The position numbers and the translations under genes were made by a program. From positions 1-41,215 of the IMG/VR virus record IMGVR_UViG_3300021093_003887: a stretch of DNA of 41,215 nucleotides, one strand, 5' to 3'. Of the stretch, positions 1 to 41,215 are shown in pieces. The DNA is from a virus. A model generated the notes under the pieces. The model was not told the origin of the DNA. It ran no database searches and saw only the letters and a program-made list of their open reading frames with translations. The first letter of the stretch is position 1, and each line of letters begins with the position of its first letter.

Positions 1-80
1 AAATAGGGTCGATTGCTTAAAATTTCATTTATTAACTTATTTTTATCGTATTCATAGAATAGTTTTTGGTATTTTATCAT
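1..80 (-). CDS. N-terminal fragment of a leftward gene, unknown function
   Basis: An open frame reads leftward from an ATG whose complement lies at 78-80 and stays open for all 26 codons to the window edge. It begins M-I-K-Y-Q-K-L-F-Y-E-Y-D and has the mixed, A/T-ending codon use of the other island genes. The gene is cut off at position 1, so length and family cannot be judged. It is divergent from the tail-fibre gene at 224. A possible ribosome site (AGGAAA) lies rather far upstream of the ATG, so the start is tentative. Confidence 0.45.
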   Translation of the reverse strand, partial: MIKYQKLFYEYDKNKLINEILSNRPY

Positions 81-186
81 GGTCAAAAGCAATAATTTCC
101 TAATCATATAACGTTTATTTAAAAAAATAAGTATCGTAGTGATAAAAATTCTTAGTATTATTGACTGCAGTAATTTAGAACTAAAC

Positions 187-194
187 AATAAATA
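187..194 (+). promoter_or_regulatory. T4-type late promoter box (AATAAATA)
   Basis: The octamer AATAAATA differs from the T4 late consensus TATAAATA at one base. Transcription would start about 6 nt after its last A, near 200. That leaves a leader of about 24 nt holding a TAGGAG ribosome site before the ATG at 224, which suits late expression of a tail-fibre gene. Confidence 0.5.
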
Positions 195-223
195 CATGGA
201 TTAGCAATCTTAGGAGTCAAAAC

Positions 224-1915
224 ATGCCATTACAGATCCGTAGAGGAACTACCGCTGAAGTTAACAGTATAACACCATTAGTAGGTGAACTGATTTACAA
301 TACACAGACAGGAAGTGTTCTTGTCGGTGACGGGGGAACTGCTGGCGGCGTGCCTATCGCCGGAGTGTCATTAAACGAATCTAAAGATGCTGCTGCTGCC
401 TCGATTCTAGCGGGAACACACAAAAATATAAGTTTTTCTTATGATAGTGTTGCAAAAACACTGAGCGCTACTGTTGATATTTTAACTCACGAAACGATCG
501 TATCTGATGCTATCGTGACAGATAAAATTTTTAACACAGCATCTACGGTGGTCATTGATGTAGATACTGCGACAGTTAATGGCACGTTGATCGGAAGTGT
601 CACCGGCGATGTCAAAGGTTCCGTTTTCGCAGACGATTCAACTCTTTTGGTAGATGCTATAGACGGTGTTCTTAGGGGAACATTAGTAGGAACCGTCACC
701 GGCGATGTCAAAGGTTCCGTTTTCGCAGACGATTCAACTCTTTTGGTAGATGCTGTAGACGGTGTTCTTAGGGGAACATTAGTAGGAACCGTTGCGGGTA
801 ACGTTTTGGGTAACGTTTTGGGTAACGTTTCGGGTAATGTTTTGGGTGACGTTTCGGGTAATTTAACAGGAGATGTCAAAGGTTCTGTATTTGCAGAAAA
901 TTCGTCCATAATGGTTGATGCGACAAATGGTTCGATCAATTTAGATGGCACCGTACAGGGAGACGTGATACCAAATCAGAATGCAAGTCATGATCTAGGA
1001 TCAAATACCAATTCATTCCGAGATCTGTATCTATCTGGTGACGCAACATTAAGGGGAAACTCAGTACGTACTTTTTCACTGGCTAATTTTACCTCAGATA
1101 CATCCGCATCTATAATTAGTTTTAACAAATCCAGAGGAACAACGTCATCACCATCTACCGTGAATATAGGAGACCGATTAGGAAATATATTATTCAGAGG
1201 ATTTAACGGATCCACAGAACTGACAGCGGCAGCTATAACTTCTAACGTTGATAGCACTATTTCTCCTACCAATATTCCAGGCAATCTTGAATTTAACGTA
1301 AGAAATACACTTGGTGTATTACTAACTCCGCTCAAAATATTAAATTCGGGTATAGTAAGAATACTATCTGATACAAATTTAACCAGTACTAAAGTTCTTT
1401 TAGCCAGCTGCCATCATGATAGCTCAGCGACAACCACAGCGATAGGGTTATCAAGAAGTAGGGGATCAATAGAAGCCCCAACTGCTGTGCAAGACGGTGA
1501 TCTTATCTATAATATAACATATGCTGGGTACGACGGTTTAGCTTATAGAGATAGCTCATCTATTCGGGCTGCGGTAGACGGATCTATTTCGAGTTCAATA
1601 GTTCCAGGGCGATTAGAATTTTATACTGCAAATTCGTCAGGTACACTAATAAAAAACGCTCAATTAGATAAAAATGGTGTGTTAAAAGTTGATAATATAC
1701 AAGCCCTTACTAATACTTTATCAATTGTTGGGGATATTGTTGGATCAGTTTTTTCCGATTCATCTACTTTGTTAGTAGACGGAACAAATGGATCACTTAA
1801 ATATTATGCGACAGTTCCGGGAGATTGGAGTGGTTCTGCACCAACAACTGTAGGCGAAGCTTTAGATAGACTGGCCACCTTAGTGAAAACATTGAATGCT
1901 GGTGTAGGTGCTTAA
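224..1915 (+). CDS. Tail-fibre / virion structural protein with internal repeats
   Basis: The 563-residue protein starts with M-P-L-Q-I-R-R-G-T-T-A-E, the short N-terminal module common in phage tail fibres and tropism-determinant proteins (residues 1 to about 45). It then runs into Gly/Val/Thr/Asp-rich beta-type sequence. Residues about 126-189 are two copies of a 32-residue unit containing GDVKGSVFADDSTLLVDA, followed by a run of four-residue G-N-V-L/S units and further partial copies of the GDVKGSVF motif at about 216 and near the C-terminus. No enzyme motif is seen. A TAGGAG ribosome site precedes the ATG by 7 nt and a late promoter box lies upstream. The role inferred is a receptor-binding or fibre-shaft component; the exact position in the virion is unknown. 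Confidence 0.75.
   Translation: MPLQIRRGTTAEVNSITPLVGELIYNTQTGSVLVGDGGTAGGVPIAGVSLNESKDAAAASILAGTHKNISFSYDSVAKTLSATVDILTHETIVSDAIVTDKIFNTASTVVIDVDTATVNGTLIGSVTGDVKGSVFADDSTLLVDAIDGVLRGTLVGTVTGDVKGSVFADDSTLLVDAVDGVLRGTLVGTVAGNVLGNVLGNVSGNVLGDVSGNLTGDVKGSVFAENSSIMVDATNGSINLDGTVQGDVIPNQNASHDLGSNTNSFRDLYLSGDATLRGNSVRTFSLANFTSDTSASIISFNKSRGTTSSPSTVNIGDRLGNILFRGFNGSTELTAAAITSNVDSTISPTNIPGNLEFNVRNTLGVLLTPLKILNSGIVRILSDTNLTSTKVLLASCHHDSSATTTAIGLSRSRGSIEAPTAVQDGDLIYNITYAGYDGLAYRDSSSIRAAVDGSISSSIVPGRLEFYTANSSGTLIKNAQLDKNGVLKVDNIQALTNTLSIVGDIVGSVFSDSSTLLVDGTNGSLKYYATVPGDWSGSAPTTVGEALDRLATLVKTLNAGVGA
599..790 (+). repeat. Tandem duplication, 96-bp period, two copies
   Basis: Positions 599-694 and 695-790 are almost identical (for example CACCGGCGATG at 601 and 697). 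The period is a multiple of three, so the reading frame is kept and each unit encodes 32 residues of the fibre. The few differences include an Ile/Val change, which points to a recent in-frame duplication. Confidence 0.9.
797..856 (+). repeat. Short tandem repeat, 12-bp period, about five units
   Basis: Units of the form GGTAACGTTTTG or GGTAACGTTTCG follow one another at 797, 809, 821, 833 and 845. Each encodes the tetrapeptide G-N/D-V-L/S. The unit is a multiple of three, so gain or loss by slippage would change fibre length without a frameshift. Confidence 0.85.
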
Positions 1916-1968
1916 CACTGTAATTTGCTGAATTATATTCATTCTTAAGAAATTCAAAAAAAATTTCC

Positions 1969-1976
1969 TATAAATA
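1969..1976 (+). promoter_or_regulatory. T4-type late promoter box, perfect TATAAATA
   Basis: This is an exact match to the T4 late promoter consensus. The start codon at 1981 is only 5 nt after the last A, so the predicted start site (about 1982) falls on the start codon and the transcript would be essentially leaderless. No ribosome site is visible before the ATG. Confidence 0.65.
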
Positions 1977-1980
1977 TCGG

Positions 1981-3252
1981 ATGGAACTACCTACAAACCG
2001 ATTTTATAAAGTCAAAGATAAAATATTTCATAATAAAATCGAAGCGATTTTATATGCAAATAAAAGCAAAGAAGACGTCACATGGCATTTTTATCAAGAA
2101 ATTTTTGATAAAGTAAATTGGTTAATCGAACCAGATCTCGGGTTAGATGAACTTTATGCAAAAAGAGCGGCCCAGATTAGAGATCAGTATGATTATATAG
2201 TTATATTGTGCAGCGGAGGAGCTGATAGTACAAATGTTGTAAAAAGTTTTATTAATAACGATATATTTCCTGACGAAATAATTGCATCGGCTCCGTTAGA
2301 AGGTTTGAATAACTACAATTTCAATGATACAGACAGTAGCCATTATAATACTATGTCTGAAACAAAATTTGCTCAACTACCGTTAATCAATGATATATCT
2401 CAAAAATATCCCAATATACGAATAACATTGCATGATTATTTCAAAGACATTTTAGATTATAAACCTGAAGAATGGCTGTATTTGTGTGAAGATTGGGTCC
2501 ATCCTTCGAGCTTGTCGAGGTATAGATTTGAAAGGCATAAACATCTTAAAAATTTAGCTGAATCGGGTAAGAAAATAGCATTTGTTTATGGTATAGACAA
2601 ACCAATTTTAGTCGTCGGCAAAAACTACGAATCGCTAACGGTTAGTTTTTCAGATTTAACAGTTAATGTACAAAGACCGCCATTCAATGAAAACTATCCC
2701 AATGTAGATAACGTTCTTTTTTATTGGACAGCTGATTTGCCCGAATTAATGGTTAAACAAGCGCATGTTTTAGGTAAATGGATTTTTCAAAAAGAAAATT
2801 GGTACGCTCTGCGTTACCTAACTGTCTACGATAGGGCTATGAAAACAAGTTATGTCGACAACAGGATGAGACATAGCAAATACGAAAGAGCTATTGTTCC
2901 TTGCATATATCCGAACACTTACCGTAAAGTTTTTCAGGCTGAAAAACCATCTAGTCTATTTCTAGGAGAACATGATTTCTGGTTTTACAAATTACATAAA
3001 GATACGACTTCGTATCAGATGATGCTGTCAGATTCAGTTAATTTTCTAAATAAAATAGACTACAAATACCTTAATAGACAAAAATCCGGATTGGTCACGT
3101 ACCATAACACCTATAGTTTAGGACCATTAAAAAAATTTTGTACAGCTAGCGAAACTTTAAAATCAATTATAAATTTAGAAACTTTTTTTGGAAAAAAATT
3201 AAGCGACACCAAGATTCCAGAAAATTTTATAGACCTTTATTTCGGAATGTAA
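1981..3252 (+). CDS. PP-loop (asparagine-synthase-like) ATP pyrophosphatase, 423 aa
   Basis: The signature S-G-G-A-D-S at residues 78-83 is the pyrophosphate-binding PP-loop (SGGxDS) of N-type ATP pyrophosphatases, placed after a beta-strand (YIVIL) as in asparagine synthetase, QueC and ThiI relatives. Such enzymes adenylate a carboxyl or carbonyl group for amide or thio-group formation. There is no N-terminal Cys glutaminase domain, so ammonia or another amine would have to come from elsewhere. The long C-terminal part (about 230-423) is not recognised. It is the first gene of the A+T-rich island, has no visible ribosome site, sits directly on a late promoter box, and converges with the cupin gene with a 16-nt overlap of stops. 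The substrate is unknown. Confidence 0.65.
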   Translation: MELPTNRFYKVKDKIFHNKIEAILYANKSKEDVTWHFYQEIFDKVNWLIEPDLGLDELYAKRAAQIRDQYDYIVILCSGGADSTNVVKSFINNDIFPDEIIASAPLEGLNNYNFNDTDSSHYNTMSETKFAQLPLINDISQKYPNIRITLHDYFKDILDYKPEEWLYLCEDWVHPSSLSRYRFERHKHLKNLAESGKKIAFVYGIDKPILVVGKNYESLTVSFSDLTVNVQRPPFNENYPNVDNVLFYWTADLPELMVKQAHVLGKWIFQKENWYALRYLTVYDRAMKTSYVDNRMRHSKYERAIVPCIYPNTYRKVFQAEKPSSLFLGEHDFWFYKLHKDTTSYQMMLSDSVNFLNKIDYKYLNRQKSGLVTYHNTYSLGPLKKFCTASETLKSIINLETFFGKKLSDTKIPENFIDLYFGM

Positions 3253-3860
3253 GTTCTGCTTTTCATAGGATTATATTCGTCTGTGGGACCGTCATCACTA
3301 TCCGGATGAAAAGCAATTAAACTCATATCTGATTCATTAGTAATGAACCTATGCGATTCAAATCTATTTAAAATAAAACAATCACCTATGTTAAGTTCCT
3401 GTGATCGATCGTTAAATTCTGCTACACCAGATCCTGAAATTATCATTCCTATTCTTATACTAGGATGAACATGAAATGTTTGTTTGATAAATTTTGGAAA
3501 ATACAAATAATTTATACAAGGATCACCGTTCCTGCAAGGAGAAACTAGATTAGAATTAGAACATCCATCTATGTAACTTAAATTCCCAGGTAATCCCGGA
3601 TTAATTAAACAAATATATTGATCAGGAAAGTTATATCCAAATAAATCTATAACTATTCCGTGGCCTACTATTTCAAACTCGACGTTTACTGACGCTGCAA
3701 AAACTCCAGAAAATTTAAATTTTTCTGATTTTAAATCACCATTACACATGATAAATCGAGTGGTTTCTTTACTGGCAAATGATCGATTGCCATCTACTTT
3801 ACTGACATAAATTCTATGTCTATCGTTATGCACAAAATCATCATTTATTAACTTGAACAT
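3237..3860 (-). CDS. Cupin-domain protein, 207 aa
   Basis: A C-terminal cupin barrel is visible at about residues 115-190: motif 1 has H130-x-H132 followed by the Gly-rich turn G-S-G, and motif 2 has the I-G-D turn at 158-160 with H170. The three histidines could bind a metal; the usual motif-1 Glu is not obvious. The N-terminal 110 residues have no recognised motif and contain several Cys (around 100-115). Cupins of this kind are dioxygenases, isomerases or sugar- or metabolite-binding proteins. An AAAGGA ribosome site lies upstream of the ATG. It converges with the PP-loop gene on its left and diverges from the gene at 3937. Confidence 0.65.
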   Translation of the reverse strand: MFKLINDDFVHNDRHRIYVSKVDGNRSFASKETTRFIMCNGDLKSEKFKFSGVFAASVNVEFEIVGHGIVIDLFGYNFPDQYICLINPGLPGNLSYIDGCSNSNLVSPCRNGDPCINYLYFPKFIKQTFHVHPSIRIGMIISGSGVAEFNDRSQELNIGDCFILNRFESHRFITNESDMSLIAFHPDSDDGPTDEYNPMKSRTYIPK

Positions 3861-3900
3861 AACTAATATCCTTTAAGTAATTTCATAATCGTACTTATAT

Positions 3901-3908
3901 GATAAATA
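3901..3908 (+). promoter_or_regulatory. T4-type late promoter box (GATAAATA)
   Basis: GATAAATA matches the late consensus at 7 of 8 bases. The predicted start near 3914 gives a leader of about 23 nt with an AAAAAGGG ribosome site before the ATG at 3937. Confidence 0.5.
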
Positions 3909-3936
3909 CTTTTATATCTTCAAAAAAGGGCTAAAA

Positions 3937-4311
3937 ATGGAAATTGAAAAAGAAATAGAATGTACCAGAGAATCTATTGAAATTCCATGGTTTTTCGATT
4001 ATATAAGAGACAATAAAGAAAAATTTGTCGATATTTTCTCTTATACAGAAGAAACTTTTATTATTCCTGGCGATATCTTAATAGAAAATAATACAAGCGG
4101 AAATGGATTAGTTCAGAATAAAAAAATATATTTTAAAAATTACAATGTTTTTGACAGATGGCAGAATGATCCAACTTTATTATTAATTCAAGAAGAAAAT
4201 AAAAAATATAATGAAGAGAACGGGATAATAATGAATTTTATGCGTATAAAGGATTTAGTAACAGATATCGTTTTTGTGTCAAGATCTTCCGATTCTAATG
4301 ATCCTGAATAG
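3937..4311 (+). CDS. Hypothetical protein, 124 aa
   Basis: I do not recognise this protein. It is acidic, rich in Glu, Asp, Asn and Ile, with no signal peptide or membrane segment and no Cys pair or His motif that suggests an enzyme. A ribosome site (AAAAAGGG) and a late promoter box support it as a real gene. It converges with the GNAT gene and their ends overlap by 17 nt. Confidence 0.6.
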   Translation: MEIEKEIECTRESIEIPWFFDYIRDNKEKFVDIFSYTEETFIIPGDILIENNTSGNGLVQNKKIYFKNYNVFDRWQNDPTLLLIQEENKKYNEENGIIMNFMRIKDLVTDIVFVSRSSDSNDPE

Positions 4312-4750
4312 TCTGATTAACATTCTTGTAAACTATGGTCATCAAAGATTCGTATCCGACCGATTTTGAAATTTTGTCGATCATTAGTTTGTTTTGTAAA
4401 TGTATAGATGAATATATTCTATTTTTCGATAGGTTAATCGCTACGTGATTTAAATATTCATGCATAACTTTGTATAATCCTTTCTTCCTGTGATTTTTTT
4501 CAACAAATGCTATATTAATCCAAATAGCATTTTTATATTTAAACTCGTCATAAAAAATAGATGCAGCTCTTTCTTCTGAGTTTTCAAATATGATAGCTCC
4601 TGTCGCTCTTGGTGGAACATGGTTTATCATTTGATATCCTTCATTTTTGTATTTTTCATGGATAGATTCATAATATAAATTTAGATTGTCATCAATTTCT
4701 TGATACCAATTTAAATTGAAATTCATTAAAGAAATAAAAGTATCTGGCAT
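4295..4750 (-). CDS. GNAT-family N-acetyltransferase, 151 aa
   Basis: The C-terminal half (about residues 78-145) has the GNAT layout: a beta-strand W-I-N-I-A-F-V, then the acetyl-CoA pyrophosphate-binding stretch E-K-N-H-R-K-K-G-L-Y (the R/Q-x-x-G-x-G/A-type loop) at the head of a helix, then the final strand and helix ending K-S-V-G-Y-E-S-L. Members transfer an acyl group from CoA to an amine of a small molecule, peptide or lipid precursor. The substrate cannot be told. The loop is degenerate (K-K-G-L-Y). It diverges from the PP-loop gene at 4784, and its own promoter is not clear. Confidence 0.6.
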   Translation of the reverse strand: MPDTFISLMNFNLNWYQEIDDNLNLYYESIHEKYKNEGYQMINHVPPRATGAIIFENSEERAASIFYDEFKYKNAIWINIAFVEKNHRKKGLYKVMHEYLNHVAINLSKNRIYSSIHLQNKLMIDKISKSVGYESLMTIVYKNVNQTIQDH

Positions 4751-4753
4751 GTT

Positions 4754-4761
4754 TATAAATA
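4754..4761 (+). promoter_or_regulatory. T4-type late promoter box, perfect TATAAATA
   Basis: Exact late consensus. The predicted start at about 4767 leaves a leader of about 17 nt with no ribosome-binding site before the ATG at 4784. It would drive the overlapping gene run 4784-9580. Confidence 0.6.
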
Positions 4762-4783
4762 TTCCGTAAATTACTTATCTATT

Positions 4784-5671
4784 ATGATCACACCGAGATA
4801 CAAAAATTACTACACTATCCAAGGTACCGGAATAAATTTTAATTTAAACATATCAAAATGTTCTCGTGCGGTAGGTACATACCAAGAAGAGTTAATTAAT
4901 AACGCGATCTTTCTAAAAGAAAATACAAAGAAAGACATTTATGTATTCTATAGTGGGGGATTAGATAGCGAATACATAATTAAGATCTTTCTTTCTCAAA
5001 AAATTAAAATAACACCAATTATCGTTTCATTAGAACCAAATTATAATTCGTTTGATATTTCATACGCTATAGATTTTTGCAAATACAACGATTTAAAACC
5101 TATTATAATAAATTTTGATTTCGATAACTTTGTAACTTCGGGTGAGTTTCTTGAAGTGGCTCGATCTGCCAATTGCATTGTGTATCAATACCCGGTATTC
5201 TTAAAACTATCAAAAACGTTGGACGGTACTATAATATTTGGTAGCGATCAACCCCATCTTTGTAAAGATGATAACTCTGATACTTGGTATTTTGACGAAA
5301 GAGAAAGGATAGTATCAGTTTGGTATAATTGGTATAAAAACCAAAATTTAGACGGAACCCCATCATTTTTAAATTACAATCCCGAAACATTGTTATCATT
5401 TCTATATGAACCAAGAATAAAAGATCTTGTGTCTAATAAAATTAAAGGCAGAAAAGGTACTAGTTCTAGTAAATTAATGATTTATGATAGACATTTTAAA
5501 GATATGCGGTCAAGAAGCAAATATGATGGTTTCGAAATTATACGAACATCTAAAATTTTTAGTCATCCCGATATTCAAATGATCAGAACTGATCCTATGG
5601 ATTATTCTATACCCCACAATGGGTATTTTAAAATATCTTATAATTCATTGTTAAAAAAATTAACTCAATGA
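4784..5671 (+). CDS. PP-loop (asparagine-synthase-like) ATPase, copy A, 295 aa
   Basis: The PP-loop S-G-G-L-D-S is at residues 57-62, after a hydrophobic strand (IYVFY), as in the synthetase domain of asparagine synthetases. There is no glutaminase domain. The N-terminal G-I-N-F segment, the spacing to the PP-loop and the C-terminal (Y/V)-x-I-(S/K)-Y-(N/D)-x-L-(L/I)-K motif resemble the gene at 15158, so the two look like diverged paralogues. The protein probably activates a carboxylate for amide formation. It heads a run of five genes whose stops and starts overlap or abut (to 9580), suggesting one transcript from the late box at 4754. Confidence 0.65.
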   Translation: MITPRYKNYYTIQGTGINFNLNISKCSRAVGTYQEELINNAIFLKENTKKDIYVFYSGGLDSEYIIKIFLSQKIKITPIIVSLEPNYNSFDISYAIDFCKYNDLKPIIINFDFDNFVTSGEFLEVARSANCIVYQYPVFLKLSKTLDGTIIFGSDQPHLCKDDNSDTWYFDERERIVSVWYNWYKNQNLDGTPSFLNYNPETLLSFLYEPRIKDLVSNKIKGRKGTSSSKLMIYDRHFKDMRSRSKYDGFEIIRTSKIFSHPDIQMIRTDPMDYSIPHNGYFKISYNSLLKKLTQ

Positions 5672-6531
5672 AACATAAAATTTTTATAACAGAAATTCCG
5701 AAAAAGTTTACAGTATGGCAGTGGATAATGAAAACCACCGACATTAAAAAATTAATGTCAACTATAGTGTCGCCAGTAAAAACATATACGATTTTAGATC
5801 TTATACACAATATAGATATTAAAGGTCTGACCAAAACTACAACAAAAATTATTGATACATTTGGATACCAAGGATGGAAGAACAATGTAGGAGAAGATCA
5901 AGCCTACGGGGGATTAAGCTTAACTTATAATCCCGAGTACCGTGATATCTCAAATGAGAATAGTCAAACTCTTGGGACATATCGCAATCAGAAAACAGAA
6001 TATTTCTTTGATCAAACCCATAATTTCAATGACTTACAAAATACGTATTATGATACATATGGGTTTAGAAAATTATCTCCCTGCGCAGAACTATTAGACG
6101 CATTTCTTTTAGATTTTGATAGAACGTTAATCAGAAGTAGGATAGCCATATTAAATTCTCAACATTTAGATCCAACAACTATAAATTCCTGGGGGTGGCA
6201 CAGAGATGAATCTGTTTTTGAAAATATACGAATTAACATACCTATCCAAACTGACAATAATTATCTTTTTCAACTATTAGGAAAATCGACTCTACATTTA
6301 AAATATGGACACATGTATTCGTGGGATACCAACGTTCCCCACAGAGTATTTCCTTATATAAATTCGATAAAAAATAGAATACATATAGTTTTAGGATTTA
6401 GCCCATGGTTCGATTACAATCCTTTAGATCAATGCTGGTGCAGCAATGAATTCTATGGTAAAATACACCCGTTCGAAATGCTTATTTCGGGTTTAATAAA
6501 TAAAAAGATAACAGGTGCAAATTATATATGA
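5668..6531 (+). CDS. Aspartyl/asparaginyl beta-hydroxylase-like 2OG-Fe(II) oxygenase, 287 aa
   Basis: The iron-binding facial triad is visible: H178-R-D180 in the strand W-G-W-H-R-D-E, and H225 in V-P-H-R-V, followed by R237, which fits the residue that holds 2-oxoglutarate. The order and spacing match the AspH-like 2OG oxygenase superfamily, whose members hydroxylate Asp/Asn side chains or, as in OlsC, the acyl chain of ornithine lipids. The N-terminal 150 residues are unrecognised. The ATG overlaps the stop of the PP-loop gene by 4 nt (ATGA), and the next gene overlaps by 4 nt, so translation is probably coupled. Direct neighbours downstream are two fatty-acid desaturases. Confidence 0.7.
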   Translation: MKHKIFITEIPKKFTVWQWIMKTTDIKKLMSTIVSPVKTYTILDLIHNIDIKGLTKTTTKIIDTFGYQGWKNNVGEDQAYGGLSLTYNPEYRDISNENSQTLGTYRNQKTEYFFDQTHNFNDLQNTYYDTYGFRKLSPCAELLDAFLLDFDRTLIRSRIAILNSQHLDPTTINSWGWHRDESVFENIRINIPIQTDNNYLFQLLGKSTLHLKYGHMYSWDTNVPHRVFPYINSIKNRIHIVLGFSPWFDYNPLDQCWCSNEFYGKIHPFEMLISGLINKKITGANYI

Positions 6532-7283
6532 AACTATTTTCAGCTTCGGCTATATCTTTATCTATAATACAAATAATTTCTACAATTGGAGCTATAATTG
6601 GGCTATGGGTGTTTAGTTTTGACTATCTGTCTATTATAGTTATTCTCGTATCATACTATCTATATAGTGGTATCGGAGTGAGTATGATGCTACACCGTTT
6701 TTACGCACACAAAAGTTTTGAATTTAAATATCCCATTTTAAAATATGTGTTTACCTGGTTCGCTTTAATGTCTGGACGAGGAAGTATTATAGGTTGGGTT
6801 CATGTACATCGAGAACATCATGCATTTTCTGACACTGAAAAAGATCCTCATTCTCCTAGTATAAAAGGATGGCGGGTGCTTTTTCCGCATTTGATGGATT
6901 ACGGTAAAAAAATAAATGTAAGACTGGTAAGGGATTTACTTAATAAAAAACAAATATATATTAATGACTATTATATGTTGCTAGTATTATCTTGTGTCTC
7001 TATTTTGATAATCATCGATCCTTGGATAGCATATTTTTGTTGGTTTGTCCCGGTATCAATTACTCATTTTGTTTTAAACACATTCATTTATTTTGGTCAT
7101 AATTTAGGGTATACTAATCATAAGTATAAAGATAATAGCAAAAACCTTTGGGTATATGGCATATTGCTCTGGGGCGAAGGTTGGCATAATAATCATCATT
7201 CGAATGCCAAAAATTGGAATATGCAAGAGAAATGGTGGGAATTAGATCTGATAGCCCCCCTTATATACTTGGTAAAAAAATGA
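6528..7283 (+). CDS. Membrane di-iron fatty-acid desaturase 1, 251 aa
   Basis: All three histidine boxes of acyl-CoA/acyl-lipid desaturases are present: H56-R-F-Y-A-H61, H94-R-E-H-H98 and H220-N-N-H-H224, plus the conserved D-P-H-S-P after box 2 and G-E-G-W before box 3. Hydrophobic stretches at about 8-50, 70-90, 150-175 and 178-190 fit the four-helix membrane fold of the delta-9-type family. At 251 residues it is a compact member. It would introduce a double bond into an acyl chain, needing O2 and electrons. It overlaps the hydroxylase upstream and the second desaturase downstream by 4 nt each. Confidence 0.9.
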   Translation: MKLFSASAISLSIIQIISTIGAIIGLWVFSFDYLSIIVILVSYYLYSGIGVSMMLHRFYAHKSFEFKYPILKYVFTWFALMSGRGSIIGWVHVHREHHAFSDTEKDPHSPSIKGWRVLFPHLMDYGKKINVRLVRDLLNKKQIYINDYYMLLVLSCVSILIIIDPWIAYFCWFVPVSITHFVLNTFIYFGHNLGYTNHKYKDNSKNLWVYGILLWGEGWHNNHHSNAKNWNMQEKWWELDLIAPLIYLVKK

Positions 7284-8053
7284 AAAATATATTTTCTAGT
7301 AATACTTTAGGAGTCCAAATATTCGCTATCATAAGCATAATCGGCACAATTATAGGAATTTACAGTCATGGATTAGACTATTTTGCTCTATTACTTATTG
7401 TTATTGGATATTTCTTATATGGATGTCTAGGAATAGTGGTCACATTCCACAGAAATCTCACCCATAATAGCTACGAGACTACTCCTATAATAAAAAATTT
7501 ATTTTCACTACTGGGATGCTTCGGTAACACAGGTAGCCCATTAGCATGGACTGCTATCCATATCAATCATCATTTAAAAAGTGATAAAGTAACCGATCCT
7601 CATAGTCCTAAATACAGAGGATACAAAATATTTTCATTATCGTATGATGCACGGGTGGATGGTAACACTAAATGGAAAATGAGAAAACTTATAACAGATA
7701 GATATCAACAATTTTTACATCGTTACTATTTTATAATTTTATTTTTATGGAGCCTAATCCTATTCATATTAGGGGGATCATATCTGATGATATTTTTGCA
7801 CTGGGCTCCTGCCTTGCTTACAGGGATCATGAGTAATGTTGTAAACTACATAGGACATAAACCTAATTGGTTTGGAAGTTATCGTCGATATAATTTGAAA
7901 GACCAGAGCACAAACAATTGGCTATGGGCGATTCCTAGCTGGGGAGAAACATGGCACAACAATCATCATAGGCATCCTAAGAACTACAGTTGCGGTGAAT
8001 CATGGTGGGAAATAGATGTATCAGCGATGATAATAAAAATAATTAAAATTTAA
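7280..8053 (+). CDS. Membrane di-iron fatty-acid desaturase 2, 257 aa
   Basis: A second desaturase of the same family: H57-R-N-L-T-H62, H94-I-N-H-H98 and H226-N-N-H-H230, with D-P-H-S-P and W-G-E-T-W in the expected places. I chose the ATG at 7280, which overlaps the previous stop (ATGA), over an upstream in-frame ATG at 7214 that would read through the end of desaturase 1. It is clearly related to desaturase 1 but well diverged, so the tandem pair is not a fresh duplication and may act at different positions or on different acyl chains. The radical SAM gene follows 3 nt downstream. Confidence 0.9.
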   Translation: MKNIFSSNTLGVQIFAIISIIGTIIGIYSHGLDYFALLLIVIGYFLYGCLGIVVTFHRNLTHNSYETTPIIKNLFSLLGCFGNTGSPLAWTAIHINHHLKSDKVTDPHSPKYRGYKIFSLSYDARVDGNTKWKMRKLITDRYQQFLHRYYFIILFLWSLILFILGGSYLMIFLHWAPALLTGIMSNVVNYIGHKPNWFGSYRRYNLKDQSTNNWLWAIPSWGETWHNNHHRHPKNYSCGESWWEIDVSAMIIKIIKI

Positions 8054-8056
8054 TCA

Positions 8057-9580
8057 ATGGTTAATTGTGTCATACTTTATGGTAACTCAGATTTTCCTAC
8101 AGGGCCTAAAGCAGCCGGTCCATTTAGAATAGCGTCAGAATTAAGAGATAACGGGTATACAGTACAGACGATAGATATAGCAATTTTTAAAAAGCTAGAT
8201 AAAGACTTAAAAGATATTTTAACGAAGTTTGTAGGTGTAGAAACTTTGTGGATAGGTATAAGCGTAACATTTCTACATAAAATTTTAAGTTACCCTTTTA
8301 GTTTGCAATTAATAGATGATGAAAGATATAAATCGTTAAATTTTGAAACACTAGAAGAAGAAATACATAAACTTATTTCTTTCGTTAGATCAATAAATCC
8401 TAAAATCAAAATGATATATGGTGGAGCCAGAAATTACCGATTAGATAAATTGGGGTTTATAAAATTTGAAAAATATGTCGATAAAGAAATTGTAGATTTT
8501 ACAAACTGGTTGGCTGGAAAATCCAATAAAATAGACCTTCAATTTTATTCAAACCATATAGTCGGAAAAGAATTCGAAGGGTTTACAAAATCATCAATAA
8601 AATACACAAAATCAGATATAATTGATTCCAAAGACGTACTTCCATTAGAACTATCCAGAGGATGTATTTTCAAATGCAAATTTTGTAGTTATCCTTTAAA
8701 CGGCAAAACCAAAGGAGAATGGATTAAACAAAGCCATGTCTTAAAAGAAGAGTTAAAAAGGAATTATAATGACTTTGGCGTCACTAATTATTCCTTTACC
8801 GATGATACATACAATGATAGTGTAGACAAACTTAAAATTTTATATGACGAAGTTTATTCAAAACTTTCGTTTAAGATAAAATTTGCCACATACATAAGAT
8901 TAGATTTATTAACAACTTTTCCAGAAACCTTAAAAATTCTTAAAGAGTCTGGATTAAAAAGTGCAGTTTGCGGAATAGAAAGTACCAATCCAAAATCTGC
9001 TAAGTCAATTGGAAAAGGAATGGATCCAAAAAGACAATTAGACTTTGTAAGAGAAATTAAACAGGACGTGTGGAAAGATATATTAATTTCTGGGAATTTT
9101 ATAATCGGCTTGCCGCATGATACTAAAGAAACTATAGATGATTTTGAATCATGGCTTTTAAGTTCAAGCAATCCATTAGATTATTGGTATGTTTTCCCGT
9201 TAGGAATATTTCCTTCTTATACGAAAAAATCATATTATCAATCAGAATTTGATTTAAATTATGAAAAATATGGATATGAGATTTTAGATTCATCTAGTGA
9301 ATTTTGGAAGGTATCTGGTTGGGTCAATAAAAACACAGGATTAGATTATGATTACTGCACTGCAAGATCAAAAGAGATTCGGCGTAAATCATCTTTTACG
9401 AATTGGAAATTTGGTGGTTGGCTATGGACTTTTTATCAAGAAATAGTTAATGATTATGATATAACTAATCTCTCTCAATCAGAAATAATAAAAAAATATG
9501 ATCTACTATCATTTCGAAATAATAAAGTAAATGATTACATAGATCAACTCAAGAATATCAATCACGTAATAGAAAAATAG
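8057..9580 (+). CDS. Radical SAM protein (B12-binding-like N-terminus), copy A, 507 aa
   Basis: C203-x3-C207-x2-C210 in the stretch R-G-C-I-F-K-C-K-F-C is the 4Fe-4S motif that cleaves S-adenosylmethionine. The following parts of the radical SAM barrel are visible (D-D-T-Y, G-I-E-S at about 307, G-N-F-I-I-G-L-P at about 347). The first 150 residues have the Rossmann-like pattern (A-x-x-L-x-x-x-G-Y-x-V-x-x-I-D) of cobalamin-binding domains in class B radical SAM enzymes, though no D-x-H-x-x-G is seen. Class B members methylate or rearrange unreactive carbons. It is paralogous to the gene at 13223. The last gene of the 4784-9580 run, it overlaps the convergent oxygenase gene by 23 nt. Confidence 0.8.
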   Translation: MVNCVILYGNSDFPTGPKAAGPFRIASELRDNGYTVQTIDIAIFKKLDKDLKDILTKFVGVETLWIGISVTFLHKILSYPFSLQLIDDERYKSLNFETLEEEIHKLISFVRSINPKIKMIYGGARNYRLDKLGFIKFEKYVDKEIVDFTNWLAGKSNKIDLQFYSNHIVGKEFEGFTKSSIKYTKSDIIDSKDVLPLELSRGCIFKCKFCSYPLNGKTKGEWIKQSHVLKEELKRNYNDFGVTNYSFTDDTYNDSVDKLKILYDEVYSKLSFKIKFATYIRLDLLTTFPETLKILKESGLKSAVCGIESTNPKSAKSIGKGMDPKRQLDFVREIKQDVWKDILISGNFIIGLPHDTKETIDDFESWLLSSSNPLDYWYVFPLGIFPSYTKKSYYQSEFDLNYEKYGYEILDSSSEFWKVSGWVNKNTGLDYDYCTARSKEIRRKSSFTNWKFGGWLWTFYQEIVNDYDITNLSQSEIIKKYDLLSFRNNKVNDYIDQLKNINHVIEK

Positions 9581-10088
9581 GATCAGGATCACATTTTACA
9601 GTGAGGCTTATTCTTGGAGAAAAATTTTCGTCCATTATTACCTGATGAGGTGTCATTACTTTAAATACAGTTGGCATATCCAGTACAAAATTATCCACTT
9701 CAACTGCAGATTCTTGATCACATAAAATAAATGGAAGTTTATTTTTTTGTACTATTTTAACATTAGGTCTGGCTTTAAAAAATTTGGTTTGACTATGCTC
9801 ACAGTTTAAAATCGGAATATTAATCCTGGTCTTATATTCATAGGTATCAATATGAACTAGACTATCACCATTTTTTATTGTTTTATATAAATTAAATCTA
9901 ACCGGAGTCAAATTTAATTTTAAGAAAAAGTATAGAGTATCTGCACAGTGATCAATAACACTCTGTTTGTTTAATGGTATAAATCCGATAGTTTTATCAT
10001 TTAAAATATCAGTATGGACTTTGAGATAGGTTAAAAGCTCAGATTGAATACTTTTTATATTCTTTATATTAATTTTTTTATAATTCAT
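9558..10088 (-). CDS. 2OG-Fe(II) oxygenase-like protein, 176 aa
   Basis: The double-stranded beta-helix signature is visible: H79-x-D81 in V-H-I-D-T, then H148 in T-P-H-Q-V and R159 in S-P-R-I-S, the expected order of iron ligands and 2-oxoglutarate-binding Arg. An R-I-N-I-P-I strand follows the first motif, as in the small phage oxygenases nearby. It would hydroxylate an unknown substrate. It is the second gene of a leftward pair with 10078-10623, overlapping it by 11 nt, and converges with the radical SAM gene at 8057. The paired gene has the same fold and similar motifs, so an old duplication is likely. Confidence 0.6.
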   Translation of the reverse strand: MNYKKINIKNIKSIQSELLTYLKVHTDILNDKTIGFIPLNKQSVIDHCADTLYFFLKLNLTPVRFNLYKTIKNGDSLVHIDTYEYKTRINIPILNCEHSQTKFFKARPNVKIVQKNKLPFILCDQESAVEVDNFVLDMPTVFKVMTPHQVIMDENFSPRISLTVKCDPDPIFLLRD

Positions 10089-10623
10089 CTAGCATGTGGA
10101 CAGGGTCATTTTTAAATTCTAGTGCCATAGTTATTCTCGGAGTATTTTTTTCATTCATGATAGTGTTATGAGGTACGCTTGTCCTCATTATCCATGGACC
10201 TTTAATAACAATACTATCTCTAGCCCTGTAATTATTTCCTGGTTTGTAGCTTTTTACCCCAGAATCGGGATTTATCCATTCAACTAGATCTGATGATTCA
10301 TAAAATATTGTTCTTGTATTATGTGCATTTAACAAAGGAATCAATACTTTGGCAGATGGAGGAGATATGTCTGTATGTACAGGAGAATGCTTATTATTGT
10401 ACATAATAAAAATTGATGCGAAATAAGGCTCCATATTCAGTTTAGAAAATGCATCTAGTATAATCGGACAACAATTTAATAATTTATTAAAATTTAAAAT
10501 ATAATAACTTGCGTTATTCAATCTTCTATTATATATTTCGTCTATAGATTTAACAAAATTAAGAGATTTTTCGGTTATTTCTTCAATGTTTGGGATCTCT
10601 AAATACTTGTAATATTTGCTCAT
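10078..10623 (-). CDS. 2OG-Fe(II) oxygenase-like protein, 181 aa
   Basis: H83-T-D85 in S-P-V-H-T-D-I, H152 in S-V-P-H-N-T and R163 in T-P-R-I-T form the usual H-x-D...H...R pattern of 2OG-dependent oxygenases, in a chain of normal length for the small phage-type members. A possible AAGGA sits about 14 nt before the ATG. It diverges from the AspH-like gene at 10662; its start codon complement overlaps a late promoter box for the other strand. It leads the leftward pair with the gene at 9558. The substrate is unknown. Confidence 0.6.
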   Translation of the reverse strand: MSKYYKYLEIPNIEEITEKSLNFVKSIDEIYNRRLNNASYYILNFNKLLNCCPIILDAFSKLNMEPYFASIFIMYNNKHSPVHTDISPPSAKVLIPLLNAHNTRTIFYESSDLVEWINPDSGVKSYKPGNNYRARDSIVIKGPWIMRTSVPHNTIMNEKNTPRITMALEFKNDPVHMLDEL

Positions 10624-10628
10624 AAATA
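10621..10628 (+). promoter_or_regulatory. T4-type late promoter box (CATAAATA)
   Basis: A 7 of 8 match to the late consensus. The predicted start near 10634 leaves a leader of about 28 nt, without a clear ribosome site, before the ATG at 10662. Its first three bases are also the complement of the start codon of the leftward gene. Confidence 0.45.
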
Positions 10629-10661
10629 TAATTTATCCTTATAATTTTAATAATATGTAAA

Positions 10662-11156
10662 ATGATAAAAATTTTAAAAAACTTAGATAAAACAGCCATT
10701 GAAGAAATTCTACGTACTTACCAGACATTAGATTCACAAATCCAATGGCACAGTTCTGTAAACTCGAAACAAACAAGCGTACAATTCAAAAAAGGAGAAG
10801 ATCATTGGGCAAGTTCTGTTGGTCGGCAAACAGGGGCAGAAACTGACTACGATCAATTAAATCCTTTTTTTAAGAATACAATTTTTGAAGATATCATAAC
10901 AGAATATAATTTATATAGAAGTAGACTTATGTGGGTTTTACCTTATAGATGTTATAGTTTTCATAGAGATAGACTTCCTCGAATACATGTTCCTATCATA
11001 ACTAATGAAGAATGTTATTTTTTATTTAGGACCGGGGAAATAAGGCATTTAACTGTAGATAAAATATGGCTAACTGATACCAGGCTAGCACACACATTTA
11101 TTAATACTTCTGACTATGAAAGATTGCATTTTGTTGGTGTAACTGCTGATCAATAA
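10662..11156 (+). CDS. Small AspH-like 2OG-Fe(II) oxygenase, 164 aa
   Basis: H101-R-D103 in the strand C-Y-S-F-H-R-D, a following R-I-H-V-P-I strand, H144 in R-L-A-H-T-F and R154 match the AspH-like pattern also seen in the gene at 5668, with only a short N-terminal extension. It would couple 2-oxoglutarate decarboxylation to hydroxylation of an unknown substrate. It stands alone between two leftward genes, converging with the SGNH hydrolase (1 nt apart). No good ribosome site is seen before the ATG. Confidence 0.65.
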   Translation: MIKILKNLDKTAIEEILRTYQTLDSQIQWHSSVNSKQTSVQFKKGEDHWASSVGRQTGAETDYDQLNPFFKNTIFEDIITEYNLYRSRLMWVLPYRCYSFHRDRLPRIHVPIITNEECYFLFRTGEIRHLTVDKIWLTDTRLAHTFINTSDYERLHFVGVTADQ

Positions 11157-11157
11157 T

Positions 11158-11880
11158 CTAATCTAACGTGCTTAATATTTTATCATGCACACACTTATGG
11201 GTATGCTTCCCAGGATGACTTAAATCTCTCGCAAAATCATTGTCTGCCCATATTTCATTTGTAAAAACTTCATTAGAATTGTAAGTCTTAAATTTAATTC
11301 GATATGAATTGCATATATTTTCAATCGCTAATATGTTCTTCTTTTGATTGAGGAAAGAATTATTATTGTTCAGCAACCACGTTTTATAAAATCCATTATT
11401 CAAATATTCCGATTTTTCGTGCCTAAAAAATAGCACATCTTCATCATCCCAGAGTTCTAATCTAGTTGGTTCTGGACTAAGACAAATTACTATCTTTGGT
11501 AATAACTTCGCTATGTAATAATATGCAAGTCTAAATGAAGTATCATTAGAACTTGCACCCAGAGCTAGATTATAATATTTCATATTTAGGGATTTAGATA
11601 ACTGATAAGCATATACTTCTTCTAATTGTAATCCGGTTCCAAATGTTAAACTACAGCCCAAAAATAATATTGAATTTCTATCGTGAGAGAACTCGTCTGA
11701 TCGAAATCCTTCATTATTAAAATTATAATAAATTTTTTTTTCTAGCCAACCGTTGACCGCTAATAAATTTCTATTTTTTTGCAAATTACGAACGAATCTT
11801 TCCTTCGTATCAAATAATTCCCATTCTTGTGTGGTCCCAGAAAAAATTTTCCAAGGATGACTATTTAACGGAATTTCCAT
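11158..11880 (-). CDS. SGNH/GDSL-family hydrolase, 240 aa
   Basis: Block I G-C-S-L-T-F-G with nucleophile S77 follows the strand I-L-F-L, G-A-S-S-N-D at about 108-113 fits blocks II/III, and D219-L-S-H222 near the C-terminus is the D-x-x-H of block V. This gives a complete Ser-Asp-His triad of SGNH esterases and acyltransferases, which act on acyl or acetyl esters of lipids and polysaccharides. There is no signal peptide, so it probably acts in the cytoplasm. The ATG lies exactly at the start site predicted from the late box at 11886-11893, so the message would be leaderless. Confidence 0.7.
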   Translation of the reverse strand: MEIPLNSHPWKIFSGTTQEWELFDTKERFVRNLQKNRNLLAVNGWLEKKIYYNFNNEGFRSDEFSHDRNSILFLGCSLTFGTGLQLEEVYAYQLSKSLNMKYYNLALGASSNDTSFRLAYYYIAKLLPKIVICLSPEPTRLELWDDEDVLFFRHEKSEYLNNGFYKTWLLNNNNSFLNQKKNILAIENICNSYRIKFKTYNSNEVFTNEIWADNDFARDLSHPGKHTHKCVHDKILSTLD

Positions 11881-11885
11881 AAGCG

Positions 11886-11893
11886 TATTTATG
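11886..11893 (-). promoter_or_regulatory. Leftward T4-type late promoter box (CATAAATA)
   Basis: On the minus strand this reads CATAAATA. Six nt beyond its last A is the A of the start codon at 11880, giving a predicted leaderless transcript for the SGNH hydrolase. It is back to back with the rightward box at 11907. Confidence 0.6.
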
Positions 11894-11906
11894 GTCGAAG
11901 TTTATC

Positions 11907-11914
11907 AATAAATA
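11907..11914 (+). promoter_or_regulatory. Rightward T4-type late promoter box (AATAAATA)
   Basis: AATAAATA ends at 11914 and the A of the next start codon is at 11920, exactly 6 nt on, again predicting a leaderless transcript. It likely drives the run 11920-15146. Confidence 0.6.
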
Positions 11915-11919
11915 TAGTT

Positions 11920-12555
11920 ATGGACGATATTTTGTTCGCTAAAATCATTTTTCCAGATTTAAACAAAGAAAAATCTACATACGAAATTATGAAGATTGAT
12001 AAATCTTATTGGTTTTGGGATCCCTATAGAGCAACCAATATGCTTTCACTAATGACAAAAAATCCTGTCCCCGGACCATTTGGAACTAAAAATAATCTAC
12101 AAGGAGAATTTCAATGGTTGGCTTATACTCCCCCAGTGATAATAGATTGGTTTGAAACATACGTTTTTCCGTGGATGGGAACTAAAACCAGAATTATGGC
12201 ACTGCTTACAAACCAGAAATCTAAAAATTTAGAACATGTAGATTGTGATAAAAATTCGATCTTCACAAAACAACATAAATTTAGAATAGTTTTAAAAGGA
12301 AAAACAGAAACACTGTATTTTAAAACTGATAAGCATGATGTGTATGTTCCAAATATTACATCACCATTTTTAATGGACGGAAGTTGGCCTCACGGAATGA
12401 ATAACTTCGACGATGATTATAAGTTGACTATAGCAGCCGGAGCTCCTTGGGTGGGTAACGATTCATACACCAACATAGAAATTTTAATGAAGAGATCAGA
12501 ATTCGTTTTCCCAGAGGATTACAAAATTTATTTCAAAAAGGAATTTTCTACGTGA
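11920..12555 (+). CDS. Oxygenase-like beta-helix protein, 211 aa
   Basis: The arrangement H106-V-D108, a following F-R-I-V-L-K strand, then H158 in W-P-H-G-M and K168 resembles the small 2OG-Fe(II) oxygenases around it, with Lys in place of the usual Arg as a possible 2-oxoglutarate anchor. The N-terminal 100 residues are aromatic-rich (W-F-W-D, F-Q-W-L) and not recognised. It could equally be a metal-binding cupin-like protein without oxygenase activity. No ribosome site is present; the start codon coincides with the predicted transcription start. The stop overlaps the GTG of the next gene by 4 nt. Confidence 0.5.
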   Translation: MDDILFAKIIFPDLNKEKSTYEIMKIDKSYWFWDPYRATNMLSLMTKNPVPGPFGTKNNLQGEFQWLAYTPPVIIDWFETYVFPWMGTKTRIMALLTNQKSKNLEHVDCDKNSIFTKQHKFRIVLKGKTETLYFKTDKHDVYVPNITSPFLMDGSWPHGMNNFDDDYKLTIAAGAPWVGNDSYTNIEILMKRSEFVFPEDYKIYFKKEFST

Positions 12556-13220
12556 ATGATTTTATCTTAAAAACTTATGACAATTTAACGATCCAAGATA
12601 AAGAATTTTTTTTTAATTTTTGCCGAGATGCTTCGAAAGAAACGGAAAAATCGGCGTCTGTTAATATGTGGGCTAGAAATACCTTTGTTAAACCATGGAC
12701 TCTGGGATATCGATTAGAATCTACTAATGAATTTAAAGAACCGAATGGAAAATTTTATATTCTATACAATAACAACGAAGTAATTGGATGTAGCGGTATA
12801 CATGTAAGCGAATTTCATCCTTTGATATTTTCGGCTGGAGTAAGGACTTGGATCAAAAAAGAGTATAGGAATCAATCTATTAACAAAAAATATTTTTTCC
12901 CAGAACAACGATCTTGGGCTATAAAGAAAGAAGCAAAAATAATATTTCTGTCATTTAATGAGTATAATAAAAATTTAATACAGGTTTTTAAAAGAAATAG
13001 ATTAGGCGAAAATAAAGAAAGAGTTACAAATAGAAATAAAAATGACCTATTCAGTAATGGACTTAAAATAATCGATTTTCCGCTGATTATTAATCAAACA
13101 AAGCAATGGATATGTTACGAAATTATAGATGAAGATTTTGATTACGATTGGACTCGACTTGCGTACTCAGATGATAGAAAAGAACAAATTTATACAAAAG
13201 ATCTTTCAAAAAGATTTTAA
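12552..13220 (+). CDS. GNAT-like acyltransferase, 222 aa
   Basis: A central segment resembles the GNAT core: the strand F-Y-I-L-Y-N-N-N-E-V-I-G-C-S-G-I (about 72-87), the strand V-R-T-W-I followed by K-K-E-Y-R-N-Q-S-I at the acetyl-CoA loop position (about 98-112), and a helix-strand pair around I-I-F-L-S-F-N-E-Y-N. The consensus Gly of the CoA loop is not kept, so the activity is uncertain. I used the GTG at 12552, which overlaps the previous stop (GTGA), since the ATG 4 nt later is in another frame. The radical SAM gene follows after 2 nt. Confidence 0.5.
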   Translation: MNDFILKTYDNLTIQDKEFFFNFCRDASKETEKSASVNMWARNTFVKPWTLGYRLESTNEFKEPNGKFYILYNNNEVIGCSGIHVSEFHPLIFSAGVRTWIKKEYRNQSINKKYFFPEQRSWAIKKEAKIIFLSFNEYNKNLIQVFKRNRLGENKERVTNRNKNDLFSNGLKIIDFPLIINQTKQWICYEIIDEDFDYDWTRLAYSDDRKEQIYTKDLSKRF

Positions 13221-13222
13221 AA

Positions 13223-14710
13223 ATGGCAGAAATAGTATTGTTTACATGTATAGAAAGTGGAGGATTTTTCCGGAGTATCGGAGCTTATCAAATAGCTAAT
13301 GCGTTAAGACAACAAGGCTATACAGTACAGGTAGTTGATTGGTTATCTACTATTATTTCCAAAAATAATAGCATTTTCCTTAATATATTAGAAAAATATG
13401 TATCAAAAGATACCTTATGGATCGGGTTTAGCACTACTTTTTTCTTTCATAAACCTAAAAAGAATTCAAATAAAATTAATAAAATCGATGAAACATTTAA
13501 AAACAATATTTTTGATAACAAACAAATTACCGAGATTAAAGATTACGTTTATTCAATATCTCCAAAATGTAAATTTGTTCTAGGGGGCGGCAGAGCATAT
13601 ATAGAAGATACTTCCGGACTAATAGATGTTTTTATTTTAGGATATGCAGATCAATCAGTAATAGAATTCACCAGATTTTGTCAAAACAAAAATCCATTTT
13701 TCCAATATAATTTATCCAAAGGAAAAATGATAATAAACAATGATACAAAGGCAGTTAATTATGATTTTTCAAATTCCAAATTCAGTTGGCATGATTCGGA
13801 TCATATAAATTTTATGGAAGCTCTGCCAATAGAAATTTCTAGGGGATGTATATTCAACTGTAGTTATTGTTCGTATCCGTTAAACGGTAAAAAGAAATTA
13901 GATTATATTAAAAATCCGGAAATATTAACAGAACTATTTCTTTCAAATTACGAAAAATACCAGACTACAAATTATGTTTATTTAGACGATACACACAACG
14001 ACAGCACTGAGAAATTAGAACTACTATTTAATAAAGTTTATTCTAAATTACCGTTTAAAATTAAATTTTGTACCTACCTTAGATTAGACTTACTGAATGC
14101 TCATCCAGAAACTATTGAATTATTGTTATCAAGTGGATTAGTAAGTTGTTTTTTTGGCATAGAAAGTTTAAATTATGAATCTAACCGAGTTATCGGTAAA
14201 GGCATTAAACAAGATAAAATTATTTCCACTTTGCAAAAAATAAAAGACGTATGGAAAGAAGATGTTAGGACTGAGGGAGGATTCATAATAGGATTGCCAA
14301 ACGATTCTGTCGAATCAGTTAAATCATGGGTGTCTACTTTAGAAAATGAAAATTTATTACATAGTTATAGATTTCATTCTTTAGGAATTAATCAAGTTTT
14401 TAAACAGAAACCATGGTCAAGCAAATTTGATCAAGATCCTATAAAATATGGTTACAAAATGTTACCAAACAATCATTGGATTAATAATAAAGGTATGACG
14501 TCGTTTCAAGCATGGCAAATTTATATAGAATTAGAAAAAAGGCTAGGCAATAAACTTCCATGGACTGGTATTTTTGATTTCCATAATCTAGGTGCAAATT
14601 TTGAAGAATGTTTTGTCAGTGATAGAATAGAAATGTATAAAAAATATTATAACAATAAAATAGAACTATATAGTAGTTACTTAAGGAAACTGTTACATGA
14701 ACAAATTTAA
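13223..14710 (+). CDS. Radical SAM protein (B12-binding-like N-terminus), copy B, 495 aa
   Basis: C209-x3-C213-x2-C216 in R-G-C-I-F-N-C-S-Y-C carries the 4Fe-4S cluster that binds S-adenosylmethionine. The stretch through S-Y-P-L-N-G-K, the D-D-T-H/Y-N-D-S segment, the Y-S-K-L-x-F-K-I-K-F segment and G-I-E-S are shared almost position by position with the gene at 8057, so the two are clear paralogues. The N-terminus (A-N-A-L-R-Q-Q-G-Y-T-V-Q-V-V-D) looks like the cobalamin-binding Rossmann domain of class B enzymes. It sits in a run 11920-15146 and overlaps the DUF2061 gene by 14 nt. No ribosome site is visible. Confidence 0.8.
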   Translation: MAEIVLFTCIESGGFFRSIGAYQIANALRQQGYTVQVVDWLSTIISKNNSIFLNILEKYVSKDTLWIGFSTTFFFHKPKKNSNKINKIDETFKNNIFDNKQITEIKDYVYSISPKCKFVLGGGRAYIEDTSGLIDVFILGYADQSVIEFTRFCQNKNPFFQYNLSKGKMIINNDTKAVNYDFSNSKFSWHDSDHINFMEALPIEISRGCIFNCSYCSYPLNGKKKLDYIKNPEILTELFLSNYEKYQTTNYVYLDDTHNDSTEKLELLFNKVYSKLPFKIKFCTYLRLDLLNAHPETIELLLSSGLVSCFFGIESLNYESNRVIGKGIKQDKIISTLQKIKDVWKEDVRTEGGFIIGLPNDSVESVKSWVSTLENENLLHSYRFHSLGINQVFKQKPWSSKFDQDPIKYGYKMLPNNHWINNKGMTSFQAWQIYIELEKRLGNKLPWTGIFDFHNLGANFEECFVSDRIEMYKKYYNNKIELYSSYLRKLLHEQI

Positions 14711-15146
14711 AGAAAATCACTTGCGAACTATATCTAAGGTTATTTCTTGGAGAGTTCTTATAACAATCAGCCATATGGTTAATGCATTCATAGTAACAGG
14801 AAGTCTGCTAATGGGTGTTAAGATAGCAGGACTTGCCTTGGTAATTAACAGTGCTTTGTTCTGGATCCATGAACGTGCATGGAACATTTTTCAGTGGAAT
14901 CGTCGAGAGAACGAAAAATTAAATTTCGCAGAAGGCCATCCGAGATCTATTTCTAAAGTAGTATCTTGGAGAATTTTGATCACCGTAAGCAATTTCGTGA
15001 TTCCATTTGTCATGACCGGTAGTTGGGGACAGGCTGCGCTATTTGCGGGAATGGCTACTGTAGTCAATATCATTCTATATTGGAGCCATGAAAGGATTTG
15101 GAATCGCATAAAATGGGGGAAATCTGTAGAAACAAATATATCATAA
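14697..15146 (+). CDS. Tandem DUF2061 membrane protein, 149 aa
   Basis: Two homologous halves (about residues 7-66 and 77-136) each begin R-(T/S)-I-S-K-V-(I/V)-S-W-R and end W-(I/S)-H-E-R-x-W-N, the hallmarks of DUF2061. Each has two hydrophobic segments, so four membrane helices in all. The family's function is not established; it is often found with sulfur or lipid-related genes. An AAGGA site precedes the ATG, which overlaps the radical SAM gene by 14 nt, so the two are probably co-translated. Confidence 0.85.
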   Translation: MNKFKENHLRTISKVISWRVLITISHMVNAFIVTGSLLMGVKIAGLALVINSALFWIHERAWNIFQWNRRENEKLNFAEGHPRSISKVVSWRILITVSNFVIPFVMTGSWGQAALFAGMATVVNIILYWSHERIWNRIKWGKSVETNIS

Positions 15147-15149
15147 ATA
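15142..15149 (+). promoter_or_regulatory. T4-type late promoter box (CATAAATA)
   Basis: A 7 of 8 match overlapping the DUF2061 stop codon. The predicted start near 15155 is 3 nt before the ATG at 15158, so the leader would be almost absent. Confidence 0.45.
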
Positions 15150-15157
15150 TCATAAAA

Positions 15158-16090
15158 ATGAATGAAATAGTTGATTATGGCATTAATTTTGGTTTTGATA
15201 ATAATAAATTTTTTGTGGATTATATCTCGTGCGGGTCAGACATTGGAAATTATAGGGAAGAATTTAAAAAACGTGCAGTAGAATTATCTAAAGCAAGCAA
15301 AAAAATATTGTTAGGATTAAGTTCTGGGCTAGATAGTCAAGCAGTATTACATAGCTTTTTTGAGCAAGGCATTAAAATCGAATGTGCATTTTTATATCAA
15401 CCTAAATTTAATGAAATAGAATACAATCAATTAAAAATTGTTGCTAAAAAGTATAACATAAATCCTATTATTATAGAACTTGATCCTAATAACATTAAAG
15501 AAGAAATATTAGATCACTATAATCAAACAGGAATCCCTCCTAATCAACTGATACACAAAAAATTTCTACAACAATTACCAGAAGACTACGATTTTGTTCA
15601 AGGAGTACACGGTCCTGACATTTTTTATAGGAACAATACTTGGTATTCCCTAGATTGTGCAGATTCTATGGAAATTTCTAGGCTGAGAGGGTTCGGTATG
15701 CTGGAAAGGAAAGGAAAAATAATATGTTGGGAAAGGACTGGTTCTATATTATTAAGTATTTTAACAGATCATATTACTACATCATTTATGTATTCGTATA
15801 ACTATATCGCCAGTAACCATCTAAAAACTACAGGAAAAGAAATTAACTTTATGAAAGATCACTGGGATATCTACATCAAACCCTTTCTATATGGAAAATA
15901 TTGGAAAAATGAGTTAGAATATTTTCCTAAATATCAAGGGTGTGAAGGTATTGATTATGTCATAGACGGACCAAAACACAATTATAGGAAAAATCGTGTA
16001 GTTATAAAATACGATGCATTAATAAAACATCTTAAAAATCCTAAAGGAACAATTAAAAGAATTTATGAGTTTGAAGAAAATAAAAAATAA
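15158..16090 (+). CDS. PP-loop (asparagine-synthase-like) ATPase, copy B, 310 aa
   Basis: S55-S-G-L-D-S60 after the strand I-L-L-G-L is a PP-loop of the asparagine-synthetase type; the second residue is Ser instead of Gly (SSGLDS), as in some members. The layout matches copy A at 4784, including the N-terminal G-I-N-F and the C-terminal V-I-K-Y-D-A-L-I-K. No glutaminase domain is present. I chose the ATG at 15158 over an in-frame ATG at 15098 because the longer form would read far into the DUF2061 gene and its first 20 residues are not like copy A. It likely activates a carboxylate as AMP ester for amide formation. It is the last gene of the A+T-rich island. Confidence 0.65.
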   Translation: MNEIVDYGINFGFDNNKFFVDYISCGSDIGNYREEFKKRAVELSKASKKILLGLSSGLDSQAVLHSFFEQGIKIECAFLYQPKFNEIEYNQLKIVAKKYNINPIIIELDPNNIKEEILDHYNQTGIPPNQLIHKKFLQQLPEDYDFVQGVHGPDIFYRNNTWYSLDCADSMEISRLRGFGMLERKGKIICWERTGSILLSILTDHITTSFMYSYNYIASNHLKTTGKEINFMKDHWDIYIKPFLYGKYWKNELEYFPKYQGCEGIDYVIDGPKHNYRKNRVVIKYDALIKHLKNPKGTIKRIYEFEENKK

Positions 16091-16135
16091 CAATTTTCCA
16101 TTGATTTTTAACTTGACTGAATATAAACTAAAAAC

Positions 16136-16247
16136 GTGGTCGTGAGCAAATTGGCAAAGCTCCCGCTGGACCCATAGTCCAGAATGGGGACGGGACGATG
16201 AGTATAACTCGCAGTCTTTGTAGGTTCGAAACCTACCGGCCGCACCA
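16136..16247 (+). tRNA. tRNA-like gene, 112 nt, anticodon uncertain
   Basis: The ends form a 7-bp acceptor stem (16136-16142 with 16237-16243, including two G-U pairs), discriminator A and encoded CCA at 16245-16247. A 5-bp T-stem with loop TTCGAAA is perfect (GTAGG/CCTAC). A D-arm A-G-C/G-C-T with loop AAATTGGCAAA is normal. The middle is not: a stem CTGGA/TCCAG (16166-16170, 16178-16182) carries the loop CCCATAG, which would give anticodon CAT but lacks U33, four extra bases separate it from the D-stem, and about 37 nt lie between it and the T-stem, partly folding as GAG/CTC. An alternative outer stem TCCCG/CGGGA would present an ATGGGGA loop. The identity is therefore open. It lies where the A+T-rich island ends. 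Confidence 0.6.
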
Positions 16248-16288
16248 TAACATAACATAAGTAAAATACATTTTATAAGGAAAACAAA

Positions 16289-16483
16289 ATGTCAAACACA
16301 GTAGAACAATTAAAAACACAATTCGACGCATTCCTGGCAGAAGATGCTAAATTTACAGCAGGCAATGGATCTGCCGGCACCCGTGCTCGCAAAGCACTGC
16401 AAGAAGTGGCCAAACTGGTCAAGGCCCGCCGTAATGAAATTACAGCAGAGAAGAATGCTCGCAAGGAAGCCAAGGCCGGGTAA
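16289..16483 (+). CDS. Histone H1-like (Hc1-type) small protein, 64 aa
   Basis: The protein resembles the N-terminal helical module of bacterial and chlamydial histone H1-like (Hc1) proteins: a helix starting V-E-Q-L-K, an acidic stretch, then the conserved G-(S)-A-G-T-R-A-R-K-A-L-Q-E core at about residues 28-40 and a basic helix ending in Ala/Lys. Such proteins bind and condense DNA. The long Lys-rich C-terminal tail of full-length relatives is missing, so any DNA binding must come from the helical part. An AAGGA site precedes the ATG. It marks the start of the more G+C-rich core, and the next gene's ATG overlaps its stop by 1 nt. Confidence 0.7.
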   Translation: MSNTVEQLKTQFDAFLAEDAKFTAGNGSAGTRARKALQEVAKLVKARRNEITAEKNARKEAKAG

Positions 16484-17031
16484 TGGACTACGATGCATTT
16501 TCTAGCGGTCAGGTCGTAAGCAAACTATGGTTAGCCCAAGAACTAGAACCGATCGCTAGAGTGCATGCTAATCCAGCCAGGATAGTTTTAGTAGGCGGTT
16601 GGTACGGAGTTTTTAATTTCATATTAAGGGTGAGATCAAATATGTCTATAGAATCTGTCAGAAGCATCGATATCGATGCAGACGCCTGTTCCGTAGCAGA
16701 TAAGATTAACGATACTTGGGTCTGGCAAAATTGGAAATTCAAATCTATTAATTCTGATGCCAACGACCACGATTATTCTAACAGTAACCTAGTCATAAAC
16801 ACCAGCGTAGAACACATAGACACGCATCGATGGTTTGATAATATACCAAACGGGTGTTTGGTAGCATTACAAAGCAATGACATGGATCACGAAGATCATT
16901 GTCATAATCACGGATCGCTAGATGATTTCAAGGGCGATTTTTCGTTATCGGAAGTTTTTTATTCTGGCATCAAGCATTTTGGGTATCCAGATTGGGGATT
17001 CAATAGATTCATGATCATAGGAAAAAAATAA
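16483..17031 (+). CDS. Class I SAM methyltransferase-like protein, 182 aa
   Basis: The chain follows a Rossmann-type methyltransferase pattern: strand I-V-L-V-G-G-W-Y-G (about 33-41) at the SAM-binding glycine loop, an acidic end of strand 2 in S-I-D-I-D-A-D (about 64-70), and V-I-N-T-S-V-E-H at about 101-108 at the motif IV position, like N-T-S/C-E-H-I motifs in other phage methyltransferase-like proteins. A His/Asp-rich stretch D-H-E-D-H-C-H-N-H-G follows (about 130-140) and could bind a metal. The target is unknown. The ATG overlaps the previous stop (TAATG). Confidence is moderate because the glycine loop is atypical (GGWYG). Confidence 0.5.
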   Translation: MDYDAFSSGQVVSKLWLAQELEPIARVHANPARIVLVGGWYGVFNFILRVRSNMSIESVRSIDIDADACSVADKINDTWVWQNWKFKSINSDANDHDYSNSNLVINTSVEHIDTHRWFDNIPNGCLVALQSNDMDHEDHCHNHGSLDDFKGDFSLSEVFYSGIKHFGYPDWGFNRFMIIGKK

Positions 17032-17042
17032 AGGACGATTTT

Positions 17043-17516
17043 ATGGACGACAAAGACAAAATAATTGGCAATGAAGATACTATGATCAATATCGATTATC
17101 TCGGTGGTGCCGCTGGACAATCTGTTCTGAGTTTTGATTGTTCAGATACCATAACTTTAGATACATCGATAACCTCACCTTGTACTATCACCATACCAGG
17201 ATACAGTGCGCACTACAATTACCCTAATACATTTACTACCAGCAGCGGATCTGGCTATACGCTAGGTGGAAGTATTCTCAACGACGGTATAGTTAGTATA
17301 GGTAATGACGGTATTGATATCCGAGAAGGCGGGGACATCAAGATCGGAAACCAAAGCCTCAAAGAATTTATGACGAAAATGGAACAGCGACTGGCTATCC
17401 TAGTTCCAGATCCTGCCAAATTAGAAAAATTTGAAGCACTTAAAAAAGCCTATGAGCATTACAAAACCATGGAAAGCCTCTGTTTCGACGAACCGATCGA
17501 TGATGAAAACAAATGA
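17043..17516 (+). CDS. Small virion-associated protein, 157 aa
   Basis: The first half is Ser/Thr/Gly-rich with I-N-I-D-Y and Y-T-L-G-G-S motifs and short beta-type sequence; the second half is a helical region beginning I-K-I-G-N-Q-S-L-K-E-F-M and continuing with K/E-rich helix. This two-part layout is shared by small structural or neck-associated proteins of T4-like marine phages, but no precise role can be assigned. An AAAGGA ribosome site lies 8 nt before the ATG. The stop overlaps the next ATG by 4 nt. Confidence 0.55.
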   Translation: MDDKDKIIGNEDTMINIDYLGGAAGQSVLSFDCSDTITLDTSITSPCTITIPGYSAHYNYPNTFTTSSGSGYTLGGSILNDGIVSIGNDGIDIREGGDIKIGNQSLKEFMTKMEQRLAILVPDPAKLEKFEALKKAYEHYKTMESLCFDEPIDDENK

Positions 17517-18064
17517 TAAAAGTCTACGATGATCTCATTCCTGTACATCTGCAGGATTTTTTTGAATTATCTATCCTAGGACGCACCGACAGAGAAGACG
17601 AATGCCTACATCCCACCATAGATCTTCGTTGCAAATACGAAAGCACGTCTAGGGAAAACGACCATACTCCGATAAGTTTTACGCACGTATTAAAATCCAG
17701 TTCTAAAGTTTCGAATCACCTAGATAATTTTGGTCTCATTCCGCAGATCGTTTGCAGCGAAGAAAATGCTATCCTTAGAGAAATAATCACCGCAAGGATC
17801 TTTCTGACCGTTCCCCATAAGACAGACTTAAAAAATTATGCTGCGCATACCGATTTTGATTTCCCGCATCATGTCTGTCTTTATTATGTAAACAACGCAG
17901 ATGGACCTACAGCATTCTATGATCAGGAAGGAAAAGTCGTCGATGAAGTAATGCCTAAAAAGGGCAGAGTAATATTCTTCGATGGATTGATCAAACACGG
18001 TGGTGGAATACCTAGGAATGGCCCTAGATGCATCGTTAACTATGATATTTTAATAAAGGAATAA
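17513..18064 (+). CDS. 2OG-Fe(II) oxygenase, prolyl-4-hydroxylase-like, 183 aa
   Basis: H112-T-D114 in Y-A-A-H-T-D-F-D, H162 in L-I-K-H-G-G-G and R172 in G-P-R-C-I-V-N-Y-D are the iron ligands and 2-oxoglutarate-binding Arg of the P4Hc-type family, with G-R-V-I-F-F-D preceding the distal His as expected. This type is the commonest 2OG oxygenase in T4-like marine phages and is often suspected of modifying virion or host proteins. Unlike the island oxygenases it lies in the core gene line with core-like base composition, directly between a structural gene and thyX. Confidence 0.8.
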   Translation: MIKVYDDLIPVHLQDFFELSILGRTDREDECLHPTIDLRCKYESTSRENDHTPISFTHVLKSSSKVSNHLDNFGLIPQIVCSEENAILREIITARIFLTVPHKTDLKNYAAHTDFDFPHHVCLYYVNNADGPTAFYDQEGKVVDEVMPKKGRVIFFDGLIKHGGGIPRNGPRCIVNYDILIKE

Positions 18065-18065
18065 C

Positions 18066-18749
18066 ATGAATGTTCGCTTGGTATCCTATTCAAAACCCTC
18101 AGATGAATTTGCAGTCCTCGGTATCCAAGATGCGCAGGAACTCATCGCGTTCTGCGCCCGTGTCAGCAATCCCGCAAACCAATTCAATTCAGAGACATCA
18201 GAGAAGCTTATCCGATATCTTATTAAACACGCACACTGGAGCCCCCTCGAGATGGTCTCTGCTTGCTTGGAAATCACGACGACTAGAGACATCGCAAGAC
18301 AGATCCTTAGACACAGATCGTTCAGTTTTCAAGAGTTCTCACAGCGATATGCTAACCCTGTCGAGGATCTTAATTTCCACATTAGAGAAGCACGGTTGCA
18401 GGACACAAGAAACAGACAGAACAGTGTCGAATTGGATATGCAAGACCCCAAACAAAGAGAACTTGCACGTCTATGGGCGGAAAAACAACAGACTGTCATT
18501 AGAGCCAGTAGAGAAGCCTACACTTGGGCTGTATCTAACGGTATAGCCAAGGAGCAGGCTCGCTGTGTCTTACCGGAAGGCAATACTGAAAGCCGGCTGT
18601 ATATGAACGGCACACTGCGTTCATGGATCCATTATATAGAATTACGTGCAGCCAATGGTACCCAAAAGGAGCACATGGACATCGCCCGAGCCTGTGCCGA
18701 AACCATAGCCAAAGTATTTCCAATGGCAGAATCATTAATTTCCAATTGA
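18066..18749 (+). CDS. thyX: Flavin-dependent thymidylate synthase ThyX, 227 aa
   Basis: The ThyX signature R-H-R-x7-S-x-R is present as R82-H-R-S-F-S-F-Q-E-F-S92-Q-R94, with flanking T-x-x-x-R-D-I-A-R-Q and the C-terminal L-Y-M-N-G-T-L-R-S-W-I-H-Y segment. The length is normal for the family. The enzyme uses FAD, NADPH and methylenetetrahydrofolate to make dTMP from dUMP, supplying thymidine for phage DNA synthesis. An AAAGGAA site lies just before the ATG. The next gene starts from its own early promoter. Confidence 0.97.
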   Translation: MNVRLVSYSKPSDEFAVLGIQDAQELIAFCARVSNPANQFNSETSEKLIRYLIKHAHWSPLEMVSACLEITTTRDIARQILRHRSFSFQEFSQRYANPVEDLNFHIREARLQDTRNRQNSVELDMQDPKQRELARLWAEKQQTVIRASREAYTWAVSNGIAKEQARCVLPEGNTESRLYMNGTLRSWIHYIELRAANGTQKEHMDIARACAETIAKVFPMAESLISN

Positions 18750-18751
18750 TA

Positions 18752-18780
18752 TTGACAGGTTTTTAAAGATCTCGTATAAT
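18752..18780 (+). promoter_or_regulatory. Consensus sigma70 promoter TTGACA-N17-TATAAT
   Basis: TTGACA at 18752-18757 and TATAAT at 18775-18780 are both perfect and separated by exactly 17 bp. Transcription would start near 18787, about 21 nt before the ATG at 18808. It begins a run of small genes and is likely an early promoter read by unmodified host polymerase. Confidence 0.85.
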
Positions 18781-18807
18781 TAAGTTGTTCGACATAGAGA
18801 AAATATT

Positions 18808-19632
18808 ATGAGAGCAAACTACTGGTCATGTTCACGGTTCGCAGATTGGCTGCGGGGTACCGCTAAAATCAAAGCGGGCACCGGCAAAGAATGGCGCCTC
18901 TGGGAAGAAGAGGCCAAAACTAGCCATCCCATCCGTTATTGGATCGTCGAAGAGGGTCTCGATTACCTCCAAAATTTCGTCAATTGGCCCGCGGATCGAC
19001 TTAATGACATCCGCTATTATATCAACAATCGCTGGGTCAGCCATACTCACAGGCTTACTGCTCATCCTAGAGATATCAAACCAGGGTCCTGGTCAGACGT
19101 AGGAAATCGTTTCTTGCCTTGCTTGTTTAACGAACTAGTCGATTTTGTAGAAATCGAGCAGGCTTGGCATCATGTACTGTGGGACAAAGAAGCACGTGAA
19201 AAATATCAGACACCTTGGAGTCGAAATTTCTTTCGTTTTCGTACGTGGCGCTGTTCAGAAGCAGGCGTCGATCACTTGAAGTGGGCTATGACACTGACTA
19301 ACGAAGAATTCTTAGACGAAGATGAGAAGCATCTAGCAGAACCTACCTATCAGGCCAAAGCAGCCAAAGAAATTCTAGAACTTTATACTTGGTGGAAAGA
19401 AGTCTATCCAAATCGTCCAGATGTCCACGATGCTTCAGGATGGACTGCCTACTGCGAAATGCGCCGTGAAAAAGGTTATAAGTTTCTCGATATGGAAGAT
19501 AAGACTCCTGAAGAAGCGGAGATGTGTAAAACCGCTCTTGACAAATCACAAGAGTTGGAATTACAATATGCTAAAGAAGATGAAGAAATGATGATCCGAT
19601 TAATCAAAATAAGAGAAAGTCTGTGGACCTAA
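18808..19632 (+). CDS. Conserved phage protein of unknown function, 274 aa
   Basis: I do not recognise a functional family. The protein is rich in Trp, Tyr, Arg and Glu, cytoplasmic in character, with a highly charged C-terminal helix. Motif-like parts include S-H-T-H-R-L-T-A-H-P-R-D (about 78-89) and W-x-R-N-F-F-R-F-R-T-W-R (about 137-148), which could bind nucleic acid or metal, but that is only a guess. It is the first gene after a perfect early promoter, has a weak ribosome site, and overlaps the start of the next gene by 10 nt. Confidence 0.75.
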   Translation: MRANYWSCSRFADWLRGTAKIKAGTGKEWRLWEEEAKTSHPIRYWIVEEGLDYLQNFVNWPADRLNDIRYYINNRWVSHTHRLTAHPRDIKPGSWSDVGNRFLPCLFNELVDFVEIEQAWHHVLWDKEAREKYQTPWSRNFFRFRTWRCSEAGVDHLKWAMTLTNEEFLDEDEKHLAEPTYQAKAAKEILELYTWWKEVYPNRPDVHDASGWTAYCEMRREKGYKFLDMEDKTPEEAEMCKTALDKSQELELQYAKEDEEMMIRLIKIRESLWT

Positions 19633-19823
19633 AAATCATTTTCAATAAGATCCAATCAGCCTTTGATTGGCTAGAGGATAATTTCGAGCCCATTGAAAAT
19701 CGCTGGTTGGTATTTCTAGTGGCCTGTTTTTTGATCATCTTGTTCAAGGCCGGGGGTGCGACGGGTATATCTCTCCTTATAGGGTTGTTCTATATCATGT
19801 ATTTCGTAACCCTAAAACGATGA
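19623..19823 (+). CDS. Small membrane protein, 66 aa
   Basis: A charged N-terminal 25 residues precedes hydrophobic segments at about residues 28-42 and 45-62, separated by a short G-G-A-T-G turn, so it probably forms a membrane hairpin. It uses a GTG start that overlaps the previous stop by 10 nt, and its stop overlaps the next ATG by 4 nt. Function unknown; small early membrane proteins of phages often act on the host envelope. Confidence 0.6.
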   Translation: MDLKIIFNKIQSAFDWLEDNFEPIENRWLVFLVACFLIILFKAGGATGISLLIGLFYIMYFVTLKR

Positions 19824-20020
19824 TGTCTTTCCGAAATTGGGTACATAATCTCTGGCTCGAAAACTGCGAGGAGCGTCAGACGTATTCAGTTGGTGTTCGG
19901 CTTACTGAGCAGGAATACTTTCGAAGATTCAAGTGGTGGCTGCGCCGAGAGTGGCGGCATCGCCGGCAACAAGAAATTAAAAGGGAGAAGATAAATGAAC
20001 GATTCAAACGATGGGCTTGA
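19820..20020 (+). CDS. Small basic hypothetical protein, 66 aa
   Basis: An Arg- and Trp-rich chain with a strongly basic C-terminal half (R-R-E-W-R-H-R-R-Q-Q and onward), predicted helical, with no Cys cluster. The basic helix could contact nucleic acid. It overlaps the preceding membrane protein by 4 nt and the following gene by 26 nt, consistent with translation from one early transcript. Confidence 0.55.
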   Translation: MMSFRNWVHNLWLENCEERQTYSVGVRLTEQEYFRRFKWWLRREWRHRRQQEIKREKINERFKRWA

Positions 20021-20228
20021 ACGTCTGTATCAGGATTATTGGATGATTCATGCACAGAAATTGGAAAAACATGATCCTATAGAAGTGGCTGCGGTGCTCG
20101 TAGCACATGCTATGACATTATACAAGACCGTCCTAGACGACGAGGATTATAATAAAATGGTTGACGATATTGGGCGCATGAGAGATCGAGTAAAAACACT
20201 AACACCAGAACAGGGGAACTATCACTAA
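19995..20228 (+). CDS. Small acidic helical protein, 77 aa
   Basis: An acidic, mostly helical protein (Y-Q-D-Y-W, then E-V-A-A-V-L-V-A-H-A-M and a charged C-terminal helix) with no recognised motif. A GGGAGA ribosome-like site lies inside the end of the previous gene. The stop overlaps the next ATG by 1 nt (TAATG). Function unknown. Confidence 0.65.
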   Translation: MNDSNDGLERLYQDYWMIHAQKLEKHDPIEVAAVLVAHAMTLYKTVLDDEDYNKMVDDIGRMRDRVKTLTPEQGNYH

Positions 20229-20659
20229 TGAACGCACAAACTCCAGCAGAAGGCATCATGAAGGTAGGCGATTATGGCAACGCTAAATTTTATAAGGTCG
20301 CTTGTCAGTGTGGTAGCCACGATCACGATCTTGATTTTGAAGTCGAAGCAGAAGAACCCAATGTCAATGTTAACACCTATGTACGAGTAAAGACAGACTA
20401 TTGGACAGAATCCGTCAAGAAGCGTTACGATATCGATAATCCTTATCTACAAGAATTAGACTGGACTCTAAAGGATATCTTTAACGGACTTATTACCCGC
20501 TTGAAGTTGACCTGGACCGTTTGGACCAAAGGTTACGTCAAATGCGAAACCACTATCGCTATGACCAAGCAGCAGGCTCTCAACTACGCAGAGACTATCC
20601 GATCTGCGGTCAACGATGTAGAAACTTTCGAGAAAGCACAGAAGAATGACTCCCAGTAA
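20228..20659 (+). CDS. Conserved phage protein, 143 aa
   Basis: An N-terminal segment with C-Q-C-G-S-H-D-H-D-L (about 26-35) looks like a metal-binding or degenerate zinc-ribbon element, followed by acidic beta-type sequence and a C-terminal helix. Small proteins with this C-x-C-G-S motif recur in T4-like marine phages, but the role is not known. A GGGG ribosome-like site precedes the ATG, and the gene overlaps its successor by 14 nt. Confidence 0.65.
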   Translation: MNAQTPAEGIMKVGDYGNAKFYKVACQCGSHDHDLDFEVEAEEPNVNVNTYVRVKTDYWTESVKKRYDIDNPYLQELDWTLKDIFNGLITRLKLTWTVWTKGYVKCETTIAMTKQQALNYAETIRSAVNDVETFEKAQKNDSQ

Positions 20660-21212
20660 AAGCCCAGATCGGCATACCTTCCAACGAGAGGGCTATGAGA
20701 AGCGCCAGGCTGAAAAAGGCGAGCCTGTCAACGACGATTATCTCGATATGTTCGCCAAGATCATCGAGGATCACAATTGCAAATGGGACGATCCTCAAAG
20801 CAAAGAACAGAATATGGAGTGGGATTTGGTTACCACAGATTGGATCCTAGCCAAGGTCCGTGCCGACGAAGCCTACGCACAGAATTTGTATGCGGCTATG
20901 TGTAATAACGGTTTCATTAAACTGGAAGTGATCCCCGTGCTAAAAGGAGAAGAATGGTCTTGCTCCTGGCGCTATGCCGGAGGCATCGTCGCGGACATGC
21001 GGCAAGAAGGAGATTACATCGATTGGTATTGCTCTGGTATCCGAGATACCTTCTATGCCGACACCAAAGACTATACCGAAGAACAATTAGCTAGATTAGA
21101 CATAACTAAAAGATATGTAGGCGAAGGTTGCATCACCGACGAGATCCGGACAGATCTCCAGCGTCTTGGTTGGGCGGTGGCGCCCGATGGAGATTGGCAA
21201 AACTTTGAATAG
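20646..21212 (+). CDS. Conserved phage protein, 188 aa
   Basis: An acidic protein with aromatic-rich core segments (W-D-L-V-T-T-D-W-I-L; W-S-C-S-W-R-Y-A-G-G-I-V-A-D-M; Y-I-D-W-Y-C-S-G-I). The central part is reminiscent of a small alpha/beta fold, but I see no catalytic signature. It overlaps the previous gene by 14 nt and belongs to the early small-gene run. Confidence 0.6.
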   Translation: MTPSKSPDRHTFQREGYEKRQAEKGEPVNDDYLDMFAKIIEDHNCKWDDPQSKEQNMEWDLVTTDWILAKVRADEAYAQNLYAAMCNNGFIKLEVIPVLKGEEWSCSWRYAGGIVADMRQEGDYIDWYCSGIRDTFYADTKDYTEEQLARLDITKRYVGEGCITDEIRTDLQRLGWAVAPDGDWQNFE

Positions 21213-21229
21213 GAGATAAGTGAAACAAA

Positions 21230-21421
21230 ATGACCTGGGAACTATACGAGGTCTGGTCCGACACAGATGGACATGAAGAATTGGTAGACACTACCAAAAG
21301 CCGTAAAGAAGCACAGGCACTAGCCAAAAAAACCTTGAACGAGGGCGCAGACGAAGTTTGGATCTGCCGAGAAACCGGAGACGGGGACTACGAAGAAGTG
21401 GATCGATTGACAAATGCCTAG
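21230..21421 (+). CDS. Small acidic protein, 63 aa
   Basis: A short beta-alpha-beta-type sequence (W-E-L-Y-E-V-W-S-D, an A/K-rich helix, then V-W-I-C-R-E-T) with many acidic residues. A GGAG site precedes the ATG. The -35 box of the next promoter lies inside its last codons. Function unknown; small acidic early proteins can mimic DNA or inhibit host enzymes, but nothing here proves that. Confidence 0.6.
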   Translation: MTWELYEVWSDTDGHEELVDTTKSRKEAQALAKKTLNEGADEVWICRETGDGDYEEVDRLTNA

Positions 21422-21435
21422 CCAGGCAGTATAAT
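21407..21435 (+). promoter_or_regulatory. Consensus sigma70 promoter TTGACA-N17-TATAAT
   Basis: TTGACA at 21407-21412 and TATAAT at 21430-21435 are both perfect with a 17-bp spacer. Transcription would start near 21442, leaving a 26-nt leader with an AAGGAG ribosome site before the ATG at 21468. Confidence 0.85.
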
Positions 21436-21467
21436 TATTATATTAACTAGACAAGGAGCAGATCTAA

Positions 21468-22652
21468 ATGGCTGGCAAATCCAATCGTAAAAATTCCATC
21501 GCCGCATTGAAAACCGTACATCGCGAAAAACGAGTGCGTGATCTCAGTCCGAAATGGGATGGACAGGAAACTTGGACTACCGATCAGTTTCTAAAGTTTT
21601 TCAAAGACAGCATGGACTATTATCGTTTGGAAAAGTCTAACAAGGATCTCAAGCCCGAAGTGATCAATTGGATGGGCACAAACGGCTATACCAAGGACCA
21701 GATCAAGGCCTTTAAAGATACTAAAGATCACCGCTGTAACAATACCACAGGTGCTATCGCAGCCAATCTCAATCGTGGCATGCCACCGGTACGCAGTGAT
21801 TTCAACAATGGCAAGAATACCGCGCTTTGGTTAGGCAATCAGATCACAGAAATCCTAGAAGCAGGCAAGAATGACTACGAACTCGAAGTCGTAGACAACA
21901 GGCCCGCGGTTCCGCAGATCTCTATCCAGGATCGCTTGCGAGAAGCATCATATGCCATGACAGACGAAATCGAAGAGGCGCTGGATAGTTTCAGCCGAGA
22001 TTATGAAAATTTCAATCCTAAACAGTTCAAAGTGCTGAATCTGCTCAAAGGCAAGCAGGCCAAAGCCGCACACGCTCGTATTATCCGCGATATCTATGCT
22101 TCGCAGTTAGCAGAATACGAAGAAGTCCTAGAAGGGTCGTGTCCACAACTCAAAGAGGGCTATGCTCATATCTCTAAGAAAAACATCAAGAAAATCATCG
22201 AATTCTATCAAGAAATCACCACAGCCTGCGAAATGTTGATGCAGGAAGCCAAGGTCAATAAAAAACCTCGGGTCCGCAAGGCTGTGCCCACCGAGAAAAT
22301 CGTAGCCAAACTCAAATACTGCAAGAGCAACGAGCCTATGAAACTAGTTTCCGTGAATCCCACAGAGATCGTAGGCAGCAAAGAACTGTGGATCTACAAC
22401 ACCAAAACCCGCAAACTAGGCAAATATGTAGCCGCAGAGTACCAAGAATTAACGGTCAAGGGCACATCTATCGTCAATTTCGATGCTAATCTCAGCAAAC
22501 AGAAAAATCTGCGCAGGCCCGAAGAGCAACTCAAAGAGTTCAAGGCCGCGGGCAAAGTGGCTCTACGACGGTTCCTAGAAGATATCAAAGCCGTAGATAT
22601 CAAACTCAACGGACGCATCAACGAAGACACTGTGCTGTTGAAAGTACAATAA
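21468..22652 (+). CDS. Conserved phage protein of unknown function, 394 aa
   Basis: A basic, Lys-rich N-terminal 50 residues (K-S-N-R-K-N-S) leads into a largely helical protein, with long charged helices around 150-260, then a Lys-rich linker (N-K-K-P-R-V-R-K-A-V) and a C-terminal beta-type domain (L-W-I-Y-N-T-K-T-R-K-L-G-K-Y, about 310-394). The architecture suggests a nucleic-acid-associated or scaffold protein, but no known domain is recognised. It has its own perfect early promoter and strong ribosome site, so it is probably made in quantity early. Confidence 0.75.
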   Translation: MAGKSNRKNSIAALKTVHREKRVRDLSPKWDGQETWTTDQFLKFFKDSMDYYRLEKSNKDLKPEVINWMGTNGYTKDQIKAFKDTKDHRCNNTTGAIAANLNRGMPPVRSDFNNGKNTALWLGNQITEILEAGKNDYELEVVDNRPAVPQISIQDRLREASYAMTDEIEEALDSFSRDYENFNPKQFKVLNLLKGKQAKAAHARIIRDIYASQLAEYEEVLEGSCPQLKEGYAHISKKNIKKIIEFYQEITTACEMLMQEAKVNKKPRVRKAVPTEKIVAKLKYCKSNEPMKLVSVNPTEIVGSKELWIYNTKTRKLGKYVAAEYQELTVKGTSIVNFDANLSKQKNLRRPEEQLKEFKAAGKVALRRFLEDIKAVDIKLNGRINEDTVLLKVQ

Positions 22653-22669
22653 TGATTATTTTAAGGATT

Positions 22670-22677
22670 GATAAATA
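22670..22677 (+). promoter_or_regulatory. T4-type late promoter box (GATAAATA)
   Basis: GATAAATA ends at 22677 and the ATG begins at 22683, exactly 6 nt on, predicting a leaderless late transcript for the structural gene. Confidence 0.55.
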
Positions 22678-22682
22678 CTGGT

Positions 22683-23558
22683 ATGAACAATACCAATCTC
22701 GATCAATCCTTGACAGATCTCAATAAAATAATCAAAGATCTGGCGGCTGCCGCACACCAGCCCGTAGCGCAAGAAGTAACACAATTTCTAGAGTTTAGAG
22801 CCAAAAAAGGCGAGAATAACAATGGTAAGGGTGTTATCTGGAGCGGTGATGGATACACCAAACAATTCATTTTTGCCGCCAATCCAGACAAATTTTTCAG
22901 TTCTGAAAGCATCGATCTAAACAAAGGCAAATCTCTAAGCATAGGAAATGTAAAAGTATTAGATGAAAAAGAACTGGGTCCTAACGTAGTAAAAAGCAAT
23001 CTACAACAGGTCGGACGATTAAAAGGTTTGATCGTCGACGGTTCTGTCAGTATCAATCAATATCTTATCTACAATGCCGCCACTGATCGATTGGGCATCG
23101 GAACAGAGGCTCCTAATGCTGCCTTATCTGTGGCTGAAAATGCCATAGAAGTGATGCTGGGGACCAACGACGAATTTCATGGTATGGTTGGCACTTATGC
23201 ATCTACTGATTTTGATATCGTCACGGATAATACCACTAGAATCAATATCGGCGCCAATGGAAACATCCTATTAGGTAATTTTTCCAGAAATCCCATACAG
23301 GTTTCTATCAATGGTAAATTATCTATAGGCGTTAAGAATCCAGATCCCACAGTAGATTTACATGTGGCAGGATCAGTGAGGTTCGCCAATCATCTCCAAA
23401 CATATGGAGCAGCACCTCCCAGTGAAGGCACACATGCAATGGGCGATATCGTATGGAATAGTTCTCCAAGAGTCGGTGCTGGAATTGGTTGGGTTTGTCT
23501 GAGAGCAGGCAGCCCAGGTGCCTGGTATCCCTTCGGCGAAATCAAAGAAAGAGGTTAA
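22683..23558 (+). CDS. Virion structural protein, fibre-like, 291 aa
   Basis: The N-terminal 90 residues are helical and charged; the C-terminal 200 are the beta-rich type found in phage fibre and adhesin proteins, with I-G-T-E-A-P-N-A-A-L-S-V-A and V-D-L-H-V-A-G-S-V-R-F modules (the L-x-V-x-G-x-x repeat of tail-spike and collar-like proteins) and a G-W-V-C-L-R-A-G-S-P-G-A-W end. I chose the ATG at 22683 over an in-frame TTG at 22668. An AAGGA is too far upstream to serve it, whereas the late promoter box places the predicted transcription start on this ATG. The next gene begins 2 nt after the stop. Confidence 0.7.
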   Translation: MNNTNLDQSLTDLNKIIKDLAAAAHQPVAQEVTQFLEFRAKKGENNNGKGVIWSGDGYTKQFIFAANPDKFFSSESIDLNKGKSLSIGNVKVLDEKELGPNVVKSNLQQVGRLKGLIVDGSVSINQYLIYNAATDRLGIGTEAPNAALSVAENAIEVMLGTNDEFHGMVGTYASTDFDIVTDNTTRINIGANGNILLGNFSRNPIQVSINGKLSIGVKNPDPTVDLHVAGSVRFANHLQTYGAAPPSEGTHAMGDIVWNSSPRVGAGIGWVCLRAGSPGAWYPFGEIKERG

Positions 23559-23559
23559 T

Positions 23560-24222
23560 ATGCAGGCCCTAGCGATAGGGAACGGCGAAAGCCGTCGCAA
23601 CATTGATATCAGTAGTTTTCAAAATCACACATTAATTGGTTGCAATGCCATACACAGAGAGTTTCAAGTAGATCATCTCATCTGTTGCGATCAACGCATG
23701 GTGCGAGAAGCCGTCGAAAATCCAAACACAATCAATACTACTATCTATGTCCGGGATCTATGGTATCATTATTTCCGGAAGATACGCAAAAATAAAAATA
23801 TAAGCCTACTGCCCGATCTTCCATACAAAGGAGATCGTAGACACGACCAACCTATACATTGGGGGAGTGGTTGTTACGCTGTGTTATTGGCTGCATTATT
23901 AGAGCATCGGGAGGTTTCTATGATAGGGTTTGATCTCTATGCCAGGGAAGATCGAGTAAACAATATTTACAAGGGCACTGCTAATTATGCTGGAATAAAT
24001 TCGTCTCCGGTTGATCCAGCCTATTGGGTTTATCAAATAGGACAGGTCTTCCATTATTTTCCCGATACTATTTTTAACATCTATAATTTTAGAGAATGGT
24101 CTATCCCGAAAGATTGGCAAAAAAATAACGTTCAGTTAATACCTATAAATATTGACACAGCATTCAATACATCTTATAATAATTCATCAGCGGTCTTCAA
24201 TGGCATTCACCCCGCTTTATAA
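23560..24222 (+). CDS. Glycosyltransferase-like / DUF115-like protein, 220 aa
   Basis: The N-terminal A-L-A-I-G-N-G-E-S-R (about 3-12) is the nucleotide-sugar-binding type of G-N-G-x-S motif seen in GT42 sialyltransferases and the related DUF115/MptE-like proteins; H-L-I-C-C-D-Q-R (about 42-49) follows the second strand, and W-G-S-G-C-Y-A-V-L-L-A-A-L-L with M-I-G-F-D-L-Y (about 106-134) is the typical central segment. It probably transfers a sugar or is a relative with a different nucleotide substrate. I chose the ATG at 23560 rather than an in-frame ATG at 23518 inside the structural gene, as the longer form adds a meaningless segment. Confidence 0.55.
   Translation: MQALAIGNGESRRNIDISSFQNHTLIGCNAIHREFQVDHLICCDQRMVREAVENPNTINTTIYVRDLWYHYFRKIRKNKNISLLPDLPYKGDRRHDQPIHWGSGCYAVLLAALLEHREVSMIGFDLYAREDRVNNIYKGTANYAGINSSPVDPAYWVYQIGQVFHYFPDTIFNIYNFREWSIPKDWQKNNVQLIPINIDTAFNTSYNNSSAVFNGIHPAL
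24144..24180 (+). promoter_or_regulatory. Overlapping late box and consensus sigma70 promoter
   Basis: A perfect late box TATAAATA (24144-24151) is immediately followed by TTGACA (24152-24157) and, after exactly 17 bp, TATAAT (24175-24180). The sigma70 start would be near 24187, giving a leader of about 80 nt and an AAAGGAG site before the ATG at 24268. Both lie in the last codons of the preceding gene. Confidence 0.7.
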
Positions 24223-24267
24223 ATTCTGCATGTCATCAAACTTGCTCATTTATAAAGGAGACTAGAG

Positions 24268-24774
24268 ATGGCAAATTTCCAACCAGTGACATACAAATAT
24301 GTCAGCACCAAAGAATATCACGATTCATTTCCCTGTGCTTATCGACAATGGCGTGCCGATAGTCACTGCAATCTGATACACGGTTACAGTTTTTCGATGA
24401 AGTTTAATTTCGGAACCGACGACCTCGATGTACGTAATTGGGCTGCTGACTATGGCGGACTCAAAGAATTAAAAGGTATCCTCGAAGATCAGTTTGACCA
24501 TACGCTTCTTGTGGCTGAAGACGATCCTGAACTCGAAACATTTAAACTTCTGCAAGAAAAGAAAATGGCCAAACTTACTATACTTCCTCGACTAGGGTGC
24601 GAAGGTTTGGCAGACATGCTGTACAAATATGTCAACGGTGTTTATATCCCCGATATGTGGGGGGCAGGAGAAGCAGAAAGACTTTGGTGTTTCCGCGTAG
24701 AAGTGAGAGAAACTCAGAGCAACATGGCTTTCCGAGAAGGTCATAGATGTTGGAATGAAGAGTTGTTAGGATGA
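24268..24774 (+). CDS. PTPS / QueD-like T-fold protein, 168 aa
   Basis: Resembles the 6-pyruvoyl-tetrahydropterin synthase / 6-carboxytetrahydropterin synthase family carried by many cyanophages: catalytic-type Cys in C34-N-L-I-H38-G-Y, D-Y-G-G-L-K-E-L-K (about 62-70), F-D-H-T-L-L, and E-V-R-E near the C-terminus. The family converts dihydroneopterin triphosphate to a pterin or queuosine precursor. Of the zinc ligands H-x-H and an upstream His, H38 is present, but the H-G-H motif is H-G-Y and the upstream A-A-H position appears to be C-A-Y, so zinc binding is questionable. The ATG has a strong AAAGGAG site, and the stop overlaps the next gene by 4 nt. Confidence 0.8.
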   Translation: MANFQPVTYKYVSTKEYHDSFPCAYRQWRADSHCNLIHGYSFSMKFNFGTDDLDVRNWAADYGGLKELKGILEDQFDHTLLVAEDDPELETFKLLQEKKMAKLTILPRLGCEGLADMLYKYVNGVYIPDMWGAGEAERLWCFRVEVRETQSNMAFREGHRCWNEELLG

Positions 24775-25952
24775 AGATAGCCGTAGTTGGTGCTGGTATC
24801 ACAGGAATAACTGCCGCCTACTACCTGGCAAAAGATGGTCACGAAGTAACAGTCTACGATCAAGAACCATATCCTGCGATGCGTACTAGCTATGCCAACG
24901 GAGGTCAAATATCTGTATCTAATTCAGAAACTTGGAATACTTGGGCCAACGTCGCTAAGGGATTCAAATGGATGTTTACTCAAGATGCTCCTCTCTTGAT
25001 ACGTCCTGATCTAGATCTAGACAAATATGCATGGCTGATGCGATTCCTATGGCACACGCTGAATGGTTCTCAGAGACAGAACACCATAGATACTATCAAT
25101 CTAGGTCTAGAAGCTAGATCATTGTACAAAGATATCATCCAATCGGAAGGGCTAGAGTTCGATCAGAGTTACTGTGGTATCTTGCACTTTTATAAAAATC
25201 AACGATATTTTGACGCCGCTGTTGACATCAAAGGCCTCTACGAAACCAACGGCAGCGAATGGGATATCGTAGATCTCGAGAAGATCATAGACATAGAACC
25301 CGCACTGAAATCCAGTTCCGGTATCATAGGAGGAGCATGGACTGCCAGTGATTGGACTGGCGATATACATAAATTCTGCTACGATCTCTCAGAAACTATG
25401 ACAGAAAAATATCAGGTAGAATTCCAGTTCAACGTCAAAGTAGAAGATCTACAGGAATTGAAAGCCTACTATGATGCGGTGGTAGTCTCCAATGGTGTAG
25501 GCAGCGTAAAGTCCGCTAGAATGGTCGGTGATGATCTGCCTATCTATCCTGTCAAAGGCTACAGCATAACCATTGAGCTCGATGACCAGAGTCTTGAACA
25601 TGCCCCATCAGTCAGCCTGTTAGACGATGAAGCCAAGATCGTCACGGCGAAACTAGGTCGTAGATTGCGAGTAGCAGGCACTGCGGAGCTCTGTGGTGAG
25701 AATTACGATATACGGAGATCCAGGATCGAACCCCTGTTGAGATGGGTCCATGAAAATTTCCCCGAGATCAACACCTCTCAATATTCCAGTTGGGCCTGCC
25801 TGAGACCTATGACTCCAAACATGATGCCCATAGTCCGGCAGAGCTCACGAGAACCTAAAATATTTTATCACACTGGACATGGTCATCTAGGGTGGACCAT
25901 AAGTCCAGCCACAGCTAAAAAATTGGTTAAATTATTATATGAAAAACTTTAA
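24771..25952 (+). CDS. dadA: D-amino-acid dehydrogenase-like FAD flavoprotein, 393 aa
   Basis: The FAD-binding G7-A-G-I-T-G12 after I-A-V-V, with E/D at the end of strand 2 (V-Y-D-Q-E), [10 protein letters not shown] (about 43-52) and the C-terminal [14 protein letters not shown] match DadA-type oxidoreductases. These oxidise D-amino acids to keto acids, feeding electrons to the membrane. The chain is slightly shorter than bacterial DadA (about 430). It overlaps the PTPS-like gene by 4 nt and the kdsA gene by 14 nt, so it is one cassette with them. Related flavoproteins oxidise other amines, so the substrate may differ. Confidence 0.75.
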
Positions 25953-26763
25953 TATTGGCAAAACAGTGGCCAGCAATGAGAATAAAATTTTCCTCATCGC
26001 AGGCCCATGTCAAATAGAATCAGACACTCATGCTCAACATCTCGCAGGATCTATCAAAGAAATCTGCGACGAACTAGACATAGATCTCATATACAAAAGC
26101 AGTTTCGACAAAGCTAATAGATCCAGCATCGATACCAAAAGAGGCGTAGGTATCGATCGAGGACTGCAGATATTAAATGATGTAAAAAAGAAATTTGATC
26201 TATCAATTTTAACAGACATACACGAAACAAATCAGGCTACAGAAGTCGCTGCCGCAGGTGTTGATGTTCTACAGATTCCCGCTTTCCTGTGCCGGCAGAC
26301 TGACCTATTGCTGGCTGCGGGCAAGACCGGATGCGCCATTAACGTAAAGAAAGGCCAGTTTCTCGCACCTCACGATATGAAGAACGTTGCTGAAAAAATC
26401 GCCTCCACTGGCAATGAAAGGATAATGTTATGCGAAAGAGGTTACACTCATGGATACAATAACTTGGTTGTGGATATGCGTAGTCTACCCATTATGGCAA
26501 GCACCGGGTATCCGGTGGTCTTTGATGCCACACATTCTGTACAGCAGCCTGGAGGAATGGGAACGAAATCAGGCGGAGATCGCGAAATGGTGCCCTACCT
26601 GGCGAGGGCTGCTGTAGCCACGGGCTGTGTAGCAGGAGTGTTCATGGAAGTGCATGAGGATCCTGATCGTGCTCCTTCAGATGGTCCTAACATGGTCAAT
26701 ATAAAAAATCTCTATGAGATTTTAGAAAAATTGCTAGAAATTGATAAAATAGTAAAAATATAA
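25939..26763 (+). CDS. kdsA: 3-deoxy-8-phosphooctulonate (Kdo-8-P) synthase KdsA, 274 aa
   Basis: Length and sequence match KdsA: I-A-G-P-C-Q-I-E (about 20-27) phosphoenolpyruvate site, [10 protein letters not shown] (about 54-63), T-D-I-H-E (about 92-96), [25 protein letters not shown] and D-A-T-H-S-V-Q. The enzyme condenses phosphoenolpyruvate with arabinose-5-phosphate to Kdo-8-phosphate, the first committed step to the Kdo of Gram-negative lipopolysaccharide. It overlaps the flavoprotein gene by 14 nt, and the glycosyltransferase gene starts at the base after its stop. Confidence 0.95.
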
Positions 26764-27588
26764 ATGGAACACGATAGAGGTCTTCTTAAAGAAATCCTTA
26801 ACAAGCAGCAATGGAAACATTATAAAAGTACAGGAGAATTGCCTCCTGATTTCGTATATCCAGAAGCCGAACCTATCCCAACAGACCCTACGGATTTTAT
26901 CACTGTGCTCTGCGTGAGATTCGGCAACAAATATGGTCCGGAGTATGTAGAAAAATTGCGTAACATGGTCGCTAGGCACTTAACGATACCATATGAGTTC
27001 TGCTGCCTCACAGATGACCAACATCCGATCGAAGGTGTGAGATCTATAATTAGACCCAACGAAGGTTACACTAAAGGTTGGTGGCACAAGGTTCATATGT
27101 TCGATCCCAATCTAGAGTTGAAAGGCAGAGTATTATATATGGATCTCGATGTTATCATACATGATAACATCAATAGATTAGTCGTTGGTCAAGAAAAACG
27201 CTTTATGGGAATCAGAGATTTCAATAGAAAATTCAATCCTAATTGGAATATCCTCAATAGTTCGGTGATGAGTTGGCCAGCAGGACTACATCCCGATATT
27301 TTTACTACCTTTAAAACTGATCCAAAAAAAGCCCAAAGATTACACGGGGATCAAGATTGGATCTGGCAGGTAGCCAAATCTCGCATTACCTTTTGGCCGG
27401 ATCGATGGATACTTAGTTACAAGTGGGAAGTCAGAGATCGCAGTGAAATTTTATATTCGGGAATTCAGCGAACATTCAAATCTATAAGGAATGCTCCGAT
27501 ACCTAGAGATTGTTCGATATGTGTATTTCATGGAGATCCAAATCCCCATGATATAAAAGATCCATATGTTGTTGACAACTGGCGTTGA
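26764..27588 (+). CDS. GT-A type glycosyltransferase, 274 aa
   Basis: A D-x-D motif (D127-L-D129 in L-Y-M-D-L-D-V) follows a hydrophobic strand, with G-W-W-H-K at about 105-109 and a H-G-D-Q-D-W motif at 194-199 that fits the catalytic and acceptor-binding segment of GT8- and GT24-like enzymes; H-G-D-P-N-P at the end may bind metal. It probably uses a nucleotide sugar to glycosylate a surface polysaccharide or virion protein. It starts right after the kdsA stop with no spacer. A sigma70 promoter for the next gene lies in its last codons. Confidence 0.7.
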   Translation: MEHDRGLLKEILNKQQWKHYKSTGELPPDFVYPEAEPIPTDPTDFITVLCVRFGNKYGPEYVEKLRNMVARHLTIPYEFCCLTDDQHPIEGVRSIIRPNEGYTKGWWHKVHMFDPNLELKGRVLYMDLDVIIHDNINRLVVGQEKRFMGIRDFNRKFNPNWNILNSSVMSWPAGLHPDIFTTFKTDPKKAQRLHGDQDWIWQVAKSRITFWPDRWILSYKWEVRDRSEILYSGIQRTFKSIRNAPIPRDCSICVFHGDPNPHDIKDPYVVDNWR

Positions 27589-27600
27589 TCATAATATAAT
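27572..27600 (+). promoter_or_regulatory. Consensus sigma70 promoter TTGACA-N17-TATAAT
   Basis: TTGACA at 27572-27577 and TATAAT at 27595-27600 are perfect with a 17-bp spacer. The ATG at 27607 is only 7 nt after the -10 box, so the start of transcription would coincide with the start codon. Confidence 0.8.
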
Positions 27601-27606
27601 AATACT

Positions 27607-28668
27607 ATGACTAAACGTATCGGTTTCGCCTGCAAATGGATCGACTATCCCGGACAGGTTGATGGAATCAAACCCAAGGACGACTGTAAAAAATACAACA
27701 CAGGTTCTACTACTGTCGCTTGGTTAAATAGACAGACCAAGGACGTGGCTGTAGAAAAACTATGGTCATTGATGCAACAGAACATTGAATCTACACGCCT
27801 CCTTGTAGAACGAGTAGGAGCATTAGATGAAAATCTTAGAATGGTACGACTCAGCAGCGATATCCTTCCTGTGTACACTGAGCCAACTTGGAGCTGGTTT
27901 TGGCGGACTGCCGATGTCAGAGCCTATTGCCAAAGAGAATTTGGACGAGTGGGAGATCTTGCTCGCGAGAAAGGTGTTCGCCTTAGTTTTCATCCTGGCC
28001 AGTTTACTGTGCTTGCTTCTGATAATCCAGATATTGTAAATAGAAGCATAGAGGAGTTTGAATATCATGTGGATATGGCTCGCTGGATGGGATATGGCAA
28101 GACGTTTCAAGACTTTAAAATCAACGTCCACATCGCAGGCAGACAAGGTCCAATGGGAATCGTTGCTGCGCTGGCTCGTATGACTCCAGAAGCTCGCAAT
28201 ACACTGACCATCGAAAATGATGAGATTACATGGGGCACCGATGCCAGTCTGGAACTGGTAGAACACTGTGCTTTAGTGTTAGACATACACCATCATTGGA
28301 TACACACAGGAGAATATATCAATGCGGAAGACGACCGTGTTAAAAGGATTATTGACAGTTGGCGCGGTGTGCGTCCTGTCATACATTATAGTGTGTCACG
28401 GGAAGAGCATCTTACTGACCATCCCGGACACCAACGCCCCGATCTTCGGACGTTACTAGAACAAGGACACAAAAAAGCCAAACTCCGTGCTCACAGCGAT
28501 TTTATGTGGAACACTGCCTGCAACAAATGGGCATTAGAACACGGCGAATGGGCCGATATTATGGTAGAGGCCAAGGGCAAAAATCTTGCCAGCTTTGCCC
28601 TCTACGAAGAAGCTAAAAGGATTATTTCTTTGCCGCTGGCTTGCGACCACGAGTCGTTGCTTTCTTAG
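27607..28668 (+). CDS. uvsE: UV-damage endonuclease UvsE/UvdE, 353 aa
   Basis: Matches the UvdE family: N-terminal I-G-F-A-C-K-W, R-L-S-S-D-I-L-P (about 80-87), L-S-F-H-P-G-Q-F-T-V-L (about 124-134), N-V-H-I-A-G-R-Q-G (about 172-180), T-I-E-N-D-E (about 200-205), L-D-I-H-H-H-W (about 223-229) and R-A-H-S-D-F. The His, Glu and Asp residues bind the metals of the TIM-barrel nuclease, which nicks DNA 5' of pyrimidine dimers and starts repair. The C-terminus overlaps the end of the convergent gene at 28622 by 47 nt. It is probably expressed early from its own sigma70 promoter, with a leaderless mRNA. Confidence 0.93.
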   Translation: MTKRIGFACKWIDYPGQVDGIKPKDDCKKYNTGSTTVAWLNRQTKDVAVEKLWSLMQQNIESTRLLVERVGALDENLRMVRLSSDILPVYTEPTWSWFWRTADVRAYCQREFGRVGDLAREKGVRLSFHPGQFTVLASDNPDIVNRSIEEFEYHVDMARWMGYGKTFQDFKINVHIAGRQGPMGIVAALARMTPEARNTLTIENDEITWGTDASLELVEHCALVLDIHHHWIHTGEYINAEDDRVKRIIDSWRGVRPVIHYSVSREEHLTDHPGHQRPDLRTLLEQGHKKAKLRAHSDFMWNTACNKWALEHGEWADIMVEAKGKNLASFALYEEAKRIISLPLACDHESLLS

Positions 28669-28933
28669 CAGCAGTTTTGGCTTTTGTAGCAGCCTTTTTA
28701 ACTTCTGTTTTAGCTTTTTCAACAACTACAGAAACATCTGACGCATCGACTTTACCGTCTTTGTTCACATCAGCAGTGGTCTGTACACCGCTAACTGCAT
28801 TTTGTACAGCGGCTTTGACATCATCGGCGTCAACTTTACCGTCGTTGTTAACGTCTAAACCTTTAGAATTTCTGTTGAAATAGATAAGGGCGCCAACGAC
28901 TACTGCTGCTGCGATTGCTAATAAGATTTCCAT
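28622..28933 (-). CDS. Membrane-anchored double EF-hand peptide with basic tail, 103 aa
   Basis: Residues 2-19 are a hydrophobic, Ala/Val-rich membrane anchor or signal. Two calcium-binding dockerin-type EF-hand loops follow: D27-V-N-N-D-G-K-V-D-A-D-D38 and D55-V-N-K-D-G-K-V-D-A-S-D66. The last 28 residues are almost only Lys, Ala, Thr and Arg (K-K-A-A-T-K-A-K repeats), like histone H1 tails. An AAGGAG site lies 8 nt before the ATG; the longer in-frame start at 29011 would cross the promoter. The gene diverges from the superoxide dismutase gene through a shared palindromic late promoter. Function unknown. Confidence 0.75.
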   Translation of the reverse strand: MEILLAIAAAVVVGALIYFNRNSKGLDVNNDGKVDADDVKAAVQNAVSGVQTTADVNKDGKVDASDVSVVVEKAKTEVKKAATKAKTAAKKATTRGRKPAAKK

Positions 28934-28953
28934 GGTTAAATCTCCTTGTAGGT

Positions 28954-28971
28954 TATTTACCACGGTAAATA
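28954..28971. promoter_or_regulatory. Palindromic bidirectional late promoter (TATTTACC-AC-GGTAAATA)
   Basis: GGTAAATA occurs on both strands as a perfect inverted repeat with a 2-bp centre. Rightward, 6 nt after the last A is exactly the ATG at 28977 (leaderless superoxide dismutase). Leftward, the predicted start at about 28948 leaves a leader of about 15 nt that carries an AAGGAG site before the ATG at 28933. Confidence 0.55.
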
Positions 28972-28976
28972 CAGTC

Positions 28977-29534
28977 ATGCTACATTTTATTAAAAGTCTG
29001 ACCGAAAGCACAGATCGCAGAGAAATCTACCAAGAAAAACTAAAATTTGGTAAAAGTGAACTGGCTCCGGTTATGAGCGAAGATACTATTAAGTATCACT
29101 ATGATGGACTGGCTGCCAAGTATTCAGAGCGTTATAATAAAGGCGAAGGTGATCCAGATTTTAATTATGGCGGTGCTGTTCTGCACAATATTTTCTTTGC
29201 TAACTTGACCCCTCCCAGAGCTGCTAATAAACCAACGGGGCTCAGTAAGTCTTTGATAGAAAATAAATGGGGAAGTTTTGACGAGTTTAAAGACGAAATT
29301 GAAAAAACTGTTATGTCAATTCAAGGTAGCGGGTGGCTATATATGGATACCACCGGAGAAATAAAAACTATACGCAATCACGAGTATAAGAAGAACATGA
29401 AGATTGCTCTGTTGATAGACTGGTGGGAGCATGCTTGGGCTCTTGATTATCAACAGGACAAAGTTAAATACCTTAACAATATTTGGCGTATCATCAACTG
29501 GGACACAGTTGACATTAGACTACAAGGAGCGTAA
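28977..29534 (+). CDS. Fe/Mn-family superoxide dismutase, 185 aa
   Basis: The metal ligands are recognisable: H41 in I-K-Y-H-Y, H70 in V-L-H-N, D148 and H152 in I-D-W-W-E-H-A-W, with Y49 at the position of the gateway tyrosine. H135 (T-I-R-N-H) stands where Gln usually hydrogen-bonds the metal-bound solvent, as in archaeal and mycobacterial enzymes, and the second-shell His after H41 is missing (D-G-L), so metal choice (Fe, Mn or both) cannot be read safely. It removes superoxide. I chose the ATG at 28977 over an in-frame one at 28932 because the latter would run across the promoter. The downstream small gene starts 1 nt after the stop. Confidence 0.9.
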   Translation: MLHFIKSLTESTDRREIYQEKLKFGKSELAPVMSEDTIKYHYDGLAAKYSERYNKGEGDPDFNYGGAVLHNIFFANLTPPRAANKPTGLSKSLIENKWGSFDEFKDEIEKTVMSIQGSGWLYMDTTGEIKTIRNHEYKKNMKIALLIDWWEHAWALDYQQDKVKYLNNIWRIINWDTVDIRLQGA

Positions 29535-29537
29535 AAT
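29509..29537 (+). promoter_or_regulatory. Probable sigma70 promoter TTGACA-N17-TAAAAT
   Basis: TTGACA at 29509-29514 is perfect and, with a 17-bp spacer, TAAAAT at 29532-29537 has one mismatch. It would start inside the small membrane gene at about 29544 and could serve the iscU-iscA genes downstream. Confidence 0.4.
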
Positions 29538-29661
29538 GTTAGATATACTATTTTGGATAGCAGTAGGGGCATTCATTGGTTGGAATTTTCCACAGCCATT
29601 CTGGGCTAAAATGATCCAAGAAAAAATTCAAAACATGCTGGCGAAAAAACCGCAGGAGTAA
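29536..29661 (+). CDS. Small membrane protein, 41 aa
   Basis: The 41 residues hold one hydrophobic segment (about 3-17: D-I-L-F-W-I-A-V-G-A-F-I-G-W) followed by a short amphipathic, Lys-rich tail. An AAGGAG site lies 6 nt before the ATG at 29536, in the last codons of the dismutase gene. A longer frame from 29431 would sit inside the dismutase and is rejected. Function unknown; it could anchor a partner at the membrane. Confidence 0.6.
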   Translation: MLDILFWIAVGAFIGWNFPQPFWAKMIQEKIQNMLAKKPQE

Positions 29662-29664
29662 TAA

Positions 29665-30054
29665 ATGGCATACAGCGATAAGGTTATTGATCATTATGAA
29701 AATCCACGCAACGTAGGTTCATTTGATAAGAACGATGAAGATGTTGGTACAGGAATGGTGGGAGCGCCAGCATGCGGAGACGTGATGAAACTGCAGATAA
29801 AGGTCAACGAAAATGGCATTATATCCGATGCACGTTTTAAGACGTATGGATGTGGTTCAGCGATCGCGAGCAGTTCGCTGGTTACGGAGTGGGTCAAAGG
29901 TAAAACTCTTGAGGAAGCTGGTACTATTCGAAACACGGAGATTGCCAAAGAACTTGCTCTACCGCCTGTCAAGATCCATTGCTCGATCCTCGCGGAAGAC
30001 GCCATCAAGGCTGCGATAGAAGACTATAAGAAAAAACATTCAGAGGTAAATTAA
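29665..30054 (+). CDS. iscU: IscU/NifU-type Fe-S cluster scaffold, 129 aa
   Basis: All key IscU residues are present at the same numbers as in E. coli IscU: C37 in A-P-A-C-G-D with D39, C63 in Y-G-C-G-S-A, the chaperone-binding L-P-P-V-K at 99-103, and H105-C106. The length is also normal. IscU assembles 2Fe-2S clusters on these cysteines with sulfur from a cysteine desulfurase and hands them on. No desulfurase is in the window, so it would use the host IscS. An A-type carrier follows (30262). An AGGAG site precedes the ATG. Confidence 0.95.
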   Translation: MAYSDKVIDHYENPRNVGSFDKNDEDVGTGMVGAPACGDVMKLQIKVNENGIISDARFKTYGCGSAIASSSLVTEWVKGKTLEEAGTIRNTEIAKELALPPVKIHCSILAEDAIKAAIEDYKKKHSEVN

Positions 30055-30056
30055 CA

Positions 30057-30293
30057 ATGGAACACCTCATCATGTATTGGGCATTAGTCATTGCTCCTGC
30101 AGATTTAGGTAGAGTAGATACTGTTTTTCGAACCAACGAACCTTGCCGCGTCCAAGCAGAACAGTATAGACGCATGGGGTACAAAGCAGACTGCGTACCC
30201 ACTAACCAACTAGAAATTTCTCGTAGCGAACAGCAATTACGTAGTCTAGCAAATTTGCTCTATGGTAACACTGACAGAACTAGCAGCCACTAA
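30057..30293 (+). CDS. Small hypothetical protein, 78 aa
   Basis: No recognised domain. A hydrophobic N-terminal stretch ([10 protein letters not shown]) is followed by a polar part with C30 and C46 in E-P-C-R-V and A-D-C-V-P, which could form a pair. It starts 2 nt after iscU and overlaps iscA by 32 nt, so it is part of the iron-sulfur gene run and may be linked to it by more than position. A GAGGT site precedes the ATG. Confidence 0.55.
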
Positions 30294-30582
30294 GGTCAAA
30301 ACTAATCTAGAACGCAGAGGGCAAGGCCTTGGTATCCGTCTAGGTGTTAAAACTACAGGATGTTCTGGTCTTGCCTATGTGTTAGAATTCGTAGATAAAG
30401 AATCATCCAACGACTTAAAATTCACTAGCCATGATGTAGATATTTTCGTGGATCCCAAAAGTCTTGTCTATATCGATGGTATAATCATGGATTGGCAAAA
30501 ACGGGGCCTTAACGAAGGTTTTGAGTTCATCAATCCGCAGGAAAAGGATCGCTGCGGCTGTGGTGAAAGTTTTCGAGTTTAA
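30262..30582 (+). CDS. iscA: IscA-type (A-type) Fe-S carrier protein, 106 aa
   Basis: The three conserved cysteines of HesB/IscA carriers are C34 in T-G-C-S-G, and C98 and C100 in R-C-G-C-G-E-S-F near the C-terminus, matching the positions of E. coli IscA (C35, C99, C101). The central D-x-x-S-L-x-Y-I-D-G segment is also typical. Such proteins carry iron or 4Fe-4S clusters to target enzymes, including radical SAM proteins. The start overlaps the preceding small gene by 32 nt. It converges with the leftward gene at 30579. Confidence 0.93.
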
Positions 30583-30866
30583 AATTTTCCCACTGGCCAA
30601 TCTATACTGGCAGGCATGTCCCAGATTTTTTTACGTTCAACACCCTTGCGCTGGGCGAATCTCTTAGCATCACAATTATTGCAGCAATGGAAATAATTAT
30701 TGCTGAGCCTCCTGTGATCGATCTTTTTCAAATCTCTTTCAAACAGTTCATCGCAGTTATCACAACGGAATATCGCTACGACTTTTTTCCGTAGATAACG
30801 ATGTGCGACACCTAGTTTACTGAATCTAGAATATTGATTATCGACGGTTTTCTTTTTTAAGAACAT
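30579..30866 (-). CDS. Small zinc-finger-like protein, 95 aa
   Basis: C35-x2-C38 (F-R-C-D-N-C) and the cluster H60-C61-C62-x2-C65 (H-C-C-N-N-C) about 25 residues later fit a zinc-binding knuckle pair, with many Lys and Arg around it, as in small nucleic-acid-binding proteins of T4-like marine phages. It could be an HNH-related relic or a transcription regulator; the sequence does not decide. I chose the ATG at 30866 over a TTG one codon upstream. A minus-strand box TGTAAATA (30878-30871) ends 5 nt before the ATG, so it too may be leaderless. Confidence 0.65.
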
Positions 30867-30870
30867 CAAG

Positions 30871-30878
30871 TATTTACA
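30871..30878 (-). promoter_or_regulatory. Leftward late-type promoter box (TGTAAATA)
   Basis: Read on the minus strand, TGTAAATA matches the late consensus at 6 of 8 bases. The ATG at 30866 begins 5 nt after its last A. Confidence 0.35.
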
Positions 30879-30898
30879 TTCGGCTTATAAAATTCTTT

Positions 30899-30906
30899 GG
30901 TAAATA
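30899..30906 (+). promoter_or_regulatory. Late-type promoter box (GGTAAATA)
   Basis: The same variant box as at 28954-28971. The predicted start near 30912 leaves a 22-nt leader with an AGGGT ribosome-like site before the ATG at 30934. Confidence 0.5.
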
Positions 30907-30933
30907 TACTATAACCATTTACTAGGGTAAAAT

Positions 30934-33900
30934 ATGGCACGTAAAATCATTGATATAGGTACAGTAGGCAACGATGGTACCGGCGATAGTATTCGCGATT
31001 CCTTCCGCAAAGTTAACGATAACTTCCGTGAATTATATAGTTCATTGGGTCTTGGAGAAAGACTTACATTTATTGGCCTAGATGATACTCCCGGCGCATA
31101 CGTTGGGCAGAATGATTCCGAGTCCGGAAACACTCCTGTGCTCACGGTCAACAATACCGAGTCCGGTCTACAGTTCAAAAAAATAGTGCCGGGCGAAGGA
31201 ATAAGCATAGATTTTACCACTGACCCTAATGAAATATCCATCAGTTCTGAATTTTCGCAGGTTGTGGGAGATCCTAGTCCACAACTAGGGGGAGATCTCA
31301 GTACCAAGTCAGGAGGTTTTCAGCATAGGATCATCGATCTAGGGACGACCAATGATCCTCTATTTCCAATATTCGAGCATGAAGCAACCAGCAAAGGTTA
31401 TGTAGATACCAAACTCAGTATAGCAGGTACGGAGGCCATAGACCCACGAACTGGATTGAACGATACCAGTTTTGGACGCATGACCGGGCCATTGGTATTG
31501 GCTCGTGATCCCGTTCCCGATGACGACGAAGTCTTCGGAGGATTGGTCGCAGCCACTAAAAGATATGTAGATAACTCTGCATTCGGCAGCGCCGTGAACC
31601 TATATGTGGCTACCAGCGGAGAAGATGATCGCCCAGGAATCGCTTTAGAATTCCAAGGTAGGGCTCTGGCCTATGCTTATCGCACACTAGAAGCGGCATT
31701 AAAACGAGCAGAAGAAATCATGCTCGAATCTAGATTAGAGATAGGGCCATACAAAAAAGTTCTAACATACGACAATGGTGCCAATGACTGTACTCTAGAA
31801 GTTATCGACGATGCTCCTAGTGCCGGTAGCGGATTCAGCGGACAGGTGCTGATGAGCGTAGATTCAATTTCCGTCGTTTATCCAGGAGTGAACTATCTAG
31901 TAGGTGATATCATCACCGTGGCAGGAGGAACGTTCATAGAACCTGCCAGATACCAGGTACTTTCAACAACAGCAACACCCGGAGGAATAATCACTGTTAG
32001 ACAATTAAGTTCCGGAGTCTATACAGCATTACCGGGGTCTACAAACGTAGACACCACTGATAATAGTCCTATACCACATCCGGATATTGCAGACCGGGTG
32101 AAATTCGATATCACCTATAAGGTTAACAATGTACAGGTATTACCAGGAAACGGAGGTAGCGGGTATGGCCTAGTTTCTGTTCGTATCGTCGGTGGCGGGG
32201 GAACTGGGGCATTCGGTACCGCAGATGTCGTCGGAGGATCGGTGGTCAGCATAACCATAGACGACTCCGGTACTGGTTTTACCAGCCTTCCTGCAGTACA
32301 GGTCAGCCTTCCTAGATTCCTAATCGAAACTAATGGTCAACGAACAGACTTTACCGGCGATGTATCCACTAGCACACCCGAAGCGATACGCACTAGAGAC
32401 CTCAGAGAAGGATTATTTCTAAGAGGAGAAACTTCAGGTGCTTTAGCACAGATACTAGCACATAGCGGAGAACTAGACAGCGGTGGTCGAGAAATATTTG
32501 ACGTAGATATCAAGTTTGGCGCTTTCCAGATCGGAGAAGTTATATCTTATGGCGATGTATCTAGACAAACACAGATAACAGTGTTAGTAGAAAGTGGCAT
32601 CTACGAAGAAAATCTTCCATTAAGAATTCCCCAGAACACTTCTATCGTGGGAGACGAATTTAGACGTTGTATCATCCGACCGAAACCAGGTATAAGTTCT
32701 AGCCCCTGGGCTTTTCTAAAATTCCGCAGAGATCTAACCATAGGCGAAGATGGTACTGACCAGATCTCGCTGACTGATAGATTATTCGGATATCATTATC
32801 TCACAGATTCGGCAGATCCGGTATATCCTTTGATCAATAACAGAGGAGCCTATAGATCAGCGGCACAATTATTAGTTTTAAATAGATCTTTTCTACAAAA
32901 AGAAGTCATAGGGTGGATCGACTATCAGATTACTAATAATATTGCTCCTTTCGTAGCGGCCTTTGACTATAATAGGAACCTCTGCGAAAGGGATGTAGGT
33001 CTTTTGATCGATGCTATGGTGTTCGATCTACGCTATGGTAGATCGGATAGAACGGTCAGCGCCGCATTAAAATATTATTCTAATGCCAGCGGATTGATCG
33101 CTATCGGAGCGCAGTTAGACGAAACTGTAGCGGCGATCAGACGACTAGGAGTCCTGGCGCAGGCTGTGATACGCAATATTGAAATCACAGAGTTATATCA
33201 AGAAACTTTTTTACAGGTAATAGATGGAGCATTCATCGCAGAGGTTGGCACAGGCGGTACTTCTTTCAATATCGCAGGTGCCGGTAATTTTGATCCTGTG
33301 ATAATCACTTCCGCCACTCCACACGGTCTAATCAATGGTGATAATGTGATCATCGATGCAGTAGGCGGTATGACTGAACTTAACGGCAATGATTATTTCG
33401 TTTCGGTAGTGGATAGTACTTCTTTTAGATTGTTCAACGATGCAGCATTGACAGATACCGTAGATGGTACTACGCTAGGTACATACACTAGCGGCGGCAC
33501 GGCCTATAACAACGGCGGAGTGATCGGTGCGCTGATCAATGTCATCATAGACGTTATCGACGAATCTGGTCCGGGATTTGGATCTGTAAACACACCCAAG
33601 AACAACGATCAGATGGATATGTTCTTGTGCAACGACAGCGTACGGTTACAGGCCATCACTGGTCAAGGACATGGCGGATTCATGATGGTCTTGGACCCTA
33701 CGGGGCAGATATTGGCCAAGTCTCCTTATGCCCAAGAATGCGCCAGTTTTTCCAAGAGCACAGGCAGACAGACATTCGCTGGCGGACAATACATCGATGG
33801 ATTTACTGGAAACATAAAATTTGAATTAGTTGGTAAGAGAGAGATCGCTGTCGCTGCTATGCTCGCAGGAAGATCCTATACTATCAAGACTCCCGGCAGC

Positions 33901-36900
33901 ACCACTTTTACATCACTAGGGGCCACAGATAATAATATAGGAACAGTCTTCAATTACAACGGATTTCCAGTCGCTGGAAACGGTACCGTGGAAGATAACA
34001 GTTTCTTGTTAGTAGAAGGACTGGATAGATTTCCCCAACTGCCGGCATCTTTCATCGTACAAGACACAGTTTATAGAATCAACTATGTTAGAGATTTTAC
34101 TTTCAATGTGGCTGGATCTACGGCATCATTCGTTCTAGACGAAGCCACACCCTGGCCATTCGGTATATTTTCATACGATGACGATATCTGTTACAGAGAT
34201 GTAGGATTGATCATCGACGGCCTGGGTTATGACATCGTGCTCGGTACTAACTACCATATGCGCAAAGCAGGCCTGACCTACAGGCAGGCCAATGCGGCCG
34301 TGGTGATTGTTGATCAATTGGATCTCACTGCCAGAGCGATTTCTTATGCACACGATCTCGCTATAGATTATCTTGCATTGTATCCAAGCGCACAGTCGGT
34401 GGCAGAAACTAGCCAATTGGTATTAGACAACATCGTAAGGAACGGGGTTACATTTGCACCAGCATTATCTTTTACCAATCCTCCGGGATTGACTAGCAAT
34501 ATCATTAATGCCAAAAGTCTGTTACTTGCTAATTTAAACTATATCGCAGATGAAGTTGTGGGTTATGTTACTGCTACCTATCCCTCTTTGACTTATAATA
34601 CTACTACCTGTGCTAGAGATACACGATTTATCGTAGAAGCATTGATCTATGACATTACATATGGGGGTAACAGCCAGACCAGAGACGCGGGGATTAGATA
34701 TTATAATGGAGTAGGAGATGCTATCGTTTTACAGATACCCTCGGGACAGTTATCGGAAACTGCAGATGCTATAGATTATATTAGATATCTTTGCAAACAG
34801 GTTATATTAGATCTTCCGCCCGCAGTCACTTACAGCGTTACTTCACGAATTTCAGGCGCTGTGAGCGATGTAACCGTGCAAAATCTGATCGAAACATTAT
34901 TACTGGAAACTTCAGATATAGTAGCGAATGGCGTAGGTGCCGCGGCAGCCGAGGTACTTCCAGATCTAGATGCTTATGCATATACAACTTTAAGCAAAAA
35001 TGCGCGAACTGCCTTGCTGGCAGAAAAAATCGACATACAGCAGGCAACCATAGAGTTCGTGGACGATAATGCCAACATCTATGAGGTGTTGATGCCAGGT
35101 AACAGATCTATGTTGTCGAATGACTTTACACAGATCAATGATCTAGGTTACGGTATAGTTACACAGAATGGCGGATTGGCAGAATGCGTTTCTATGTTCA
35201 CCTACTACTGCCATATTTCTTACTATGCGGTCAATGGAGGACAGATCCGGTCAGTGGGAGGCTCTAGCGCACACGGAAATTTCGCCCTGGTCGCAGAAGG
35301 TGCGGATCCTCTAGAAGTTCCTACCCCGGTCACACTATATTATGATCTGGCCCAGGGTGCTGATGTATATTTCCCCAGCCCGACATATGCCAATACTGTC
35401 AACGGATTGATAATCTACGTAGACAATCTAGTATATGCTCCTCTGGATCGAGGAGAATTAGAAATCGATCATGGGCTAGGCAGCATCTATAGATATCCTA
35501 TAGCCACTAGCGAATTCGGCGGAGATCTACCTCCTGGAGTGGCTAAACTGAGTTTGCAGAGTTCTGAGGGGGCGGGAGTAGAAGGGCTAGCAGCAACAGT
35601 TCCCGATGGAACCCGGGTCACTGTTAGACAGAATGCGCAGACAGTTCTTACCGGTGATGTAGTAGATGTGGCTGTGCGACCATCTACAGGCATGGTGCTT
35701 CGAGAATCGCCCACGGTCTATAGAATCTTGCAGTTTGAAGAGTATCAAGATCCCGTAGGTGAAAGGACCTGCACGATCAGTATATCTAGTCCCGCAATTA
35801 TCACTAGAGTGGCGCATGGTCTCCAACCGGATTATCAGATCAGCTTGGCCACTACCGGTTCTCTGCCCACGGGAGTCAATTCGGTAGACATATATTACGT
35901 TTTAGCGGATGGATTCACTGCCGACAGTTTTAGTATCTCCGCGACCAAGAGAGGAACAGCAATCATTACCAGTGGTAGCCAATCTGGCACACAGGGATAT
36001 TTCGTAGAGGGTTTGGCCAGGACTACCCTAAGAGAAAACTATAATTATGTAGATCTTTCTATATGGCCTAGCCAACCATTCTCTGCAGGTTCACAGATCT
36101 GTACTATATCTATAGCCAGCCCTGCTGTAGTGACACTGGTAGGTCATGGATTTCTCGCTGGGGACACCATAAAAATTGAAACCGACGGATCGTTGCCCAC
36201 GGGAATAATCAACGGTGGACATGTTTTCGTAAAAACAGTTCTGAGTCCAAATACATTTACCATCACTAGAGAGGCTATTCCTGGATCAGTGGCAACAGAT
36301 ACCAGCGGTACACAGAGTGGTGTCCATCGCGTGGGTAAAATCGTGGGTGCGGCGGGGGATTCTACCTTCGCAGTAGTACCTCTAGGAGGAGATGAGAAAG
36401 ATAGAGTACTGAATACTTTGATCGTGTGGAAAGGTGTAGAACACGAACTAATAGCCTATAACGATGAAAATATCACTGGTCAACCTTTTGCCACGATAAC
36501 ACTCGATCCACCGTTAGTTGACAGTGTGATCTATTTCACTGCGCTACCTGCATTAAAAGGAGCAGTTCCTAAAGACGAACCGGGAACATTGACCATCAGG
36601 ATCGGCCTGACTAGGGTGACTTCTCATGATCTGCTAGACATCGGTACTGGTTCTTATTCGGATACAAATTACCCCAACGAAATATATGGACCGCCGGTTA
36701 ACTCCTATAATCCTGGACAAGAGATACAAGAACGAGGAGTGGGGCGAGTTTTCTATGTGACCACCGACCAATTCGGTAACTTTTCAGTAGGTCCATATTT
36801 CCGGGTCGACCAAGGTACTGGTACTGTGACATTCGCGGCGTCGATCGCGCTGAGCAATCTAGACGGAATCGGATTCAAGCGAGGTGTTCCTATCTCAGAA

Positions 36901-38487
36901 TTTTCTATAGATTCGTCGATGTCGGATAACGCTACTGATTCTGTACCTACCGAAAACGCTACGAGAACCTATATCGATCGTAGATTAGGTGTTACACACG
37001 GCGGAGGAATCGTAGCGGGAACTTCATTGATCCCTGCGTTCTCGGGTGGATTCATGAGCCTAGATGGACAGTTATCTATGAAAGGCAACATGAGCATAGG
37101 CAATTTCAAGATCACTGATCTTGCGGATGCCACGAGTCCTCTAGACGGCATCAATCTACGGAGCATGACTTTTGCCAATTTCCAGGATGCTTCGTTGTCC
37201 AATGTCAGTGCTGCGGATATATTGACATTCACTGGCGCTGGAAATATAGTCCAAAATTCCACTGTGATAGGCGATATCAGTTTTAATATCGACAGCACGG
37301 CTAATACTGTAGACGCTCAGATCAACCCAGGATCGATCTCGAACTCGGATATCAATATATCAGCAGCGATATCTCAGAGTAAATTAGCAATGACGGCTGC
37401 TTCTACCCGAGCCAATGCCACGGGAATCGCTCAGGCAGATCGAGGATTAGCCAGTTTCGATTCCGCGCAGTTTGACGCCACCAACGGATGGATCAGTGTA
37501 AAAAACAATGGACTCACCCTCAATAAACTATCCCAGATAGCCACTAAAACCGTAGTAGGAAATTCCGGATTGACCACTGCAGATCCCGCAGCAGTGACAT
37601 TTACCACTGTGGTAAATGATGGTGGCGCTATCAAAAAATCTCAGTACAACAGCGGGACTGGATATCTCCGCAGGATCGGATTTACTTCTACGGCAGATGG
37701 TGATTATGCCATCGTAGATGAATCAAGCCCCAACGTAGTCAGCACTTTAGTTAAACGAGACAGCAGTGGTGATTTTGGTGCTAGAAATGTTTCTGTAGAA
37801 AGACTGTTAGTCGATACCAAAGTCACGATAGATACCACTACCAGCGCCACAGGAGGTTATACACAGTACCACGGATTCCTGGGACAGGTGGGTATTTTAG
37901 TAGGCGACGGATCGCTGGCCACCGATAAGAGGAGTTTCTACGATAACGATGGTCATACGTTTCGGACTCAAAACGGTCTCAGCAATGCTCCTATCATATG
38001 TTCTTCGGTACAGGCTGTCGCGCTGACCGCTGGGGCTTCATCAACTACAGGAACAGTGACTGGGACTTGGTCACTGTCTAGTGGAAGCAGATGGCAGGCC
38101 ACATACTCTGCCGACCTAGCAGAGTATTACGAAGGCGATCGCGAATATGAAGTAGGAACTGTATTGGTATTCGGAGGAGACAAAGAAGTCACGGTAGAAG
38201 GCAAACAAGGCAACACCAAAGTGGCGGGAGTGGTATCAGATTCTGCTGCTTTCGTCATGTATGATGCCTGCCCTGGACATAAGAATCTAATCGCATTGCA
38301 AGGGCGTGTTCCCTGCAAGGTCGTAGGAAAAGTACGCAAAGGAGATCTAATCATAACTTCAAACATACCAGGAGTCGCGATATCTTCGGGCAGTGAAGCA
38401 CGAGCAGGAACCATCGTAGGCAAGGCCCTAGTCGACTACGATTCAGATCATATCGGCACTATAGAAGTGGCCGTGGGAAGAACATAA
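30934..38487 (+). CDS. Giant virion structural (fibre/baseplate-associated) protein, 2517 aa
   Basis: The N-terminus carries the adapter-like motif R-K-V-N-D-N-F-R-E-L-Y (about 26-36), also found in the next gene as R-A-I-N-D-N-F-T-E-L-Y. The body is Gly/Thr/Asp-rich beta sequence with internal homology: three C-x-R-D-x-x-x-x-(I/V)-(D/E)-(A/G)-(M/L) modules near residues 683, 1082 and 1223, and two copies of a C-T-I-S-I-(S/A)-S-P-A module near 1613 and 1720. The last 125 residues (Y-S-A-D-L-A-E-Y-Y onward, with L-Q-G-R-V-P-C-K-V and R-K-G-D-L-I-I-T-S) form a C-terminal domain common in phage fibres. It is expected in the tail or baseplate, possibly as a long fibre. No catalytic motif is recognised. 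Confidence 0.8.
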   Translation: MARKIIDIGTVGNDGTGDSIRDSFRKVNDNFRELYSSLGLGERLTFIGLDDTPGAYVGQNDSESGNTPVLTVNNTESGLQFKKIVPGEGISIDFTTDPNEISISSEFSQVVGDPSPQLGGDLSTKSGGFQHRIIDLGTTNDPLFPIFEHEATSKGYVDTKLSIAGTEAIDPRTGLNDTSFGRMTGPLVLARDPVPDDDEVFGGLVAATKRYVDNSAFGSAVNLYVATSGEDDRPGIALEFQGRALAYAYRTLEAALKRAEEIMLESRLEIGPYKKVLTYDNGANDCTLEVIDDAPSAGSGFSGQVLMSVDSISVVYPGVNYLVGDIITVAGGTFIEPARYQVLSTTATPGGIITVRQLSSGVYTALPGSTNVDTTDNSPIPHPDIADRVKFDITYKVNNVQVLPGNGGSGYGLVSVRIVGGGGTGAFGTADVVGGSVVSITIDDSGTGFTSLPAVQVSLPRFLIETNGQRTDFTGDVSTSTPEAIRTRDLREGLFLRGETSGALAQILAHSGELDSGGREIFDVDIKFGAFQIGEVISYGDVSRQTQITVLVESGIYEENLPLRIPQNTSIVGDEFRRCIIRPKPGISSSPWAFLKFRRDLTIGEDGTDQISLTDRLFGYHYLTDSADPVYPLINNRGAYRSAAQLLVLNRSFLQKEVIGWIDYQITNNIAPFVAAFDYNRNLCERDVGLLIDAMVFDLRYGRSDRTVSAALKYYSNASGLIAIGAQLDETVAAIRRLGVLAQAVIRNIEITELYQETFLQVIDGAFIAEVGTGGTSFNIAGAGNFDPVIITSATPHGLINGDNVIIDAVGGMTELNGNDYFVSVVDSTSFRLFNDAALTDTVDGTTLGTYTSGGTAYNNGGVIGALINVIIDVIDESGPGFGSVNTPKNNDQMDMFLCNDSVRLQAITGQGHGGFMMVLDPTGQILAKSPYAQECASFSKSTGRQTFAGGQYIDGFTGNIKFELVGKREIAVAAMLAGRSYTIKTPGSTTFTSLGATDNNIGTVFNYNGFPVAGNGTVEDNSFLLVEGLDRFPQLPASFIVQDTVYRINYVRDFTFNVAGSTASFVLDEATPWPFGIFSYDDDICYRDVGLIIDGLGYDIVLGTNYHMRKAGLTYRQANAAVVIVDQLDLTARAISYAHDLAIDYLALYPSAQSVAETSQLVLDNIVRNGVTFAPALSFTNPPGLTSNIINAKSLLLANLNYIADEVVGYVTATYPSLTYNTTTCARDTRFIVEALIYDITYGGNSQTRDAGIRYYNGVGDAIVLQIPSGQLSETADAIDYIRYLCKQVILDLPPAVTYSVTSRISGAVSDVTVQNLIETLLLETSDIVANGVGAAAAEVLPDLDAYAYTTLSKNARTALLAEKIDIQQATIEFVDDNANIYEVLMPGNRSMLSNDFTQINDLGYGIVTQNGGLAECVSMFTYYCHISYYAVNGGQIRSVGGSSAHGNFALVAEGADPLEVPTPVTLYYDLAQGADVYFPSPTYANTVNGLIIYVDNLVYAPLDRGELEIDHGLGSIYRYPIATSEFGGDLPPGVAKLSLQSSEGAGVEGLAATVPDGTRVTVRQNAQTVLTGDVVDVAVRPSTGMVLRESPTVYRILQFEEYQDPVGERTCTISISSPAIITRVAHGLQPDYQISLATTGSLPTGVNSVDIYYVLADGFTADSFSISATKRGTAIITSGSQSGTQGYFVEGLARTTLRENYNYVDLSIWPSQPFSAGSQICTISIASPAVVTLVGHGFLAGDTIKIETDGSLPTGIINGGHVFVKTVLSPNTFTITREAIPGSVATDTSGTQSGVHRVGKIVGAAGDSTFAVVPLGGDEKDRVLNTLIVWKGVEHELIAYNDENITGQPFATITLDPPLVDSVIYFTALPALKGAVPKDEPGTLTIRIGLTRVTSHDLLDIGTGSYSDTNYPNEIYGPPVNSYNPGQEIQERGVGRVFYVTTDQFGNFSVGPYFRVDQGTGTVTFAASIALSNLDGIGFKRGVPISEFSIDSSMSDNATDSVPTENATRTYIDRRLGVTHGGGIVAGTSLIPAFSGGFMSLDGQLSMKGNMSIGNFKITDLADATSPLDGINLRSMTFANFQDASLSNVSAADILTFTGAGNIVQNSTVIGDISFNIDSTANTVDAQINPGSISNSDINISAAISQSKLAMTAASTRANATGIAQADRGLASFDSAQFDATNGWISVKNNGLTLNKLSQIATKTVVGNSGLTTADPAAVTFTTVVNDGGAIKKSQYNSGTGYLRRIGFTSTADGDYAIVDESSPNVVSTLVKRDSSGDFGARNVSVERLLVDTKVTIDTTTSATGGYTQYHGFLGQVGILVGDGSLATDKRSFYDNDGHTFRTQNGLSNAPIICSSVQAVALTAGASSTTGTVTGTWSLSSGSRWQATYSADLAEYYEGDREYEVGTVLVFGGDKEVTVEGKQGNTKVAGVVSDSAAFVMYDACPGHKNLIALQGRVPCKVVGKVRKGDLIITSNIPGVAISSGSEARAGTIVGKALVDYDSDHIGTIEVAVGRT

Positions 38488-40814
38488 TGGCAAAACAAAC
38501 TATCAATCCGGGTGCTGCTCCTATCGTATGGAGCACCGTGGATGAAGCATTCAGGGCTATCAATGATAACTTCACTGAACTTTATCTAACTGTATCAGGG
38601 GGTCCTGGTTCAGTGATCGATCTCACAGATCTAGGCACCAATCTCATACCTAGAGATACTGAATTCTATGATCTAGGATCTGCTGCCAAGCGATGGAAAG
38701 ATCTATATCTCAGCGGATCTAGCCTTCATCTAGGCAGCGCGATACTGACCGCCACTGGTTCCTCGATCAATCTTCCTGCGGGATCGACCATAGGCGGCTC
38801 AGTCTTAGACAACGAATATTTTAGAGAAATCGCAGTAGCAGGTCAAAATAATATCGTAGCAGATGCTGGAGGTACAGATATACTAACTGTTGCATCCGGT
38901 ACTGGTATCTCTTTAACTACCAACGATACCACAGACACCTTGACCATCGCGAACAGCGGAGTAACCAGTTTAACTACCAGCAGCGGTCTAAGCATCAATA
39001 CGTCTGCCGTTGGAGCAGTATCTATAACCAATACCGGTGTGACTGGGTTAACTGCAGGGGCAGGGATTTCTGTCAATCAATCTACAGGTCCTATTTCTAT
39101 CAGCAATACCGGAGTATTGTCTGTGACCACATTTGGTGGATCAGGAATCACTATCAATAATCCATCCCCGGGTGTTTTCGAATTCGTGAATTCTTTGCCG
39201 AACGTCCAACAAGATACGTTTAGAAGCATCCTAGTGGCTGGTCAGGCCACAGTGCAGGCAGACAACGCAGCAGATAATTTAATTTTGCTTAATGGTACTG
39301 GCATCAATATTACCACTGATGCTGCCACCGATACCATTACGTTCACTAATACGGGTGTTACGACTCTAGCAGGATCCGGCGCCGGTATAAGTGTGAGTGC
39401 TGCTACGGGATCTGTGAACATATCTAATACCGGAGTCACTAGCCTAGTAGCAGGCAGCGGAATAAGTGTAAGCACGGGTACGGGAGCAGTCACAGTCACA
39501 AATACTAGATTTGGATTCCAAAATTTCGCTGTGGCTAGCAATCCTAATCCTATACAAGCAGACAACGACTCTGATACATTTACATTCGTGGCCGGCGAAG
39601 GAGTAGTCCTGATACCCAATCCAACCAACGACAGCCTAGAAATCAATGTGTCATTTATCAACGGCAATGTATTTGCACACGATTCCACATTGTTGATAGA
39701 TGCTGCAGGATCACAGATCTTAGGAGATATCAATACTGCTCGATTAAGAACTTCCGAAACGCAGATAGCGCTGGGTTTCAGAGCAGGAGCAACATCTCAA
39801 GGCGCCAATTCGATCGCTATAGGAAATTCAGCAGGCTTCCTTAATCAACCAGCTAATTCGATCATCATCAATGCCAGCGGTTCTGTTCTCAACGGTTCAG
39901 CGGCTGGGTTCTATGTAGAACCTATAAGAGAAGACACAGGACCTCAGGTGTTATATTATGATCCCACAGGAACCAAAGAAATAACATGGGGACCGGTGCC
40001 CAGCGGCGGAGGAGGCGGAGGGGGTGGTGGTGGCGAAAATTTTGAATTTAATGTAGCCGGTGATGATTCTACCATGAGAACAATTTTCTCAGGAGAAACT
40101 CTGCGTTTTGCAGGCGCTGGCGGTATTACCACAACAACTGATGGTGAAGGTAGAGTCACCATTACAGGTCCAACATTAGCCACAGTAGCTACCAGCGGAA
40201 ATTATTTAGATTTAAGCAATCGACCATCATTAGCCACAGTAGCTACCAGCGGAAATTATTTAGATTTAAGCAATCAACCATCTATACCTGCTGCATATTC
40301 TGTAACCAGTATTGATGCCTTATCAGATGTTGACACATCAACTACTCCTCCAACAAATGGTCAAAGCCTAGTTTGGAGTACGGCCAGCAGCAAATGGTTA
40401 CCTAGCACTGTAACCGGCGGCGGCGGTAGTGCTTTACAATCAAGAACTTCAATTTCTGCTAGCACAATTAGTATTGCAGATGGAGCCTCAAGTGATATTA
40501 CTTTGACTGCATTTAAATCATATGCTTTGTTAAAAATTCAAACTTCTCATGCATCTTGGGTTAGATTATATGTTGATGGAGCATCTAGAACAGCAGACTC
40601 TAGCAGGGCCGAAGGGGTTGATCCTAGTCCCGGAGCAGGCGTAATAGCAGAAGTGATTACTACCGGAGCACAAACAATTTTAATGAGCCCCGGCGTTATT
40701 GGTTTTAATAATGACGGCACGGGCGCTACGCAACTTTATGTTGCTGTAAAAAATAAAAGCGGATCTGCAAATGCAATTACTGTGACATGTACAGTCCTAC
40801 AATTAGAGGCTTGA
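38487..40814 (+). CDS. Tail-fibre-like structural protein, 775 aa
   Basis: Starts with the same adapter-like motif as the giant protein upstream (A-F-R-A-I-N-D-N-F-T-E-L-Y, about 21-33), then D-L-G-S-A-A-K-R-W-K-D-L-Y-L-S-G and a long series of beta repeats with G-I-S-(V/L)-x-x-x-T-G-x-(I/V)-x-I-x-N-T-G-V (about 140-390). A run of ten Gly marks a flexible hinge at about 509-518, and an 18-residue duplication follows at about 564-599. The C-terminal 130 residues form a separate compact domain (S-Y-A-L-L-K-I-Q-T onward) of the type found at the tips of marine phage fibres. The ATG overlaps the previous stop by 1 nt. Confidence 0.75.
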   Translation: MAKQTINPGAAPIVWSTVDEAFRAINDNFTELYLTVSGGPGSVIDLTDLGTNLIPRDTEFYDLGSAAKRWKDLYLSGSSLHLGSAILTATGSSINLPAGSTIGGSVLDNEYFREIAVAGQNNIVADAGGTDILTVASGTGISLTTNDTTDTLTIANSGVTSLTTSSGLSINTSAVGAVSITNTGVTGLTAGAGISVNQSTGPISISNTGVLSVTTFGGSGITINNPSPGVFEFVNSLPNVQQDTFRSILVAGQATVQADNAADNLILLNGTGINITTDAATDTITFTNTGVTTLAGSGAGISVSAATGSVNISNTGVTSLVAGSGISVSTGTGAVTVTNTRFGFQNFAVASNPNPIQADNDSDTFTFVAGEGVVLIPNPTNDSLEINVSFINGNVFAHDSTLLIDAAGSQILGDINTARLRTSETQIALGFRAGATSQGANSIAIGNSAGFLNQPANSIIINASGSVLNGSAAGFYVEPIREDTGPQVLYYDPTGTKEITWGPVPSGGGGGGGGGGENFEFNVAGDDSTMRTIFSGETLRFAGAGGITTTTDGEGRVTITGPTLATVATSGNYLDLSNRPSLATVATSGNYLDLSNQPSIPAAYSVTSIDALSDVDTSTTPPTNGQSLVWSTASSKWLPSTVTGGGGSALQSRTSISASTISIADGASSDITLTAFKSYALLKIQTSHASWVRLYVDGASRTADSSRAEGVDPSPGAGVIAEVITTGAQTILMSPGVIGFNNDGTGATQLYVAVKNKSGSANAITVTCTVLQLEA
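40176..40283 (+). repeat. Tandem duplication, 54-bp period, two copies
   Basis: Copies 40176-40229 and 40230-40283 differ at very few bases. Each encodes an 18-residue unit beginning L-A-T-V-A-T-S-G-N-Y. The frame is preserved. It follows the poly-Gly tract coded at about 40011-40040. Confidence 0.9.
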
Positions 40815-40815
40815 T

Positions 40816-41215
40816 ATGGCATTACTTGAGTACATTAGACGCAGGAAATTTATTGTAACTGTTCGAGATCGTAGTGATCTCAATACAGTTTACAGTGAAC
40901 TTGAAACTGATGGTAAAACTCCACAGGGTCTAGACCTATTAAGGCCTATAGACTGTATTGATCGCAGACCTACTAGCAGAAACACAGTGTATCTAATGAC
41001 AGATTGGGAAGCAGCCGCATTACGTCAAGATCCTAGAATAATTTCTGTAGAGTTAGAACCTGCCGAACTGGGTATTTCAGCTGGTATTAATTCAACTACA
41101 CAAACCAGCAGTGATTGGAATAAGTCTAATACTACTTCTAGCACAAATAAAAATTGGGGCTTGCTTCGCTGTGTCGAAGGTGAACAGCGAGTAGGGTGGG
41201 GTGGTACGGGCCGTC
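40816..41215 (+). CDS. Subtilisin-like (S8) protease or structural protein, N-terminal part, cut by window edge
   Basis: The 133 codons in the window resemble an I9-type propeptide followed by the start of a subtilisin domain: F-I-V-T-V-R-D-R-S-D-L (about 13-23), a helix, then A-A-A-L-R-Q-D-P-R-I-I-S-V-E-L-E-P (about 67-83), and N-W-G-L-L-R-C (about 112-118), which fits the N-W-G-L-x-R-I entry of the mature enzyme. The catalytic Asp, His and Ser would lie beyond the window, so protease activity is not shown. A GAGG ribosome site lies just before the ATG, 1 nt after the previous stop. Confidence 0.5.
   Translation, partial: MALLEYIRRRKFIVTVRDRSDLNTVYSELETDGKTPQGLDLLRPIDCIDRRPTSRNTVYLMTDWEAAALRQDPRIISVELEPAELGISAGINSTTQTSSDWNKSNTTSSTNKNWGLLRCVEGEQRVGWGGTGR

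Follow-up and report, generated by a model that had tools for sequence, protein, structure and literature searches.

Linked ligase-like, desaturase, and oxygenase-like gene families in an A+T-rich island of a large tailed phage

Pelagimyophages and cyanomyophages carry a host recognition cluster, or hyperplastic region, a large variable island of fibre genes, located between VrlC and gp14 in T4-like phages, that also contains fibre-unrelated genes and radical SAM cassettes, and freshwater members of these phages are reported to encode a stearoyl-CoA desaturase and a 2OG oxygenase (PMC7029224, PMC2984593). The locus described here lies in virus record IMGVR_UViG_3300021093_003887, positions 1 to 41,215 of which, the whole stretch analysed, are called the window. 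It is likewise a large variable island with a fibre gene; however, the accessible portion of the earlier report stresses glycosyltransferases and LPS genes, whereas asparagine-synthetase-type ligases, several desaturases, and oxygenases dominate here. Desaturases are known as viral auxiliary genes from Arctic brine and Lake Baikal (PMC7300359, PMC7678222), treated singly in the available parts of those reports, in contrast to the up to 8 per record, beside ligases and oxygenases, in the present system. Viral contigs of SUP05 (PMC4164917) similarly carry a tctA domain and 2OG oxygenase genes; the portion of that report available to us assigns the viral tctA no role, while here TctC-like genes adjoin the PP-loop family PPb in 23 to 28 virus groups. 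Biosynthetic gene clusters on phage genomes are mentioned in the accessible part of a review (PMC12360287). The likeness to those clusters lies in small-molecule genes in general, and no scaffold enzyme was found here in the scanned proteins. For the PP-loop proteins, families PPa and PPb, the nearest systems are asparagine synthetase B, beta-lactam synthetase, and carbapenam synthetase, which share the SGG-type motif and gave the best second-look fold match to both families. Unlike that group, PPa and PPb have no glutaminase domain, are 295 (g05) and 423 (g01) residues long, and show only about 10% identity to it. A literature search that covered few subscription journals found no description of these linked families.

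Gene content and extent of the island

The initial annotation described an A+T-rich block of genes, nearly all for enzymes, at positions 1981 to 16090, and G+C content, GC3, and tetranucleotide use all confirm it. The block has a G+C content of 0.302, compared with 0.442 for the core from 16289 to 40814 (30% versus 44%) and 0.408 for the tail-fibre-like gene to its left (224..1915, +). Mean GC3 is 0.243 in the 18 island genes versus 0.405 in 21 mechanically called core ORFs (Mann-Whitney p 2.3e-7). Tetranucleotide distances between 7-kb pieces were 0.243 to 0.303 from island to core (6 pairs), 0.202 to 0.238 from core to core (3 pairs), and 0.224 within the island. On a longer contig from the same virus, G+C content remains 0.29 to 0.32 over the 14 kb left of the window. 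The block is the right part of an A+T-rich island of about 30 kb, which extends about 14 kb leftward past the fibre gene. The block does lie between a fibre gene and a tRNA-like gene, as first described, but the fibre gene sits inside the larger island and is not its left edge. The tRNA-like element at the right edge (16136..16244, +) is weak, scoring 24.8 bits against Rfam RF00005, below the gathering score of 29; it has 33 additional bases ahead of the T arm, and ARAGORN found no tRNA there. The left-hand part encodes an AMP-binding ligase, two further PP-loop enzymes, radical SAM/SPASM proteins, and TctA/TctC-like transporter parts, the TctC-like protein having no Pfam match. A look at island repeats found no element ends.

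The block holds 18 packed genes rather than the 16 first counted, and they do occupy both strands (13 on +, 5 on -). All the enzyme classes initially listed are present, the GNAT and SGNH assignments being weak. The three PP-loop enzymes are g01 (1981..3252, +), a PPb protein with an SGGADS motif, and the PPa proteins g05 (4784..5671, +) and g18 (15158..16090, +); the first ATG of g18 is at 15158 and its frame is open from a TTG at 15098. Two membrane fatty-acid desaturases, g07 (6528..7283, +) and g08 (7280..8053, +), match Pfam PF00487 at 1.8e-15 and 2.5e-16. The two radical SAM proteins, g09 (8057..9580, +) and g16 (13223..14710, +), match PF04055 at 4.6e-16 and 6.8e-13. The cupin-type protein is g02 (3237..3860, -), with Pfam AraC_binding at 1.3e-6, above the cut-off, and Cupin_2 at 4.4e-6, just under it. 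An SGNH-hydrolase-like protein, g13 (11158..11880, -), was recognized by eye from GCSL and DLSHPG motifs and has no Pfam match. The GNAT-like proteins are g04 (4295..4750, -), a weak case that matches the home-made profile GNAT26 and nothing in Pfam, and g15 (12552..13220, +), which matches PHROG 1249 acetyltransferase at 4.8e-7 and Acetyltransf_1 at 0.0011, just under the Pfam cut-off. The four or five oxygenases proposed earlier became five oxygenase-like proteins by their HxD...H...R pattern, with a Pfam match for g12 alone. They are the AspH-type protein g06 (5668..6531, +), which by itself has no Pfam match; g10 (9558..10088, -) and g11 (10078..10623, -), both of family OG3; the Asp/Asn beta-hydroxylase-like g12 (10662..11156, +; PF05118 at 2.2e-5, above the cut-off); and g14 (11920..12555, +) of family OG23, whose best Pfam hit, DUF3823 at 0.096, is below the cut-off. 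Two genes fall outside these classes: g03 (3937..4311, +), of 124 amino acids, has no Pfam or PHROG match and matches the home-made profile F9, to which no function is assigned, and g17 (14697..15146, +) encodes a DUF2061 membrane protein (PF09834, 3.9e-27). Four-base overlaps link g05-g06-g07-g08 and g14-g15.

A T4-late-promoter-like motif was found upstream of 7 of the 10 transcription-unit heads in this part of the window and was missing at heads g02, g04, and g11. The form TATAAATA occurs at 1969..1976 (+), 4 bases before g01, and at 4754..4761 (+), 22 bases before the g05-g09 run, and CATAAATA occurs at 15142-15149, 8 bases before the g18 ATG. TATAAATA is not above chance in the whole window (3 found, 5.75 expected); its position alone is telling. 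The shorter ATAAATA, which lies 29 bases upstream of the fibre gene, occurs nine times in positions 1 to 16200, in eight cases no more than 45 bases ahead of a start on the same strand, and the best of 20 other arrangements of its letters has three upstream of starts; these results rest on mechanical ORF calls, and the ATAAATA counts took g18 to start at 15143, which is not a start codon. By contrast, ATAAATA occurs only three times in the first 20 kb of a related phage (G009) and three times in positions 1 to 15000 of locus L103, two before genes in each. Scans for sigma-70 promoters and terminators did no better than shuffles. The motifs suggest that the island is probably expressed late, together with the fibre genes.

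Conserved residues and predicted folds of the putative ligases

Judged from alignments of viral relatives, the predicted catalytic residues of the desaturases, radical SAM proteins, and 2OG-type proteins are kept. The nine histidines of the di-iron site boxes are present in 103 of 104 rows of the g07 family alignment. Both g07 and g08 score above the cut-off of PF00487, as expected of membrane fatty-acid desaturases, and a search of solved structures with the profile of the g07 family finds an acyl-CoA desaturase (7.8e-36). The three cluster cysteines of the radical SAM CX3CX2C motif (C203, C207, and C210) are found in all 94 rows of the g09 alignment. A cobalamin-binding domain is poorly matched: g16 scores 17.2 bits, far below the Pfam cut-off of 32.1, g09 has no Pfam B12-binding match, and NCBIfam B12 radical SAM matches are far below their cut-offs. 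The AspH-type family of g06 and g12 keeps the HxD...H triad and the following arginine in 36 of 36 rows, and in OG3 each of these residues is present in 73 to 77 of 78 rows. For OG23, the triad only is seen (H106, D108, and H158 of g14, 8 of 8 rows).

The PP-loop proteins were compared by predicted structure. The model of g05 (295 residues, pLDDT 91.0) gave its best fold matches to asparagine synthetases (Z 14.0 to 14.8 over 251 to 262 residues), followed by beta-lactam synthetases (12.8 to 13.9), carbapenam synthetase (12.2 to 13.1), TsnB9 (11.0), and all others at 10.9 or less. The g01 model (423 residues, pLDDT 83.7) matched E. coli asparagine synthetase at Z 11.8 and beta-lactam synthetase at 10.0 to 10.3, with nothing outside this group above 7.6. 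With plain Foldseek, the best match of g05 was human asparagine synthetase (3.1e-6), with LarE and MnmA close behind, and g01 matched nothing at E 0.001. By sequence, the PPa profile matches NAD synthetase, MnmA, TtuA, and QueC at 9e-8 to 9e-4, with NAD synthetase (9e-8) and MnmA (6e-7) outranking asparagine synthetase (0.023), and the PPb profile matched no solved structure at E 1. A loose pattern for the SGG-type motif picks out 88 of the 91 PPa proteins and 102 of the 105 in PPb. With the PP-loop starting at about residue 57 (g05) or 78 (g01), there is no room for an N-terminal glutaminase domain. Indeed, a glutaminase domain with cysteine after the methionine, as in AsnB, was not found in either family, and a single protein in each family (of 91 in PPa and 105 in PPb) has cysteine as its second residue, with starts called mechanically. 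Because asparagine and beta-lactam synthetases are the best matches and the glutaminase part is absent, we read these proteins as putative amide ligases. The ranking of the predicted folds makes amide formation more probable than sulfur transfer.

Recurrence in other viruses

The island families recur, in reshuffled order, across 141 virus groups. The choice of seed families enriched this sample: it consists of 233 loci from searches with radical SAM, desaturase, PPb, PPa, and TctA plus further pieces of some records, and its counts are not population frequencies. One relative search kept 80 of 302 relatives, labels were given by home-made profiles at E 1e-4, and the composition test across groups used the 60 of 141 with at least five family matches and 4 kb of other genes. 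PPb and TctC are neighbours in 28 groups, against a mean of 11.0 and a maximum of 20 in 1000 label shuffles, and PPa and PPb in 27 (mean 12.2, maximum 21); with strict scores these become 23 and 27. Fatty-acid hydroxylase adjoins PPa in 14 groups (mean 4.1, maximum 9) and Rieske proteins adjoin PPa in 8 (mean 1.5, maximum 6), each over 1000 shuffles. Adjacency of PPa to radical SAM (149 of 1000 shuffles) or to desaturases (973 of 1000) does not beat label shuffles. Same-strand neighbours overlap in 16 of 18 groups for PPa-PPb and in 11 of 19 for PPb-TctC, and for 9 of the 27 PPa-PPb groups, the adjoining genes lie solely on opposite strands. Among the 53 groups with loci fetched by radical SAM only, PPb occurs nine times with PPa and never without it (p 5e-6), GNAT6 eight times with a desaturase and never without (p 5e-5), and PPb three times with TctC, with two cases of TctC without PPb (p 0.03). 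Some of the TctC labels are weak, 21 of 67 matches scoring below 40 bits. TctA was seen no more than three genes away from PPb in 5 of 70. DUF2061-like proteins were seen by eye near PPb in 13 groups. Related islands also hold fatty-acid hydroxylase, Rieske, P450, and exported TctC-like proteins, and some island-bearing phage contigs exceed 300 kb.

The families thus recur as linked genes and the composition is unlike that of the core, which is the opposite of scattered homologues with core-like composition. The further ideas of a single acquired pathway and of a recent acquisition fared worse. Order and content vary greatly between viruses, families are rich in paralogues (8 desaturases in one 49-kb record), and no NRPS, PKS, terpene synthase, or RiPP precursor turned up in Pfam scans of the 18 block genes and 10 left-hand genes, small proteins such as g03 being unmatched. 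Moreover, the related phage G009 carries the block: g11-g15 share 46 to 67% identity and g09 shares 59%, values inside the 31 to 89% spanned by the other genes of the pair, so the block dates back at least to the split of the two phages. No PPa or PPb was seen in G009, whose contig ends inside the island.

None of the 50,697 deposited phage records matched the radical SAM, PPa, or PPb family. A search of genome contigs from the radical SAM alignment, with a single 8-residue pattern, gave 41 loci, of which only L122 to L125 match most of the protein; the L122 contig also encodes a terminase and is therefore read as a phage binned with a bacterium, a prophage being possible. PPb matched 4 of 245 genomes in the phylum of G024, and one of these matches is strong (8.6e-30; only 3.9 kb of its neighbourhood was visible). 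None of 395 genomes in the G273 phylum matched, nor did any of 7 others. One weak match looks TilS-like, and the profile can thus cross-hit. Restriction of PPb to viruses, judged from these genomes, is only likely.

Possible roles of the island and the phage that carries it

We tentatively favour the view that the block is a tailoring module for carboxylates and acyl chains that the phage maintains, set in the roughly 30-kb hypervariable island of a large tailed phage. During infection, its enzymes probably make or modify a small molecule or a membrane lipid. Carboxylate activation, desaturation, hydroxylation, and acyl transfer, the combination first proposed, are present as families, predicted folds, and conserved residues, and are linked in other viruses. 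From the observed gene content, composition, two ligase model folds, residues, overlaps, recurrence, and motifs, we infer the late expression noted above and the activities, shared product, target, and benefit that follow. The glutaminase-less asparagine-synthetase-type ligases (g01, g05, g18, and the two to the left) would adenylate carboxylates and join them to amines, with the AMP-binding ligase outside the window taking part. Desaturases g07 and g08 would introduce double bonds and the 2OG oxygenases hydroxyls, while radical SAM proteins and GNATs may carry out further changes and the TctC/TctA-like proteins of the fuller island may capture or import a carboxylate. No enzymes here are better defined than the membrane acyl desaturases, which makes acyl lipids or acyl amides in the host envelope the most likely target, perhaps giving an altered host cell surface during infection.

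It is also quite possible, if somewhat doubtful, that the island is a hypervariable hot spot that gathers independent auxiliary genes and small operons with no common product, like the host recognition cluster. Shuffled order, paralogue expansion, the fibre gene within the island, and many other auxiliary genes seen by eye in this virus are all consistent with that, as is the published tail-fibre island with LPS-related genes and radical SAM cassettes, as far as that report was accessible (PMC7029224). However, specific pairs adjoin more often than in label shuffles, same-strand pairs mostly overlap, and the families co-occur even in loci from the radical SAM search alone.

Modification of phage or host proteins, such as tail fibres, by 2OG hydroxylation, peptide-type radical SAM chemistry, isopeptide ligation, and N-acetylation appears improbable. 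The asparagine-synthetase fold also serves lasso-peptide isopeptide bonds, the fibre gene carries the same ATAAATA motif, and radical SAM/SPASM proteins lie on the left, but the membrane acyl desaturases fit poorly, as do the hydroxylase, Rieske, P450, and exported TctC-like proteins of related islands. Nucleobase or tRNA modification or counter-defence, by PP-loop thiolases or QueC-like enzymes working alongside radical SAM proteins and GNATs, is very improbable: it would suit the PPa sequence matches, the high rank of LarE and MnmA in Foldseek, and the 22 tRNA genes of this virus, but the second-look comparison prefers the asparagine synthetase group, which it matches along most of the protein, and the desaturases are left unexplained.

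To return to the tailoring module, an extended version that we consider unlikely is a largely virus-restricted aquatic-phage system in which glutaminase-less asparagine-synthetase-type ligases, supplied by exported TctC-like binding proteins, would join scavenged carboxylates to amines, desaturases and iron oxygenases then yielding oxidised amide lipids or metabolites foreign to the host. Phage auxiliary genes are usually interpreted singly; here amide-ligase-like, carboxylate-binding, desaturase, and oxygenase genes form recurring linked pairs in uncultured phages. If one kind of product is made, phages would have a chemistry of their own.

By its gene content, the virus appears to be a large tailed phage with T4-type genes. 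The label "T4-like" was dropped as too narrow: of the 2610 records matched by the virus's clamp-loader-like protein, those of PA5oct-type Pseudomonas jumbo phages are closest (54%), and many others come from Escherichia and Synechococcus phages. Many further auxiliary genes were noticed by eye in this virus, and pieces of the fibre match cyanophage and pelagiphage records.

Extent and content of the island

The window is an IMG/VR virus record of 41,215 bases. The initial annotation described an A+T-rich enzyme island, and this was borne out, the G+C content being 0.302 in 1981-16090 versus 0.442 in the core at 16289-40814. The genes lie on both strands as described, but 18 were called in 1981-16090 (g01 to g18), not the 16 counted earlier. 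Nor does the fibre gene (224-1915) hold as the left border, as in a longer contig of the same virus (locus L103, on a contig of 99,528 bases) the A+T-rich stretch extends about 14 kb to the left of the window. The longer contigs are 100% identical to the window at g01, g07, and g09. The island is real and more extensive than first described.

The two desaturases (g07 and g08), the two radical SAM proteins (g09 and g16), and the cupin-type domain protein (g02) in that description were all named by Pfam, which also assigned g12 to AspH and g17 to DUF2061. In the left arm, Pfam identified an AMP-binding enzyme (2.5e-19) and a pair of radical SAM proteins that bear SPASM-type domains; a 2OG-oxygenase-like protein there fell under its Pfam cut-off. 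Home-made profiles added two more genes of PPb, the PP-loop family of g01, and proteins labelled NMO-, TctA-, TctB-, and TctC-like. Among relatives of the desaturases, radical SAM proteins, and 2OG-type proteins, catalytic-type residues are almost invariant. A further desaturase-like gene of this virus is distant from the island (G002:C1:97294-97977), with one stop counted in the search output.

Recurrence in viruses and the question of a common product

The families recur widely in viral sequence. The radical SAM protein g09 had 302 relatives in viral contig stretches, of which 80 were kept, and searches yielded 72 loci with a PPb subset, 24 with a subset of PPa (the PP-loop family of g05 and g18), and 17 each with TctA and desaturase g07. 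As sole query, g01 recovered four loci, every one from the window's virus. PPb occurs in 70 of 141 non-redundant virus groups, accompanied in those 70 by PPa (42), desaturases (28), radical SAM proteins (22), NMO (21), and TctC (25 to 32, varying with the score limit). Related loci additionally carry Rieske, P450, fatty-acid hydroxylase, and NMO proteins, with a single Pfam example of each. In other viruses, Pfam matches were clear for a related TctA (4.8e-125), a TctC (1.8e-8), and an NMO (3.7e-14). When gene adjacency was compared with 1000 shuffles of the family labels, the known pair AhpC-AhpD also stood out (11 groups; null mean, 1.9). A simple rule based on hydrophobicity gives a signal-like start in 33 of 49 distinct TctC-like sequences and in all five of a second TctC family.

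A tblastn search of 50,697 phage records returned no match for g09, for g01 or a PPb relative, or for a PPa relative. Two Acinetobacter phage records matched desaturase g08 at 26.8%, seven matched TctA at 31.5 to 37.0% (several short or bacterial-looking), and one matched NMO at 28%. The island belongs to a recurring type, of which we found no description in the literature consulted, and we group it with the hypervariable islands already known from large tailed phages.

The earlier proposal of a biosynthetic cluster stands in part: the enzyme families recur together across viruses, and the common product is still a proposal, likely enough to test. Our best explanation, which we hold tentatively, is that the island enzymes form a tailoring module. 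It was slightly weakened by the structural comparison of g05 and by the uncertain kind of phage. No PP-loop protein of the window had a Pfam match above the cut-off. Sequence comparison by itself puts PPa closer to NAD synthetase and MnmA and finds no match for PPb. The AlphaFold2 models of g01 (pLDDT, 83.7) and g05 (pLDDT, 91.0), for which viral relatives were aligned as input, ranked asparagine, beta-lactam, and carbapenam synthetases first in a second-look aligner, over NAD synthetase and LarE. Plain Foldseek gave no match for g01 at 0.001; for g05 it placed human asparagine synthetase at the top (3.1e-6), then beta-lactam synthetase (6.0e-6), with LarE (7.6e-6) and MnmA (2.2e-5) close behind. 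The viral models nearest to g01, at most 51% identical, come from uncultured Caudovirales phages and are uncharacterised, so proteins of this sort have been deposited without being named. As to the kind of phage, the large fibre gene (30934-38487) resembles fibre genes of cyanophages and of one pelagiphage at 30 to 49% identity over 8 to 17% of the protein (best 20 of 107 records); the clamp-loader-like protein of this virus (L107:10955-11875) is closest, at 54%, to those of PA5oct-type Pseudomonas jumbo phages.

The g05 result and the uncertain kind of phage slightly raise the leading rival, a hypervariable hot spot that collects independent auxiliary genes without a common product, which we regard as a serious possibility though not the favoured one. 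They do the same, through LarE and MnmA near the top of the g05 list, for nucleobase or tRNA modification or counter-defence, which we consider improbable.

By eye, GIY-YIG-like endonuclease genes lie close to PPb in six virus groups (L180:13572-14258 and relatives) and are possible shuffling agents. Genes resembling DctP/TRAP-type binding proteins lie close to PPb in nine (L251:973-1914 and relatives); a signal-like start was seen in 0 of 11, whereas most TctC-like proteins have one. A 335-kb contig labelled Candidatus Neomarinimicrobiota (L122; PBPT01000016.1) has a terminase as well as a large island made up of the window's enzyme families; it probably represents a jumbo phage that was placed in a bacterial bin.

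Comparison with a related phage contig

A related phage contig of 125,502 bases, G009, carries genes for radical SAM, OG3, AspH, SGNH, OG23, and GNAT proteins in the same order as g09 to g15, with a single OG3 versus two in the window; a near-identical contig (L006) has two desaturases besides. G009 matched 49 of 179 open reading frames of the window's virus. Identities were 46 to 67% for g11 to g15, 59% for g09, and 63 to 68% for three left-arm genes, within the 31 to 89% of the other genes (at least half of the length matched; paralogue matches at 23 to 37% excluded). The G009 island, its first 20 kb, has a G+C content of 0.28 to 0.32, but another part of this phage, with structural genes (L290), is almost as low, at 0.28 to 0.34. 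Island-type genes lie below their neighbours in G+C in 55 of 60 virus groups (mean difference, 0.031). The block is therefore old within the lineage, and it need not have been acquired recently.

Expression signals and other features

Neighboring genes overlap by 4 bases (g05-g06, g06-g07, g07-g08, and g14-g15), 11 bases (g10-g11), or 14 bases (g16-g17). According to PMC2984593, ATAAATA is the core shared by TATAAATA, the late promoter of T4, and NATAAATA of cyanophage S-PM2. The motif has nine copies in 1-16200. Eight lie within 45 bases upstream of a same-strand start, and the ninth is 8 bases upstream of the first ATG of g18. The motif is present at seven of ten transcription-unit heads (the fibre gene, g01 to g05, and g11 to g14), the heads without it being g02, g04, and g11. 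In representative loci, it occurs within 80 bases upstream of 36.6% of 254 unit-starting family genes versus 23.1% of 502 other genes; letter rearrangements of the motif averaged 8.2% and 5.9%, respectively. At g01, g13, and g14, the motif ends only 4 to 5 bases from the start codon, a spacing tighter than usual for a promoter plus leader, so some copies may have another role. The left arm (L103:1-15000) and the G009 island lend no weight to the promoter case because they have three copies each, two of them before genes.

At 16136-16244, a tRNA-like element has 33 extra bases ahead of the T arm; it is under the Rfam threshold, and ARAGORN finds no tRNA there. The same virus has 22 tRNA genes and a tmRNA (L103:16813-19665, L104:333-1952, and L105:17325-17692). 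Auxiliary genes recognized by eye in window 18066-30582 and loci L104 to L106 include ThyX and KdsA-like, UV-endonuclease-like, IscU/IscA-like, superoxide-dismutase-like, COQ7-like, GroEL/DnaK-like, and isocitrate-lyase-like genes.
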